Part shown: positions 1-64,000 of the stretch, one piece after another | Layout: every line of letters starts with the position of its first letter | How positions within the stretch are numbered: the stretch's first letter is position 1 | Source of the DNA: Asterochloris sp. CNOR1 | Taxonomy: Eukaryota; Chlorophyta; Trebouxiophyceae; Trebouxiales; Trebouxiaceae | Assembly (NCBI GenBank): GCA_963969365.1 | Contig: OZ017753.1 | Span: 1,054,001 to 1,118,000, forward strand | Reading direction: 5' to 3' | Length of the DNA stretch: 64,000 nt | Notes under the pieces: model-generated | What the model was told of the DNA's origin: nothing | Database searches by the model: none | The model's input: only the letters and a program-made list of their open reading frames with translations | Translations under genes and position numbers: made by a program

Positions 1-20
1 GCCAAAGCGTTTTGGAGTGC

Positions 21-40
21 TGCAGATGGTGCTGTGGTCT
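21..40 (+). repeat. Decayed copy of the 5' edge of the ICME exon at 97
   Basis: The stretch CTGCAGATGGTGCT occurs here and again at 91-104, where it is the acceptor and first codons of the exon starting at 97. The upstream copy diverges straight afterwards and does not continue into coding sequence. Confidence 0.5.
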
Positions 41-96
41 GTGCACTGCACTGCATGTGCTGCCTCCCTGGTCAAACTGGTTTCTGGTGACTGCAG

Positions 97-3000
97 ATGG
101 TGCTATTTTACTTCCTCTCCCACCGCGTGATCCGCAGCGTGCAGTATGGGGAGAAGCCCCGCAACCGGCTCGACATGTATGTGCCTCGTAATCACTGGAG
201 GATGCAGAAAGGGCTACGCCCTGTGGTCATCTATGTCACAGGTAGGCTGCCTGAGGTCACTCCTGAGGGGCCTGCAGGAAGCCACATGGTGGAGGGATAT
301 AGTGCCATCGCTGGGGGTCACCACTCACGGGTCTGCAGCGGCTGTGGACCGCAGAGGCGCAGGAGCCCAGAACTTGGTCACAAGCATGTAGCGTGCATGC
401 GGCCTATCGCCCATTCTAGTGTCACAGGCTCGACTGCACCCACAACAGCGTGCCTGTCAGTAACACTTTGAGGGTCCACAGCAAGCATTGAGGCGCTTTG
501 TTACACTGCAGGGGGTGCCTGGATCATCGGGTACAAGGCCTGGGGCTCCCTGCTGGGACGGCGGCTCAGCAAGCAGGGGGTCATCGTGTGCTGCCTAGAC
601 TACCGCAATTTCCCACAGGTGAGTCTGCCACATTCAATGAGGACGGGCCATTTGTGTGCCGCTATGGTGACCGCAAGGTGGGTATGCCGCGTGCAGCAAG
701 CTGCTGCTGCACTAAAACCGTTTGCACATCCCACAGAGAGGTCTGCCTCAGTAGCAGAGAGTCCCTGTAGAAAAGCTGCCTAGACCACCCCGACTCCTCG
801 CAAGTGGGTCAGCAGGCCTAAGCAAGCACCACTTCGCTATGTCTCCTGCCTCAGTCACGTCAAGCTGTCATAGGCAGGTCTTGATGGGAGGGTTGTCTCA
901 AGCAGCCTGCAGAGCCATGCTGAAAGCGCTGTCTGGTGCTTGCCTGTCATGCAGCAGCTTGAGCTGAGCGGAGGTGCAATGGTCGATGTGTGCCTGCAGG
1001 GCACAATCATGGACATGCTCACTGACGTGAACACTGGCATCGGCTGGGTCATGGAGAAGATAGGGCAGTATGGAGGTGGGTGGTGTCATCCAACCACCTG
1101 CCCCAATGAGCAAGATCCCAGCCCGCCCATCAGCATTGCTGCCCCCTGTGCAAGCTGCCAACAGCTTGGGATGGCCTGAAGTGGCCTGCCTGGCCAGTGC
1201 AGCACCTGTTGACAGGCGGTGTCCCCCAGCAGAGCAGCACTGGTCCAGCAGAAGCTTGTCAGATTGTCATGGGGTGCCCAAGCAGATGGATGTCCAGTGG
1301 GGTCATATATCTGCATCGATGCTTCCCTGATCTCTGGAGCCCAGGTCCCCAGATGTGTGTGCACCACCCGCAGGTGACCCAGACGACATCTACCTGGTGG
1401 GGCAGTCCTGTGGGGCCCAGCTGGCCACCCTTACGACCCTGGTGCAGGTGGGCACTGATGGGTGACAGCAGGAGGCAGAGCCTTTATGTCTGCCTTCACG
1501 TGCAGCCCAGCACCTGCATCTGCAGCGCAGCATCTACACCTGAGTGGGTCTGTCGCATAGTCGGGCGATCAGCACTGTGCTGCTCAATGTCCCTGCTTCA
1601 ATGAGCTGATCATGCTTGCAGGCCAGGGTGGAGCACAGCATCATTGAGCCAACGCCCCTGGCTGTAGGTTGAAGTGGCACACAGCAGCAAGCCTGTCTGA
1701 CTTGACTGGTTTTGGGCTGCAGCTTCAGATCTGCACCTGCCGGCAGGCCGAGGTGAAGCACCTGTCCCACCTGATTGTTTTTGGGGCTGCCCCTTTGAGA
1801 CCTTCCCCTGCCTGTAGGCCAAGGCGGAACACAGCCACCATCCCTCTACAAACCTGAGTCATGCTGGAACTGCTGCAGAAAGTCCCCTGCCTGTGCCTGC
1901 AGGCAAAGGCAGCGTACAGCAACAAGCCCGCCCTCTTACAGACTTGAGCTAGGCTTTTGACTGCTGCAATCCTCAACCTCGTGCTCGTGCCTGCAGGCTG
2001 AGGTGGAGTACAGCAACAAGCCCCTGCCAGGCGCGAAGCCTAGATGGAGCCCAAGCCACATCAAGGGCCTGGTTGGTGAGCCCTCACTCTTGCTGCCTGG
2101 GGGAGCCATGTCTACAAGAAGGTCCTGGTGGGGAAAGCCTGTCGTGTGCCACCTGCAAGCTTCACTGCCGCAGGCAGAGTTGCTGCTTGTTGCATGCGCC
2201 ACTGTAACACTCTGGCCCTGATGAGCCAGAAGTCATGTTCGTCTGGCAGTCCACTCCAGCACAGATGCAGGCCCTGCACGTGACCAGTGCTGCTGTGCAG
2301 GTGTGTCAGGCGTGTACAATTGTGCCGGGCTGGCCAACTATTTCCATGAGGTAGAGCCTTGCCCAACAACCTTGCACCTCTCCTCTTGTTCCCATGCAGG
2401 GCAACTTGCACAGTGCCCGTTAATGTGCATGAGGGGGGATTGACTGCAAGTAGCATACTGGCTGTCCAACATGCCTCTGGACCACTCTGCACCTACACAG
2501 CGCTTGCCTGCCATGTCTCCTACTGACGTGAGGGCTGCACGGTAACAAAACATGTTTCATGAGCACCCTTGGGCCTCAGCGCAGGGGAAGGGCGTCCACA
2601 TTGAGCATGGGCCCCCGCCTGGCCTCTGCATGCCATGCATCAAGACGTTCAAGTCTCCAGTTCAGTGTCTGCCCGGCTGCAGCGAGGCCTGTACCACAAC
2701 CTGTTTGACCGCATCATGTCAGTCGACGGCAAGACCCAGCTGAAGATGCTGTCCCCTGTGTACTGTGTGGTGAGCTGCTGTTGTGCCAGACAGCTGCCTG
2801 CACCTGCTGAGCATGGGTGCTGCTTGTCCCTTCTGGCAGTGTGCCTCCGGTGCACTGCAGCAACTTGAGGGGTTCACCAGCAGGCCAGGGCCTGTCAGCG
2901 AGGCACACTTGCAGCACTGCAGCCCGGCCGGGGTTCTGTGCGCTCATCCAAGGTGTGAGAACGGGTGCGTTTCTAGACTGCATCTGGGGTGGCCAGCATG

Positions 3001-4342
3001 CAGCAGGGTGCCGCCCATGCCGCTGCCCAGCATCCAGGCCAGAGCACCTCACCAGCTCCCCATGCCACACACCACCTAAGCCAGTTGTGATGCAGGCTGA
3101 AGCGCAGTACGCTGCCAAGATGCCACCAGTCCTCCTGCTGCACGGGACCGATGACACCTGCGCTCTGGTGAAGAACGTGATGCAATTCGAGGAGGCACTG
3201 CGCAAGGCAGGCGTCAAGGCAAGTGGGCGGCTCAAGGTGTCAGAAGTCAGCTGGGTATCCATGTTTCCAGCTGTTGTCGCAGCTGTCCTCTTTAGGGGCA
3301 GCTTCTGTGTGGCCCTGCATCAGGCAGATGTCAAGGTAAGCCTGGGCTTGGTGGCTTCTCAGAGTTTGTCAATCTGCCCTTGGTCTCCAACTGCTACTCT
3401 TCAGCGGTTCCCTGTGAGGCAGTTTGCTGTGGCATTGTGGCCCTGGCGAAAGGCAGGCATAACTATCAAGGACCTGTTGAACATTGGACGGGCATGCAAT
3501 GCACTGGACTGCACTTGATGTGGTGCTTGTGCGCAGCTGCGCAAGTCAAGCACAAAGGCAGGTGGGCTAAACGCCACTTCAGCTAGTTAGTAAAACAGGT
3601 GACAATCTATGAGACGCCAGCGCTCTCTGCTCAGGGCAGGCTCTGCTGATAAGTCTCTCTTACTGTCTGCTCGTGGTGCCATGGGGCACCAGCCGCTCCT
3701 TGTGTGACACTGTGGGCAGCCTGTACCGCTCTCTGCACCTCAGCTGCCTCAGTCTTGTGTGTCATTGCTGCACAGGTGAACCTGAAGCTGTACAAGGGAC
3801 AGACCCACACGAGCCCCCTCATTGAGAACCCCATGGCGGTAAGCAGCTGGCAATGCGACCGCCACAGCTGTCAGCACATGGCCTGCTTTGCTCGCACCTG
3901 CATGTCAGTCAGCTGCAGTGATGGAGACGGGCCTGCTTTCTGACAGACACTTATTGGGCCCATATGGGGGCAGCTGCCTGGCTAGACAAGCTGCCTGCTG
4001 CACACTGCACAGCATCAACCTGCGTGGCAGTTGTGAGACTCAACAGAGCCTCTTGAGGCTCGCACAGCTGCTGCTGCCCACTTTGACAACCTACGGCAGC
4101 TGCTGTACTCATGCCTACTTTAGACTGGGTACAATCTGGGTTGTGCTACCACCTTCAGATCCGTCAGCCACGTGCACTGCCCTGCACACCACTGAGCATT
4201 CTGCGTTTGACTGCAGGGTGGCACAGACGAGTTGATGGACGACATTCTGTCCATGATTCGGGGCCAAGAGGTAGTCACCCAGCAGTTTGGCTTGTGCCCA
4301 AGGTTCCTCATCAAAATGGCATCCATGGTGTGCCCTTTCTAG
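97..4342 (+). CDS. ICME: Isoprenylcysteine alpha-carbonyl methylesterase (ICME-like), 5' partial
   Basis: Serine esterase of the alpha/beta-hydrolase fold. Plant homologues reverse carboxyl methylation of prenylated proteins at the ER/Golgi membrane. Exons: 97-241, 512-618, 1000-1075, 1374-1447, 1997-2075, 2301-2350, 2683-2769, 3096-3218, 3776-3838, 4217-4342 (stop TAG). All phases agree and give about 310 residues. Visible motifs: [14 protein letters not shown], the oxyanion-side [12 protein letters not shown], the nucleophile elbow GQSCG (GQSAG in plants), the acid region LLLHGTDD, and the catalytic His in YKGQTHT. The ATG at 97 follows an acceptor (CTGCAG), and plant ICMEs carry an N-terminal membrane segment before this point, so the true start probably lies upstream. 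The exon ending at 3218 uses a GC donor. A GT donor at 3333/3334 is also in phase and would add 39 residues. Longer introns hold decayed copies of exon edges. The assignment to the family is firm; the substrate is inferred. Confidence 0.9.
1613..1935 (+). repeat. About five decayed copies of the acceptor and 5' edge of the ICME exon at 1997
   Basis: The used edge is an acceptor followed by GCTGAGGTGGAGTACAGCAA. Similar blocks, each an acceptor-like (T/G)CAGG or GTAGG plus 25-40 bp, start near 1619, 1663, 1744, 1815 and 1899. The last one keeps GCGTACAGCAACAAGCCC before it diverges. None continues into the rest of the exon, and their frames are broken or short. They read as remnants of tandem duplications across the intron/exon junction. 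Confidence 0.7.
3300..3470 (+). repeat. Decayed copies of the 3' edge of the ICME exon at 3096-3218
   Basis: The used exon ends with codons for LRKAGVK followed by GCAAGT. At about 3311-3338 the sequence GCCCTGCATCAGGCAGATGT, then CAAG and GTAAGC, repeats this edge with a canonical GT donor. A weaker copy (CCTGGCGAAAGGCAGGCATA) lies at about 3441. The reading frame stays open from 3096 through the first copy, so the first copy's donor could be used as an alternative. Confidence 0.55.
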
Positions 4343-4906
4343 AGATGCAGCTTGGTGTCTGCCCCAGGCTGCTGCCCCCAGCACACAACTCCATAGTCGG
4401 GGGGCGCCCAGAGATGCATGCTGCCGAGTGAGAACTCAATCAGGTGGAAATGAATCAAGTCATTGGGATATCATTGCTTGGGTCATCAGGCCAGATGAGC
4501 CTTACCAGTGGGCTAAAGGCAGCAGTCACTGAGTGCTGCCAGCAATTTGAGACCAGCATGAAGAGCTGGCTGACTGTGTGCCTGTGCAGCTGCCAGCTGC
4601 AGTTGGTGATGGAGTGCTGTAATCTACATGCCCTGCAGACTGCCGTACCACTTTGACCCATGTTGACTGTATGTGGGGTGAGTTGGCTTGTGATGCAGAC
4701 CAGCTGCTGTGCCAAAATATGTGTTAGTCAAAGTGCCAAAAGGCCTGCACTGAAAGCGCAGGCATAGCCATCTGAGCTGTGCTACTCAATGCAATGGATG
4801 GAGAGCTTGGGATACAAATGCTCTGATTTTCATAAGGGGGCAGTAGTTGATGTCAAGCAACCTGCAACTCTGTCAAAACTGTAAATTTTCTTGGCCTCAG
4901 CATGCA
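4343..4906. other. Intergenic region between convergent genes
   Basis: This is the 3' side of both ICME (+) and the DEAD-box helicase (-). I see no coding exon, structural RNA or strong repeat. It presumably holds the two 3' UTRs and polyadenylation sites, which I cannot locate. Confidence 0.5.
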
Positions 4907-7900
4907 TCAGCGCTGATCCCATTTCACTCGCCGATGCCGCGGCCTGTCCTCTGGTGGGCCAGGCAGCGCATCTGCAGATGCAGAGCTGTCGGCTGTAACT
5001 CCCCCCATCTGGGCCGCAGTGAGGCCATCTGGCACTGCTGCCGGGTGCAGCGCAGGGTAAGAGCCTGGAGCCTGGGCAGACAGCCTGGCAGCAATGGCCG
5101 CCGCTGCAGCCTTTGCCTGCACAGCAACCGGCAATAAGCTGAGAGTCCTGGAGGCAGTGCGAGCAGATGCAGCATTGTGTGAGGCTGGTAGTGTTTGCTT
5201 AGTGGGCCTACTACGATACGATGCTCTTGAGAACTGGGACTCACCGCGGCAGCCACGTCACTGCTGGGCTGTTGCTGGGCAGCGTGTTGAGCTGGGAAGC
5301 TGCTCACCACATGCCCTGGCCTGCAGGTCAGACAAACATGTCCAGGTGAAGCCCACCCATGCATGTGCAGCAGGAAGGGCCTCTCCAGCAGGAGTCCAAT
5401 GTCTGCAGCTGGCATGCCAACAGCAGCACCCTGCACTTTTCGGCTGAGCCATGCACAATGTGGTGCAAGTGTGCAGCAATGCCGTCATGTGCAACACTGG
5501 AGCGTGTCCAGCCAGTCTGAGGTCTGTCTGGCATCATCCTGCTTGTGCTGAGCTCGCAGATCAGCACGCAGTCGAGCTCCCCACCTGGAGTAGAGCGGCC
5601 TCTGAGTCACGGGCACGGGCGGGGGCGCAATGGGCTTGGCTGCCTGTCGCTTGGGAGCCACAATCGTGGCCCGCATGCTCTGGTCCCCGCCTGTGCTGCC
5701 CGAGGACACAAAAGAGCTGCCAAAGCGGTTGCTCAGCCCCCCCCGCACGCCCTGTGCGCTGGTCCCACCAGCTGCCAGCTGAGCCTTTGTCGGCGGCTCT
5801 TGCTCAGGGTGGGCAGCCGAGTACTGACCGCTGGGCTGCTGGTGAGTCTGCTGCTGGTAGGTCTGCTGCTGGGGCGGGGGCTGCTGGTACACGGACTGAG
5901 CGGGGTAGGTGGGGGCTGGCTGGTGGGTGGATGCTGGTGGCATCTGGTCTGGGTCCTCGTGTAGGTGTGCCCACTCAGGTGGCGGCTCATACTGAGGCTG
6001 CGCAGCAGGCGCTATGCCCGTGCCGGCGGCGGCCAGACGGGCGGCAATCTCAGCGGCACGCTCGGCCGCCGATTTGGGCGTCGCAAGCACGGCAGCTGGG
6101 GCCGGGGACAGCTGCGGGGCCGGCGCCTGGAGCATTGCCTCTTCAGCAGGAGCAGTGGCTGCAGGCTGGGGTGGCAGGACCACCCCCGCAGCAGCGGCTG
6201 CTGCCCGTGCCATGGCTACCACCTCCGCCTGCACCCTGGCAGCCTCTGACAGCTCCCCACCTGGAGCTGCAGCAGCAGCGTGGGGCTGCTGAGGCACGGC
6301 TGCCTCGCCGGTAGCGGCGCTGGCTGCGGGGCCTGTGCCGTCGGCGGGTGGGTCGCAGTATGTGGCGCCTACTTCTGCGTGCGTGCCCTCCACTGTGGAC
6401 TCAAATCCCCCTTTGCTGAAGCCGCTGGGGACTGCTCCCTGCCCCTGCTTGGCAGAGGCCAGGGCTGCCTGTGCTGAGTTTGCAGGGGCATATGTCCTGC
6501 AGGGCATGATGGCATGAAGCTGTCAGCTCTGAAGAAAGGCACCTGTGGAACTGTGACGGCATGTGTTGTAGAGGATGGTAGAGCAGGGCAAGTCTGGCAA
6601 GCAGGCACCCGCTGAAAGAGGTGCAGACATCACAGGGAGTCATCAGACTTCCAGCGCAGGCTCAACGGCTTTGTGTGTGCAGTGGCGAGAGGCCTGACAC
6701 CGCTGCTGCCAATGCCTAGGCTGTCCTGCACAAGGCAGGCTGCTGCTGTGCACAGCCTCACTATCAGCGGCGGAATCTCCCGGGACCCCAGCACAAGCTA
6801 ACAGGGCAGGCGCACTCACCCGCTGGCAAAGCCCAGCCCTGCACCGCCCACAGGGGCCCCACCCCTGCCCCGGCCACGGCCCCCACGGCCTCGCCTGCCC
6901 CCCCCACGCCCGTGCCCCCGCCTGAAGCCGCCCCGAGCAGCCACCTCCAGCAGTGGCTCAGGCACCTCCTGGCTGGCGGCTGCCAGAGATTCCACCAAGT
7001 CTCCTGCAGGATAACGGCAGCAGTGTGGGTTCAAGGGTCAGCAACGATTACACAGCTGCCTGTCTGTCATGCTTGCTGCCTCTTGGCAGACCCAGCAGGA
7101 AAACAGCGGCAGCATGCAGTGCAGCAATGAGAGCAGCACTTTTGCCCCTGGGTGTCATGCGCAGCCTACCTGCCTGGGGGAAACAGGGCAACTGCATGGT
7201 CTGCCCCAGCGTGCTCACTGGGTCTAGGGTCAAGCGGCAAAATCCCAGCCCAACATCGACAGCGAGGCCAACCCACCTGCAAAGCGCGTCTCCCTGGGCG
7301 TCACCAGGGTGTAGGCAACTCCCTCCTTGTCCCCAGCCCGCCCCGTGCGCCCAATGCGGTGCACGTGCGTGTCGATGTCCTTCCCGGCATCATAGTTGAC
7401 CACTGACTTGATGCTCTTGATGTCAAGGCCGCGGGCTGCCACATCAGTGGCCACCAGCACATGCTGCTTGCCTGCCTTGAAGTCGGCCAGGGTGGCCATG
7501 CGGCTGTGCTGATCCATGTCGCCATGGATGGCCACAGCCCTGCAGGAGGCATGCATGTTGGCGTGCAGGGAGCACAGCAGCAGGCATGGCCAGTGCCTGA
7601 CAGGCGGGTATGCACACTGCCTTTGCTGCAACCCTGCAGGCCAGCAGAAACCTGCAGCAGGACGGATGGCGCCTGCCATGTGGCTGTGCTGGTCCATGTT
7701 GCCAATTATGGCCACAGGCCTGCAGCTGAAACTGCAGCAGGTGAGCAGGCACGGCCAGTGACCTCCACGCGAGCATGCACGCTGCGTCTGCCACAGCTTG
7801 CAGGTCAGCATGATCGCAGCAGGGATGTGAAGTGGAGACAGCCATTTGGCTGTGCTGGTACATATCAATGTAAATGGCCAGCAGCCTATACAGTAGCGCT

Positions 7901-10900
7901 AAGCAGGAGCCACACTCCAAAATTGTGGCATGCTCAGCATGTGTTCTGGGTGGCGAGCCAGGGTGCGTGAACTGCCAGTTATCAATCGGCACAAGGCGCT
8001 ACAGCTGCAGGGATACCCGCAGCATTGCCACCAGGCCCCAGATGCTTGCGTGCAGGGCTCCCAACACTTGCTGCATGCTGGCAGCCCTGCACTGCACATC
8101 AACTCCGGGCACATTGCTCCACCGGACTCTGAAAAATGGCCCCACCCGAGAGCCGCCTTCACATGCAGTCAAGCACAGACTGCAGGGCTGCATAGGAGGG
8201 CCACAAGAGCTAGGCACAGCAGCACCAGGCGCTGCTCACCGGATGCCTGCTGCCTTCAGCTGGTCACACAGCTGGTCTACCCGCGCCTTCTGGGAGGCAA
8301 AGATGAGCACGTCCCCTTGGTCGATGAGCGCCTGCAGGCGGCTCATCAGCCAGACCTTCTTGGCATCGTCATTGTCCACAACATCCACCACCTGCAAGGG
8401 GGCACCTGCATCAGGCGCATCTGACAAGGGGGAGTGCTGCACCAGCAACAGCTGCCTGCAGCTGGTAGGGGCAGCTGTCTCAGGCTGTGCGCATTGTGCT
8501 GGGCTTGCAGTGGCTTGGGTAAGCTTGCCAGGTTTGACGCACCAGCCTGCCTCAATGTGGGTACGTGATACAGACTGACGGCTAGGGCCGTGAATGACAG
8601 AGTCTACACCTTACCCAGCAACATCGTGCAGCACCCCAGATGTGCAGCGCTCCAGAAAGGCGCTCCAGATAGCAGCCTGCCGCATTATGGCGGGGAGATT
8701 CCCCTGCCATAGCTGCCAGCCAGCACCAGGAGCACAGCTTGCTTCCCCAGAACGCATTTTTACATAAAGAATCTCTAGCAAGCTCCAGGAAGTCAGACCT
8801 GTCGAAATTCCTTGTCGCTTGAGTCTCCCTCACCCATAACCAGTTAAAAAAACATAGAAGCCCTAAGTGGGCTGAAGAACAGGCCGCAGGCAAGCCACTG
8901 CCCCATCAGAGTATGCCATGTCAACCAGAACTTAGACAGCCTCTGCGCTTGTCATTGCAAGACACAATAAGGACACAACGGCCCACCTGTCGGATGTCCT
9001 CGTTGGCGGCACCCACTTCTCCAACAGTGATGCGCACGGGGGAGGTCAAGGCGTCCCTGACCAGGCGGTCCACCTTCTGCGGCATGGTGGCGCTGAACAG
9101 CAGGGTCTGACGGGTGGGGCGCACCTGCCCAATGATGCTGCGCACCTGCAGCCAGCACACTGGTGAGGAACGCAGAGCAGCATCACTGCTGGTTGCTGTG
9201 GACGGGGTGCACCTGTGGAGGAATGCAGCACCCCTCCAGACAGCATCTCCCGCTCAGCAGAAGGTCCTATTGACCAGGCGAAAGATCAGGCCAGCAGACT
9301 GAAAGCTGCAGCCCAGGCAGTGACTCAGCACAGCTTGGATCCAGGCAAAGAGGCAGAGCATAAAGGACTGTTGAATCAAAGGACAAGGTCCAGTCAGCAG
9401 CTTCAAGAAACCTCACTTGGAAGCACACTCTGATAATCAGTGATTGATACTTTAGTGGAAGTGCTGACAGGCTACTGTTGATCACTACCTCAGACCCTAT
9501 GTCAAAGTCGAGCCAGCAGATGGCTCACCTGCGGCTCAAACCCCATGTCAAACATGCGGTCTGCCTCATCAAATACCAGGTAGGTCACACGTAGCGTGTT
9601 GCACGCCTTCATCTTGATCAGGTCGATCATGCGCCCAGGGGTGCAGACTGCCACCTGCAGGTAAAGAGAAGGCAGTGTGGCAGCCTGTGTGGCACACTGC
9701 TGCCCTGCAGCTGTGCCTTCAAGCATTGCAACAATGTTGATAGCAGCAGTGAGCGTGATGCCTCTGCACTGTGTTCATGAGCTATGCCTGCCCTGCTGCA
9801 GGGTGAGCACCTCACCAGGACAAGCTCCCAGATACCAGCACAAACATCACCACATCTGCCCTCTGAAAGGCAGACCAGCTTGCAGAACGCAGGGCAGCCT
9901 TTGACCCCGCTTCGCAGCAAAGCTGTGTCCAGTGATGACACAGCCCATGGCTTGAACTTGATGGACTGCTGATTTCCCGACTTTGCCAAAGAATGCATCA
10001 CAGTGCCAGACTTCTGCTCACCTGGGCCCTGCCTGGATTCCTGAACCGCCTGTGCATTCTCATGCAACCCTGCTGAGCACAGACTCACCAGACAGGCCGC
10101 GGCAGCGTGAGCCCACCTTCTCTGAGGCACCCCAAGATGTACAGAAAGGCGCTGTGCACAAGGTGCAGGCTGCCATTCATTTGACAGCAAAGCACAGCCA
10201 GAACTGACCTCAGCTCCTGCCTTGAGCTCCTTGAACTGCTGGTGCTTACTCAGCCCTCCAAAGGCCGCACATATCTGCAGAGCATGCGGCTTGCTGAACC
10301 GCCGCGTCTCCCTGTGAATCTGCTCTGCCAGCTCCCGAGTGGGCGCCACAATCACACCTATGGGACCCTCCCCTTTCTGCAGCTCAGGCTGGTCCATAAT
10401 GTGTACCACCATGGGCAGCACAAACGCAGCTGTCTTGCCAGACCCAGTCTTGGCAATGCCCTGCAGGGGAAGAAGTTGAGAGGGGCTCAGGCACACGTTG
10501 CAGCTTGCCTCACACACTGAATGGTTATTGGTAATGCCATCCTTGGGCGCTGTCTGGCTTGAGTGCATAGTCTCCCACTTTGTGCAGGGTTGGCAGCTGC
10601 ATGCTTTGGCAGGCAAGTCTGCCACTCGGTCAACTGCACTTACCAGGACATCCCGCCCAGACAACGCTGACGGTAGAGCCTGTGCCTGGATTGCAGTTGG
10701 CTGCTGGTACCTGCAGCAATAACATCTGCTTGCTTTGCCCTGGGCTTGCCTGCAGACATGCAAGCAGGAGCTGCAGAAGGCGCTGAGAACTCACCCTGCC
10801 TTGACAATGACAGACATGAGGGCTGCATCAAAGCTGCACTGGGCAAAAGATTGTATGGGCTTAGGAGCGTCAAAGCCAGAGACCCTGATGCCCAGCTGCC

Positions 10901-13772
10901 GCCTGGTAGTGTTCACCTGCACCAAAGGTCACCTTGGGCCGTCAGCACGACTGGGATGATGCAGGGCACAGCTGGAGCGCACAGCTGAAGGCCTGAGAGC
11001 CCCTTGAACAGACCCTGCGCGCACCTCAGCCGTGCATGGTGCGTTAGAAGGGCCAATGCACCTGGACATGAACGAACGAAGCCCCTGTCATGGAGCCCAC
11101 CCGCACCTCAAAAGGCGCCACACAATGCCCAGGGCTGAGGTGCCCAAACCTCAAACAACATCATGCAATGATATCCCGAAGAGAGCGTTTTTGGAAAACA
11201 TGGTGATGTTTGTAGATGATATCACCACAAGGCGTGCCCAGTGCTCTGAATGGCACTAAGGAACCCACCTCAGCAGGCGTCATGGCTGCAATCTCTGCCT
11301 TCTCCTCATAGAAGTCTTTGCCGAAGTCGTCGTACTCAATGTTGCTATGGTCCAGCGCTGGCAGGGGCTCTACTGTCTTCTTGTCCCCCTGGCTGACGAG
11401 CTCATCATAGTCTGTCACGTTGGCGCCGTCTACAGCATCTGCTGTGGCATAGACCTCATCGTCTGAGCCGTACCCCTCATTTTGCATCTGGGTGGCCAGA
11501 GCAGCTGCTGCAGCATGCTCGCGGCGGGCCTGCACAAAGTGCAACGATTTATCAATATGTCCTCGACGTGCATGTGGGTTGTAGGTGGGCAGCAGATGCA
11601 GCTTTCTCAACAGGGTCTCTTTGTGTCCCCCCACAGTGCAGGGCAGCGGTTCAACAGCAGGCAAGTGCGCCATGTAGGCAGGGACGGCAGCATCTCACAA
11701 CAGCCTGAAGCCAGTGCAGGGCAGCTGACCCTAGACAGGGTCCAACAGCAGGCAACAATGCCTTGCATGCAAAGACTGCCACAGAAGTCTCCCACAATCA
11801 GCCCCCTTCTGTTGCTTGCTTGGTACATGCTCCATATGGCACAGGCCCGCTCAACCACAGCTGCGCGTCCCCTATGAAGCCTGATGTCAATATGGCCTAC
11901 CTGAAATTTGTTGAGAACATGCACAACGCCCCACTGCAGCTGTCCCTTCGTGTATGCAGTCTGCCACACCTCGCTTCCCTCCATGTTCACGCCGACGTGC
12001 TCCCTGCCTCAGAATGGTGCACCACACAAAGCAAGTTAGCTGTTCACACCTCCATGAAGTCCGCTACATTGTCTGCCTCCTCATCCAGGCCAACGTCCAG
12101 CACCGTCTGCTTCTTGCCCTGAGCAGGCTGTGGGGCACCCTGGCCAGCCTCAAGGTCCTTCAGCTCTGCCATGAAGGCGTCCAGGGGATCTGCCTCCTGC
12201 AGACATATGCCACAAACAGGCTCAGTGTGGGGCCCTGAGGAGGCTGTGAGGCACCCTGGCCAGCCTCAAGGTCCTTCAGCTCTGCCATGAAGGCGTCTCC
12301 TGCAGATATATGCCACAAACAGGCTCAGTGTGCGGAGAAAGGATCTACAAAGTGCCTGTCAGGAAAGCAAATGGGAACCTGCCTCCTGCAGGCACCAATG
12401 GCATGCTGATAGGTGGGTTGTAGCCCAGACACCTGCAGGTGGAGCTGCAAGCACCCAGGGGCTCTGCAGTCTGGAGAGGACCAGAGGCACCTCCGCAGGC
12501 TGGTGGAGCAGGCTGGTTGAGCAGGGGCTCACCCTGCGCACATGCAGGCAATCAGGGGTCAGCCTCCTGCAAGCAGGTGCCAGAAAGGCGTGGGGCGGGC
12601 ATGCATGGGGGGCTTGCCATGAGGGAACAAAGGTGTCAGAGCTGTGTTGGATGAGTACCTGGAAAAGCACCTGGGAGTCTGCCTCATGCAGGCCCCCAAG
12701 GCATGCTGAAGGCAGATGTGGGTGGAGCATAAGCTTGCTTTGTGCAGCCAGCAAGCTGGCTCTGAGCACTCGCAGACAGGTCAGGAGCAGGCGCTCACAC
12801 CTCCTCGGCGCCTGCTCCTGCATCAGGCTTGACGGCAGGAACTGCCGAGTTGGCTTCGCACTCCTGAGCTCGCGCAATCTGCATGGCAGAGGTGCGACAT
12901 GCATGACGTTCAGCTGAGAAAAGCAAAGCAATGAGTGGCCACAGATACATTCAACGGCCCTCAAGAGAGCCTTCTGCAGCCCTTGCACCAAGCACTCTGC
13001 ATTCCAGACCCGAAGCATCTGCTCATTTGGCCAGGTCAGTGTCATTCTGAAGGAAGTCACTGCCCTAAGCTGCAGCTGTCTCACCAAAGCAGGCAGCCCG
13101 CGGCAGTCATCATAATCCTCGCCTCTATTGTCCAGGAAGCTCTGCAGAGCAGCTGCATGAGGTGATGCTCTGCTGGTACACGCTGTTGAAGCAGCAGCAC
13201 GTAACAAAGCATCCCGGACTTGGTGTGGCAGAGCAGCAGGGCAGTGACTTTCCACACACAGCAAGGCAAGGTGATGCTAAGTATGGCACAGCAGCTGCCG
13301 GGAACTTCTTCAAGCAGAGGGTCTGTGACAGGCTGCTCTGGGTCATGGTGTGCCTCGTAGCGGCAGTGTCATCAGGCCACAGCAGCAGGGACTGACCTTG
13401 ATCTCCAGCTCAGTCCAAGATACAAAGTTGGTGCCCTGCAAATGACATTGACAGTCCTTACTGCCTGAGAGACTGCTTGGGCCAGTGCTTGTGCACCTGC
13501 TGAGGGGCATGTGGCAGCGCTGGGACCTCTTTCTGGAACTAATGAGAGTGAGGCTCATGGCAGCCTGCAGCTGGCATCGTAATGCAAAGGAGGCAGCTTC
13601 GTACGGCACGGCAGCACACCTGAAATGTGCTCCCTTTCACTGCATCAGAGAGGGGCTGCGGTGCAAAGATAGAGGGCTCCTCATAATCCCTGCCAGGCTT
13701 CACGCCTTCTAGCTGGCGACGCTTCAGGTTCAGTGGCGCCATAGTAGTGTGGTAAGGAAAGCTGCGTTTCAT
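4907..13772 (-). CDS. DEAD-box ATP-dependent RNA helicase, DDX42/RH24 type
   Basis: Exons in gene order: 13772-13620 (starts [10 protein letters not shown]), 13435-13397, 13141-13085, 12878-12801, 12196-12050, 11529-11269, 10916-10795, 10710-10644, 10460-10209, 9654-9529, 9145-8987, 8391-8240, 7539-7277, 7003-6820, 6496-5585, then a terminal exon ending at 4907. Core motifs in order: Q motif GYQQPTAIQ, motif I AKTGSGKT, Ia PTRELAEQ, Ib [63 protein letters not shown]. The N-terminal part is acidic ([16 protein letters not shown]). The C-terminal part has an RGG-like patch ([18 protein letters not shown]) and a Gln/Pro/Ala-rich tail of about 300 residues. DDX42-type enzymes act in the nucleus, in U2 snRNP and splicing contexts. 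The last splice is unresolved: the donor after PLYS fits the [12 protein letters not shown] terminal frame only through a weak acceptor, and the protein could instead read on and stop at 5485. Confidence 0.92.
7680..7890 (-). repeat. Two decayed copies of the 5' edge of the helicase exon at 7539
   Basis: The used exon begins [15 protein letters not shown]. Upstream in gene orientation, about 7730-7680 translates to [19 protein letters not shown] after a CTGCAGG acceptor-like site. About 7890-7840 translates to [19 protein letters not shown]. The resemblance stops after about 17 codons. Both copies lie in the intron between the exons ending at 8240 and starting at 7539. Confidence 0.8.
12126..12333 (-). 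repeat. Tandem duplication covering part of a helicase exon and its acceptor
   Basis: About 12126-12235 and 12241-12333 are near-identical neighbours, both holding CACCCTGGCCAGCCTCAAGG and the later CCACAAACAGGCTCAGTGTG. The second copy lacks about 17 bp (ccaggggatctgcctcc is reduced). The first copy contains the 5' part and acceptor of exon 12196-12050. The second is the non-used copy upstream in gene orientation. The high identity marks it as the youngest junction duplication in the window. Confidence 0.9.
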
Positions 13773-14068
13773 GCTGGCAACAACGTGGGCGAAGCTGTAT
13801 GCAGGTCTTGAGCAGCTGCCTTCACAGCAATTTGTCTGACTTCTGGGTTGATTGTCTGCTAAGTTGAGATATGCTGGAAACGCACTGGACGGCAAGCTGG
13901 ATCTCCCTTTATATGATTTCAAGGGAGACAGCCCTGACTGGGCAGCAATCGAAATGCCCAATCTTGCTGTCAGGAGGGCGTTTGAGTATTCTGTTCGCCT
14001 TCTGCACAGCGTCTGAGGCCAGCTGCTACAGATCTGCAGCCTGCTGCACCAATCAAAGGACCCATTCA
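13773..14068. promoter_or_regulatory. Presumed bidirectional promoter of the RH24-type helicase (-) and PEX2 (+)
   Basis: Only 296 bp separate the two head-to-head start codons. The interval contains an AT-rich CCCTTTATATGA around 13903. Neither a TATA box nor a transcription start can be assigned from sequence alone; the promoter role is inferred from the layout. Confidence 0.4.
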
Positions 14069-16218
14069 ATGGCTGTCGCTGGTGGGGTGCAGCAGTCTTC
14101 CACCCCACCAGCAGATGATTGGCAGACGGAATGGCCCAATGTCCTGCCAGAGCTGGATCAGTTGGCCAGGTACAAGGGTGCCCCCTCACCCAACCCGTTT
14201 GTGTCCTTATATCAAGCTTCTCTGAAGCACAACCAATGGTGCAGGCGGGGCAGGAAGCTGCCAGATGTGGCTGTGATGCGTGCTAGTCAGCTCGATGCTG
14301 CACGCTTGGATGTAGAGCTCACTGCCATGCTGCGTGAGCAGTTCATGAAGATCTTCAGCCTGTTTCAGCCGCGCATCATCTCAGCACTGCAGCCAGAGTT
14401 GACGCTGCTGCTGGACTTCCTGGTGAGCAGCCTAGTATACGCTAGCCCTACCTTCCCGTCTACGACACATTGCTGATGCAATCATGCAAGCCAGACTCCT
14501 GAATTGCTGGACCAGCGGCCTGCCCCTTGTCTGCAGGTATTCAAGTTTTCAGTGTGGAGTGGCAAGCCCACGCCAGGCAGCGCCTTGATGAATTTGCGAT
14601 ACAGGGATGAGCGCTCAGTGGCACAGCCTGGCCGGCACCACCACACAGCGCAGGTTGAGGTCCACCCGTCTGGACAGCATGGCCCCAGCCACGCTGCTGC
14701 GCACAGTAACCCAGCAGCTGGCACTGACGACAGCAGGGTCAGGAGGGCTGCTGGACCCGTTGGAAGACAGGTGGGACATCCAGACAGCAGCCCTGCCAGC
14801 AGCCACCAACCTGCGAGCCAGCCATCCATGGCTGTTGACATCCTATGTAACCTTTGCGTTGCTGACAGCAGGTGGCTGGGCGGTCAGGCATGGAGGGCCC
14901 CGGCCCAAAAAAGGGGCAGCAGACGCTGTATGGCCTGGCCATGGTGCTGGGGCGCTATGCCTGGGGCCGCTTGGACCAGATGGCGGCTGCCCAGCAGTGG
15001 CAGGACGGCACGGCACCTGGCACCCAGCGGCGCAGTCTCTGGGTGGCTGTGCGCTGGGCCGAGACAGTCTTCAAGCTTGGCTCCCTGGCAAACTTCATCG
15101 TGTTCTTGCGGTACGGCAAGTACAGGTAGGTGACATCCTCTTGCAGGGCCCCACAGACGAAGCTGAGCGCTAGATGCCACTCCAATGGAGCGATGTTCAT
15201 CTGGGCCGGCATGCGTAGCACTAGCCATCTTGCACACATCAGAAGCAAACTGAGCACAGGAACGTGTAATGCTTGTAGGTGCTGGCGCATCTAGAGCCAT
15301 GCCTGGCATGCCTGGCGCCATTGTGCACAGCTGTGCATAGCTTTCATGCCAACACACATGGCTACAGCCCTGAACTGCTGCAGACATGCCCTGTATGTGG
15401 AGGGGAAAAGACCAAAGCTTCTGAGCGCTGTGCAAAGTCCTTAAGTGCTGTGCAGGAGCCTGCTGGAGCGTGTATTGCGCATGAGGTTGGTGTACCAGCG
15501 AGTCAACATGGCGCGCGCCATCAGCTTTGAGTACCTCAACAGGCAGCTGGTGTGGCACGAGCTGTCAGAAGTGCTCCTCTTTCTGCTGCCGCTGATCAAT
15601 GTGGGGCGCCTCAAGCGTTTCGTCACGCACCAGCTCCCACAACTGAAGGCGGCCTTCCTGCCTGTTGCTGGTGAGCCCTTGCTGAGTGTATCCATTGGCT
15701 GCCAGCTGCCCAAGCTGACAGGCAGCCTTCTGCCTAATGCTGGTGAGCTGTCCATCGAAGGCATGCATGCGGCAGGCACTTGGGCTGCAAGCCAACGGTG
15801 CAGACTAAGTCTCGTGCAGAAGTGTTTGCCTTCCCTAGTTACGCCTGAGAGCCAGCCCGGTGCCCAAGCCGCCACTACATGCCTGGGCGGAAGTCAGCAG
15901 CCAGCGGAGTCCTGCATTATATGGATTGCTGCTCTAACATCCTGTTTTGTTGCAGGCGGTGGGGCTGCCAGAGCTTCAGGAGACTCCAGCACAGACGTGC
16001 CAGCTATGCCTGGACGCTGCGTCATCTGCAATGGCGCTGAGATCACAGTGCCCTTCAGAGCAGACCCCTGCGGCCACATTTTTGACTACTACTGCCTGTA
16101 CACTCAGCTGCAAGAAGCCATCAGGCTCAGAGAGGACTTCCCATGCCCTGTATGCTCAGTCCCTGTCACAGCAATGCGCCGGTGGCGTGTCCACATAACA
16201 CTGCGTCAACAATCATAG
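14069..16218 (+). CDS. PEX2: Peroxisome biogenesis protein 2 (PEX2), RING-type E3 ligase
   Basis: Membrane subunit of the PEX2-PEX10-PEX12 ubiquitin ligase, which modifies the PEX5 import receptor at the peroxisome. Exons: 14069-14422, 14537-about 14617, 14872-15125, 15456-15670, 15956-16218 (TAG), giving about 388 residues. Family landmarks in order: MRASQLDAARLDVELTAML, FSVWSGKPTPGSALMNLRYR, GMEGPGPKKGQQTLYGLA, FIVFLRYGKYRSLLERVL, ARAISFEYLNRQLVWHELSE. The C-terminal RING shows RCVICNGAEITVPF, the DPCGHIFDYYC box and the closing CPVC. The donor of exon 2 is the one uncertain junction: 14617 keeps frame with the next exon, and 14650 also would. The intron after 15670 begins with a decayed copy of the exon's 3' edge. 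Confidence 0.94.
15695..15755 (+). repeat. Decayed copy of the 3' edge of PEX2 exon 4
   Basis: The used edge CTTCCTGCCTGTTGCTG|GTGAGCC, with upstream CACCAGCTCCCACAACTGAA, is echoed by GGCTGCCAGCTGCCCAAGCT followed by GACAGGCAGCCTTCTGCCTA and ATGCTG|GTGAGCT. Spacing is about 74 bp. The copy lies inside the intron with an intact-looking donor. Confidence 0.75.
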
Positions 16219-16500
16219 CAGCACACTTAGAGGAGTATGTTGTACACCATCATTTGCTGAATCCCCTCCCTCCCACTGCAGTGATCCTGGGTGCTTGTAT
16301 GTTCTGAAAGTACATGTCAGCCCAGAGGCTGACGTCTTCACGGAACCTACCTGAAGTAGGTCAACTAACAGAGGTCTTCGCAAGCTTTGACACCAGGGCA
16401 GCACATTGCGGAACACTCACAGCAGAACAACTTGAACAGATCTAGCCAGAGCTGGTTGGCACAGCAGGAGGCGCTTCCGGAATTGATCTGGCCAGCCATC

Positions 16501-19500
16501 ATGGAGACCAGTCGCGGCCTGCACGGCACCAGTAGCTCAAGTAATAGCAAGCTGGTCATCGAAAACATTGGCGCCTTCGATCTGCCGAGCCACAAGGTGT
16601 GGATGCAGATCTGCATGAAGGCCTTCAGGCTGCGGTTCACCAGACATGTGTCCAAGATCTTGGCCTCAGGCTGCCTTCGGCAGCAGCAGCATGGCATCCT
16701 TAGGCTTCTGCCATCAGGATCTGCAGCCTAGTGCTGTCCGCATTGTGATGTGGCGCCGCATGTTCAGACCCTGCATGAGGGCTCTCACAGGGTATACTGA
16801 CCTGTACAGCCTCCTGGTCCACAGCACAGCCTCTCTGGGGTAGTTCTGGCACTGTTGCGCTGCTGTGCTGCGAGCTGACAGGACCTGCCGCTCAGCTGCC
16901 GCCAAGATCATCGCCTTGTCACTGCCCCCCCGGCGAAGCCCTGCAGCTTGCAGCCATGCTGCTGGTTTCCTGGTTCATCGTTATGTGGCTGACAGCGCCT
17001 GCAGGCTGTGCTGCGCCTCAGCATGGCCAGATTCCTCCGAGCACTGCGGTGGCCCTTGGCACGTCCAACCCTTATCTGCTCCCGCCCACCGTCCTTGTGA
17101 CCCCTGCAGAAAAGCTACGTCTACTTTGAGGTGGGCACAGCCAACAAGTCCACCAGCATGGACAAGGAGGATCTGGCCAGCCCCTTCTGGAGCGACACTG
17201 TGACCTTTGACGACGTGCCAGCAGACCTTGCGGAGGAATCCATCAAGGTACAGCTTTGGCCAGACTGATCATTAGTCACGGCAGTCCCAAAGACTCTGCC
17301 GTGCCTGCGCGTACAGCATCTGCATGCAAAGGACTGTGCCCGCTGGCCTTTGCAGCCTTGCCCTGCCCCAGCCCCTCTAGGCCTGTCTGCTCTGTGGCAT
17401 CTGCACGGCGCCTGGACACAGGACTTCATGCCTCGTCTGCCCTGGGAAGTCTGCATGCAGCTGCCTGCACAAGCTGTTGTTGCCGTCTCCTGCCTTGCAT
17501 ATTTCTCTTCGTGTCGGTGCTTTCCTAACCTCTGCACAATGCCTGCCCAAGTGCATTGGACCTGGCCTGCTTGTCTCCAGGCTCTACATGACGTTGCCTG
17601 CGTAGGCTGCCACAAGCCTAGTCAAGGGGGCAGCTTCCAGCCCATGCATGGTGGCATCATTGCCTGCCTGGAGGCTGGTCAATCTGACTGCAGATGCCAC
17701 TGCTCTCTGTTGCAGGTGGCGGTTTACAACCACGCGGCGCTGCTGCCAGACCACTTTGTTGGAGGAGTCGAGGTCAGATACCCCTGCTGCACCCAATGAT
17801 GCCTGGGGTGCCACCATGGGCCACCATGTGCATGCCACAGGCCCTGGCATTCACCCCACGTGCATTATCTCCTGTGCTGCCTGCCATTGAGCAGTGACTG
17901 GCCAAAGTCAAGACTGTACTCTGCCGACCTCTGGATAATCTTCTGGCTGCCAGACATGGTACCATGACATGGTACCATGCATGGTCATCGCCTTGTCAAA
18001 TGCTTTTCTCTGCCTGCAGTACCCGCTGTCGCACATGACCAGCGGACAGAGCCTGCGCATACCCCTCACTGACAGGAAGGGCAACTCAGCTGGGGAGATC
18101 AGCTTCACCCTTGAGGTGCAAGGTGGGCGCTGTTGCGGAGCACATGCTGGACTGCTGCTGAAGGCCCTAGTGCCTTGGGGGCCTAGCACTGCTTCTTGTC
18201 CCTTGCCCCAGGTCTCATGTTTCCGCCTTCTGGGAGCCCACATGCTGCCTAGCAGTCACTAAACTGCCAGCAGGCGCTCTTGGGCTGGGCTGTCTGGCTG
18301 CTGTTCGCTTACTTGCTGGCTGCTCAGCTGCTGTCCTGCATACCGCGAGAGCCAGCAGCTGCCTGAGGCCTGAGTCCCACCACCTGCGTGTGGGCTCAAG
18401 ACAAATCTGCTCAATGCTGTCTCAGTTGCACAGTGGCCCTGTCCGCCTATGCAGGTGTCGGGCGCACAGGTGCGACATCAGGCAGCTCAGCTTCCACAGC
18501 CACTGCAGCTGGTGGCCTGGGGGGTGCTGGAGTTGGCGGCCGCCACACAGGCAGCACAGCTGACTCTGGTCGCCAGACTGCTGGCAGCACAGGCACCAGC
18601 CCATCTGGTAGTGGCTATGGTACCCCCGCAGGCACTGGCAGTGACGGCTCTCCCCTGAGGGATGGTAGCTACGGCGGCAAAGGCACCCCAGGTGGGTTGA
18701 CGGCTGTTTGACATGCCAAGGCAAGAGTTATACTCGGCCAGCTACCCGCTGTGTCCCTTTGCTTCATGAAGCAAGTCATGCAACCTGAGATCTCACGTCT
18801 TGGCTACCAGTCTCTTCATGTGCTCAAGACTGCATACAGCTCAAGTACCCTCAGGGGGGACATTCCCTCTGCAGCTGCTGTCCCTTGCAACAAAGCTGAT
18901 GGCTGTAGTTGAAGCCATTGCATGCTCAGCTCTGTGATAGCTGGAGGCCTTGGCTGCGATGCAGGCCAGATTCACACTGCCAGAGCCTCACCCATGCTTA
19001 ATCTGACCTGGACCGACTTTTGTTGACATGCAGGCCTTGGCTCAGATGCAGCACAGACATACACCTCCCGAGACGGAAACGACAACGTGGTGGGCTCCCA
19101 GAGTCTGCAGGGCGGAGCCAGGGACAACACTGGCCGGGGCTACCCAGGCAGCCAGGGCACAGGCAGCCAGGGGCACCACCATGGCGCTGCAGCTGCAGGC
19201 AAGCCTGCTCTTGAGCTGCCTGCAATGAGAGGACTAACATGGCAGGTGCACCAAAGTGAAAGCATGCTGGGCCTTGTTCTGCTGCATGCCTCGGCCTGCT
19301 GGTTCCAGTAGACCTGCTGGTATGAAGGCCTGCTCTCAATTTGTGAAGCGAAAGTCTTCTTACCTCCCCAGTCAATGCTGACACCAAAGCTTTGATCATC
19401 TGCAGGTGCAGGGGCAGGTATGGGAACTGGCATTGGGGCTTTGGAGCATGGCAGGCACCACACACCTGGAACGCAGGACTCCCAGTCTGGCTACGGCACA

Positions 19501-22500
19501 GGTGAGCTGAAGGCAAAGGCTGGCCATGCATCTGCAGAGCTGCTTGTCCATGTCAGAGTGACGTTGGTGGGTGTGTTAAGGTGCGGGATAGCATTTTGCG
19601 GCAGAAATCTTGAGGTGCAACAAATACACTGTTGACTCGAGCGGCAAGAAATGGCTAAAAGCATTTACTGCAAGTGTCTTCTGATCACAGGTGTGTCGTC
19701 TGGCACAGGCAACGACAACAGGAGCATAGGGGAGAGGGCAAAGGATGCCCTCCCCGGGACTGGCCGTGGCGGCAGCACCACTGGGCACAGCACTGGCCAG
19801 GGGTACGGCCAGGAGGGCAGGGGCCTGACTTCAGGCACAGGTCAGCCGGTGGATGCATGCCCTGCAGGCGGTGCATTCTGCGCCCCGATAGCCAGCTGTT
19901 GACTTCAGCTAGCCACCCTGCCTGTGCCTTTGTTGGAGTCAGTGTTGTCTGTGACCTGAATCTGTCCAAGTGCTGCTCATTATTGAAGCGATTAGCCTTA
20001 CAGCTGGTTCACTGCAGGCGGCTTTGGCGGCAGCTCCACCACACCTAGCACTACCAGTAGGGGCAGCACATATGGCCCTGGCGGGCAGCCTGGCCTCAAC
20101 ACTGGCCCAACCAGTGGCACAGGCTCAGGCGCTGCCAGTGGCCACCAGGGTTCAGGCAACCTAGTGCGGGGGGCCACTGCAGGTGGGCTTTGCTGCAATG
20201 GCAGCAGCTAACCCTACTTGGATGGGCCCTAGCTGCTGCCATAATCTTGCTGCTCATTCCTCTGGCTATCCGCACAATGTGTCATCAGGTTTGCGCAGCT
20301 CCTTTGAGGATTATCAACTGAGCCCAGCTCCATTGACTGCAGTTTATGCATCTGTGGCAGGCAGGTGTTGCCTTTGCATGAAGCGTGCACCCACCTGGAA
20401 TGTATTGAAAGCGTCAAAACTGCACCCACTCAGACGACCTGAGCTGTGGCTTTGCTGTGACAGGTGGTGGCAGCCAGAGCACTTATGGGACAGGCACAGG
20501 GAGCGACTCAGCGCGCGGCAGCTACTCCACTCCAGGGACTCAGGACCCGCAGGGCGCAACCAAGGATGATACTGGCAGGGGTTACACAGGCAGTCGCGAG
20601 ACTGGAGCCACAGGTGTGCTGAAAACTTCATGTGTGCTGGAGCAGCACCAGCATGCAAATACAGACCCAGCGCAGTGTGGTGCACTGTCCTGTGAACCCT
20701 AGGCAACACAGGGCTGCATGCAAATTTGCAGCTCTGCAGGCATCCTTTTGTTTTGCCTGGGCAATGGCGCTGCAGCAGCGAGCCCGCAAGGGACAGCTAA
20801 ATTTTGGTACTGCAGTGTGCTGCAACATCTGCACAATGCATGATTGCAAGAAGAGGTACCTGTCTGGCTATGCAATTTTCATCCTGTGCTGGCTGTGTCA
20901 GCTGGCAGATGCATTTGAACTTGCGTACTGAGCCATTCTGCCTGCCTCTCAGGCACCTCCACCACCTCCAGCAGTCAGCAGGGCACCAGCAGCACTGCTG
21001 GCATGTCCGCCTTCCAGAAGTTGAAATCTGCCATCCCAGGGACGGCCGAGCACAAGCAGACGCACCCCCAGACGGGGTCTGACTACGACTCAACCAGCGC
21101 CACCCCCAAGCACGGCAGCACTGGTAGCCCCTTCGGGACTGGGGCTGACAGCAGGACTGGTGGCGAGAGCCCCTTTGGGACAGGTGGAAATAGCAGCACT
21201 GCTGGCCAGAAGGCCAGCTCAGGGCTGCCAGGGACACCTGAGCACAGCAGGACCCACGGCAACACCAGCAGAACGGGGACGGACAGCGGCTACACTGCCC
21301 AGGATGACAATGACAACGTGGTGGGCACCCAGAGCCTGCAGGGCGGAGCCAGCGACAACGCTGGGCGGGGCTACCCAGGCAGCCAGGGCATTGGCAGCCA
21401 GGGCACAGGCAGCCATGGGCACCACCACGGCGCCTCTGCAGCAGGCAAGAATGCTTCGAGCTGCTTGCCAACGGCAGCAGCATGACTTTGCACCAGCCTT
21501 CCTGACTTTGTGCCTGTTGCGACTGGTCACTTTGCTGATGGGCAAACCCATTCGCCACGAACATCAACAAGAGGCCCTGTGTTTTCCCTAATGTTCACAA
21601 ATCCGCCACCATTGGGGCTGACATGCAGCATACCTGGCCTGCTGCAGGGTTAGGTGCTGCTGCAGGCGCTGGTGCAGGCATTGGGGAGCACGAGCATGGC
21701 AGGCACCACACGCCTGGGACGCATGACTCCCAGTCTGGTTACGGCACAGGTGAGGGCCAGGCCGTTAGCGCTGGCATGCAATTGCAGGGCTGCCTAGTTC
21801 TTATCCGCTGGCGTTCGTGAATCTGATTAGGCATGGAAGGCAGCTGAGCTGCCCAGGCTTCATCAGTTAGCGATAGTAGGGACTGGCTTCATCAGTAGAG
21901 ACAGTAGGGAATCAATGGTGGTGAATCTGGTTTGCAAAATATGTCTCACCGACTGCAGGTGCATCGTCTGGCACAGGCAGCGACAGCAGGACCATGGGCG
22001 AGAAGGTGAAAGAGGCCCTCCCCGGGACTGGACGTGGCAGCAGCACCACAGGGCCCAGCGGCAGCCAGGGCTACACCCAGGAGGGCAAGGGTGTGACCTC
22101 AGGCATGGGTAAGCCTCTGCACCTTCCTCGCAAGCTGCTTGCAGCTGCATATTGAGTGCAGTTAGGCAGACTGCTGCCGTTTGTTGCTGGCCTTTTGAGT
22201 GTGTCTGTCATCGTGTAATGTAATTATACAGGGCTTCAGCCTGGCCATGTGCAGCTGGCCTGCCAACCTCAAGTAGCAGGATGCTAGGTTCTCAGCGATT
22301 CACATTGTGTGAGTGCAGGTGGTGGGTCAAACACTTCTGGAGGCTACGGCAGTGACAGGACCTTGGGGGAGAAGGTCAAGGATGCCCTCCCTGGGACTGG
22401 GCATAGCGGCACGTCTGGCCCCAGCAGTGGTCAGGGATACAGCCAGGAGGGCAGGGGCCTGACTTCAGGCGCAGGTAACAATGGAGCCCTGGCACCACGC

Positions 22501-25500
22501 GTCGCAACTGCATGCTGGTTGCTTGATTCAGCTGCTTTGGTGCATGGGGGCCTGCTGCTGAATGCGCTGCTGCACACATGGCACAGGCCTTGCCAGCAGA
22601 CAGGCCGCAGCTGAGCTAAGGACTCTGGCGAAGCGCCCTCTACCTGCCCATGTTGAAGGTGGCTATGACAGCAGTGACCGCGGGAGCGACACTCGCACTG
22701 CTGGGGAGAAGGCAAAGTCTGCCCTCCCTGGGACCGCCGAGCACAGCGCCGGCCACGGCACAACTGGAACTGCCAGCAGCAGCATCCCTGAGCCCTACAA
22801 CACCCGCGACCGCTCTCGTGGGGAGGATGGCAGCAGCTACACTGCCAGGGATGAGCACAGCAATGTGGTGGGCACCCAGAGCCTGCAGGGCGGAGCCACA
22901 GACAACACTGGCAGGGGCTACCCAGGCAGCCATGGCACAGGCAGCCACGGGCACCACCATGGCGCCTCTGCAGCAGGCAAGCTGGTGGAGTTCTGCAGCC
23001 GGTCACAACTGGCCTGCTGCTCTTGCCAGGGCAGCAGCTGCCGAGAATGTATGATGAGCTGCTATCTGCCTTCTTGATGCCTCTGCTGGCCCTGTATCTC
23101 GCCGCAGCATTCGGGCATCTGAACCTGCAGCAATGCACTGCCAAGGGCTTCTTGAACATCAAAGTTGCTTTTCCTGCAGGCGCAGGCGTGGGAGCTGGCA
23201 TTGCAGGTTTGGAGCATGGCAGGCACCACACGCCCGGAACTCATGGTTCCCAGTCAGGTTATGAGGGCAGGCAGACAGGCTCTGGTACAGGTGAAAATGC
23301 CCTTTGTGTTGTGCATGCACATCTCCATTGCACATGCTGGCCTCTGGATGAATGCATTGTGTGCATTTGCCCGCAAAGTGCTGGGCCTGCAGCAGGTACC
23401 CTGTCAAAAGCAGACTGGGAATGCAACATCTCGACCTGTCACTTTGTTGCTGCAGGCAGTGGGTCAAACACCCCTGGAGAGTACGATGACAACAGGAGCA
23501 TAGGGGAGAGGGCAAAGGATGCCCTCCCCGGGACTGGCCGCAGCGGCAGCACCACTGGGCACAGCGCTGGCCAGGGGTACACCCAGGAGGGCAGGGGCCT
23601 GACTTCAGGCACAGGCCCAGGCAAGATCCCGCACTGCCTGGCACCATGCTGTGCAGCAGGCTGCTGCACTGTGTGGCTCTGATCCCCTGTTGCATCTGGA
23701 CATCTGCACCATTGCTGCTGGTGCAAAGTTGGCTTCCTCAGCCAGGCTGCTTGAAGAGTACCCACAGTGCTCAGACTGTTGCTTTAATTGGCTTTGACCT
23801 GCCTTGCCTGTGCCTGGTGCAGGCGGCTTTGGCAGCGACGGCACAGGCAGTGACAGCCGCACTACTGGCCAGCAGCTGAAGTTTGCCATCCCTGGGACTG
23901 CTGAGCACGGCACCAGCCGTGGCTCCTCAGCCTACAGTAGCGGCGGCACTGGGCACAGCAGTGGCCAGAGGTATGGCCAGGATGGCCTCACCTCAGGCAC
24001 AGGTGAGCTGAAGGTGCTTCGACCTTTGCTGAACACTTGCCCAGCAGCTGCTTTTACACCTCTCATAATTTGCTGAGAGCCGTCCAGCACACTAGCATGA
24101 CGCATTGGCTGCTGCCTGCAGGTGTCGGTCTGGGTTCTGCAGGGCATGGGCGCCATCACGACAGCCAGTCAGGATTGCAGACGGGTCCTGGCCAGGCTGA
24201 TAGGGCTGCAGGGTTCAGAAGCTCAGGTGGGCGCTGGAAAGGCTAGACCAGGGCTGGTTCGCTCAAGGGCCACAAGTTGTCTGGACTTGGCTTAGCACTA
24301 CCTCTTTGTTGCTTAGAAACAATATCTGAGTGGTAAGGAGTCCATGTCTTGCCCTTATCACCGCATGTAAAAAAAAAATTATCAGAGCTGCACTTCACGC
24401 ATTGATCATGGTGCCTGCCCTTCTGTGCTTGACCTTATGGTGTTTGTCTGCAACGGTGGCTGCCTCATCCTGCCCAGTGCCAAACAGCAGCCACACCCTG
24501 TGCAGGCTCTGGTGGGGAATACAACAAAATTGAGGGGCGCAGCGATGACTCCCCCTACACTGGCACAGGATCCAGCAGCGTCAGATCAGGTGGGCAGCTT
24601 GCACTTGAAGAGCTGTGGTGTGCAGAATGGCTTGCTGCTGATTCTGCCCCCCAAGCACCCAGTGCTGGCGCCTGACAACGCGGGCCCCATCAACGCGCAG
24701 CTTGGGCATGCTTGCTGGCTGGGTTGGATTTGTGTTAGCTTTGTGGCTGCAGGGTAGTGGCCCTTGCATGGCATGCCTTGCTCCTGTGGCATGCCAGAAG
24801 CGTCAGGGCTGGTTAAATGCAGCACACTCAGCAGGCAGGGATTTGCTGGAATCCCTATGATATCTGTTGTTTATTGCAGGCCTGTCTGGAGCCCAGCATG
24901 AAGGCACGAGCACTGAGGGCATGACCACCTTCCAGAAGATCAAGTCAGTCATCCCAGGGACTGCCGAGCATAAGGAGACCCATGACCAGACTGGTTCCCA
25001 GTATGGAACAGATGATGCCCGCTACGGCCAGGAGCCCCACAACCAGGGGCAGAACATTGGGCACCATCATGGATCGTCAACGTCAGGCATGGCTGAGCAC
25101 GACCGCAGGAGCCCAATGCATGGTGGCGGCAGTTACGAGACGGGCACAGGTGAACAAAGTCTCGGTACGAGGTTTTCAAGGGGGGGGCGGGCGGGTTTTA
25201 CGGGTGATCCAATCCAATCTTGAACAGTCAGGAGTTTGTACTTGTGGAGTGGTGTGGCAATCCTGCCTTCCTCTGCAGGCACCTGCACCTTTCAGCTGAG
25301 AACTTGATGTTGCACTGTTTCTCAGCTCTCCTCCTGACAGCACCTCAACTGGCTGCAGGTGGAGGCCTGAGCAGTGGGGAGCACGGCAGGCACCACCACA
25401 GCACCTCTGCTGCAGGCAAGCATGTTGCAAGCTGTCTGGTCACAGTCATTGTGTTTGTGGCAGGTCTGTGAGCAGCGGCTTCTGCCGAGGGCCTGCCCTG

Positions 25501-28500
25501 GGTCGGACCTTCTGGCCTGCTGCAGCAAACTTGTGCATAGCTTGATTTGTTCATCTGAGTCTGCACCAGCAGAGCATCAAAGCTCTGGCACAGGCAAGAC
25601 TCACCTATGTGCCAAAGCTGATGCTGACATCCCTGGCCCCTGCAGGTGCTGGCGCAGGTGCTGGTGCAGCGGTTGCAGGCCTGGGGCATGGCAGGCACCA
25701 TGGCGGCCAGGACTCCAAGGCTGGCTATGACAGCAGGCACACAGGCACAGGTGCGTAGATGCTGACTCTGCACTGCATGCACGGCTGTGCTGCTGTGAAC
25801 ACTGACATTGTGGACCTTGACTCAGCAACCACCTGGCCTGCACAGCAGAGCTGCCTCAATACACGATGCAATCATTGATGATCCTATCATCTTGATTGCA
25901 GGCAGCACTGGTGGCTACGGTGACGACAGGCCCTTGGGGGAGAAGGCAAAGGATGCCCTCCCCGGAAGTGGGCGTGGCGGCAGCACCACCGGCTACAGCA
26001 GCGGCCAGGGGTACGGCCAGGAGGGCACTGGTGGCTACAGTGACGACAGGACCTTGGGGGAGAAGGCAAAGGATGCCCTCCCAGGAACTGGGCGTGGCGG
26101 CAGCACCACTGGGCACAGCAGTGGCCACGGGCACAGCCGGGAGGGCAGCATGACCTCAGGCACAGGCAAGGGCATGCCCCTCCTGGCACCTACTCTCCAG
26201 TTTTGTGTTGGGTACTCAGATGCCGCCATTTGCATCAGCAAGCTGTGGGGAGCTGTTCCCAGGCAGGGTGCAGCTGACTGTGGCTGGCATACCTCCAATG
26301 CTTGTCCCATTTGTGTTGTACTGAGCTTCAGCCTGGCCAAGTGCCAGGTCTGCAGCACTGGCCTGCTAAATCGAGAAGTAGACAAGCCCATGCTCAACAC
26401 CTCAACACCTGGACTGCAGGGAGTGCTGGGGGTTATGGTGACGACAGGACCCTGGGGGAGAAGGTTAAGGATGCCCTGCCCGGGACTGGGCAAAGCAGCA
26501 GCCGCACCAGTGGCCAAGGATACAATCAGGAGGGCCAGGGTGTGACCTCAGGCACAGGCAAGTCTTTCTATGTTGCAGGGCGTTGGTGACTGCCATAACA
26601 CGCTGTTCAATCATGGGAAGCTGCGCCTGCATGACTTTGCCCCTGCCTCTGGGCCGGGCGCAGCAGACTGTGGTGGAGTGGTCATCGAATGTGTGGTCCA
26701 GCTCCATGCATCAACCTCCTCTGTCCCTGACGCTGTAGGTGGCTATGGCAGCAGCGGCTCCGGCAGCGACGGGAGGACCACCGGCGAGCAGCTGAAGTCT
26801 GCCATCCCTGGCACGGCTGAGCATGACAGCAGCCGCACAGGCTACGGCAGCAGCCAGGGGCGTGGCGCAGGCCAGGGGTACGAGAGCCGCTCTGCACTGC
26901 CTGGCTCCGACGAGCGGAGCACCGGCCAGGGCAGCTATGGCAGCTCAGGCCACACCTCCCCCACAGGCTACGGGGGCATGAGCAGCGAGCGCACAGGCTA
27001 CGGGGGCACTGGCAGCGAGCGCAGAACCACAGGGGAGAAGTTGCAGGCGGCCATTCCCGGCACAGCTGAGCATGACAGGAGCCGCGCAGCAGGCCTTGGT
27101 GGCAGCCCAGACTACAGCGGCAGCCCGGGGTACAGCAGCAGCCAGGGCTACAGCGGCTCAGGCTATGGTGCTGGCTCGGGGGCTGAGGGCCAGCAGGGCA
27201 GCGGCCTCACTGGCCGCCATGGGCACCACAGCCACGGCCACAGTGGCGGCCAGGGGCAGGAGTATGACACCAGATCCATGCAGCCCAGCTCCACTCACGG
27301 TCACGGTGGCTATGGTGGCAGCCAGGGCACAGGAAGCGACAGGCACCAGCATGGCGCCTCAGCAGCAGGCAAGCCTGTGGCTGCTGCACATGCTCATTGT
27401 TGCTGGCATTGTCAGGGAGGCAGCGCTGTCTGCTGCATGCCTGTGCTGGCTTCACTGCGCTTCTGCTGCCCAGATCTGCACGCTGACCTTTTTGTACCCT
27501 GCAGGTGCTGGTGCCGGCGCAGGTGCAGGCATTGGCGCTGTGGAGCATGGCAGGCACCATGGCGGCCAGGACTCCCAGGCTGGCTATGACACCAGGCACA
27601 CCAGCGCAGGTACCGCAGTCTGACTCCTTGTCGCATGCAAAGTCGCTGCTGCGTGCTGGTCTGGGGACATAGGTGTTGTGGACTTCTGCCTGGACAGGGG
27701 CTTGCTCTGCAGCCGCAGTGTTGTGTGGCTTTGATGCCGCCCTGTGCCCTGAGGGAAGCTGCACCTTTGTGCCACTTGCTTCTGCTCTGTTAGCCCCAAC
27801 ACAGCTCATGATGGCCTCAGCAACCTTTGGGCAGATGTTTTGTGGTGTTGAAAAGCTTATGCTTTGCTGGTCTGCTCTGCAGGTGGAGAGCATGGCAGGC
27901 ATCACCACAGCCCTGGTGGCTACGATTCCCAGTCAAGCTACGACGGCAGGCACTCTGGGTCCGGCACAGGTGGGGATGAGCCCTGGCTGTCATGCACGGC
28001 TGCGTTTTGTGCAGCATGCTGAACATTGCAGCTTGTGCATTGCAAGTCCCCAGACTTCTGAGCAGCATGCAGGACTTGTAATTGGTGCTGCAGGTGTGTC
28101 AGCAGGCCAGCAGTACGAACAAGGCAGGCAGACAGGCTCTGGCACAGGTGGGGCGCCGATCTTTCTGAGAGGCCTTGCTGCACCTCTGGATGCTGCAGCC
28201 TTGCTGAAGCAGCTCACTGTGGTTTGGAGCGTTGGCTGGCAGCTCAGAGCAGCAGCCTGCGGGGCCTTCTAGCATGCAGGGAGACTGTTGGCCAAACTGC
28301 AGGACTCATCAGTGTTGCTGGCTAGGTCTGCAGGCATGCTGGGCAGTGTGGCCAGAGATCCAGTCGATTTTATACATGCTGCAGGCCAGCAGTATGATGA
28401 GACCAGTGGCAGGGCGCAACCCACACTTGGGGAGAAGATCAAGTCAGTCATCCCGGGCACAGATGCCCACCGTGCCAAGCAGGAGAACTCTGGCTACGGT

Positions 28501-30899
28501 GAGCGTTTGACCGCATGGGGTGTTGACTTGGAGGGCAGGAGGCGGAGTGCTGGTGGTCAGCTCTTGTGCTGCAGTAATGAGTGGGCAGGCACAGAGTGTC
28601 CCCAGCTGCATGAATGCTTCCACCGCATCACACTTCCCCCTCTATCCATCCCGGCTCTGCTGCAAGCTATTGCCACTGGACCATCATGGAACGGTGCCTG
28701 TTTACACTTGACAAGGGTCAGGGTCCTTGCACCTTTTTGCCTGAGGCTGCCTGCCTGCTGCCCACAACATGCATGTGCAGCTCCTCAAGTCTGATATGGC
28801 GTCAGAGACTGCTCACTTCACATCCTGCAGCTCTGGCGCAGGAAACCCACAAATGTTCTGCACTGAGCGGGCATGCATCTTCAGGGTCTGAGGACAGGTC
28901 AGGCAACAAGAGCCAGCAGTCTGAGCCAGGGTACCAGGGCTATGGCAGCCGCGAGGGCACAGGCCCCAGCACCCTGGGCGGCGTCTCCAGGTCCCCAGAC
29001 GTGGCCCACACCCAGGGTGGAGGCTATGACAGCATCAGCCGCCAGGGGTTGCAGGGGCACCAGGCTGGCTCAGGGTATGGTGCTGGCAGCCAGCAGGGCC
29101 CAGGCATCAGCGGCCACCATGGGCCCCACAGCCATGGCCACAGCGGCTCAGGCTATGGTGATAGCTCAGGGACTGAGGGCCAGCAGGGCAGTGGCCTGAG
29201 TGGCCACCATGGGCACCACAGCCATGGCCACACCGGCTCAGGCTATGGTGCTGGCTCAGGGATTGACGGCCAGCAGGGCCGCAGCTCAGGCTATGGTGCT
29301 GGGTCAGGGACTGAGGGCCAGCAGGGCAGCGGCCTGACTGGCCACCATGGGCACCACGGCCATGGCCACAGCGGCTCAGGCCATGGTGCTGGCTCAGGAG
29401 TTGACGGCCAGCAAGGCCGCAGCTCAGGCTATGGTACTGGCTTGGGGACTGAGGGCCAGCAGGGCAGCGGCCTGACTGGCCACCACGGGCACCATGGGCA
29501 TGGCCACACCGGCTCAGGCTACGGTGCTGGGTCAGGGACTGAGGGCCAGCAGGGCCGCGGCTATGGTGCTGGCTCAGGGACTGAGGCCCAGCAGGGCAGC
29601 GGCCTGACTGGCGACCGCGCCCAGGGTCAGGACTTCAGCTACGTCCAGCCAGTGGAACGCCCGCATGGCGAGGGTGTCTCTGACCACCACATCCTGCCTG
29701 GTGGCAGCCACACCCCTGGCCACCACTCAGGCCACCACCCAGGCCAGCACCATGATGGCGCCCTGCAGGGCCAGGGAGGCCAGTACCCCCAGGGCGGCAG
29801 GGGCATGATCGGCGGTGGCCCCGAGCAGGGCGGCCAGTACCAGCAGCAGCAGCAGCAGCGGCTGGGTGGCGGCATGCCCGGCATGCCTGGCATGCACCAG
29901 GGGCAGCAGGGTTCCGGCGTGGGCCAGGGGGTGGCACCCCCGGGGCAGCAGCACCTGGGCCGGGGCATGCCTGGCCTGCCCGGCATGCAGGGGGCCCAGC
30001 AGGGCTCAGACCGCATGGGCCAGGGCGTCGTTGGGCAGCGCGGCAGCAGCGCCAGCAGCTACCACCAGCCTCAGCAGCAGCAGGGCATTGTCAGCACGCC
30101 CAGCCAGCAGGTGAGCCATGGCTGCCAGCATTGGCGCCACAGCTGTTGCTGTCCCTGCCCCTGTGCCCTGCAATCCATTTTGGCCTGAACTGTAGAGGGG
30201 GCCCTGTCAAGCTGCAGCAGTCCCTGTCCCCTTTGGCTGTCCTCCACCTGCACTGAGGAAGGAGGCTGAGCAGCGCTGAGCAACCCAAATGCCTGACACA
30301 TCCTTGCCATCGGATTGCAGATGGCACCTTCCAACGTCGGTACAACCGGCGATGAGGGAGGCTTCAACTGGGGCACTGGGTTTGGCAGTGGCTTTGGCAT
30401 GCCCCGCACTGGGGGCAGCAGTGGCAGGGTGAGCCTTTCCTTTGCCCTGATCTTCATTGCACGGCTTTCCGTGCATGAAAATCACGCCCCACCCTTGGCC
30501 AGCGTATACGGCGTTCAGACAGTGTTAGCTGCAAGCTTCTGTGTGTGGGCATCCCACATTGCAGTCAGCCTGCCCAGCATGAAGGGGCATGTCCTTGTGA
30601 CGACTCGCTCTGGGCCAGTACTGCTGATGCTGGGGCAGAAGACATTCAGCGCCCCTGGCCAAGGCCACATATCGTATCTTGGGCTGGCTGTGCTGATGCT
30701 GTCTCCACTGCAAGGGGAGACCAAAAGCATAGATGACCAGGCCCTTCGTGCTGACACAGTCTGCTGTGTACAGGGAGAGTCCAGCATTGCCGACCAGGCA
30801 CATCATGCTGCCTTCGGCGGCACTGCAGCCCGCCCCCAAGACGGAGTAGCCAGCATCAAGAAGAACCTGGAGAACATGCGCCTGGGCTCACGCAACTAG
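16501..30899 (+). CDS. C2-domain protein with a long dehydrin-K-like, Gly/Ser/His-rich repeat region
   Basis: 33 exons, about 2,167 aa. The start ATG at 16501 opens the C2 domain: exons 16501-16596 (KLVIENIGAFDLPSHK), 17110-17247 (SYVYFEVGTANKST... ASPFWSDTVTFDD), 17716-17772 (VAVYNHAALLPDHFVGGVE), 18020-18122. The repeat exons follow: 18455-18691, 19034-19198, 19406-19501, 19691-19840, 20018-20182, 20464-20613, 20953-21444, 21648-21749, 21959-22108, 22319-22474, 22659-22976, 23180-23290, 23456-23620, 23823-24002, 24122-24226, 24506-24589, 24880-25149, 25359-25415, 25646-25750, 25902-26165, 26420-26557, 26739-27368, 27505-27609, 27883-27969, 28094-28147, 28385-28498, 28885-30110, 30321-30428, 30774-30899. 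Fourteen segments fit GE[KR]xKxA[LI]PG[TS], close to the KIKEKLPG end of the dehydrin K-segment. C2 folds bind membranes, often through Ca2+. A membrane-linked, desiccation/freezing-type hydrophilin is an inference. The protein is low complexity, so only the C2 call is homology-grade. Confidence 0.85.
17955..17979. repeat. Two adjacent 12-bp perfect palindromes
   Basis: CATGGTACCATG, its own reverse complement, occurs at 17955-17966 and 17968-17979 with one base between. It lies about 40 bp before the acceptor of the exon at 18020 and could fold over the branch-point region. Function unknown. Confidence 0.8.
19034..28498 (+). repeat. Exon-cassette repeat array (modules C, D and B)
   Basis: Three exon types recur. 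Module C carries NVVGTQSLQGGA, DNTGRGYPGS and HHHGASAAG (19034, 20953, 22659; partial at 20464, 24880, 25359, 26739). Module D has a GAGAGAGIG stretch and EHGRHHTPGT (19406, 21648, 23180, 25646, 27505; short forms 24122, 27883). Module B carries the K-like segment then GQGYxQEGRGLTSGTG (19691, 21959, 22319, 23456, 26420; doubled inside the exon at 25902; variant at 23823). The order C-D-B repeats clearly at 19.0-19.8 kb, 21.0-22.1 kb, 22.7-23.6 kb and, with a shortened C, at 25.4-26.2 kb. Every exon here is a multiple of three flanked by phase-1 introns, so copies can be added or lost without shifting frame. Confidence 0.88.
28885..30110 (+). repeat. Long exon with internal His/Gly minisatellite
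   Basis: This is the largest exon of the gene (1,226 bp). About 29091-29620 encodes four to five tandem units of the type GSGLTGHHGHHGHGHSGSG followed by YGAGSGTEGQQ, in about 90- and 138-bp periods. Then come a His-rich stretch (SHTPGHHSGHHPGQHH), a short Gln run (QQQQQQ near 29839) and a Met/Gly/Pro segment (GGGMPGMPGMHQGQQ). Runs of HH and HGH could bind metal ions, as in some dehydrins; that is only an inference. Confidence 0.85.
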
Positions 30900-31490
30900 T
30901 ATGGAAACACCTCATCCCCAAGGTGGGTCCGCTCAGCAGATCTGCTGCTCCCACTCTGGAAGTGCAGACCCTCACATGTTTACTGCCTCTGCCTTGCTGC
31001 TGACTGCGCCATTGATTCGTGACCCTGACTCTGCTTGTAGAGTGATCAAGCCTCTGACAAAACTCCATGTGCTGCAGGTCTCAGGACTTCTAGCTCCCAA
31101 GAAGTGGACCCACAAGACTCCAATCTCGCTCTCACTCACCTTTTTTGCTTAGATACCTCAGCTGTGTGCTATGTTGCTGTGAATGTTCAAGACATGAGCC
31201 TGACTTTTGCTTACTTCCTTTTGCATTGTTTGTGTTGATAGTTTGGTGCTCATCACAAAAAACTTCAAGGTGACCATAGACATCAAATGGGGAGGGGCAT
31301 CATGAGTGCCACCTTGAGGACGTTTGGTGGGACAGCTGCAATGTGCAAAATTGAACCTGACATCATGGCAGGACGCCAGGCAGGCTGTCCTCTGCTTGGG
31401 TACGTAGGGAACAATGAAGGCTTACTTGGAGCACAGCATAGTGCGATGTGGCACACTGCCAGCCCATGTCAGTTTGTATAAAGCCAGGAA
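30900..31490. other. Intergenic region between convergent genes
   Basis: This separates the stop codons of the C2/dehydrin-like gene (+) and the WW/GYF gene (-). It is more AT-rich than its surroundings, especially 31130-31290, consistent with 3' UTRs. No exon or repeat was recognised. Confidence 0.5.
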
Positions 31491-34400
31491 TCAGCCTGCA
31501 GCATGAGTCAGTGCCTCAGCTGTTGAGCACACACAATGCCCTTGTGCCGGGAAAGTCTTGCCCCTCACCTGCTTCCTCATCTTCTGCTTGACAGCATCAT
31601 GGCGTGCTTTGAGTTCCCGCCAGTTCTTGGGTGGGCGCTTGGGCTGCTGAGCCGCGGCGCTTCTCTGCAAATCAGCAGCATATGCAGCTTGTTGTTGACT
31701 TGGAGTCAGCTCAAGCAGTACAATTGCGGCCGTCCTCAAAAGTGGCAAGCAGAGCCTGATCCAGAGCAGCAAAGACAGAGCTGAGTGCCTCCAGCCTCAC
31801 AGTCAGATTTTAGTCTGCAAAATGTACGCTGGTGCCATGCTCAACAGTGAGTGGGGCACTGCCCAGCTGAGCTCAGACTGCACACAAAAACCTGTCAAGA
31901 GCAAGAGATCTCACATCCTCCAGATATTTGCGGTACTCTGCTGGATTCATCCACTGAGAGATCTCGTGGTCATGCTCTGCCTCGTCTACCAGAGGAAGCT
32001 CATCGTCAGGCCCGATGTTCTCAGGGGCAGCCCCTGCCGTCACCCTGCTGCGCAGCCGGCTGTGCAGTGCAGTCACCTGCAGCAGGTCCAAGAGTCAGGG
32101 CCGGGCCTGCCTGCTGATTACTGAGGTTTCAGCACAGCCGCTGGAAGTGCCCGGCTGCACAGGCAGCTATGCAGCTACCTGTGCAGTGCAGTGACGTGCA
32201 GCGCATTGCGGAGGGGCTGGGCTGAACCCGCACTGCTTATCAGATTTTGTGGCAGAGTCCCTGGCAGGGGGTGTGGCTGAATGCGCATTGCAATGACCTG
32301 CAATTCTCTGCTCTGGTACCCTGACAAGCTTTCAGGGGCAGCCCTGACACCTGCTGCACAGCACAGTAAAGCGCAGTGACCTGCACGATTGCTGAAAGGC
32401 AGGGCTCAACCACTTGGCAACTATGTTGCACAACTCCTTTGGAGAACTCCAGCAGGGCTGTGCAGGGGGCTTGTCAGGCAGACAGGATGCTGCTGACACC
32501 ATGGACGCACTTCAGCTTCACCCCGGGTGTCCTCTGCGTGCTGAGGAGATAAGTCTGCCAGGTACACCCGGCGTGCACCTGCATCCTGCCTGCCCATCCG
32601 CACATGACAGCTGCTGAGCGGCACTCAGCTTGCTCACGGACAGGCATGCACATGTCACCAGAGATGCAGCCACACTGTGCTTGCTAATCACTACAGGGCC
32701 CAGCTGCTCACCTGATACTCAAAGGTCCCGTCCGCATTTCGCTTCCTCTTCATGGAGGGAGCAGCCTCAAAGGAGAATTCCAGCACATCCTGCAGAAGCG
32801 GGTGACGCCTATAAATGCACTTGTGCAGACCACAATCTATGCTGCCTCCGGTGCCTCTTTTGAGCAGCTTGAACAATATTGTTCATTTTGTCACTGCACA
32901 GGTTAACAGCAGCTGCATGTTGATTTCAGAGACTGGCTATGGGGCTTCTGCCAGCAAGCAGCAGTGAATTCTGGTTAGTAGGCCTAGCTGGCCCTCTGCT
33001 TCACATACAGAGTGCAGGACAAGTGGAGGTAAGCAACATTTATATGCGTCGGTGTAGAGGAACCGCTTGTCACAAACCTCTGCCTGCCCTCTGCTGCAGG
33101 CACCTCACCATCTGCACTGTTACCTGTCGGCTGCTCCTGGGTGCCTGCCTGCTCATCTGACAGAGGGCAGCCCAGCCAGCACAGCAGCCAGCAGCCTGAC
33201 AATGCGGCAACTGTGGCTGCCACAGGCACACAGCCTGCGTGCAGGCAACAGAACTGCACCATCTGGCTTGTCACCTGCAAGTGACTGCTGGCCTCCTCTG
33301 CTTGCCTGCTGAGCAGCAGCAAGCGTCTGGCCAGCTGCGTGTTGGTGCCGGCAAACGCCATACCCCAGCACACACAGCCTCACCTCAAGTGACTTGCCCG
33401 CCTCCCCGGCCTGCCTGCTCAGCTGCACCAGTTCATCGTCCTCTGGCAGCCCTGCCAGCACCGCAGCTGCATACTTGTTCGTGCTGCTGGTGGCCTGTGC
33501 CTGCTGGGCCTCAAAGGCGGGCGCAGGGGGAGCCGCCAGGCCCAGTCCGCCCTGGACAGCAGCAGCCACAGCGCGCTGTCAGGCGTCTGGGAGGCTGTGA
33601 CAGCAGCAGCCACAACAGGCTTTCAGGCATCTGGGAGGCTGTGTCACACCCCGACTCATCGGACAGCGTGGCCAGCTATCAATGGCCATTGAGTCTGCAA
33701 GATCACTTGGTGGTTGCCGCCAGCAACTGCCAGCCCAGGCTGGCACTGCCAGAGCCAGCCTGGGCTGGCAGCTGGTGCCTCGTGCCGAGCTCAGCTCGCC
33801 ACTTGATGCTGCTGTGACTTCTCTCAACGCCCGTCGCCCGACCCGGACAGCGAGACAATGCTCAGATTGAGTCTCACCGGGTAGCGCTGCTGCTGCTGCT
33901 CCTGGCGCCAGGCCTCCAGGAGCTGCCCGTCCCCCAGCACCTTGGCTAAGTCTAGGCTGGACACAGGGTGCCCACTCTGGTCGACGAACCAGACTGGCAT
34001 GTTCATGGGCAGGTAGGCGCGCCAGCCGCTGAGCTGCTGTTTGGTGAAGGGGCCCTGGCTGGTGCCGCTGCCGTCCTGGTAGTACCACCCAGGGTCCAGC
34101 TGGGGCTGCTCGTGCAACACCTGCAGGCAGCCTTGGCACCTCACGGAGCCCAGAGCTCTTAGCGACCGGAAGGACATGTGTAAAGCGCTTGAACTGACAG
34201 CTAACCTGCAGACTGAACTGGATCACCTGCAAAGACTTCCGAATCTGCTGCCATACCAAGGTGCCATCCAGGCAGCATGCCTGTGCAGCATCTGCAGGTC
34301 AGTGCACTGTCTCCCCCAGCAACTTACAATGAACAATCAAACAAAACAAAGAATTGAAGCACCTCACAGGTGGGGCTCATCTAGAGCCAGCACAGCAGTC

Positions 34401-34959
34401 ACACCCCGCATGGGCTCACCTCCTCGCCAGTTACGATGACACGCACTGTGCAGCTGACAAACCCACTCAGACATAAAGGCCTGTATGTGCTCCCACCCAC
34501 CTCATTGAGGTCAAAAGTGGGATCGTCATCCTCAAAGGCCTCCTCTGCTTGCTGCTGGTCTGCACTACCATCAGGCTGACCTTCTGCAGGACTGGCAGCC
34601 TCACCACCCTCAGCCGGCTGGGCTGCTGCAGGGTCCTGATGTGCAGGCTCCACGTGAGCAGCTGCCGTGCTGGTAGATGCTGGCGGGCCTGACACCTTTG
34701 TCTTTTCCCAAAATCTGCAGCAATGCAGACCAGTGGGTTCACGCACTGCATGGAAGACGGACCAGCATTCTTCGCTTTGGGGAGTTCAGACTGCTATGTC
34801 CAACCTGTCAGGCACCTCCCAGCTTGTCTGGTGGCTCTGGGGGTGGTAGTAATACCAACAGCTGGTGGTGGGGTCCATGGCAGCCTTCCAGCCAGGAGCA
34901 CTCTTGCTCTCGACATCCTGGTCACCCTCCAAGGAAGCCTGCAGCACCTCAGCAGACAT
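31491..34959 (-). CDS. WW and GYF domain protein
   Basis: Exons in gene order: 34959-34805, 34714-34501, 34120-33878, 33552-33385, 32789-32712, 32076-31892, and about 31734 (or 31755) to 31491. All phases agree, giving about 430 residues. The start MSAEVLQASLEGDQDVESK leads into a WW domain (GWKAAMDPTTSCWYYYHPQ...TSWEVP) around residues 23-52. An acidic Ala/Pro linker ends EDDDPTFDLNE. A GYF domain (DPGWYYQDGSGTSQGPF, then LSGWRAYLPMNMPVWF) follows at about 130-190. The tail holds SMKRKRNADGTFEYQ, NPAEYRKYLEDVRSLAL and a basic helix PKNWRELKARHDAVKQKMRK. Both domains bind proline-rich ligands, so an adaptor role, perhaps in splicing or mRNA control, is likely. I cannot place it in a named family. 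An extra exon between 33385 and 32789 is possible but not required by phase. Confidence 0.8.
32110..32400 (-). repeat. Decayed copies of the 5' edge of the WW/GYF exon at 32076
   Basis: On the + strand the used edge reads GTGCAGTGCAGTCACCTGCA (about 32062-32081). Related blocks lie at about 32176-32202 (GTGCAGTGCAGTGACGTGCA), 32285-32303 and 32333-32390. The last block also shares AGGGGCAGCCCTG with 32024-32036, so it copies about 60 bp of exon plus acceptor. All lie upstream of the exon in gene orientation. Confidence 0.65.
33556..33643 (-). repeat. 44-bp tandem duplication beside an acceptor
   Basis: Two neighbouring 44-bp units start with GACAGCAGCAGCCACA and end with GTCTGGGAGGCTGT or ATCTGGGAGGCTGT, at 33556-33599 and 33600-33643, differing at a few bases. 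The first unit overlaps the acceptor of WW/GYF exon 33552-33385; the second lies in the intron. Confidence 0.85.
33727..33771. repeat. Perfect 18-bp inverted repeat with 9-base loop
   Basis: CTGCCAGCCCAGGCTGGC at 33727-33744 is the exact reverse complement of GCCAGCCTGGGCTGGCAG at 33754-33771. It lies in the intron between WW/GYF exons 34120-33878 and 33552-33385 and would form a very stable hairpin in the pre-mRNA. Confidence 0.9.
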
Positions 34960-35467
34960 CTAGGAGCTGTCAGAGTGGGTATTTGACCAGGGTTACTGCA
35001 AGTTTGACTCGGCCCTCACTCAATTTGGGCAGTCGATCAAGCAGTAGCCTCATCACTCAGGATCGCTTGGCGCCAGAGTGCAGAGGATCTGTGAGCAAGT
35101 CAGGATGGCAGCACGCGCCTTCACCTGTGGCAGGATCGCTTTGGCGGCACTCCTAGCTTTTCAGGTGGATCACAGGCTGCAGCCTGCACAGTCTTGACTC
35201 TCTGCTGTCTGAGCGGGAAGAGATGGGCTAGCCCCGCACCGTGGTCCCCGTCTTGTCAGGCTTTCCGACCACAGCCCATTGCTGCTTGTTAGGCTACTAA
35301 TGGGTAACCATAGCCTGCATGATGGCATGTTGGTGGTGGGGTGCGCAGGCCAACAATCACAGGTGCCAACAGATAATCAGGGCCTCATAGGAGCCAGAGG
35401 ATGCCTTTGCCCACATCAAGTGTGCTGCTGTCTTGATTTGAATTTTGCGTGTATGTCTGCCATGTAG
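34960..35467. other. Region between the WW/GYF gene (-) and the unrecognised + gene
   Basis: This is the 5' side of WW/GYF and probably holds its promoter and 5' UTR. It may also contain unseen first exons of the + gene at 35468. I found no convincing exon, signal peptide or repeat here. Confidence 0.4.
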
Positions 35468-36592
35468 GGGTTGCTTGGAGCCCAGGCTCAGTCAGCAGCA
35501 GCGCCCCCTGTCAGCAGCACTGGGCCTCCACAGTGCTACCTATATGCAGTCGACATGGCATACTGCGGCAGCGAGGGCCTGGTCACTGACAGGTGGGTTC
35601 TGCCTCTCACAATTTGAATATCACCAGGGCAGCCCCTGAGGCGTCTGAACCCTGCACGACCTGCCATCGTCGAAACACGCTGAAGGGAGCTCTGATCCCT
35701 GCTGATTACTAGTCAGCACTCTACCATTGAGGTTTGTGACATGTGTGGCCAGGTGGCTCATTCCAGCAGCCCATCACCTGATCTGTGCTGCTGGGAGGCA
35801 GGCAGGTGCACTGCTCTGCTGACGATCAGCTGCAGCAAGGTAGCAACTGGTCTCATGACCGCCGCTGTGAGGCAGCCTGGAGCACTGCTCTGCTGGCAGT
35901 CAGCTGCAATGATGCAGCTGCTGCTGACATGCGCGCTGCTGTGTGCAGGGACACAGCTCTACTGGTAGTGAGCTGCAATGAGGCAGTGACTGGGCTCTGT
36001 GCGCCTGCCGTCAACACATGCATCACCGTTGCGGGCCCCAGCAATGCCACTGTGCAGTATGTCAACCAGGTCGACGGGACAAGCAGCTTCTACAACACCT
36101 TCATTAGCTGGGATGTAAGTGCCTTGCTGCTGTGCAACACTACCTGCGACAGCACCTGCTCTCACGCCGGCAGCTTGTGTGCACTGCACAACATCACCTG
36201 ATCTGCTGTCATGCAGTTGCCAGCTGCCTTGGCCTGCCCCGACCTAGGAGCCTGCTGTTCTGTCCTCTGGTCCCTGCAAGCGTGTGCACGCGAGTTGAGC
36301 AATGCTCACCGGTCATCCCATGCGCTTCCTGCACTGATGCTGCGCAGCGCCTGACCCCTGCCCTGCTGCCCTTGTGCTGCAGCCATCCTACCTGGGCCCC
36401 ATCACAGTCAGCGTCAACTGCGCCCTGACCAATGCAGCTGGGCAGCCGCTGAGCGCCCCTATCCAGCCACTCACCTTTTCCGTTCTGCCCATTGTGGCCG
36501 TCAGATCTTCTGCCTACCGGATTGGCGGCTCAGTGATGCAAGTCGCAGGCACTCCTGCCCCCGAGGGGCCATCAGACAACCCTGCCAAGTGA
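35468..36592 (+). CDS. Unrecognised Cys-containing protein, 5' end not found
   Basis: Three phase-consistent exons: 35468-35592 (GLLGAQAQSAAAPPVSS... CYLYAVDMAYCGSEGL), 35949-36114 (DTALLVVSCNEAVTGLCAPA, ending SFYNTFISWD) and 36383-36592 (PSYLGPITVSVNCALTNAAG, ending SDNPAK then TGA). About 167 codons. Regularly placed cysteines, many small and hydroxylated residues and no charged clusters suggest a secreted or wall-associated protein, but no signal peptide was located. I recognise no family. The intron before 35949 contains two decayed copies of that exon's start. The gene converges on the MscS-type gene, with only 129 bp between stop codons. Confidence 0.5.
35810..35935 (+). repeat. Two decayed copies of the 5' edge of the exon at 35949
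   Basis: The used edge encodes DTALLVVSCNEAVTGL (ACAGCTCTACTGGTAGTGAG). Upstream, about 35810-35860 reads as TALLTISCSKVATGL-like codons and about 35880-35925 as TALLAVSCNDAAA-like codons. All three copies keep the TGCTCTGCTG...AGCTGCAA core, spaced about 70 bp apart. Confidence 0.75.
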
Positions 36593-36721
36593 CCATGTCA
36601 CACAGAGAGTAGCCCAACGTTGACTTAAGCCCAAGTTGTTCACATGCACCAGGTGCCAGTGTCACAGTGCGAGGACCAACAAGCAGAAGGCCCCACAGAG
36701 ATTTCATCGTGATTTCATTCC

Positions 36722-37443
36722 TCACAAGACTTTGCTATTGCTGTTGCGGACCACAACCACAGGAGCTGCAAACACAATGCTGGCTGGAATTTTGATGACT
36801 GCTCCCTCTTTGGACTTGAGCTGGACATATCTCAAATCAATGCCCATCACCTCTCCTTCAAAGATTGTAGAGCCATTGAACACTCTGACTGTGGCTCCTC
36901 GGGCAAATGGTTTATTCACCATAAGCAGCACACTGCTGATGTAGTTCTGTGCAACATCCTTGAGTGCAAAGCCGATGGTGATGCCAGTGATTCCAAGACC
37001 TGAATGGGCAAGGTGTTCTCAGCACAAGGTGGCTGTGCAGGAGCTAGAAGTGGGCAGCACTGCCGTCTCACACCTGCCACAATAGGTTTGGTGTCTACCC
37101 CCATTGTCCCCAGAGCGGAGGATGCAAGCAGCGACATGACAACGACGCTGACTGTTCTGCCGGCAAACCTGCAGAGGACAGAGTCTGGACTCAGCAGCAT
37201 GTGGCAATGACCCCTGCCAGGCCGCACCACCAGCGGCAGGTTAGCTCTTCTACTGCAGGCAGCATGAGGCAGCGGTGCTTGCTTGCATTGTGGACAAGTG
37301 TGAAGGACACCTTGCCTGGAGACATCTTCATCTACCCCTGCCCTCAGCAGTGCCTTCTCAGCAAGCCCAGACAGCGGCCATCTCATGAAGCGTCTCCGGT
37401 GTCTGCCCTCCTTCTGCTGAGATGCAGGCTGCCTGTTTGCTGC
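36722..37443 (-). CDS. MscS-family mechanosensitive ion channel, short form or partial model
   Basis: MscS-like channels open under membrane tension; plant MSL1-MSL3 act in organelles. Exons in gene order: one ending at 37316 (RFMRWPLSGLAEKALLRAG, start uncertain, about 37443 or further upstream), 37168-37074 (RFAGRTVSVVVMSLLASSAL), 36999-36722. The pore-lining TM3 and following helix are visible (SALGTMGVDTK, GLGITGITIGFALKDV), then the beta domain (NGSTIFEGEVMGIDLRYVQL, IKIPASIVF). The stop after RNSNSKVL comes right after the beta domain, so the usual C-terminal alpha/beta domain is missing. The upstream VIM-motif gene leaves little room for more N-terminal TM segments. The exon ending at 37316 uses a GC donor. 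This may be a truncated paralogue, or exons may be missing from the model. Confidence 0.72.
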
Positions 37444-37820
37444 AGATGGATTAACACTTTTGGACTTGTTTGGCTCTTCGCTGCTCTGTCCCTTCTGTGA
37501 GGGCTGCCTGCGTGCCTGAGCACCTGACCTGAGCTGCCCTGCAGCCACGAGCAGCATTAATTTCTACCTCATCACCCATAAGCTCTAGGTGGGGCACCAA
37601 CTCCCCATCTGCTCTGCAGCAGTACAGGCACGTTGCAGGTGTGACAAGTAGCAGGCAGCCTCTCTGACAGGGAGAGAACGTGTATTGATGAAGCAGTCAT
37701 GGCATTGCCCATACTTGAGAGGCCATCAAATGGCCACAGAAATGCATCTGACGCATCTTTTGGGCTCTTGGAAGCAGCTGTCACATTGTCCCTGCGTTCT
37801 ATGGAACACACAGCAGTTCC

Positions 37821-38617
37821 CTATAGCACTGCAGCTGCCGTCCAGCCTGAACCTGCTGCTAGCGCGGCCTGAGCTGCAGGGTTCCCATCGCTGCCGTGGC
37901 CAAAAAGTAGCCTGCGAAGCCACCCTTGCTGCTTCCTGGGCGCTGGTTGATCCTCCTCCTCCTCTTCTGCTGCCCTGCTGGCTTCAAATCGTCGGGCAGC
38001 AGCCTCTGCAGCCTGTGCTCGCGCCCTGTCCCCTTGCATGGACTGCTCTGCGGAGGAGCCCCCGGGCCGGTCTGGGGCTGCTTGAGCTGAGGAGCTGGGC
38101 ACCTGCACACAGAGGAAGGTGTTTCTCAGCAGAACCGACACAGCAGGCCAGGGTGTGCCCACTTGAGCACGCTGAGACAACACATGTTGGCTGCTTGCAG
38201 AGACTGTGCTGCCCAAGCTTCACGCATTCCATGTGCTGCTGCCCAGCCCATCACATCCGCGAAGCTGCTGCCGCCAGGCCCGGCACTTTCCCAGATGCAG
38301 TGCACATGCATGGATTGTGCCACGCCAGCCCAGCAAGGCCGATTGGCAGGGCCGTCCACTGCCATTTTGTGTGGGGCTGCAGCTTGACCTGATCTAGGGG
38401 TCCGGCCTTGAAGCTCGATGCAGCCGCTCCCAGGCTGCCATCTGCCCCGTTGTGCTGTCTGGCTTGGGCTGCGCTCTGTGAGGCTGACAGCACCACATCT
38501 TCAGAGGCCTCAGTCTGTGGCAGCCACTGAGCAATACGCTCCGCGTCTCGCTGAGCCTGCCTCAAGTCTGCTGCAGCCTCACGCACCGCATGGGCCGGCA
38601 CCTGGTCAATGCCATGC
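37821..38617 (-). CDS. Protein with a C-terminal p97/VCP-interacting motif (VIM), 5' end unresolved
   Basis: Exons 38617-38389 (HGIDQVPAHAVREAAADLRQ, ending AGPLDQ) and 38102-37821 (starting VPSSSAQAAPDRPGGSS, stop TAG) join in frame. In the last exon, RAQAAEAAARR matches the VIM pattern Rx5AAx2R known from SVIP and other p97 cofactors. It is followed by FEASRA, an acidic EEEEED run and GWLRRLLFGHG. The family link rests on this motif alone. The first exon is not settled: the acceptor at 38617 needs a phase-2 donor upstream. An open frame beginning MGTIGTHAEFSASVTLP at 38977 is a candidate without a clear donor. Confidence 0.5.
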
Positions 38618-38977
38618 CTGCAGCAGGCACCAGGCAATACTGCACCTGCTGGAGTCAGGCCCTGCAGGCATTGATGATGTGTCTGGCATCTTGAGTAAGT
38701 GGCACATGTCCCATGCAGTGCATGCTTGCCTGACAGCGACTGGCTTGGGCATCGCGCTTGCCCCACTATTGACCCCAGAGCTGCTCTGATCAGATGAGAA
38801 GGGGGCCACCAGCCGCAACAGATATTGACAGGGCGACATGAGTTGACCGTGCATGCACTGCGTCTGGTATAACACGCCTGCAGCCCTCTGATCCAAAATG
38901 CTTCTGCAGGCTGCAGGTACATCTGCGGGCAAAGTGACACTGGCTGAGAACTCAGCATGGGTGCCTATGGTACCCAT

Positions 38978-39259
38978 ATGGAGTGGGGTAACATGAGAAC
39001 CGACCTGAATAAGGCAAGAGGCGGAGTGCCCTGACCACCTGCCTGGACATGCTGATCAACACAGGAAGTCACGAAAGGTCCGAGACTAAGTCGTCAGCTG
39101 GCAATCGAGTGCCATCTGCAGCAGCGTTCTGCCCAACATTGTACTTTGGCATCAGGCGAGCACCAATCGCAATAGCAGCTCGAGCACCCGACTGCAGCCT
39201 GCTCGGCTGCAACTTAGCAAGCTGTTTAGGCCACCAGATCCCCAGCTCTCCTCTCTGCC
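38978..39259. promoter_or_regulatory. Presumed shared 5' region of the VIM-motif gene (-) and eIF5B (+)
   Basis: Head-to-head layout with fewer than about 300-650 bp between the coding regions, depending on where the minus-strand gene starts. No specific element was recognised; the promoter role is inferred from the layout only. Confidence 0.3.
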
Positions 39260-42200
39260 ATGGGGAAGAAGAAGCAGGCAGCACTAGACCTCGATGACCT
39301 GCCAGATCCCCTGGCAGAGCCCAATGGGAGTGTGGAGCCGGCAGGGGCAACCCTGCCTGCCAGGAGCAAGGCGAAGAAGGGTAAGAAGGGGAAGGGCAAG
39401 GCTGCAGATTGGCCCTCAGATGCTGAGGCACCTGCAGCCCAACCTGCTAGCGCGGAGGATGAGGGTGGGGACAATGCGGCGCCTGCCTCAGCAGCTGGCG
39501 CTGCCAAGCAGCGAAAAGGCAAGAAGAAGGGCAAGGGCAAGGCAGCAGCCTGGGAGTTAGACGAGGAGGAGCAGGCTCCAGCAGCAGCTGCAGGTGAGTT
39601 GTCGCTCACCGGGCTTCTGAATGCGTCATCGCTCACCAGGCACAGGGAGCTGCCATGGGCAGCATGCCCCAGCTGCGCCTGTGTCGCTCCTTGCCATTGC
39701 ATGGGAAGCACCCCTGCAGATGTTAGCGACACCAGGGTCTGCTGACAGCAGCACCTCTCATCGGGCTTGCAAGGCAGACCTTTATCTGTACCTGTAATGT
39801 CACTCTCCAGGCATCTGGTGCATCTGCTGTCCAGTGGCTTGGCAAGGCGCATTGGTCATGCTTTGCTTGTGCTTGGCAATGTGCTCAGCACACATAAGAG
39901 CATCAAATTTATCACCTAGTGCCTGGCTTAGCGTTTAGCCTGTCTCCTTGCAGCAGCGGCTGCAGACAGCGAGGAGGAGGCAGCTGCTCCTGGCCCCCTC
40001 CCTGTCAGAAAGGGGATGGGCAAGCAGCCTGCGGCCGCTGCCTTTGACCTGCTGGCAGCAGATGGCTCAGAGCCAGAGGCTGAGGCAGCCTCTGATGGGG
40101 ATGAGTCAGCTGCCACAGCGCAGCAGGGCTTAGGTGCTTTGGAGGATGGCAGCGAGGCTGAGGAGGCTGACACGCCTCATGTGCAGACCAATGGCACGGT
40201 TGCCAAGGGTGGTGGCAAGGCCAAGAAGGTGAGGGCCTGCTGAGGGCTTCAGCAATCACATCTGCAGGCCAACAGAGCCATTACCAAGTCTGGGGGAATG
40301 GCCAAGAGGGTGCGAGGCTGCTTGCAGCAAGTAGATGCGTTGCCCCTGGGCTGCTGTTCACTTCGACATTGTGCTGGCATGGCTCTGGCATCATGGTCTG
40401 TGTCGATGCTTGTTGCTCATAGCTCATGACGTGATCACAAGATGCTCTCAAGTTGGAGCCTCTTCCAGGAGAAAGCCCTGCAGTATTTGACTGTCGGCAC
40501 ACTGTGTAGCATCTTGTCACAGAATTGACAGCGTGCAGCAGCATCCTGATACAAGCTTAGGGTGTGCAGCGTCAGCATTGGTGGTGGCCGCCTTCTGGTC
40601 ATGCCTTTGAGATATGATGTACCATTCCAGAAGTGCAAGCAGCAAGCGCTTGCCGGCAAACAGCCTGAGAGACACATTCTGATATGGCTCAAGGTTATGC
40701 CAGAGGTGACACTGCCTGTTGTCATGCATGCAGGGCTGGAAGGCTGAGCAGGCAACGGCCCTCACAGGCGATATGAGCAAGAACGGAAAGCAGCGGGTGG
40801 ATGCAAATGGCACCTTTGCTGCCCTGGGGCTTGAGGACGAAGACCCTGAAGTTGCTGCCGAGACAGCCAGTAGGGAGGCAGAACCCCGGGCCTCCAAGAA
40901 GGGCAAAAAGAAGAAGGTGCAGTGTCCGGCTGGAGACCTTGGTCATAGGAGTGCCCATGACGGGTGAAAAGCTTGACCAACGTCTCATTTTGCCTGTCTG
41001 AACATGCAGACTTGCTGAAGCTGTGATGTATGCCTCTGGGGTAGCATATAGGCTGGACATCGCTGCCAGATTGAAGAGGCGTGCTTGACCGTCTGTGCAG
41101 AGTCGACTGCCTCGAGCATGCAGCCCATTGCCCTCGATGCTGAAGTGGCTGGTGGGGGCCATGGTGGGGGCCGCATCTTGTGGGACTCGATCACCTTGAC
41201 GATGCACACAGTCAGTGACCTGATTGGATGTGGCATTGGGGACCTCCACCTCATGATGTGACTGCATGCTGTGCAGGTGGATGCCAGTGCAGCCTTTGCT
41301 TCTCTGGAGATAGAGGAGGCAGACCCTGAGGCAGCGGCTGCTGTTGAGGAGCAGTCTGAGGCAGAGGACCCTGGTGCTGCACATGAACAGAAGAAGAAGA
41401 AGAAAAAGAAGTTGGCAAGCCCCAATGTGGGCAGCGCCTTTGCTGCCCTGGGTGTAGAGGACAATGGGGACGCCCAGGCTGCTGAGCCTACTGCTCAGCC
41501 TGAGGCTGAGGACCTTGATTTTGGAGGTAGGCGCAGGGCTTGAAGTGGCTGACTGTGCCCTGAGAAGGCTGCTGCGCACGCTGCCCACCTGGAGAGGAAA
41601 TTTCAACTACATAGGTCAGGGCATGAAGTGCCAGCTTTGCATCCTGCAGGAGGTTCATCGACATATGCATTGCACAGACAGGCAAAGTCTGCTCCTGTCA
41701 GGGGACTGTTGCATTTGGTGCATGATGACTGGCGTGTATGAGGTGGCATCAGTGGCTTCTGCATGGGGTTGCAGCATACCACGGGAAGCAACGAAATTAC
41801 AGCTGTCATGCAGCTGGCAGAAATGAATTCTGCCCTCACCACTGCAGTGAAGATCAAGAAGCCCAAGAAGAAGAAGGCAGTGGATGTCGACTCCCTCATT
41901 GCAGCCCTGGATGGTGACGGCAGCCAGGCTGAGGCAGCAGCGTCAGCCGAGGGCGAGCCTGCAGCCACTGAGGGGAGTGACATAGAGGACTTTGGCGTCA
42001 AGAAGAAGCGCACCAAGAAGAAAAGCAGCAAGATGGATTTCAGCAGCGCCTTTGAGGAGCTGGGGGTGCAGGATGGGGCTGACGCTGCTGAGGCAGCCTC
42101 TGCTGAGTCAGCCCCTGCTGAGGGAGCAGTGCAGTCCGCTGAGGGTGAGCTGTTGCATCAGCCTATGCTGCTCAGGCCTCTTTGCAGAAGATTGGATTGC

Positions 42201-45200
42201 AACACATGTATTGTGCTGGACAGGCGGACAAGATGCTGAGGACGACGTTGTGGTCTCTCTTGTGCCCCATGCTGCAGTCCTCCTGCTGAGGTGACTGCCT
42301 CCCTGCAGCACCCAAGTCCAAGAGGAAGAAGAGCAAGAAGGCAACAGCAGAGGATGAGGATGCCCTCCTCGCTGAGCTGGCTGGCAGCACCACAGCTGCA
42401 TCTACAGCTGCATCAGCAGCAGCGCCAGAGCCCCAGCCTGACGCTGCTGCAGAGGCAGCTGCACCTGCAGGTGAGACATCTGGACAAGTGTGACCTTGCC
42501 ATGATTTAGCGAAGTAGTGCAGCTAAGTACGCCTCTGCTGGCAAGGTAGCTGCACCTTCCGGTCAGCCCCCGCACAGGCTCCCAGTTCACATGCAAATAG
42601 AACACCAAGTCATGTCAAGTACCGGAAATGGGCTTTACTGCACAAGGCCTGTCAGACTTGACAGTACTTGTCGTACCCACAGTGCTGTGAAATCCAGTCA
42701 AGTGCTGTGAAATCCAGTCTGTTGTCAAACTGCTCTCTTGCATAAGCTGCAGCCACAGCAGCAAAGCTGCTGCAGCTCAGCTTCACAGGCACGAAGCTGT
42801 GTCACACAACCTGCCGTCAGGATCGACCATCTACAATGCCCTGCAGCTGGCGGCAAGAAGAAGAAAAAGAAGGGCAAGGGTGGTGCCAACGAGGATGAAG
42901 ACTTGGATGCCCTCCTGGCAGAGATGGGCATCCAGCCCAGCACTGAGCAGCCTGCTGGTGAGGCAGCTGCCGAGCTGGCAGCTGCCTCACCAGCAGCAGC
43001 AGCCGCCCCAACAGCCGAAGAGGCTGCTGACAAGGATGATGATGCTGGGGAGGGTGATGAGCCTGAGGACGGCAAGGTGAGGGTGAAGTGGTACCTGCCT
43101 GGAGCCTGATAGGCCTGCTGGACGGCCTTCTCTGCGGCAATTGCTGGGGAGGGTGAAGGCCTGAAGACTGGCACGGTGAGGGCATGTTGTCCCCTGCCTG
43201 ATGCACCCACCAACCTCAAAACAAGAGTGTTGCCCACTTTTGTTCGCAGCTCAAAGATGGCAAATCACGGCTCAGTTGGCTGGCACTCTTAGCATGCTTT
43301 CCAATTGCCTGTCATGGTGAAGTACCAGCAGTAGTCGCTAGGGAGAGGTGCCTGTTGATTTACTTAGCACGTGCCTGGCAACGGTCCCAGAAGCAGCTTG
43401 TGTTCTGGAGCAAGTCTCCCCTGCTTGAGCATCCCCAAGAGCAGGCTGCATTGCCCCATGCACCCTCCTTCTTACAATGCCGTCTGCCTGTTCACAGGAG
43501 ATGACAGCCGCGCAAAAGAAGAAAGCCAAGAAAAAAGCAAAGGATAAGGCCAAGAAGGCTGCAGATGGCGAGGAGACAGCCCATGCGCCCAGCAAGAAGG
43601 GGGCCAAGAAGGTGGGCACTGCTTGAGCTGCACCCCTGCACCTAAGCTACACGATTGCCACAAAGGGCCCTGCTCATGTTTGACCCAGATCCTTAATTAC
43701 TTGAGCAAAGTTGCACCTTTCGCCCAGATTGTCCTTCTGTGCTCACGCTTGCTTGGCCCTGCCTTGACTGCCTGTCAAGCTGGCAGCCAGCATGATGCTG
43801 CCGCCAGCAGGCCTCTCCAAGGAGTGATGGGGTCAAGCCATCTCCTGGGAGGTCATACCACATCAGACACCAACCATCTGCTGTGTGCTGGCTGCAGGTG
43901 TCGGCGGCTGTGCGGAAAATGCAGGAGGAGGTTGCTGCCCGCCAGGCAGCCGAGGCTGAGGCAGCCCGCCTGGCAGAGGAGCAGCGCATAGCGGTGGGTG
44001 CCATGGGCTGTATAAAGTCCTTCTGCAATGCCTGCTTGTGGCCTGCAGCCGACACCTGGGCATTGCTTGCCACATTGCAGGCATGAGCAGCCACCTACTT
44101 TGCACAATCCTGCTTGTGCTGGATGGCACCACCTGCTGTGAGCACATCTGGCATTTGCTGCTTTGCTTGCAAGGTTTCTCTACACTTGCGTAATTCAGGC
44201 CGCTGCAGCGCACACAGGCTGCACATTCACCTGTGTGCAGGAGTTAAGCTTTGCAGTGCACACAAGATTTGGTTGGCGGTCTTGTACTTGCATACTCAAC
44301 TCTGCAGGAAGTGGAGGCAGGTGCATGCCTTGCCAGTCAGCCGCCATGTGCTGCAGAAAGAGAAAGAGGAGGATGACGCTCAATGCTGCTGTTTTCCAGG
44401 CTTTCATCTCTACAGACCCTCACCTATGGCAGGCATGCTGCAGGAGGAGGAGGCTGAACGCAAGGCTGCTGAGGAGGAGGCTCGCAAGCAGGCCGAAGCA
44501 GAGCGACGCAAGGTGGAGCGTGCAGAGCGGCGGGCTCAGCTTAAGAAGGAGGGCAAGCTGCTGACGGGCAAGGCCAAGAAGGAGGCAGAACGCCTTGCAG
44601 CCGTGCGGGAACAGTTTCTCAAACAGGCAGGCCTGGATGGCGGATCAACAGGTGTGCAACGTGGTGCTTGGCTGAATGATGACTTTATAGGGTGGTTTTC
44701 GGGGCAGGGCATCTGGTGACCATGCGCAAGCATTTCCTCAAAGATGCATGGCTGTCGCTGATGGGGCAGCTAGGGCACCACAAAAACTGTTTGTTAAAGC
44801 TTGCAGCAGAGGTGGTCCTCTTGCACCCTTGTCGTCTGCCTTTGTGATGTTGGTACTCAGGCTTATTGAGTAGGCTGGACGCTACTGGGAAAGAGAAAAT
44901 GATGCGGCTCTCCAGTGCTGTTTGCTTTTCAAGCGGTGGAGGCTGGATGCTGATGTGGCGGCAGGAAGGTCCTGGACAGCTGGTGCGCCTGGCGTAGTGG
45001 CTAAGCTTGGTGGCCTAGCCTGGACAGACAGATGAAGCGGCAATTGGCTGGTGTCACGAAGGGACTCTCGTGTGCAGACAGCACCTGCAGTGGGCGGGAG
45101 TCTGCTGTGAGGCATGCCTGCTTCAGTGCCGCTTATGTGCTTCATGACGCTGCGGTTCATTCACAGACATCCTGCCAGCTGCTGGCGCGGGTGCCAAGGC

Positions 45201-48200
45201 TAGCAGCCAGCCAGAAGAGGGTGACTCAAGCTGACCAGTTGCCCTGCTGCAGGTGCCTACAGTCAGCACCCTGTGTAAGAGAAACCAGCACACAGTGAAC
45301 AGCATCTCTGCTGCAGGTATCAATGGAGAGCAGCCTCCTGCTAAGAAGCGGGTGGTGTACACCAGCAAGAAGAAGCAGGCCCAGCCTTCTAAAAGGGAGG
45401 ACCCAATTGAGGCCGCTACCCAGGCTGAGGAGGCCACCCCTGAGGAGCAGCAGGGCGCTGAGGCACAGGCAGCGGCTGCCAGCAGCATTGCTGCTGCACA
45501 AGAGCAGGCTGAGGCTGCCAAGGCAGCTGCCCACGAGGAGCTCGCAGCCACTGCTGAGGTGATGGTCGTGAACTCGCTCCGTGTCCATTTGTTGAGGCTG
45601 TTATCTTGCCCTAGCAGCTGCTGGTGATGCGCTGCACACACTCTGTGAGCAGACCTTATACGGCCATCCTGTTGCCCTGCCCTTGTGTGGGGTACACTCT
45701 GGGGCCATGACAAACCCTGTGTTGAATGAGGTGTGCTGCCATGTTCCTGAACCTACATCGGGGTGGCCCTGTGATAGTCAGCAGTCCCTGCACCCCTCCA
45801 GTAAGCTGTTGGTGCACCTGCCACAGGGCTGCACTGTGGGTGTCAGCCATCCCTCCGATCCACCAGTGAGCTGTCTGAGCTGCCCCTGCAGGAGGCTGCT
45901 GCTGCACCTGCAGCTGAGGAGTCTGAAAGCGACGGTGCAGATGACTGGGAGGCGATGGACCTGGACTCTGTGCCCAAGCTTGGCAAGGCTACAGAGGAAG
46001 AGGTGAAGCGCAAGGTGAATGAAGGACTGGGCTTGATGTGCCAGATGTCAGGGGCCTTTGGCGTCTGTAGTGTTTGAAATCTGTTTGCAGAGAATGATGT
46101 GTAACCTAAGATGGACGCGCAATCATGGCCAGCCCCACTCTCTGCATTTGCTGTCAGCTCTTTTGCAATGACAATGCTGCACAACGTGCTGCCAAGGTGC
46201 AAGCTGCACAGAGCCATGCAGTGCCTTTGATGCTGCATCAGGGAGCTGTGCTGTAATCCACCCCGCGCCTGCTCCCTACAGGCAGAGGAGGAGAAGGCTG
46301 CAGCAGCGGCTGCCCAGGCTGCCAAGCACGCTGCTGCCAAGGAGGCTGCGGCCAAGAAGGCAGCTGCCAGCGCTGGGCCACCTGCCAAGAAGCCCAGGGC
46401 AGAGGCGGCAGCCAAGGCTGCTGCAGCTTCACATGAGGCATCAGAGGAGGAGTCTGATGAGGAGGTCAATGCTTGCCTGCTACCCCACCACATATGAGCA
46501 CTTTACAGACAGCTGCTTGCCTGCATCCAAGCAAGGTGGTCACTGCATGGCTGCTAGCGCTTAGCTGCATGCTGTAGCCTGAGGTTGGCAAACAACCCTA
46601 GAGTCAGTCTGACAACCCCCCAGCATAACCTGCTGCACAGAGCGGAGGAGAACCAGCCAGTATAGCAGGTCAGAGGAGGCAACAATACAACCACAGGCAC
46701 AAGACACTCGCCCTCTGCTCACCCCTGGTTTTGCACAACAAGGAGGAGGGTATATGATGCTCCTTACCTGACACTGACCTGTCCTGCTGCAGAGTGAGGA
46801 GGAAAGCAGCGAGTACAGCAGCTCTGAAGAGGACAGCGACAGCGACGCAGAGGCTGAGCGGAGACTCCAGGAGGCCAAGGACAAGAGGGAGGCGCGCCTC
46901 AAGGCTGCCATTGCTGCAGGGGACAAGTCCAACCTGCGGTCGCCCATCTGCTGCATCCTGGGGCATGTTGACACAGGTGGGCAAGGTCCTGAGCATGGCC
47001 AGTGCAGCTGCTGCTGCTGCTGAACAGATCTGATAAACCTGCTTGGGGCAGGATCCTGCGTGGCTGCTCACTTTGCGTCTGGGACTCAGCGCTGCACGCC
47101 AGACAGCACCCTGTCTATGTGTTCACACCCTTGTGGCACATATTCACCCTGCCCCTGCTTCCCCTGCAGGCAAAACCAAGATCCTGGACAACGTGCGGCG
47201 CACGAATGTCCAGGACGGGGAGGCAGGCGGCATCACGCAGCAGATTGGAGCGACCTACATTCCTGATGACGCCCTGACCAAGCGCACCAGCCCGCTGAGG
47301 CAGGCAGGGGAGATGCAGGACCTGCGCCTCCCCGGACTGCTCATCATCGACACCCCAGGTCGGTGCTTGAGTGCCTGCCGCTGGTGCACCACCGGGGGGC
47401 TCATGTCAGCTTGAACTTAGTGGTGGGTGGGGTGCAGGATATGCGCCTGCTGGGGCTTCTCCTCATTGTCACCCCAGGTCAGCACTGTAGTGGGTCTGGG
47501 GGCTGAGACTCCACCCCAAAAAGGCAAGATACGTGCAGCATCTGTGTCCTCCAGATTTTTTGGCTTCACAACTAGGGGGCGCTTTTCCAACACGAACTGA
47601 GGGGCAGGGGATGTGCCTGCCTTTGTGCCCGTGCGTGCTGCTCTTCATCAATACCCCAGGTCCACGTTGATGCATACCGACATGCACTGCAAGCAAAGCG
47701 AAGTGTTCCTGCTGCTCCTGTGTGGCATACACACCCCTTTGTCTTGGTTAACAGCAGATTTGGAGGTTGATCAGCTGCCTTGTGGGAGGATGCTGCGGCA
47801 TTTGCAGGATTGCATAGCCTGGCCAGGAGCTGACTCTTTGCTTAAATTGCCAGTAGTGCACGGTGACTCCCACAATTGACACTTGGATACATGCAGGCAA
47901 ATGCACAAGAGACTGCCACAGCCCCATCACTGAAGTGCTGGCGTGCAGGGCATGAGTCGTTCACCAACCTGAGGTCGAGAGGGTCCAGCCTCTGTGACAT
48001 TGCCATCCTGGTGGTGGACCTAATGCATGGGCTAGAGCAGCAGACAATTGAGTCCATCAACCTACTAAAGATGCGCAAGACGCCCTTCATTATTGCCCTG
48101 AACAAGGTGCGGACCGACAGCTGCCTATGACACACTCTCATGACCCATGCACAGGTGCTGCATGCCTAAAGGATGGGGCAGCAACAGCCTGGTAGCCCTC

Positions 48201-51200
48201 ACAAGCTCCTGACTGCCTATGCACACTGCTGTCTCTTAACACGCAAGCTCCCTGACATGCTCTAGCCTATCAGGTGTCCTTGCGATCAGCAGACCTTCCC
48301 TGTCAAGAGCCCACCTGAGCTGTGTCTTTGCGTCTCCTCATTGCTGGGGGGCAGCTTCTGCGCAGGATCCTCACCTGCCTCGTCCTTGACAGGAAGGTGC
48401 ACTCGCTTCATCCCAGCATGCTCCATTGCACTTCAGGGTTTGTGGGCTGCAGGTAGACCACTGGGTGGTGCACATCAATTTGCTTCCTCCAATTGCAGCC
48501 CTAAGGTGTACAGCTTGCGCTGCAGGTCGATCGTTTGTTTGATTGGAAGGTGCACACCGATGCGCCCATCCAGGTGTCTCTGGCCGGCCAGAAAGAGAAC
48601 GTGAGGCAGGAGTTTGACCGCCGCCTGAAGCAGTCAGTCCTGAACTTGAATGAGCAGGGGCTCAACGTGGAGCTGTACTGGAGGAACTCAGACCGGAGGA
48701 AGTATGTCAACATTGTGCCAACCAGCGCCATCACGGGCGAGGGCATCCCCGACATGCTGCAGCTGCTGGTGGACCTGACACAGGTGAGGCTTGACCCTCA
48801 AGCTGCAGGGGATGGCACAGCCTTGGCCACAACAGTTTCTTGAGAGACATGGCATGCTGCAGCTGCTCATGGACCTTGTGCAAGTGAGGCAGTGCACTGC
48901 TTGATCCTCAAGCAGGAGGGCAGGGCACAGCCGTTGCTAGAGCAGTTTGTCTAGAGGCAGGGCATGCTGGTGGACCTCATGCTGATGAGGGGCTATGGTT
49001 GACTGAGCTTGCATACAGCCTGCCGGCATCTCAAGGGCACTTCCAACATGCTGCCGGTAGGCTCCATGCAGGCAGAGAATTGCTCATGGCTTAGCTTGCA
49101 GCCAACCTGCTGGGTGCCTGCATGATGATGGGGTGCAACTGCACTGATCAGCCAGGGTCTGCCAACCCGTGCCTGAGCCTGACTCCAAGCCTGGACTGGG
49201 ACACCCTTGCACAGCCTGCCAGCCAGCAGGACCTGATGCAAGCTTGCAGCTGCTTTTGCTTGCATTCCTCTGAGCTACGGGTTGTTTGCCTGCAGAGCAT
49301 GATGGCGTCCCGCCTGATGTCCATCAGTGAGACCCAGTGCACTGTGCTGGAAGTGAAGGTCATTGAGGGCCTGGGCACCACAGTGGATGTGGTCCTGGTC
49401 AACGGCGTCCTGCACGAGGGCGACACAGTGGTGCTGTGTGGCATGGGAGGGTCCATCGTGACCCAGATCCGCTCCCTGCTGACTCCCCACCCCCTGAAGG
49501 TGCGTGGGCTTGGGGCAGCGACAGGTGTCGCAAGCTATGCTGAGATATTGCACGGGGGTTCCTTGTGTCCTGGATGTGTCGACTCTGAACCCCTTGAAGG
49601 TGCGTAGGCGTAGGCAAGGGCATGGGCATGGCTTGTGCGAGTCTCCATCTAAGATGTGCTGGGCGGGTGCTCAGATCAGGGTGCTGTGCAGCAGAGGGGG
49701 GTTGATCTGCCTACCAGTGCTTCATCTACTGCAGTGTAGGGCTTGGAGCAGGCGGCATCTGCTGCATTTAGAGGCTGGCGCCCTGTGCGTAACCTTACAC
49801 CAGATCTTTGCTGCTTGCTCATGCCCCACCCCAGGATATGCACAATCTATGACTGCAGTGCTGCACCAAATGGCTGCTGCCCTGCACATACCTGTGCTCC
49901 TCAGAGGTGAAGCTGTATGAGAGCCCAGCTGCTGAACTCTGTGATCCGCAAATGTAGCGAGGTGTTGAAGCAGCCCTATACGCACAAAGACTTGACTGGT
50001 GCGAACCACTATTCACAAGCACTGCACAGGATAGGCAGGCCCATCAACAAGCCATGCAGGGTAAATCGCTAGCACTTGCTCACACCCAATCCAATTTCCT
50101 GCAGGAGCTTAGGGTGCGTGGCTCGTACCTGCACCACAAGCAGATCAAGGCGGCGCAGGGCGTCAAGATCGCCGCCCCCGGCCTGGAGCATGCTGTGGCT
50201 GGCACCCAGATGCTGATCGTGGGCCCCGATGATGATGTGGACGCCCTCAAGGATGAAGCCATGGAGGACATGCAGGACATCTTCAGCTCAGTGGACCGCT
50301 CAGGTGGGAATCTGGGCTTGTGCTGTCTATTGGTGCTGCACGCTGCTCTCACTGCGGCAGCTCTGTGGAGGACATCAGTAGCTCAGTGGACCGCTTGGGT
50401 GAGGGTGGCAACGGCATGGGTTGCCATGGATGAGGCAGGATCATGAGTGTGACGGGCTTACATCCAGGATGTCCTAGCCTCAATCGATTACTGAGGTGAG
50501 GCTTGGTATCTCCTCTTTTGCTGGGGTCAGGCAGCTCTTGGGTGCGATGCACCGTTGTCCACCCGGAGGACGTGCAGGATGCCTTCAGCTCAGTGGACTG
50601 CTGAGGTGAGCAGGGTTTGCCAGGATCAGGCACCTGCAAGTGTGAGGCGTGCGTGTCCACCAGCTGGGGAAACTGCTCTCTACTGTGTGTCTGGAACAGG
50701 CTGCTTTGCACTCCTGTCTGCTGTGGAGGCGTAGCAGGACATCTGTAGCTCCCGTGACCACTCTAAGTGGTGGACTGCAGGACCCCCTCAGGGCCTTTCT
50801 TGTTGATGCTGGGGATGCGTGCTGCTGTGGGGCAGACTGTCCCCAATGCTACAATGTGCGCTACAACGTTCTGGTGCTCAGTACGCCTGGCTGCCAAGCA
50901 CTCCCGAGAGGGCTTCCTGCCAGGGCCTGCTGCAGAGTGTTGGACTTGGGCCCTTGGCTTCCCAACAGCTGCATGCCTTTGCCCTGCCTCTGCAAGCACA
51001 GCCGTCTGTGGGGCTCCTAACATGTGCTCATTCCACAGCGCCCTGTGCTGGTGCACAATGAGGCACCACTACCTGATATGCCTGCTGTGCACAGCAACTT
51101 TAAGTCGCCTATCTGTGTCCTGCAGGAGAGGGGGTGTGTGTGCAAGCATCCACTTTGGGCTCTCTAGAGGCGCTGCTGGAGTTCCTGCGCTCTCCTGCCG

Positions 51201-53117
51201 TGAAGATCCCCGTGTCGGGCATCAGCATTGGCCCCATCCACAAGCGCGATATCATGCGCGCCAATGTGATGATGGAGAAGGTCAGTCTACAAGGGACCTT
51301 CAACAGCCTTGCTATGTGCTGCCTGCTGCAGCCTGGAACAGGTGCTGTGACATCTACAGCAGGCTCCTCTGCACTGTCTGCCTTACGAGGTCTGCTCAGG
51401 CTGGTTGCCTCAACAGGCATGCACGGCACGAGCACCACATCTCTAGCTCTGTCTGTCTGGTGCCGGTGCAGGGCACCAAGAAGTATGCATGCTTGCTGGC
51501 CTTTGATGTCCCCGTCACAAAGGAGGCGCGTGAAATGGCAGAGTCCCTGGGCGTCCGCATCTTCACGGCTGATATCATCTACCACCTGTTTGACCAATTT
51601 ACAGCCTACCTGGAGGAGGTGACCTCAACACAGAAACAGGGCAGACAGTTTACCTCAGATCTGTGCTGGTGTGCGGCAGGGTGTGCAGCAGGGCATGGAT
51701 GTGAATGACAGGCAGCCTGCTGCCTGGAAGATGTTGGTGCGCCTGGGCTGGCTGAGCTGTGACCGGCAGACCTCTTTTGGGCAGGACCTTTGCTTCACAG
51801 CTCAGGTGCCCACTAGCCTCAGATAAGGACTGGCAGCTGTTGTTGAACATGGCAGGTCAGGGCTGCGCTGCAGGCTGTGCTTGGGATGGGCCACCCCTGC
51901 TGAAGGCAGCTGCGCTGTTCTGGCAACTCGTTGAACCTGGGTTTTGACCTTTGAAAGCGTTGGTCACAATGTAGAAGCAGGCTGGCTTGAGCTTGCAGCC
52001 GCCATGCATGGCCTCACAAGCCACTTCTGTTTTACAGGTCAAGGTGGAGGAGCAGGCAGCAGCCAAGTTTGACGCTGTCTTCCCCTGCATCCTGCGCATC
52101 CTGCCCAACTGTGTGTTCAACACCAAGGACCCCATCGTGGTGGGGGTAGACATCGAGGAGGGCATTGCCAAGGTGAGGATCGCTGCTCAGGGGTCTCTTG
52201 CCGCTTGCTGTCGGCCTGGTGATGCAGCGCGTGCTTGATGCTGCAGCGCTGACTGAGATCAATTCTTTGAGATTGCCTACGCCATCCCTCTGAACTAGTG
52301 CCCAGCTGGCTCCACAACTCAAGCAAAGGCAGCTGTTGATGAGGCAAGCTGGGGGCATGCGCCTGCGGTCCAAAAGGCTGGTGGAAGATCCCAGAGCTCA
52401 ACTGCTTCACTTGGGCTGGGGCAGGGCTGCTGCTTGTTTTCACGGTCAAGGCTGAAGTTTGCATGGCTGCAAGCTGCCAGAGGTGCACGTCACTTGTGCC
52501 GTAGTAGTGAGCAGTGGCGGGCGCACACTGTGCCCATGCTCGACTGCAGACTGTCAGGGCTGACAGGTGCAGCGTGGCACGTCAGCTGACAGGAACTCGC
52601 TGTGCCTGGGTCCTGCAGGTGGGCACTCCGCTGTGCATACCGTCCAAGGGTGGCATGGACATCGGGCGCATTGCCAGCATTGAGCAGGACCACAAGGCTG
52701 TTGACTCCGCCAAGGCCGGCAAGTCTGTGGCTATGAAGATTGAGCCCAGCAATGCCACCGAGGCCAGCAGGCTGTATGGGCGCCACTTTGACCACAAGGT
52801 GACCATGTCCCGCTGATCGCTTTGCAGGGCGTGAAGTGGCTTCAGAAGCCTGCAGCTGCTGCAGATGACTGTTGTGCATGACTTGTGGCTCTGCGCTTGT
52901 AGCAGCTTGCCCGAGATGCCAGAGGCTCGGGTGCAACCTGCCGCCTTGCAGTGCATATGACCTCGGCTGAAAGCTCTGTGCGCTGCCTCAGGACCTGCTT
53001 GTCAGCCGCATCAGCCGCAAGTCCATCAACCTGCTGAAGGAGCACTTCAAGCAGGACATGAGCAAGGATGATTGGCGGTTGGTGGTGAAGCTCAAGGGCG
53101 TCTTCAGAATAGACTGA
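39260..53117 (+). CDS. EIF5B: Eukaryotic translation initiation factor 5B (eIF5B)
   Basis: GTPase that joins the 60S subunit to the 48S complex; orthologue of bacterial IF2. Complete, about 1,520 aa, 24 exons: 39260-39593, 39954-40228, about 40795-40916, 41277-41526, 41848-42144, 42309-42470, 42847-43076, 43498-43611, 43898-43993, 44444-44651, 45317-45558, 45892-46014, 46282-46464, 46793-46976, 47170-47358, 47949-48106, 48526-48783, 49296-49499, 50105-50303, 51126-51280, 51472-51618, 52038-52172, 52619-52798, 52992-53117. The N-terminal half alternates acidic and Lys-rich blocks ([18 protein letters not shown] first). G motifs: G1 GHVDTGKT (split by an intron), [11 protein letters not shown]3 DTPGHESF, G4 NKVD, G5 SAITGEG. 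Domain IV ends LKGVFRID. The acceptor of exon 3 is uncertain. Many introns contain decayed exon-edge copies. Confidence 0.97.
40262..40320 (+). repeat. Decayed copy of the 3' edge of eIF5B exon 2
   Basis: GAATGGCCAAGAGGGTGCGA with flanking CCAAGTCTGG and GGCTGCT mirrors the used edge GGCAAGGCCAAGAAG|GTGAGG and its flanks about 90 bp upstream. Confidence 0.55.
43141..43190 (+). repeat. Decayed copy of the 3' edge of eIF5B exon 7
   Basis: GCTGGGGAGGGTGAAGGCCT, then GAAGACTGGCACG|GTGAGGG, repeats the used GCTGGGGAGGGTGATGAGCC, then GAGGACGGCAAG|GTGAGGG, about 98 bp downstream. Confidence 0.75.
47432..47668 (+). repeat. Two decayed copies of the switch-II exon 3' edge (eIF5B exon 15)
   Basis: The used edge encodes LLIIDTPG and ends GACACCCCAG|GTCGG. 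About 47432-47482 retains TGCAGGATATGCGCCTGCTG and CACCCCAGGTCAG. About 47605-47664 retains GATGTGCCTGCC and TCATCAATACCCCAGGTCCA. Donor-like sites survive, but neither copy is preceded by the rest of the exon. Confidence 0.75.
48840..48995 (+). repeat. Decayed copies of the 3' edge of eIF5B exon 17 plus the intron start
   Basis: GACATGCTGCAGCTGCTGGT...CAG|GTGAGG at 48751-48789 recurs about 97 bp later as GGCATGCTGCAGCTGCTCAT...CAAGTGAGG. The following intron sequence (ATCCTCAAGC, GGCACAGCC) is also repeated. A shorter third copy, GGCATGCTGGTGGACCTCAT, lies at about 48961. The repeat unit therefore spans both sides of the splice site. Confidence 0.8.
49570..49615 (+). repeat. Decayed copy of the 3' edge of eIF5B exon 18
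   Basis: CTCTGAACCCCTTGAAGGTG followed by CGTAGGCGTAGG echoes the used edge CCCCACCCCCTGAAG|GTGCGT and the following GGGCTTGGGG. Confidence 0.5.
50360..50770 (+). repeat. Three decayed copies of the 3' edge of eIF5B exon 19
   Basis: The used edge is CTTCAGCTCAGTGGACCGCT followed by CAG|GTGGG. Copies: about 50366-50405 (GTAGCTCAGTGGACCGCTTG, GGTGAGG), about 50562-50610 (GGAGGACGTGCAGGATGCCT, CAGTGGACTGCTGAGGTGAG) and about 50722-50770 (GGACATCTGTAGCTCCCGTG). They show increasing decay and no link to upstream exon sequence. Confidence 0.8.
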
Positions 53118-54649
53118 GCGGAATACCTATTCATTTACTAGACTAGTGTATCCAGCCCACTTGCAGCGTTTTTATGAATCGTGTGTGCTGATCTCTGAAC
53201 TGTCCCTCTGCCTGTCTGAAGATTTCATGTTTGGTTGCCACAAGCTTTGCCTTTGAGGACTCTGATCAGCAGAGTTCTCTCCTGTTGAAGAAGTCCCCAT
53301 TCATCTGCAGCAATGGCTCGTCTCCAGAACAGCAAAGGGTCGTGCCAGGCAAGCAAGCAAGATCTTGCAGCAGTTGACCAGCTCTCCAAGGGCCGGCATG
53401 GCACTCTTTGTGTGTCCTGTGCCAGCACCTGATGACATACTGATTGTTGCTCAGGCTGTGGTGTCACGGTCCACGAGGAGCTTAATGCAGATGAGAGATG
53501 GCAGGCCCGATTGCGGCAGCACAGCAAGATGCTAGTCACCAGCTGAGACCAATCTGAACTGTGTCAGGTGTTGCAGCCATCCTGCCCCTGTTGGGCAGGG
53601 GCAATACTCTATCAACACCTGTGCGAGTTTCAGACTATAAGCTTGTGAAGGTATTCAGATGAGGCCTGCTCCTGTTCAAAAGGGGCCAGCACTCTGGCTG
53701 TTCAAAATGTGGATGGCACTGGCAGACTGGGAAATGCAAGCGTGGTTGACCACACCCTGTCTAAGCTAGGCTGGCTTTGCAGGGGCGAGGCAGGAGAAAC
53801 CATGTGTTGGTAACAGGGGTACTAAGAGAGCCACAAGAGCAGTTGCTTTGCAGCTTTGGCCATGTAAAAGGGAGGGGAAGCCCACAGGTTGATGTGCCTG
53901 TTCACATGGATGCCTAACAGTTTGAACAACTCTTGTGCATGCAGACCCCGCACACCCTACACCATGTCCAGCAGCGCACCAGCAAACACATCAGTCCACA
54001 GGCCTTGTGCCTCCAATATGCCTTTTAAAATGGTCTACTATTTGTCGCGCACGGCTGCATCTGTCTCTGCGCGGCCTGACAGGGCTGGCCCATGCTGCAG
54101 GGCCAGGACATCACATGTGCTGCTGGCAGGCCTTCCCAGGATGTGCAGAGCTGATTCTCATTGACATGGTGACTGGACGCTGATGGTTAGGACTGCCTGA
54201 ACTGAAACTGTGTTGATATGTAAGACCGGTCAGGACTGAAACTGTGCTGTAAGACTTCCTCTTTCCTGCCTGTGTGAGACAGAGATGATTTGCAGTCGAC
54301 AACAACCGACGTGAACATTCCTGAATCGTTCATGAATTTCCGTTAGACCTTTAGCAGGGCCGTTTGACCACAGCCTGCCGACGGAACAGTGCGAAGTAAG
54401 ATGCAGGTTGCCCAGCTGCACCAGCATGCGCAGGGCCTGGCGCGTCCCCTGCAACTGGCAGGACATCTGGAGGTGCGCAACATCTCAACATGTCTGCACT
54501 ATGGTCTATGGTTGCCTGTCAGCAGACAGAGCAGACACATTGGTGATGAGGCCAAACCTTCAGCGCAAGTGCTGCAGGACTTCACTCTGAGCAGCAGTGG
54601 GGAACACTCCTGCGACCTCTTCCATCCCGCCCAGCCCCAGCCTTCCAGC
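53118..54649. other. Intergenic region downstream of eIF5B
   Basis: About 1.5 kb without a convincing exon on either strand. It holds the eIF5B 3' UTR, a short hairpin at 53583-53603 and a weak direct repeat around 54196-54256 (ACTGAAACTGTG twice). The last few hundred bases are probably promoter and 5' UTR of the coiled-coil gene. Confidence 0.45.
53583..53603. repeat. Perfect 8-bp hairpin
   Basis: TGCCCCTG, loop TTGGG, then CAGGGGCA, about 465 bp past the eIF5B stop. It could lie in the 3' UTR or between genes. A role in transcript ending or stability is possible but unsupported. Confidence 0.5.
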
Positions 54650-56833
54650 ATGGACCAGCTGAATGTGGCAGCCATTGTGGCTCAGGCGCAGCACCTGCAG
54701 GGCTGGTGTGCACAGCTGGAGCTGCAGCTGCAGGGCAAAGACATTGGTGCGTCGTCAGTTGCCAGCCCTCCTGCATAATGTTCACACTGTGGCTTCTCTG
54801 CCCTGGGGTGTTGATCTGATGCCACCTGCCTGGCAGCACCAAGCTGTGCGCGATGTCCATCTGGGCCAGGTAGAGGTGGCATCTGCCCAGCTGCAAACAC
54901 AGCTGTAATCAATGCTGGCAGCACCCGTCTGTGAAAGTGGTGCTGGCCGTGCAGTTTGACGAGAAGGCATCAGCAGCAGAGAGGGCACCAGCAGCAGGGA
55001 GGGCATCAGCACTGAACACTACCCACCTCAAATGGCTTTGGGCCACAACTAGCTCCGACACAGGGTGTTACTCTGATGCATGCAGAAGTCAGGTTGCTAG
55101 CAGCACATCTCCCCAAACGCTGTTGCCTGTGAGTGATTACTGCCAGGTGTGCTCTCCTGCACTGCACACAGTGTCAGGGGCCAAGCAGGTCTCACTCTGT
55201 GTGTGCAGAGGTGCACAATCTGCTTCAGCGCAATGACCGTCTGGTGAATGAGGTGCACAAGTCCATCAGCGCCAAGAACTTGTCTGACCAGAAGATGCGC
55301 ACAAAGCTGCTGAAGGCAGAGTCGCAGGCGCACACCCAGGTGAGCCATGTGTGCTGGTCTCACACTATGTGCCATGTTGCACACGCATGCAACACTACAG
55401 CACCCAAGCAGGGCTGAGGCCTCTTGCTTGCAAGTGAATGTGGGAATCGTAGCCAGTTCCGGCTGCTGCAAGCAAAAAGCGCTTAGGCAGTGAGATTTGG
55501 TGATGAGCACCAACATGTGGCGACGGCACAAAACCTGCCTGCACCCTGACTCCTGGGGCTGCACAGCCACAGGCAGCCTTCAGCCTACAGCGCCCCATAT
55601 GATGTGAGCAAGGGTCTTTGCAAGCTACTGGCCTTGGGTGCGGCAGCCTGGCGCCTACCTGCACCGGCATGCTGGACATTTGCAGCTGCAGGTGGGGAGA
55701 TCTGAGGATGCAACGCAGTTGACCTGGTGCTGTGGCAGGCACGCAATGCAGCGCTGCAATGGCATGCCTGTCGTGACTGATAGTTCTGCAGGCCTCTGCT
55801 GCAGACCGGTGGGTTGTCTTGCTGCATGAGAGGCATGGCTGTCTAGCTGCCAGTGCTTCGCTGCAGGTCTGCCCGAGGAGGTGCATGCCTGCCAGCAGAA
55901 GGCTGGCCTGTCAATCTGCTGAAACATGTGCTGTTCCCGCTGCAGGTGAGTGGAGTGTCAGAGGAGCTGCGTGCCTGCCACCAGAAGTTGAGGGGCCTGG
56001 ACAGCAGCCTGCAGCAGGCGCTGCGAGATGCAGGTGGGCACAGCCGCTACTCCTGCAAGGTGGACTGCAGGGTGAATGGCCTGAGCAATGCAGGGCTGGC
56101 CCGCAAGGGCCGCTGCCTGCCGAGACAGGGGCTCCCCAGAATCTGTGAGCCACAGTGAGGGACAGCGGCTGCTCGCCAATGGTTCGAGCTCTGCACATGG
56201 CGCTCAGGGCTTGGGACAGAGCGTCTGTGGACAGGGCTGGCAGCAAGCAGGCCTCTGGCCACCAAGACGCCCGCACACTCAACGTCTGCTTGTCCACTTG
56301 CAGTGCTCTGCGCCCCTGACTCGACCAAAAATTAAAATTCACAAAAGACAATGTCAGCCCCTGGCCTGTAGGGACTGCTGTTGCCAAGGCCAACAATGCA
56401 GAGAGGAGGCTGGCAGCATCCGAGCAAGGCGGCGCCCAGCTTCAAATGGAGAATGCACGGCTGCGCCAGGCGCTGGGGGACAAGACTGCGCTGCTGAAGA
56501 CTATTTCTGAGGTCAGCACAGTGCTTTCGGGGGCGCAGCGCATGTTGCTGAAGCATGTCCAGTACCATGAGGGCATCTTCATGGCGTGTCCTGTCGGACT
56601 GCTTACAGTCGCACATGCCCTGCCTCCATTCACACTGCCTGACTGAGGTCAGCCCACAACCCTTTCATGCACTCAGGACAAGCTGCCCACAACTTGAGCT
56701 TGCACAAGCTTTTGCCTGACAGCAACCTCATGTGTTAGCAATGCAGGCACTGCAGGTGCAGATGAGGCTGAGCTCTAGCAGCGAACAGCAGCTCGCACCC
56801 TTGGCAGCTGCAGCCTCCCAGCAGTGTCAGTGA
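54650..56833 (+). CDS. Small coiled-coil protein, unknown family
   Basis: Five exons with matching phases: 54650-54746 (starts MDQLNVAAIVAQAQHLQ), 55209-55339 (EVHNLLQRNDRLVNEVHKSI), 55946-56033 (VSGVSEELRACHQKLRGLDS), 56372-56511 (AKANNAERRLAASEQGGAQL, then ENARLRQALGDKTALLKTIS) and 56747-56833 (ALQVQMRLSSSSEQQLAP, stop TGA). About 180 residues, almost entirely heptad-type helix rich in Leu, Gln, Glu, Lys and Ala, with no globular domain. I cannot name a family. It lies in tandem upstream of the ciliary gene CFAP251, so a centriolar or axonemal role is possible; that rests only on neighbourhood. The start was chosen as the first ATG before the helix with an in-phase donor. Confidence 0.7.
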
Positions 56834-57116
56834 CAACATTGCAGTTCAGCAACAGCCACCAAGCACGCCACATGAATCCCACCCTGTAGCCTTCCAGACT
56901 CGGCTACACCCATGCAGCACTGAGTCCTTTTGATGTCCCACCTCTCTGGCCAGACACAGAGAGGGGCACAGGCCCTGGTCAATCCAGTGAAAGCATCTGG
57001 CACGTGCAATCTTTTGGGCCCAGATTCTCAGCATGCAGAGCAGCACAGACGCCCTCAGCCTTCAGACATTCCCCAGGCCATGCTTATGCCAGCAGGTGAT
57101 GCACACAACAGCAAAC

Positions 57117-60100
57117 ATGGCTAGCCCTCTGGCCCTTTCTCCATCAGTGAGTTCGCCCAGAATTGCAGGCCAGCAAATGATGTATTTGCGCTCCATCTGG
57201 CGCAGTCAAACCTAAAATGTAAATTGCGACCCTGCGAGACCCGCACATGGCGACCAAACAGCAGAGTCAGAAGAAAGCTTTGGTGACTGCCCTCATATTG
57301 TGTAGCATCAAAACTATTGTACAAGCAGGCATTGCGTTGGTTGCTACTCACCATGTCTGCTGCTGCAGGAGCTGAGCTGGACATATGGCTTGTGTGTGTC
57401 AGCAGGCCTGCTCAACATCTCGGTGAGTCTTCCGCCTGGAAGCATGCCTGCAGGGTGGCCATTGTCCACCAGTGTCGGCTCCTGCAGCGAGTCAGTTTTG
57501 CGCTGCCATGCCTCTGAGACTGCCTTGCAAATGGCATGTAGTGTGTTCCTCACTGTGCTGCTTGCCAGCTTGTACAGCCCTGGTGTCTGAGAATGGGGAG
57601 GTCTCATCCCTCGCTCGACTCTGCAGACGACGCGGCGGGAGCGCATGTGCTATGCGGCAGCCCACACCCTGGTCATCTATGATTGCCAGGAGCGGCAGCA
57701 GGCCCTGCTGCAGGGCCACTGCAACGCAATCACCTGCCTGGCCACCACAGACGACAGGACAGTCATCGCCTCAGCAGACCAGGGGCCTGACTCCCTCATC
57801 GTGCTGTGGGACGCAGAGACAGGCAACCCCATCAGGACCCTGCCACGGCCGCATGCTGCTGGTGTGCAGGCCATGGACCTGACTGCAGACGGGCGCCAGC
57901 TGGTCACTGTCAGCGCCCCCTGCGAAGGTGTGCAGGAGCTGGCACGCTGGGACCTCAGCAGCCCTGCCAAGGTAAAGGCGGTGCTGGTCTGTGGATTCCT
58001 GCAGTTGAGGCAGAGCTGGCAGCTGCCACTGCTTCTAGCCGAGGTCCGCAGGCCATGCACCTGACAGCCGACTTGCATTAGCTGATCACAGTCAGTGCCC
58101 CTACTGATGAGAGGGCTTGCCGCACTGAGACCTCATCAGCCCCTGCAAGGTTGGGGCAGTGTTGTCCATTGCTTAGGACAGCCGTGCAGCTGGCAGCTGG
58201 CACTTCTGAAAGCAAAGGCGTCGACCATCAGCAGCCCTGCCAAGGCGGCGCAGGAGCCTGCGGGCGCTCAAGGTCTGCAACCTCGGCGCCCCTGTAAAGG
58301 CAGCGCCACTTCAGCAAGCTGGCAGGCTGTGCAAGTGCTGCAGCCACAGCAGGCCCATCAGGGTCTGTGCTGTGCAGATTGGTGACATTCAGGCTATGTG
58401 GGTGTGCACGAAAGTGCCGTTCTGCAGTTCCATCGCAAAGCCATGGGCTGTGGTGGTGCGCCGCATGCTGTGCCCCAGCACTTCTGTGTCAGGCGCCGCC
58501 GTGGGCCATGAACTTCTCACACCACGCTGTCGTCTCCCTTGCAGGTGCCCACAGCCTGCATGAGGATCCCTTCAGGTGATGAGCAGACCACAGTGCGCTT
58601 CGACCCCAGGGATTCAGCAGAGGTGCGCCCAGCTTGCAGCCACCCCATTCTGCGTTGTGTGCATCCCCTGGCCTGCCCCCTGTGACAGGTCCCTGCAGCA
58701 GAGGGAGCTGTACGGCAGCCAATGAGGGGCCATCAACGCCAGCAGGTCTGGCCTGTGATATGCTGCGTGCTGCAGCTGCCTGACGATGGCGTGTTTGGTC
58801 TGCTGAGGCTACATCTGTCTATCTGCTCCACCCGTTGCAGCAATTTGTTTGCACTTCAACATCAACCAAATGCTTACCTGTGCTGCTGCAGATTGTAAGC
58901 AATGGGAGGCTGCGTGTGTACTTCTGGGAGGCCACAGATGCCCAGGTGTCCAGTCTGCGCTTCTACTCGCCGCCCCTGGTAGCTGCAGACTTCAAGCAGA
59001 GCATTGCTGACTTCACCGTCTCCACCTTTCTGCCACGCAGCCACCAGGCAAGTAGAGGCTCTGCAACCATTAATGCTATTCAGGGGCCCTGCTGCTGCAT
59101 GAAGCATGGGCTGGCCAGAGGCTGGTGGTGCCAAGGATTGTCACCAGCTGGCTTTCATAAGGTCAGCTCTGCACTGCACGTTTGTTATGCTCAGAGTAGT
59201 AACCTGTCTGTCAGGGGCATGCATCCGTGGGGCCTTGCTCCAAGTCATCAATGGTGGCAGTTGCGGGTGGTGCAGCTTGCATCAGGCTGCTTCTCAGTTG
59301 TCAGCACATCTCCCGGGGGGCTCATAGATTAGGCCACCTTCTCAGGACTGGCCTTGCCTGCAGTCGTTATGTTCTGGTGCCACCTTGGATGCTGCCCTCT
59401 GCTGCAGGCAGTGACAGGCACCAGGGACGGCGACATCATCCTGTGGGACAAGGGCAGCGCAGGCACAGGCCCAGAAGCAGCTCCTGCCCTGAACAAGCGG
59501 GCAGCCAAGGTCATTCGCATCCACAGCAGCTGCATCACTCACTTGTCCATCGTGGACAAGTTCCTGGTTTCAGGTGCTGCTGACGGCTGCGTGCGCTTCT
59601 TCGATGCCAAGCTGCGCCTGGCGGCCTGGTTTGAGGTGGGTCAATCTGCTTTGGGCTGCAGTCTGGCTGAGGCCCAGCATCCATGGGAGGCTGGCTGCCT
59701 GCATGGCTGGTGGTCCTGAGGATGGTCCACAACCAACAGGACTTTTCAACCCTTTCTCCCTGTGCTGGGATACATGCTGGACACCCGCATGCATGAACTG
59801 ACAGGCAGCCTCATCATGAGCACAGGCTGATCAGCCACTTGAGGAGCCAGCAAGCAGCTGAGGCCTGTATCACCTTGAGCAACCCACTCCCTGTCCCCTG
59901 CAGGACATCAATGCTGGGGAAGTCAGGGCAGTCTCCTTCTCTGCTGCCCCTGCCTCCATCCCCGCCGGCGCAGAGACCGGCGACACCAACCTGTTTGTGG
60001 CCCCAGACTTCATGGTCTCCACAGCTGGGGGCTCCATCCAGTCTGTGCGCTCAGTCTCCTTTGACGACCCAGTTCAAGCCCCAGTGGCCCACTCTGTTGT

Positions 60101-63100
60101 CCTGCAGGTCAGTCACTGGGGGTTCCGTCCCTTCTTGGTCTGTGCCTGCCCTTGCAGCTGTGCCAGAACCTGCAGCGTTGGGGTCGTGAAATGATAAGAT
60201 GCATTCTGCTTTGGACATAGTTTTTACTCATTGACGGTTCTGTGTGCACAAACCAGAGTCCTTGACAAGTTGTCCTCACCCATGCAAGGGTCTTCCTTCG
60301 AGAGTTGCTGGAGGATTTGTCTGACCAGCAGTGTCCTGCAGGGTCTGGTGGCTGACATCAAGGTGCTGGTGGCAAACCCTGTGAGGCCAGAGTTTCTGGC
60401 TGCCGGCGCAGATGGTGTCCTGCAGACCTGGGACTTGACTTCCCATGAACTCAAAGGTGGGTGCTTCCGAGCACTGGCACACTGTGGTTGCAGCAAAGCC
60501 ACCTCTGCATGCCCTGAGGGCACCTCCATTGCCCTGCAAACATGCCCAGCAACAATCTCACGGCACAGCTGTAGCCTGTCTGGAGGCAGTCTGAGGGCAC
60601 TTCCCCCTCAGGGGTGCCCAGGCTGCCCCGGCAGAAAGCAACCCGCCCTCTGCACACCGGAACTCAAGCAGTCCACTGATGCCAAGCGCCCAAGCCACCT
60701 CCTGCTGCTGCTTCAGACTCTGGGCGCATCGAAGGCGCCCCTGGCATCAGATGCATCAAGCAGCCTCCTGCCCGCCGAGCACAGCCCAAATCACCACTTT
60801 TGCTGGCATAGCCCCCAGGCACCCCTTTCCCTGCACACCATGGCTCCAGCCACCCCTGCTGCAGAGCGGTGAAGCTGCCTCCTGCTGCAGAGCGGTGAAG
60901 CTGCCTCCTGCTGCAGAGCGGTGAAGCTGCCTCCTGCTGCCTGCAGACGCAAGGCGCATTGAGGGTGCCCCAGACATCAGCAGCATGACCTTCAGTAGGG
61001 ATGGGGGGCTGCTGGCGCTGGGCTTGGGCAATGGGGGCCTGCGCATCTTGTCAGGCCAGACCTGGGAGGTGGTGGCGGAGATGCGGCATGCCAAGCGGGT
61101 GGGTGGCAGATCCTGCAGGCCGATGCCTGCTTGGCAACATGCGGCCACCCAGCCCAGAGACTGCTGCCCCTGGCCACAAGCTGGCTTCTGGGTCAGATCA
61201 GGCATGCAATGTGCACTGCCCCCTCATGCTGACCTGATGCTCACTGCTGATGCTCTTGGCTAAGACCGCAATACCTCTGTGGTGATGCTCCCAGCTGCCC
61301 CACGCGACCCCTATTCACCCTGGCCCGGGGCGCATGCCGCATGGCCCCGCACAACGCCACTGCCTCTTGTACGGGCTGGATGTCCAGCTGGCTCCTCCAG
61401 CCCAAATACCTCGTGTGACAACGCCACTCCCACTGGGGAAATCGTTGCGTGTCTTGGTGCAGGCGGTGACTCGGCTGACCTTTTCATCTAGTGGGCGCCA
61501 GCTGGCAGCCGCCACCGCCGACCACCACGTGCTGCTGCTGTCGCTGGTGCCCTGGCGGGGGACGCAGACGCGCTGGGAGTACATTGGGCGCCATGCAGCC
61601 CATCATGGGGACATTACAGGGCTGGTGTTTGGGGAAGCGCCCTCTGGCCAGACCAGGCTGTTCTCCATCGGTGAGAGGCTCAGCACTCCCAGTTGTGCTT
61701 CCTTGTGGGAGGTGTTGTGGGGCTGGGTCTGGGGCGAGGCCCTCTCAGGCCAGCCCAGGCTATTCTGCAGAGGTGTAGGGCTTGGCAGTGGGTGAGTGGG
61801 CACACACCAGGCCCTGAGGGGCAGACCGTGAGGGCGAGCAGCTTGCAGTCTTGACTGTTAGCAGGCACTGCGCCGTCCTTTCGGGGCCCCTCTCTCTTTG
61901 TCAAGGTTGACCAAGCTGTTCTGCAGAAGCACTGGCTTGGCAGTGCACATTGTGCTTTCACAGAGGCCTGCATGACTGCGCCTGATCAGCTGCTGGCCCC
62001 CACCCCACTGCATCCCTGCCCGCACCTGCCCTCCTCAGAACGACAAGCGAGCTGCCTTGCACGCAGAGCCCCCTCATCCCTGCAGGCTTGGACGGCATGC
62101 TGGCAGAGTTTGACCTGGAGGGCTCCTCAGTGGGCGCTGGCCTGCGCACAGTCTCCCTGGAGTGCTGCACTCCTGCCGGGGCGGCTCCCTGTGCCCTCAG
62201 CTTTGCCCCGCCGCTGCCCTACTATGCAGAGGGCAGCACCGACACCCTGCTGGTCGCGCCTGACAGCGCACACAAGCTGCGGCTGTACAACAGCGACTCA
62301 CGCCAGCGCGTGGGCACCTTTGCGGGGCCAGTCTTCTGTGGCCCCCTGCAGCAGAGCCTGGTGTTTCGGTGAGCGGCTGCTGTGGGTTTCGCAAGCCTGC
62401 TGGATGTTGCGCTGCCAGCGTGTGCGCACCTTTGCTGGCCTGGCCCTCTGTGGGCCCCTTCAGCAGGGCCTGGTGTCAAGTGCGCCAACCTCAAAGTGGC
62501 TGTATGACCCAGCCTGCAGGATGTCCTGCTGCCAGCATGTGGGCACCCTCTGAGCGCTTGTCAGGCCAGCCAAGCCTGGCATTGGCTTGAATTTGACCAC
62601 AGCATGTGTGCCTGGCCCCCAGGTTGGGCACCTTGGACAAGACCTACACGACCTGCCTGCCCGTCTCCATCAGCCCTCATGTTGACGATGCCTTGACCTG
62701 CAAGCCTGGCAAACTTGGACAAGAGCTGCATGGCCTTCACTTGGCTGATACTTGGTACTCTCAGCATTATATTGCCTTGTGCTGCAGGTCTGGCGCCTCT
62801 GACAAGAGCTACATGGCCTTTCGTGCAGCTGACCGGGTGGTGGGTCTCATGAGCTGGCCGCTGGATGGGGACCCAGCTAAGTCTGTGGGCGTGATTGCAC
62901 ACCCCGGGCCTGTGCTGACGGCCGCGTTGACGCATGATGGGCGCAAGCTGCTGAGTGCAGGGGTGCAGGACGGAGTTGTGAATGTGTGGCAGGTGGGCAG
63001 TATGCTGGGCTCCTGTCCCTCACAACAGTGGCACATGCGAGTTACAAGTCCCCACTCTGCGTTGTTGATGGCCTTATGGTGAAGATGTGAAGAGGTGGCT

Positions 63101-64000
63101 GCTGCTGCTGAGAATGCAGCTGTTTGTTCCATCATCCCCCTGACGGGGATGTGTGAGTGGTGCGGCAGAGGACAACCTGCCTGCTGCATAAGCTTGTTGC
63201 TGCTCTGCAGGTCCACACAGCAGCTCTCGATGCGGCCGTAGCAGCCAGTGCAGCAGGTCAGCAGACACCTTTCAGCAGCCTGCTGGAGGGGTCAGCTGAG
63301 GACTTTAGCCTGGACGATATCCGCGACTACTTCTGCTATGCCCAGATACACAGCCAGGTGAGCATCTGCACTGCATGCTTCCTTGCGCTCAGGGACCTGC
63401 GTGGTATTGTGAGGGCAGATGATGTGAACGCGCAAGGTAAGCAGCTGCTCTTGTGTCAGACAGCATTCTGACTCGCACAGCTATCCTGCTCACTGCAATA
63501 TGGGAACCTCAAGGGGTTGCCACCTTTGCAACCACCCTGCCTGAATCGTCTGCAGGTATGCTGTGCAGGGAGAAGACAGCAGAGTGAAGAGTAGCCCAAT
63601 GGGGCTTTACCGTTGTGGCCACAAACCCACCCACACGGCCTGAATCTGCCCAAGGTCTCATGCAGACAAACAACAACTGAGTCCATTGCAGCTTGAGGGG
63701 GCCATAACTTATCACCTCTACATGCCCTGCCTGTGCCACAATGCCAGCATGCTGTGCAGGAACAGGGCACCACAGTGCAGTGCAGCCTCAGGGCACCAGA
63801 TCCCTGTGACCTTCACCCCCCACCTGACGCCATTCTGCGCTAAGCAGCGCCCCAATGCTCGATGTGCAGGGAGAGGGCAGCGCAGTGCAGCGCAGCCTGA
63901 GGGGGCAAGTTCCTCTGGCCTCCATCCCCCAGTTGTGCCACGCCCTAGGCTTCTACCCTTCAGCCGGGGAGGTTGCAGACATGCAGCGTCAGCTGCAGTA
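57117..64000 (+). CDS. CFAP251: Cilia- and flagella-associated protein 251 (WDR66), 3' partial
   Basis: WD-repeat subunit of the calmodulin- and spoke-associated complex at the base of radial spoke 3, needed for flagellar motility. Exons: 57117-57146 (MASPLALSPS, tentative), 57369-57422 (ELSWTYGLCVSAG), 57627-57971, 58545-58622, 58892-59047, 59408-59635, 59904-60107, 60342-60456, 60947-61098, 61463-61670, 62086-62368, 62788-62992, 63211-63357, 63870 to beyond the window. Phases agree throughout; about 778 residues are present. Diagnostic strings: LLQGHCNAITCLATTDDRTV, ASADQGPDSLIVLWDAETGN, VTGTRDGDIILWDKG, VSGAADGCVRFFDAKLRLA, GVIAHPGPVLTAALTHDGRK. The C-terminal LDDIRDYFCYAQIHSQ and LCHALGFYPSAGEVADM match the EF-hand-like tail of WDR66. 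The donor at 59047 is GC. Its presence implies that the organism makes, or recently made, motile cells. Confidence 0.92.
58100..58255 (+). repeat. Decayed copies of the 3' edge of CFAP251 exon 3
   Basis: The used edge GGACCTCAGCAGCCCTGCCA followed by AG|GTAAAG is echoed at about 58127-58156 (GAGACCTCATCAGCCCCTGC, AAGGTTGGGGCAG) and about 58227-58247 (CCATCAGCAGCCCTGCCAAG, G). Spacing is roughly 100-180 bp within the intron. Confidence 0.65.
60710..60770 (+). repeat. Decayed copy of the 5' edge of the CFAP251 exon at 60947
   Basis: TTCAGACTCTGGGCGCATCG, then AAGGCGCCCCTGGCATCAG, copies the used CTGCAGACGCAAGGCGCATT, then GAGGGTGCCCCAGACATCAG. It lies about 230 bp upstream of the exon. Confidence 0.75.
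60856..60933 (+). repeat. Three exact tandem copies of a 26-bp unit
   Basis: Unit CTGCTGCAGAGCGGTGAAGC plus TGCCTC at 60856-60881, 60882-60907 and 60908-60933, immediately before the acceptor of the exon at 60947. Each unit contains a TGCAG acceptor-like site, so three decoy acceptors precede the used one. Confidence 0.93.
61735..61945 (+). repeat. Decayed copies of the 3' edge of the CFAP251 exon ending at 61670
   Basis: The used GCCCTCTGGCCAGACCAGGC, TGTTCTCCATCG|GTGAG is echoed by GCCCTCTCAGGCCAGCCCAG, GCTATTCTGCAGAGGTG at about 61739-61776. A weaker copy follows at about 61905-61940 (GTTGACCAAGCTGTTCTGCA). Confidence 0.65.
62400..62555 (+). repeat. Decayed copies of the 3' edge of the CFAP251 exon ending at 62368
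   Basis: The used exon end contains CAGCGCGTGGGCACCTTTGC and TGGCCCCCTGCAGCAGAGCC, then TGGTGTTTCG|GTGAGC. About 62414-62486 repeats it as CAGCGTGTGCGCACCTTTGC and GGGCCCCTTCAGCAGGGCCT, then GGTGTCAAGTG. A third short copy, GCTGCCAGCATGTGGGCACC, lies at about 62529. Confidence 0.85.
62625..62755 (+). repeat. Two decayed copies of the 5' edge of the CFAP251 exon at 62788
   Basis: The used edge CCTCTGACAAGAGCTACATG, GCCTTTCGTGCAGCTGACC is matched by CTTGGACAAGAGCTGCATGG, CCTTCACTTGGCTGATAC at about 62714-62752, and less well by CCTTGGACAAGACCTACACG at about 62631. Confidence 0.75.
63550..63835 (+). repeat. Two decayed copies of the 5' edge of the CFAP251 exon at 63870
   Basis: The used edge is GTGCAG|GGAGAGGGCAGCGC then AGTGCAGCGCAGCCTGAGGG. 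A copy at about 63752-63825 reads TGTGCAGGAACAGGGCACCA, CAGTGCAGTGCAGCCTCAGG and even keeps a CACCCCCCACCTGACGCCA echo of the later exon sequence. An older copy at about 63562 reads TGTGCAGGGAGAAGACAGCA. Spacing is about 115 and 190 bp. Confidence 0.85.

Follow-up and report, generated by a model that had tools for sequence, protein, structure and literature searches.

Junction-spanning tandem duplications as a probable mode of intron growth in the green alga Asterochloris

About one sampled intron in five of Asterochloris sp. CNOR1 (84 of 379) carries a detectable copy of one of its own splice junctions, in direct orientation and almost always on the intron side of the exon edge that it matches. 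We consider it probable that small tandem duplications in non-coding DNA lengthen introns in place, those that straddle a junction being kept. To our knowledge, intron lengthening without transposons is poorly documented.

Junction copies within and beyond the window

The sample comprised 328 introns, 106 from the window (the whole 64-kb stretch of DNA that was analysed) and 222 from 18 other loci of the 56.4-Mb genome. Exons and introns were predicted with a purpose-built gene finder, orthologues being consulted for eIF5B and ICME only: 10 of the 23 eIF5B junctions, from 46976 to 52798, were confirmed by alignment without gaps to four algal orthologues, the other 13, upstream in sequence of poor conservation, are predicted only, and the ICME model is identical to the Astpho2 protein wherever both gene models agree. 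Introns of 90 to 1600 nt with a flanking exon score of at least 12 were kept, which removed 39 of 367 predicted introns; in the later, larger set the same filters dropped 55 of 434 and kept 379.

Probes from 50 donor and 43 acceptor edges of the 328 introns matched the intron that they border, with a chance level of 0.5 to 1.75 in shuffled or unrelated introns; reverse-complement probes gave 0 donor and 2 acceptor matches. At a score of at least 80 there were 64 and 61 matches versus 4 to 9 in controls, and at a score of at least 100 there were 36 and 36 versus 0 to 1. In 51 held-out introns from 4 loci fetched after finder training, 2 donor and 5 acceptor edges matched at a score of at least 90; reverse-complement probes had no match there, and shuffled introns gave 0.4 donor and 0 acceptor matches. 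The refutation tests set out with the original prediction were run on our sample, and the prediction withstood them: matches far outnumbered those in shuffled or unrelated introns and those of reverse-complement probes, and the polarity was the predicted one. This confirms that the excess is beyond chance and that the phenomenon extends outside the window, as the genome-wide scope of the prediction implied, since copies also occur in the 18 loci sampled there.

Seven genes of the window had been named as carrying junction copies (Table 1). Six of them were significant (ICME, the RH24-type helicase, PEX2, WW/GYF, eIF5B and the CFAP251-like gene), and the Cys-protein gene was so only at a putative acceptor. 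The junctions of PEX2 and the Cys-protein gene were dropped by the intron-length and exon-score filters and were tested separately. The Cys-protein gene (~35.5-36.6 kb) escaped the gene finder and matches no Pfam family; a 74-bp array matches its putative acceptor edge at ~35949 (score 147, 0/1000 shuffles). An eighth gene, encoding a C2-repeat protein, has two junction copies. No known RNA family matched within the window at the Rfam gathering score.

Table 1. Gene models, exon edges and their intronic copies in the window
Feature	Edge, model or region	Copy	Strand	Remarks
ICME (isoprenylcysteine methylesterase-like) gene model	97..4342		+	10 exons; Pfam alpha/beta hydrolase
ICME donor edge (exon end 618)	590-628	775-813	+	decayed; 74%, period 185
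ICME acceptor edge (exon start 1997)	1607..2023	1607-1643, 1653-1694, 1803-1844, 1888-1929	+	copies upstream
ICME donor edge (GC donor near 3218)	3198..3345	~3335	+	in-frame GT copy, 117 nt downstream
RH24-type DEAD-box helicase gene model	4907..13742		-	18 exons; DEAD 2.2e-51, Helicase_C 1.3e-28
RH24 acceptor edge	7495-7697	7675-7863	-	68%, period 166
RH24 acceptor edge	9116-9157	9204-9245	-	71%, period 88
RH24 acceptor edge	12116-12232	12232-12335	-	near-identical tandem copy, 97% over 66 nt; copy without 13 bases
PEX2 donor edge	15631-15676	15703-15748	+	separate test: score 138, 0/1000 shuffles
C2-repeat protein gene	16501-30899		+	
C2-repeat acceptor edge	19029-19072	18942-18985	+	
C2-repeat acceptor edge	30748-30810	30690-30753	+	
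WW/GYF acceptor edge	32047-32083	32166-32202	-	81%
WW/GYF donor edge	33380-33430	33271-33321	-	81%
74-bp array running into putative Cys-protein exon edge	35787..35986		+	2.8 copies
eIF5B gene model	39260..53117		+	24 exons
eIF5B donor edge	40178-40241	40259-40322	+	
eIF5B donor edge	42444-42475	42535-42566	+	
eIF5B donor edge	43043-43101	43142-43200	+	78%
eIF5B acceptor edge	45883-45911	45793-45821	+	
eIF5B acceptor edge	46783-46832	46629-46679	+	80%
eIF5B donor edge (exon end 47358)	47303..47662	47426-47492, 47603-47662	+	
eIF5B donor edge	48753-48790	48853-48890	+	further internal tandem copy 48899-48981
eIF5B donor edge	49481-49514	49581-49614	+	
eIF5B donor edge (exon end 50303)	50262..50768	50358-50401, 50455-50498, 50565-50608, 50724-50768	+	
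CFAP251-like acceptor edge	55956-55987	55870-55901	+	84%
CFAP251-like donor edge	57840-58044	58023-58218	+	
CFAP251-like acceptor edge	60898-60986	60666-60756	+	
Perfect 26-bp array, same CFAP251-like intron	60855-60940		+	
CFAP251-like donor edge	61624-61685	61726-61787	+	
Intron copied at both ends	62302..62820		+	
Same intron, donor edge	62302-62430	62414-62547	+	
Same intron, acceptor edge	62707-62820	62625-62737	+	

Polarity, structure and decay of the copies

Donor and acceptor sides are about equally affected (43 and 48 of 379 introns), with 7 introns copied at both ends where 5.4 would be expected, and a single detected copy in 31 of the 43 donor-side and 40 of the 48 acceptor-side introns. 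The predicted polarity, by which copies of a 5' exon edge lie upstream and those of a 3' edge downstream, held almost without exception at the edges of 259 exons: acceptor-edge copies were upstream in 41 cases and downstream in 1, and donor-edge copies downstream in 47 and upstream in 0. Mid-exon probes gave only 2 upstream and 5 downstream matches among 161 exons, and the match rate drops from 6% at the exon edge to ~1% beyond 40 nt into the exon. Inverted repeats were rejected, direct pairs numbering 278 and inverted pairs 4 at a score of at least 18, where one shuffle also gave 4.

The period to the nearest copy was 80 to 119 in 48 of 91 junctions. In the best 16 of the 114 junction pairs, the better-preserved ones, direct tandem copies comprise exon edge and intron together. 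Homology length and period are 68/63 and 84/100 at two of the other loci (L008 and L010) and 117/103 in the window; homology is shorter than the period at two more (70/115 in L014, 64/114 in L003), and the median ratio over all 114 pairs is 0.39, as expected after decay. Intron-side homology exceeded the 95% control level in 24 of 72 copies, weaker than less-decayed simulations predict.

Introns that carry a detected duplication are longer (median 482 nt versus 303 nt without), and junction copies were found in 31 of 50 introns of 550 to 800 nt as against 9 of 116 below 300 nt. Together with the excess, the polarity and the direct tandem alignments, this supports the origin by tandem duplication and the growth of existing introns that had been predicted. 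The longer copies retain ~65 to 90% identity. The age range originally described, from near-identical to barely recognisable, was also recovered: no other long copy in the window is as well preserved as that at 12116-12335 (85%, but near identical apart from a gap of 13 bases), and the ICME copies at 1607-1929 are 64-83% identical pairwise. Judged solely by this spread of identities, the process seems to be continuous.

Proposed mechanism and alternatives

We propose that small tandem duplications arise in the alga's non-coding DNA, with a unit of mostly ~80 to 120 bp at junctions. A unit straddling a splice junction would leave the gene with two copies of it, of which the exon-joined one would give the right mRNA and stay under selection, while the other would be spliced out as intron and decay; such duplications would be tolerated because splicing discards the extra copy. 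At an acceptor, duplication would be harmless only if the unit brings the branch point along, so that at least ~30 nt of intron would have to be part of it. Recurrence at one junction would build ladders of 1 to 4 copies, each adding ~100 nt to the intron. We infer that the spliceosome disregards the decoys, that selection acts as the filter, and that the duplications come from slippage or from fill-in during break repair. Comparison with orthologues confirmed, for 4 eIF5B junctions with copies, that the coding copy is the one attached to the exon, and the ICME orthologues support the same. Within introns there are 53 similar direct repeats in 149 kb, and intergenic DNA has them at a similar density (11 in 32.5 kb). 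At acceptors 34 of 36 units, and at donors 26 of 27, included at least 29 nt of intron, and the CTNAC branch-point motif peaks 20 to 34 nt upstream of acceptors; the donor units thus obey the ~30-nt limit as well, although the branch point gives no reason for it there. A uniform-duplication simulation lacking an intron-part filter misfits the unit position (KS 1e-5, 0.016; 6e-8), and one with a ~30-nt filter fits it better (KS 0.28 and 0.037, two runs).

Splice junctions could instead be special, either because selection favours duplications there or because transcription or splicing (R-loops, positioned exon nucleosomes, DNA-bound splicing factors) produces an excess of them, a reading that we regard as unlikely. 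Junction pairs outnumbered internal, within-intron pairs by 114 to 50, a ratio of 2.28 (bootstrap 1.67-3.32), ~3-4 fold above uniform simulations with the intron-part filter at similar intron length (0.54-0.73 at a mean of 357-420 nt; real mean, 393), and units at junctions are most often 80-119 bp long, whereas internal pairs are spread more evenly over 50-129 bp. The simulations were repeated with varied decay settings: unfiltered ones accepting all internal events gave ratios between 0.8 and 2.5, the maximum of 2.46 arising where introns averaged 260 nt as against the real 393, and the ratio was 1.68 and 2.12 in two runs with a lower weight on internal events. However, pairs of at least 85% identity show no clear junction excess (16 junction, 13 internal) and fit the uniform model better (p 0.06-0.71 in three runs); the 78-85% band is anomalous, with 33 junction and 5 internal pairs. 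Nor do internal pairs clearly cluster at intron ends (donor 14%, acceptor 11%, 10% expected; 35 pairs, edge within 30 nt), the two sides of the intron are hit about equally, and gene-end boundaries, which share the advantage of a frozen exon, had copies at 3 of 38, each of them at a stop, a rate not distinguishable from the 100 of 731 at splice junctions (p 0.46). Given the better fit of the young, most similar pairs, the longer detectability of exon-anchored copies may lie behind the junction excess. It is similarly doubtful that intron length is largely set by recurrent ~100-bp duplications with a ~3-4 fold preference for junctions, the branch point acting as gatekeeper in an ongoing process that has seeded tens of thousands of decoys.

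A function of the copies as decoys or alternative splice sites, maintained by selection for regulated splicing, appears very unlikely to us. Some do retain the splice dinucleotide (14 of 32 copies at acceptors still have AG, 12 of 40 at donors GT), in line with the decoy sites originally foreseen, but more than half have already lost it; 18 of 31 retained sites (GT or GC for donors) would shift the frame, and nearest-copy distances show no multiple-of-three bias (20, 22 and 19 for remainders 0, 1 and 2). A point in favour is the ICME junction whose in-frame copy has GT where the probable true donor has GC. The gene finder chose this copied donor at 3335 as the end of exon 3096-3335, and the 39 residues that this inserts are absent from the orthologues of Trebouxia and Myrmecia; the true donor is therefore probably the GC site at 3218/3219 and the modelled 3' end wrong, a warning for gene finders.

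We also consider it very unlikely that the copies are remnants of intron creation by the Rogers model, in which duplication of an exonic AGGT gives rise to a new intron, as outlined in a review (PMC3443670) and for potato (PMC4974935) and Drosophila (PMC2891723). The mutation is of the same type, a tandem duplication inside a gene whose extra copy is removed by splicing with the protein unchanged; the donor CAG|GTGAG and acceptor CTGCAG|G fit the model, and one intron of 307 has ends resembling each other at a score of at least 90 (0.1 expected) and at least 100 (0.05 expected). As a class, intron creation was rejected, for intron ends resemble each other no more than chance (24/307 at a score of at least 60 versus 19.7 expected; 3/307 at 70 or more versus 4.9). 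Unlike the units of the Rogers model as outlined there, those of the alga straddle an existing junction, so that an old intron lengthens and none is created. We consider it exceedingly unlikely that the repeats, several per intron in places, came into the introns as mobile introner-like elements or as dispersed minisatellites. Introners, as described in PMC9860276, likewise give many introns of one genome repeat-like sequence, but as near-identical dispersed copies in many unrelated genes, whereas 4 of 4 repeat-bearing introns matched only themselves in a whole-genome search that skipped very common words, their copies being private to one junction. Moreover, the copies match their own junction and not unrelated introns, and coding sequence of the gene itself forms part of the unit.

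Relation to known duplications and significance

The open-access literature that we searched contained related but different work and no description of junction-spanning duplication as a mode of intron growth. Gao and Lynch in 2009 reportedly found internal duplications of exonic and intronic sequence to be frequent in eukaryotic genes, with a stress on new introns; the alga's units differ in being ~100 bp long and covering a single splice site, with no change to the coding sequence or to the number of introns. Similar in kind are the small tandem duplications from break repair described in PMC8355091, which are direct, adjacent and short; the alga's pairs share the direct orientation and, when better preserved, adjacency and period-long homology, but its junction units are mostly of 80-120 bp and the outcome studied is intron length. 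That class is formed by break fill-in dependent on Pol alpha-primase and Ku, an origin that may also apply to the alga's duplications.

Growth steps can be read in single introns, the frozen exon edge serving as a built-in reference for each event, and each copy-bearing intron amounts to a natural test of how the spliceosome chooses between the true and the duplicated site. The proposed branch-point rule is a direct prediction, and intron length and splice-site choice become testable. With the ~9 introns per gene and ~10,000 genes given in PMC6652019, extrapolation from 84 of 379 suggests ~20,000 introns with junction copies genome-wide.

A few arrays (60855-60940 and 35787-35986) have several near-identical head-to-tail units, as in minisatellites; most junctions have a single detected copy. 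Tandem exon duplication and mutually exclusive exons involve a whole exon with both splice sites; here mainly edges are copied. As a separate observation, the C2-repeat protein gene contains similar whole exons, an exception to edge-only copying.

Excess and polarity of junction copies

Gene models were built with a purpose-written generalized-HMM gene finder, seeded with conserved window exons; self-training used the window plus 18 stretches of 10 kb. A junction probe (40 nt of exon and 12 nt of intron), aligned to the remainder of its own intron, scored at least 90 at the donor edge (the exon 3' end) in 50 of 328 introns and at the acceptor edge (the exon 5' start) in 43. The corresponding donor and acceptor counts were 0.5 and 1.05 in dinucleotide-shuffled introns, 1.15 and 1.75 in other introns, and 0 and 2 in the reverse-complement control. 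The original prediction had held that introns of at least seven window genes carry decayed copies of the adjacent exon edge and splice site, 5'-edge copies lying upstream and 3'-edge copies downstream; the excess is borne out, and so is the polarity. Among 259 internal exons, acceptor-edge matches lay in the upstream intron in 41 cases and in the downstream intron in 1, and donor-edge matches lay downstream in 47 cases and upstream in none; mid-exon probes found matches in 2 and 5 of 161 exons. Junction copies are present in 25 of 106 window introns and extend beyond the window genes, since 17 of 18 outside loci contain at least one positive intron. A further four loci, which played no part in training and have 51 introns between them, yielded 2 donor and 5 acceptor matches, against 0.4 and 0 in the shuffled control.

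The gene eIF5B, for which close homologues were found (the best-matching named algal one, from Trebouxia, at 84% identity), has ten junctions that align without gaps to four algal orthologues. Donor-edge copies occur at 4 of these 10; as these four are gapless yet copy-bearing, the exon-joined copy is the coding one there. The 13 upstream junctions, in poorly conserved sequence, are gene-finder predictions unconfirmed by orthologues.

Local duplication and the branch point

Self-comparison of 244 kb yielded 278 direct and 4 inverted pairs within 1.5 kb, against 4 in one shuffled version. Merging left 250 pairs: 117 joining an exon edge or piece to an intron, 53 intron-internal, 11 intergenic, 44 exon-exon, many of them from the C2-repeat gene, and 25 other mixtures. 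Of the 379 introns of the window and outside loci (284 kb), 84 together hold 114 junction pairs and 42 hold 50 internal pairs; one shuffled version of this set gave no pairs. Homology passes through the junction in the alignments of the best 16 of the 114 junction pairs. At 48 of 91 junctions the nearest copy is 80 to 119 bp distant; counts fall abruptly beyond 120 bp, and the distances show no frame bias (remainders 0, 1 and 2: 20, 22 and 19). Four stretches, two of them in ICME and eIF5B and the others at 12.1 kb and 61.6-62.6 kb, had no other genome match in a search that skips very common words.

The unit takes in little exon (median 42 nt, no more than 70 nt in 95%; 61 junctions with the nearest copy 60-135 bp away), and its intron part reaches at least 29 nt at 34 of 36 acceptors and 26 of 27 donors (nearest copy 50-135 bp away). 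Simulated uniform duplication misfits the unit position (KS 1e-5 and 0.016; 6e-8 in another run), and a 30-nt intron requirement brings a closer fit (KS 0.28; 0.037 with longer indels). Upstream of acceptors, the branch-point motif CTNAC is most frequent at a distance of 20-34 nt. An acceptor joined to its exon would retain a branch point only when the unit includes it, and the acceptor-side limit would thus arise because the branch point must lie within the duplicated unit. Donor units obey the same limit of about 30 nt.

Intron lengthening and junction excess

Introns with any detected duplication have a median length of 482 nt (112 introns), versus 303 nt for those without (267 introns), and junction copies are present in 9 of 116 introns shorter than 300 nt, compared with 31 of 50 introns of 550-800 nt. 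Repeats that can still be detected account for 9.6% of the bases of 328 introns, a minimum estimate since older copies are lost from view. The two ends of an intron are not alike as a class (3 of 307 at a score of at least 70, 4.9 expected; a single intron reaches 100), and therefore what we see is lengthening of introns by duplication, not their creation. The origin of new introns by tandem duplication is established (PMC3443670), and small duplications from break repair are a known mutation class (PMC8355091). No account of existing introns growing through duplications that span a junction, with a branch-point filter, was among the matches listed for an open-access library with few subscription journals; as evidence of novelty this is weak.

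Junction pairs outnumber internal pairs by a factor of 2.28 (bootstrap 1.67-3.32). When exons were simulated as mostly frozen, under neutral decay and with the 30-nt filter, the ratio came to 0.54-0.73 (mean intron 357-420 nt); in other runs, which lacked the filter, it ranged over 0.8-2.5. Young pairs (16 junction, 13 internal) are compatible with the simulations (p 0.06-0.71), clear clustering of internal pairs at intron ends was not seen, and copies occur at 3 of 38 gene ends, a small sample, versus 100 of 731 splice junctions. We conclude that general tandem duplication combined with splicing tolerance suffices for young events; the excess among old pairs means either that these stay detectable for longer or that junctions are a true hot spot. 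By identity, junction and internal pairs number 16 and 13 at 85% or more, 33 and 5 at 78-85%, and 37 and 17 at 72-78%; the anomalous middle band might hint at exon-copy gene conversion.

Gene models and a candidate competing splice site

The assembly comprises 56.4 Mb in 21 contigs, 18 of about 2-4.5 Mb, and the window covers positions 1054001-1118000 of one contig; the published Asterochloris glomerata genome has 56 Mb, with GC of 56-62% over 98% of the length (PMC6652019). In the window the finder recovered ICME, the RH24-type helicase, PEX2, the C2-domain repeat protein, the WW/GYF protein, eIF5B and the WD40 protein, six of them with Pfam matches. The 379 introns have the consensus donor CAG|GTGAG and the consensus acceptor CTGCAG|G, with 6% GC donors. 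The predicted acceptor is very strong (T, G and C each at 95-97% at -5 to -3), the consensus and GC share being partly shaped by the finder's own model.

Copies that reach the junction retain AG in 14 of 32 cases and GT in 12 of 40. In ICME an in-frame copy with GT lies 117 nt downstream of a GC donor at about 3218, which is probably the true donor. The finder picked the duplicated GT, yet the Trebouxia and Myrmecia proteins are without the insert that it would add. Of the copies, this one is the leading candidate for a site that competes in splicing. Wherever both gene models agree, ICME has the same protein sequence as a JGI model labelled Astpho2, which we take to be Asterochloris; overall identity is 84% because the models differ.

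Features of the window discussed in the text
Feature	Position	Strand	Remark
ICME (isoprenylcysteine methylesterase-like)	97-4342	+	
ICME donor region	3096-3345	+	possible hand-over from GC donor to duplicated GT donor
C2-domain protein	16501-30899		very long model; glycine- and serine-rich repeats, many similar exons
Cys-containing protein	35450-36600	+	small gene, no Pfam match, overlooked by the finder
eIF5B	39260-53117	+	
Orthologue-confirmed eIF5B junctions	46976-52798	+	
WD40 gene	54166-63587		EML-like propellers; originally named ciliary CFAP251
26-bp array	60855-60940		perfect, 3.3 copies, intronic, just ahead of an acceptor
WD40 gene 3' end	63556-63587		may be mis-modelled

The window's intron modules contain 9 exon-exon repeat pairs, of which 8 fall in the C2-repeat gene, and a 74-bp array precedes a putative exon edge in the Cys-protein gene. 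The WD40 gene occurs in an alga that is not known for vegetative cells with flagella. The 26-bp array is among the youngest duplications seen.
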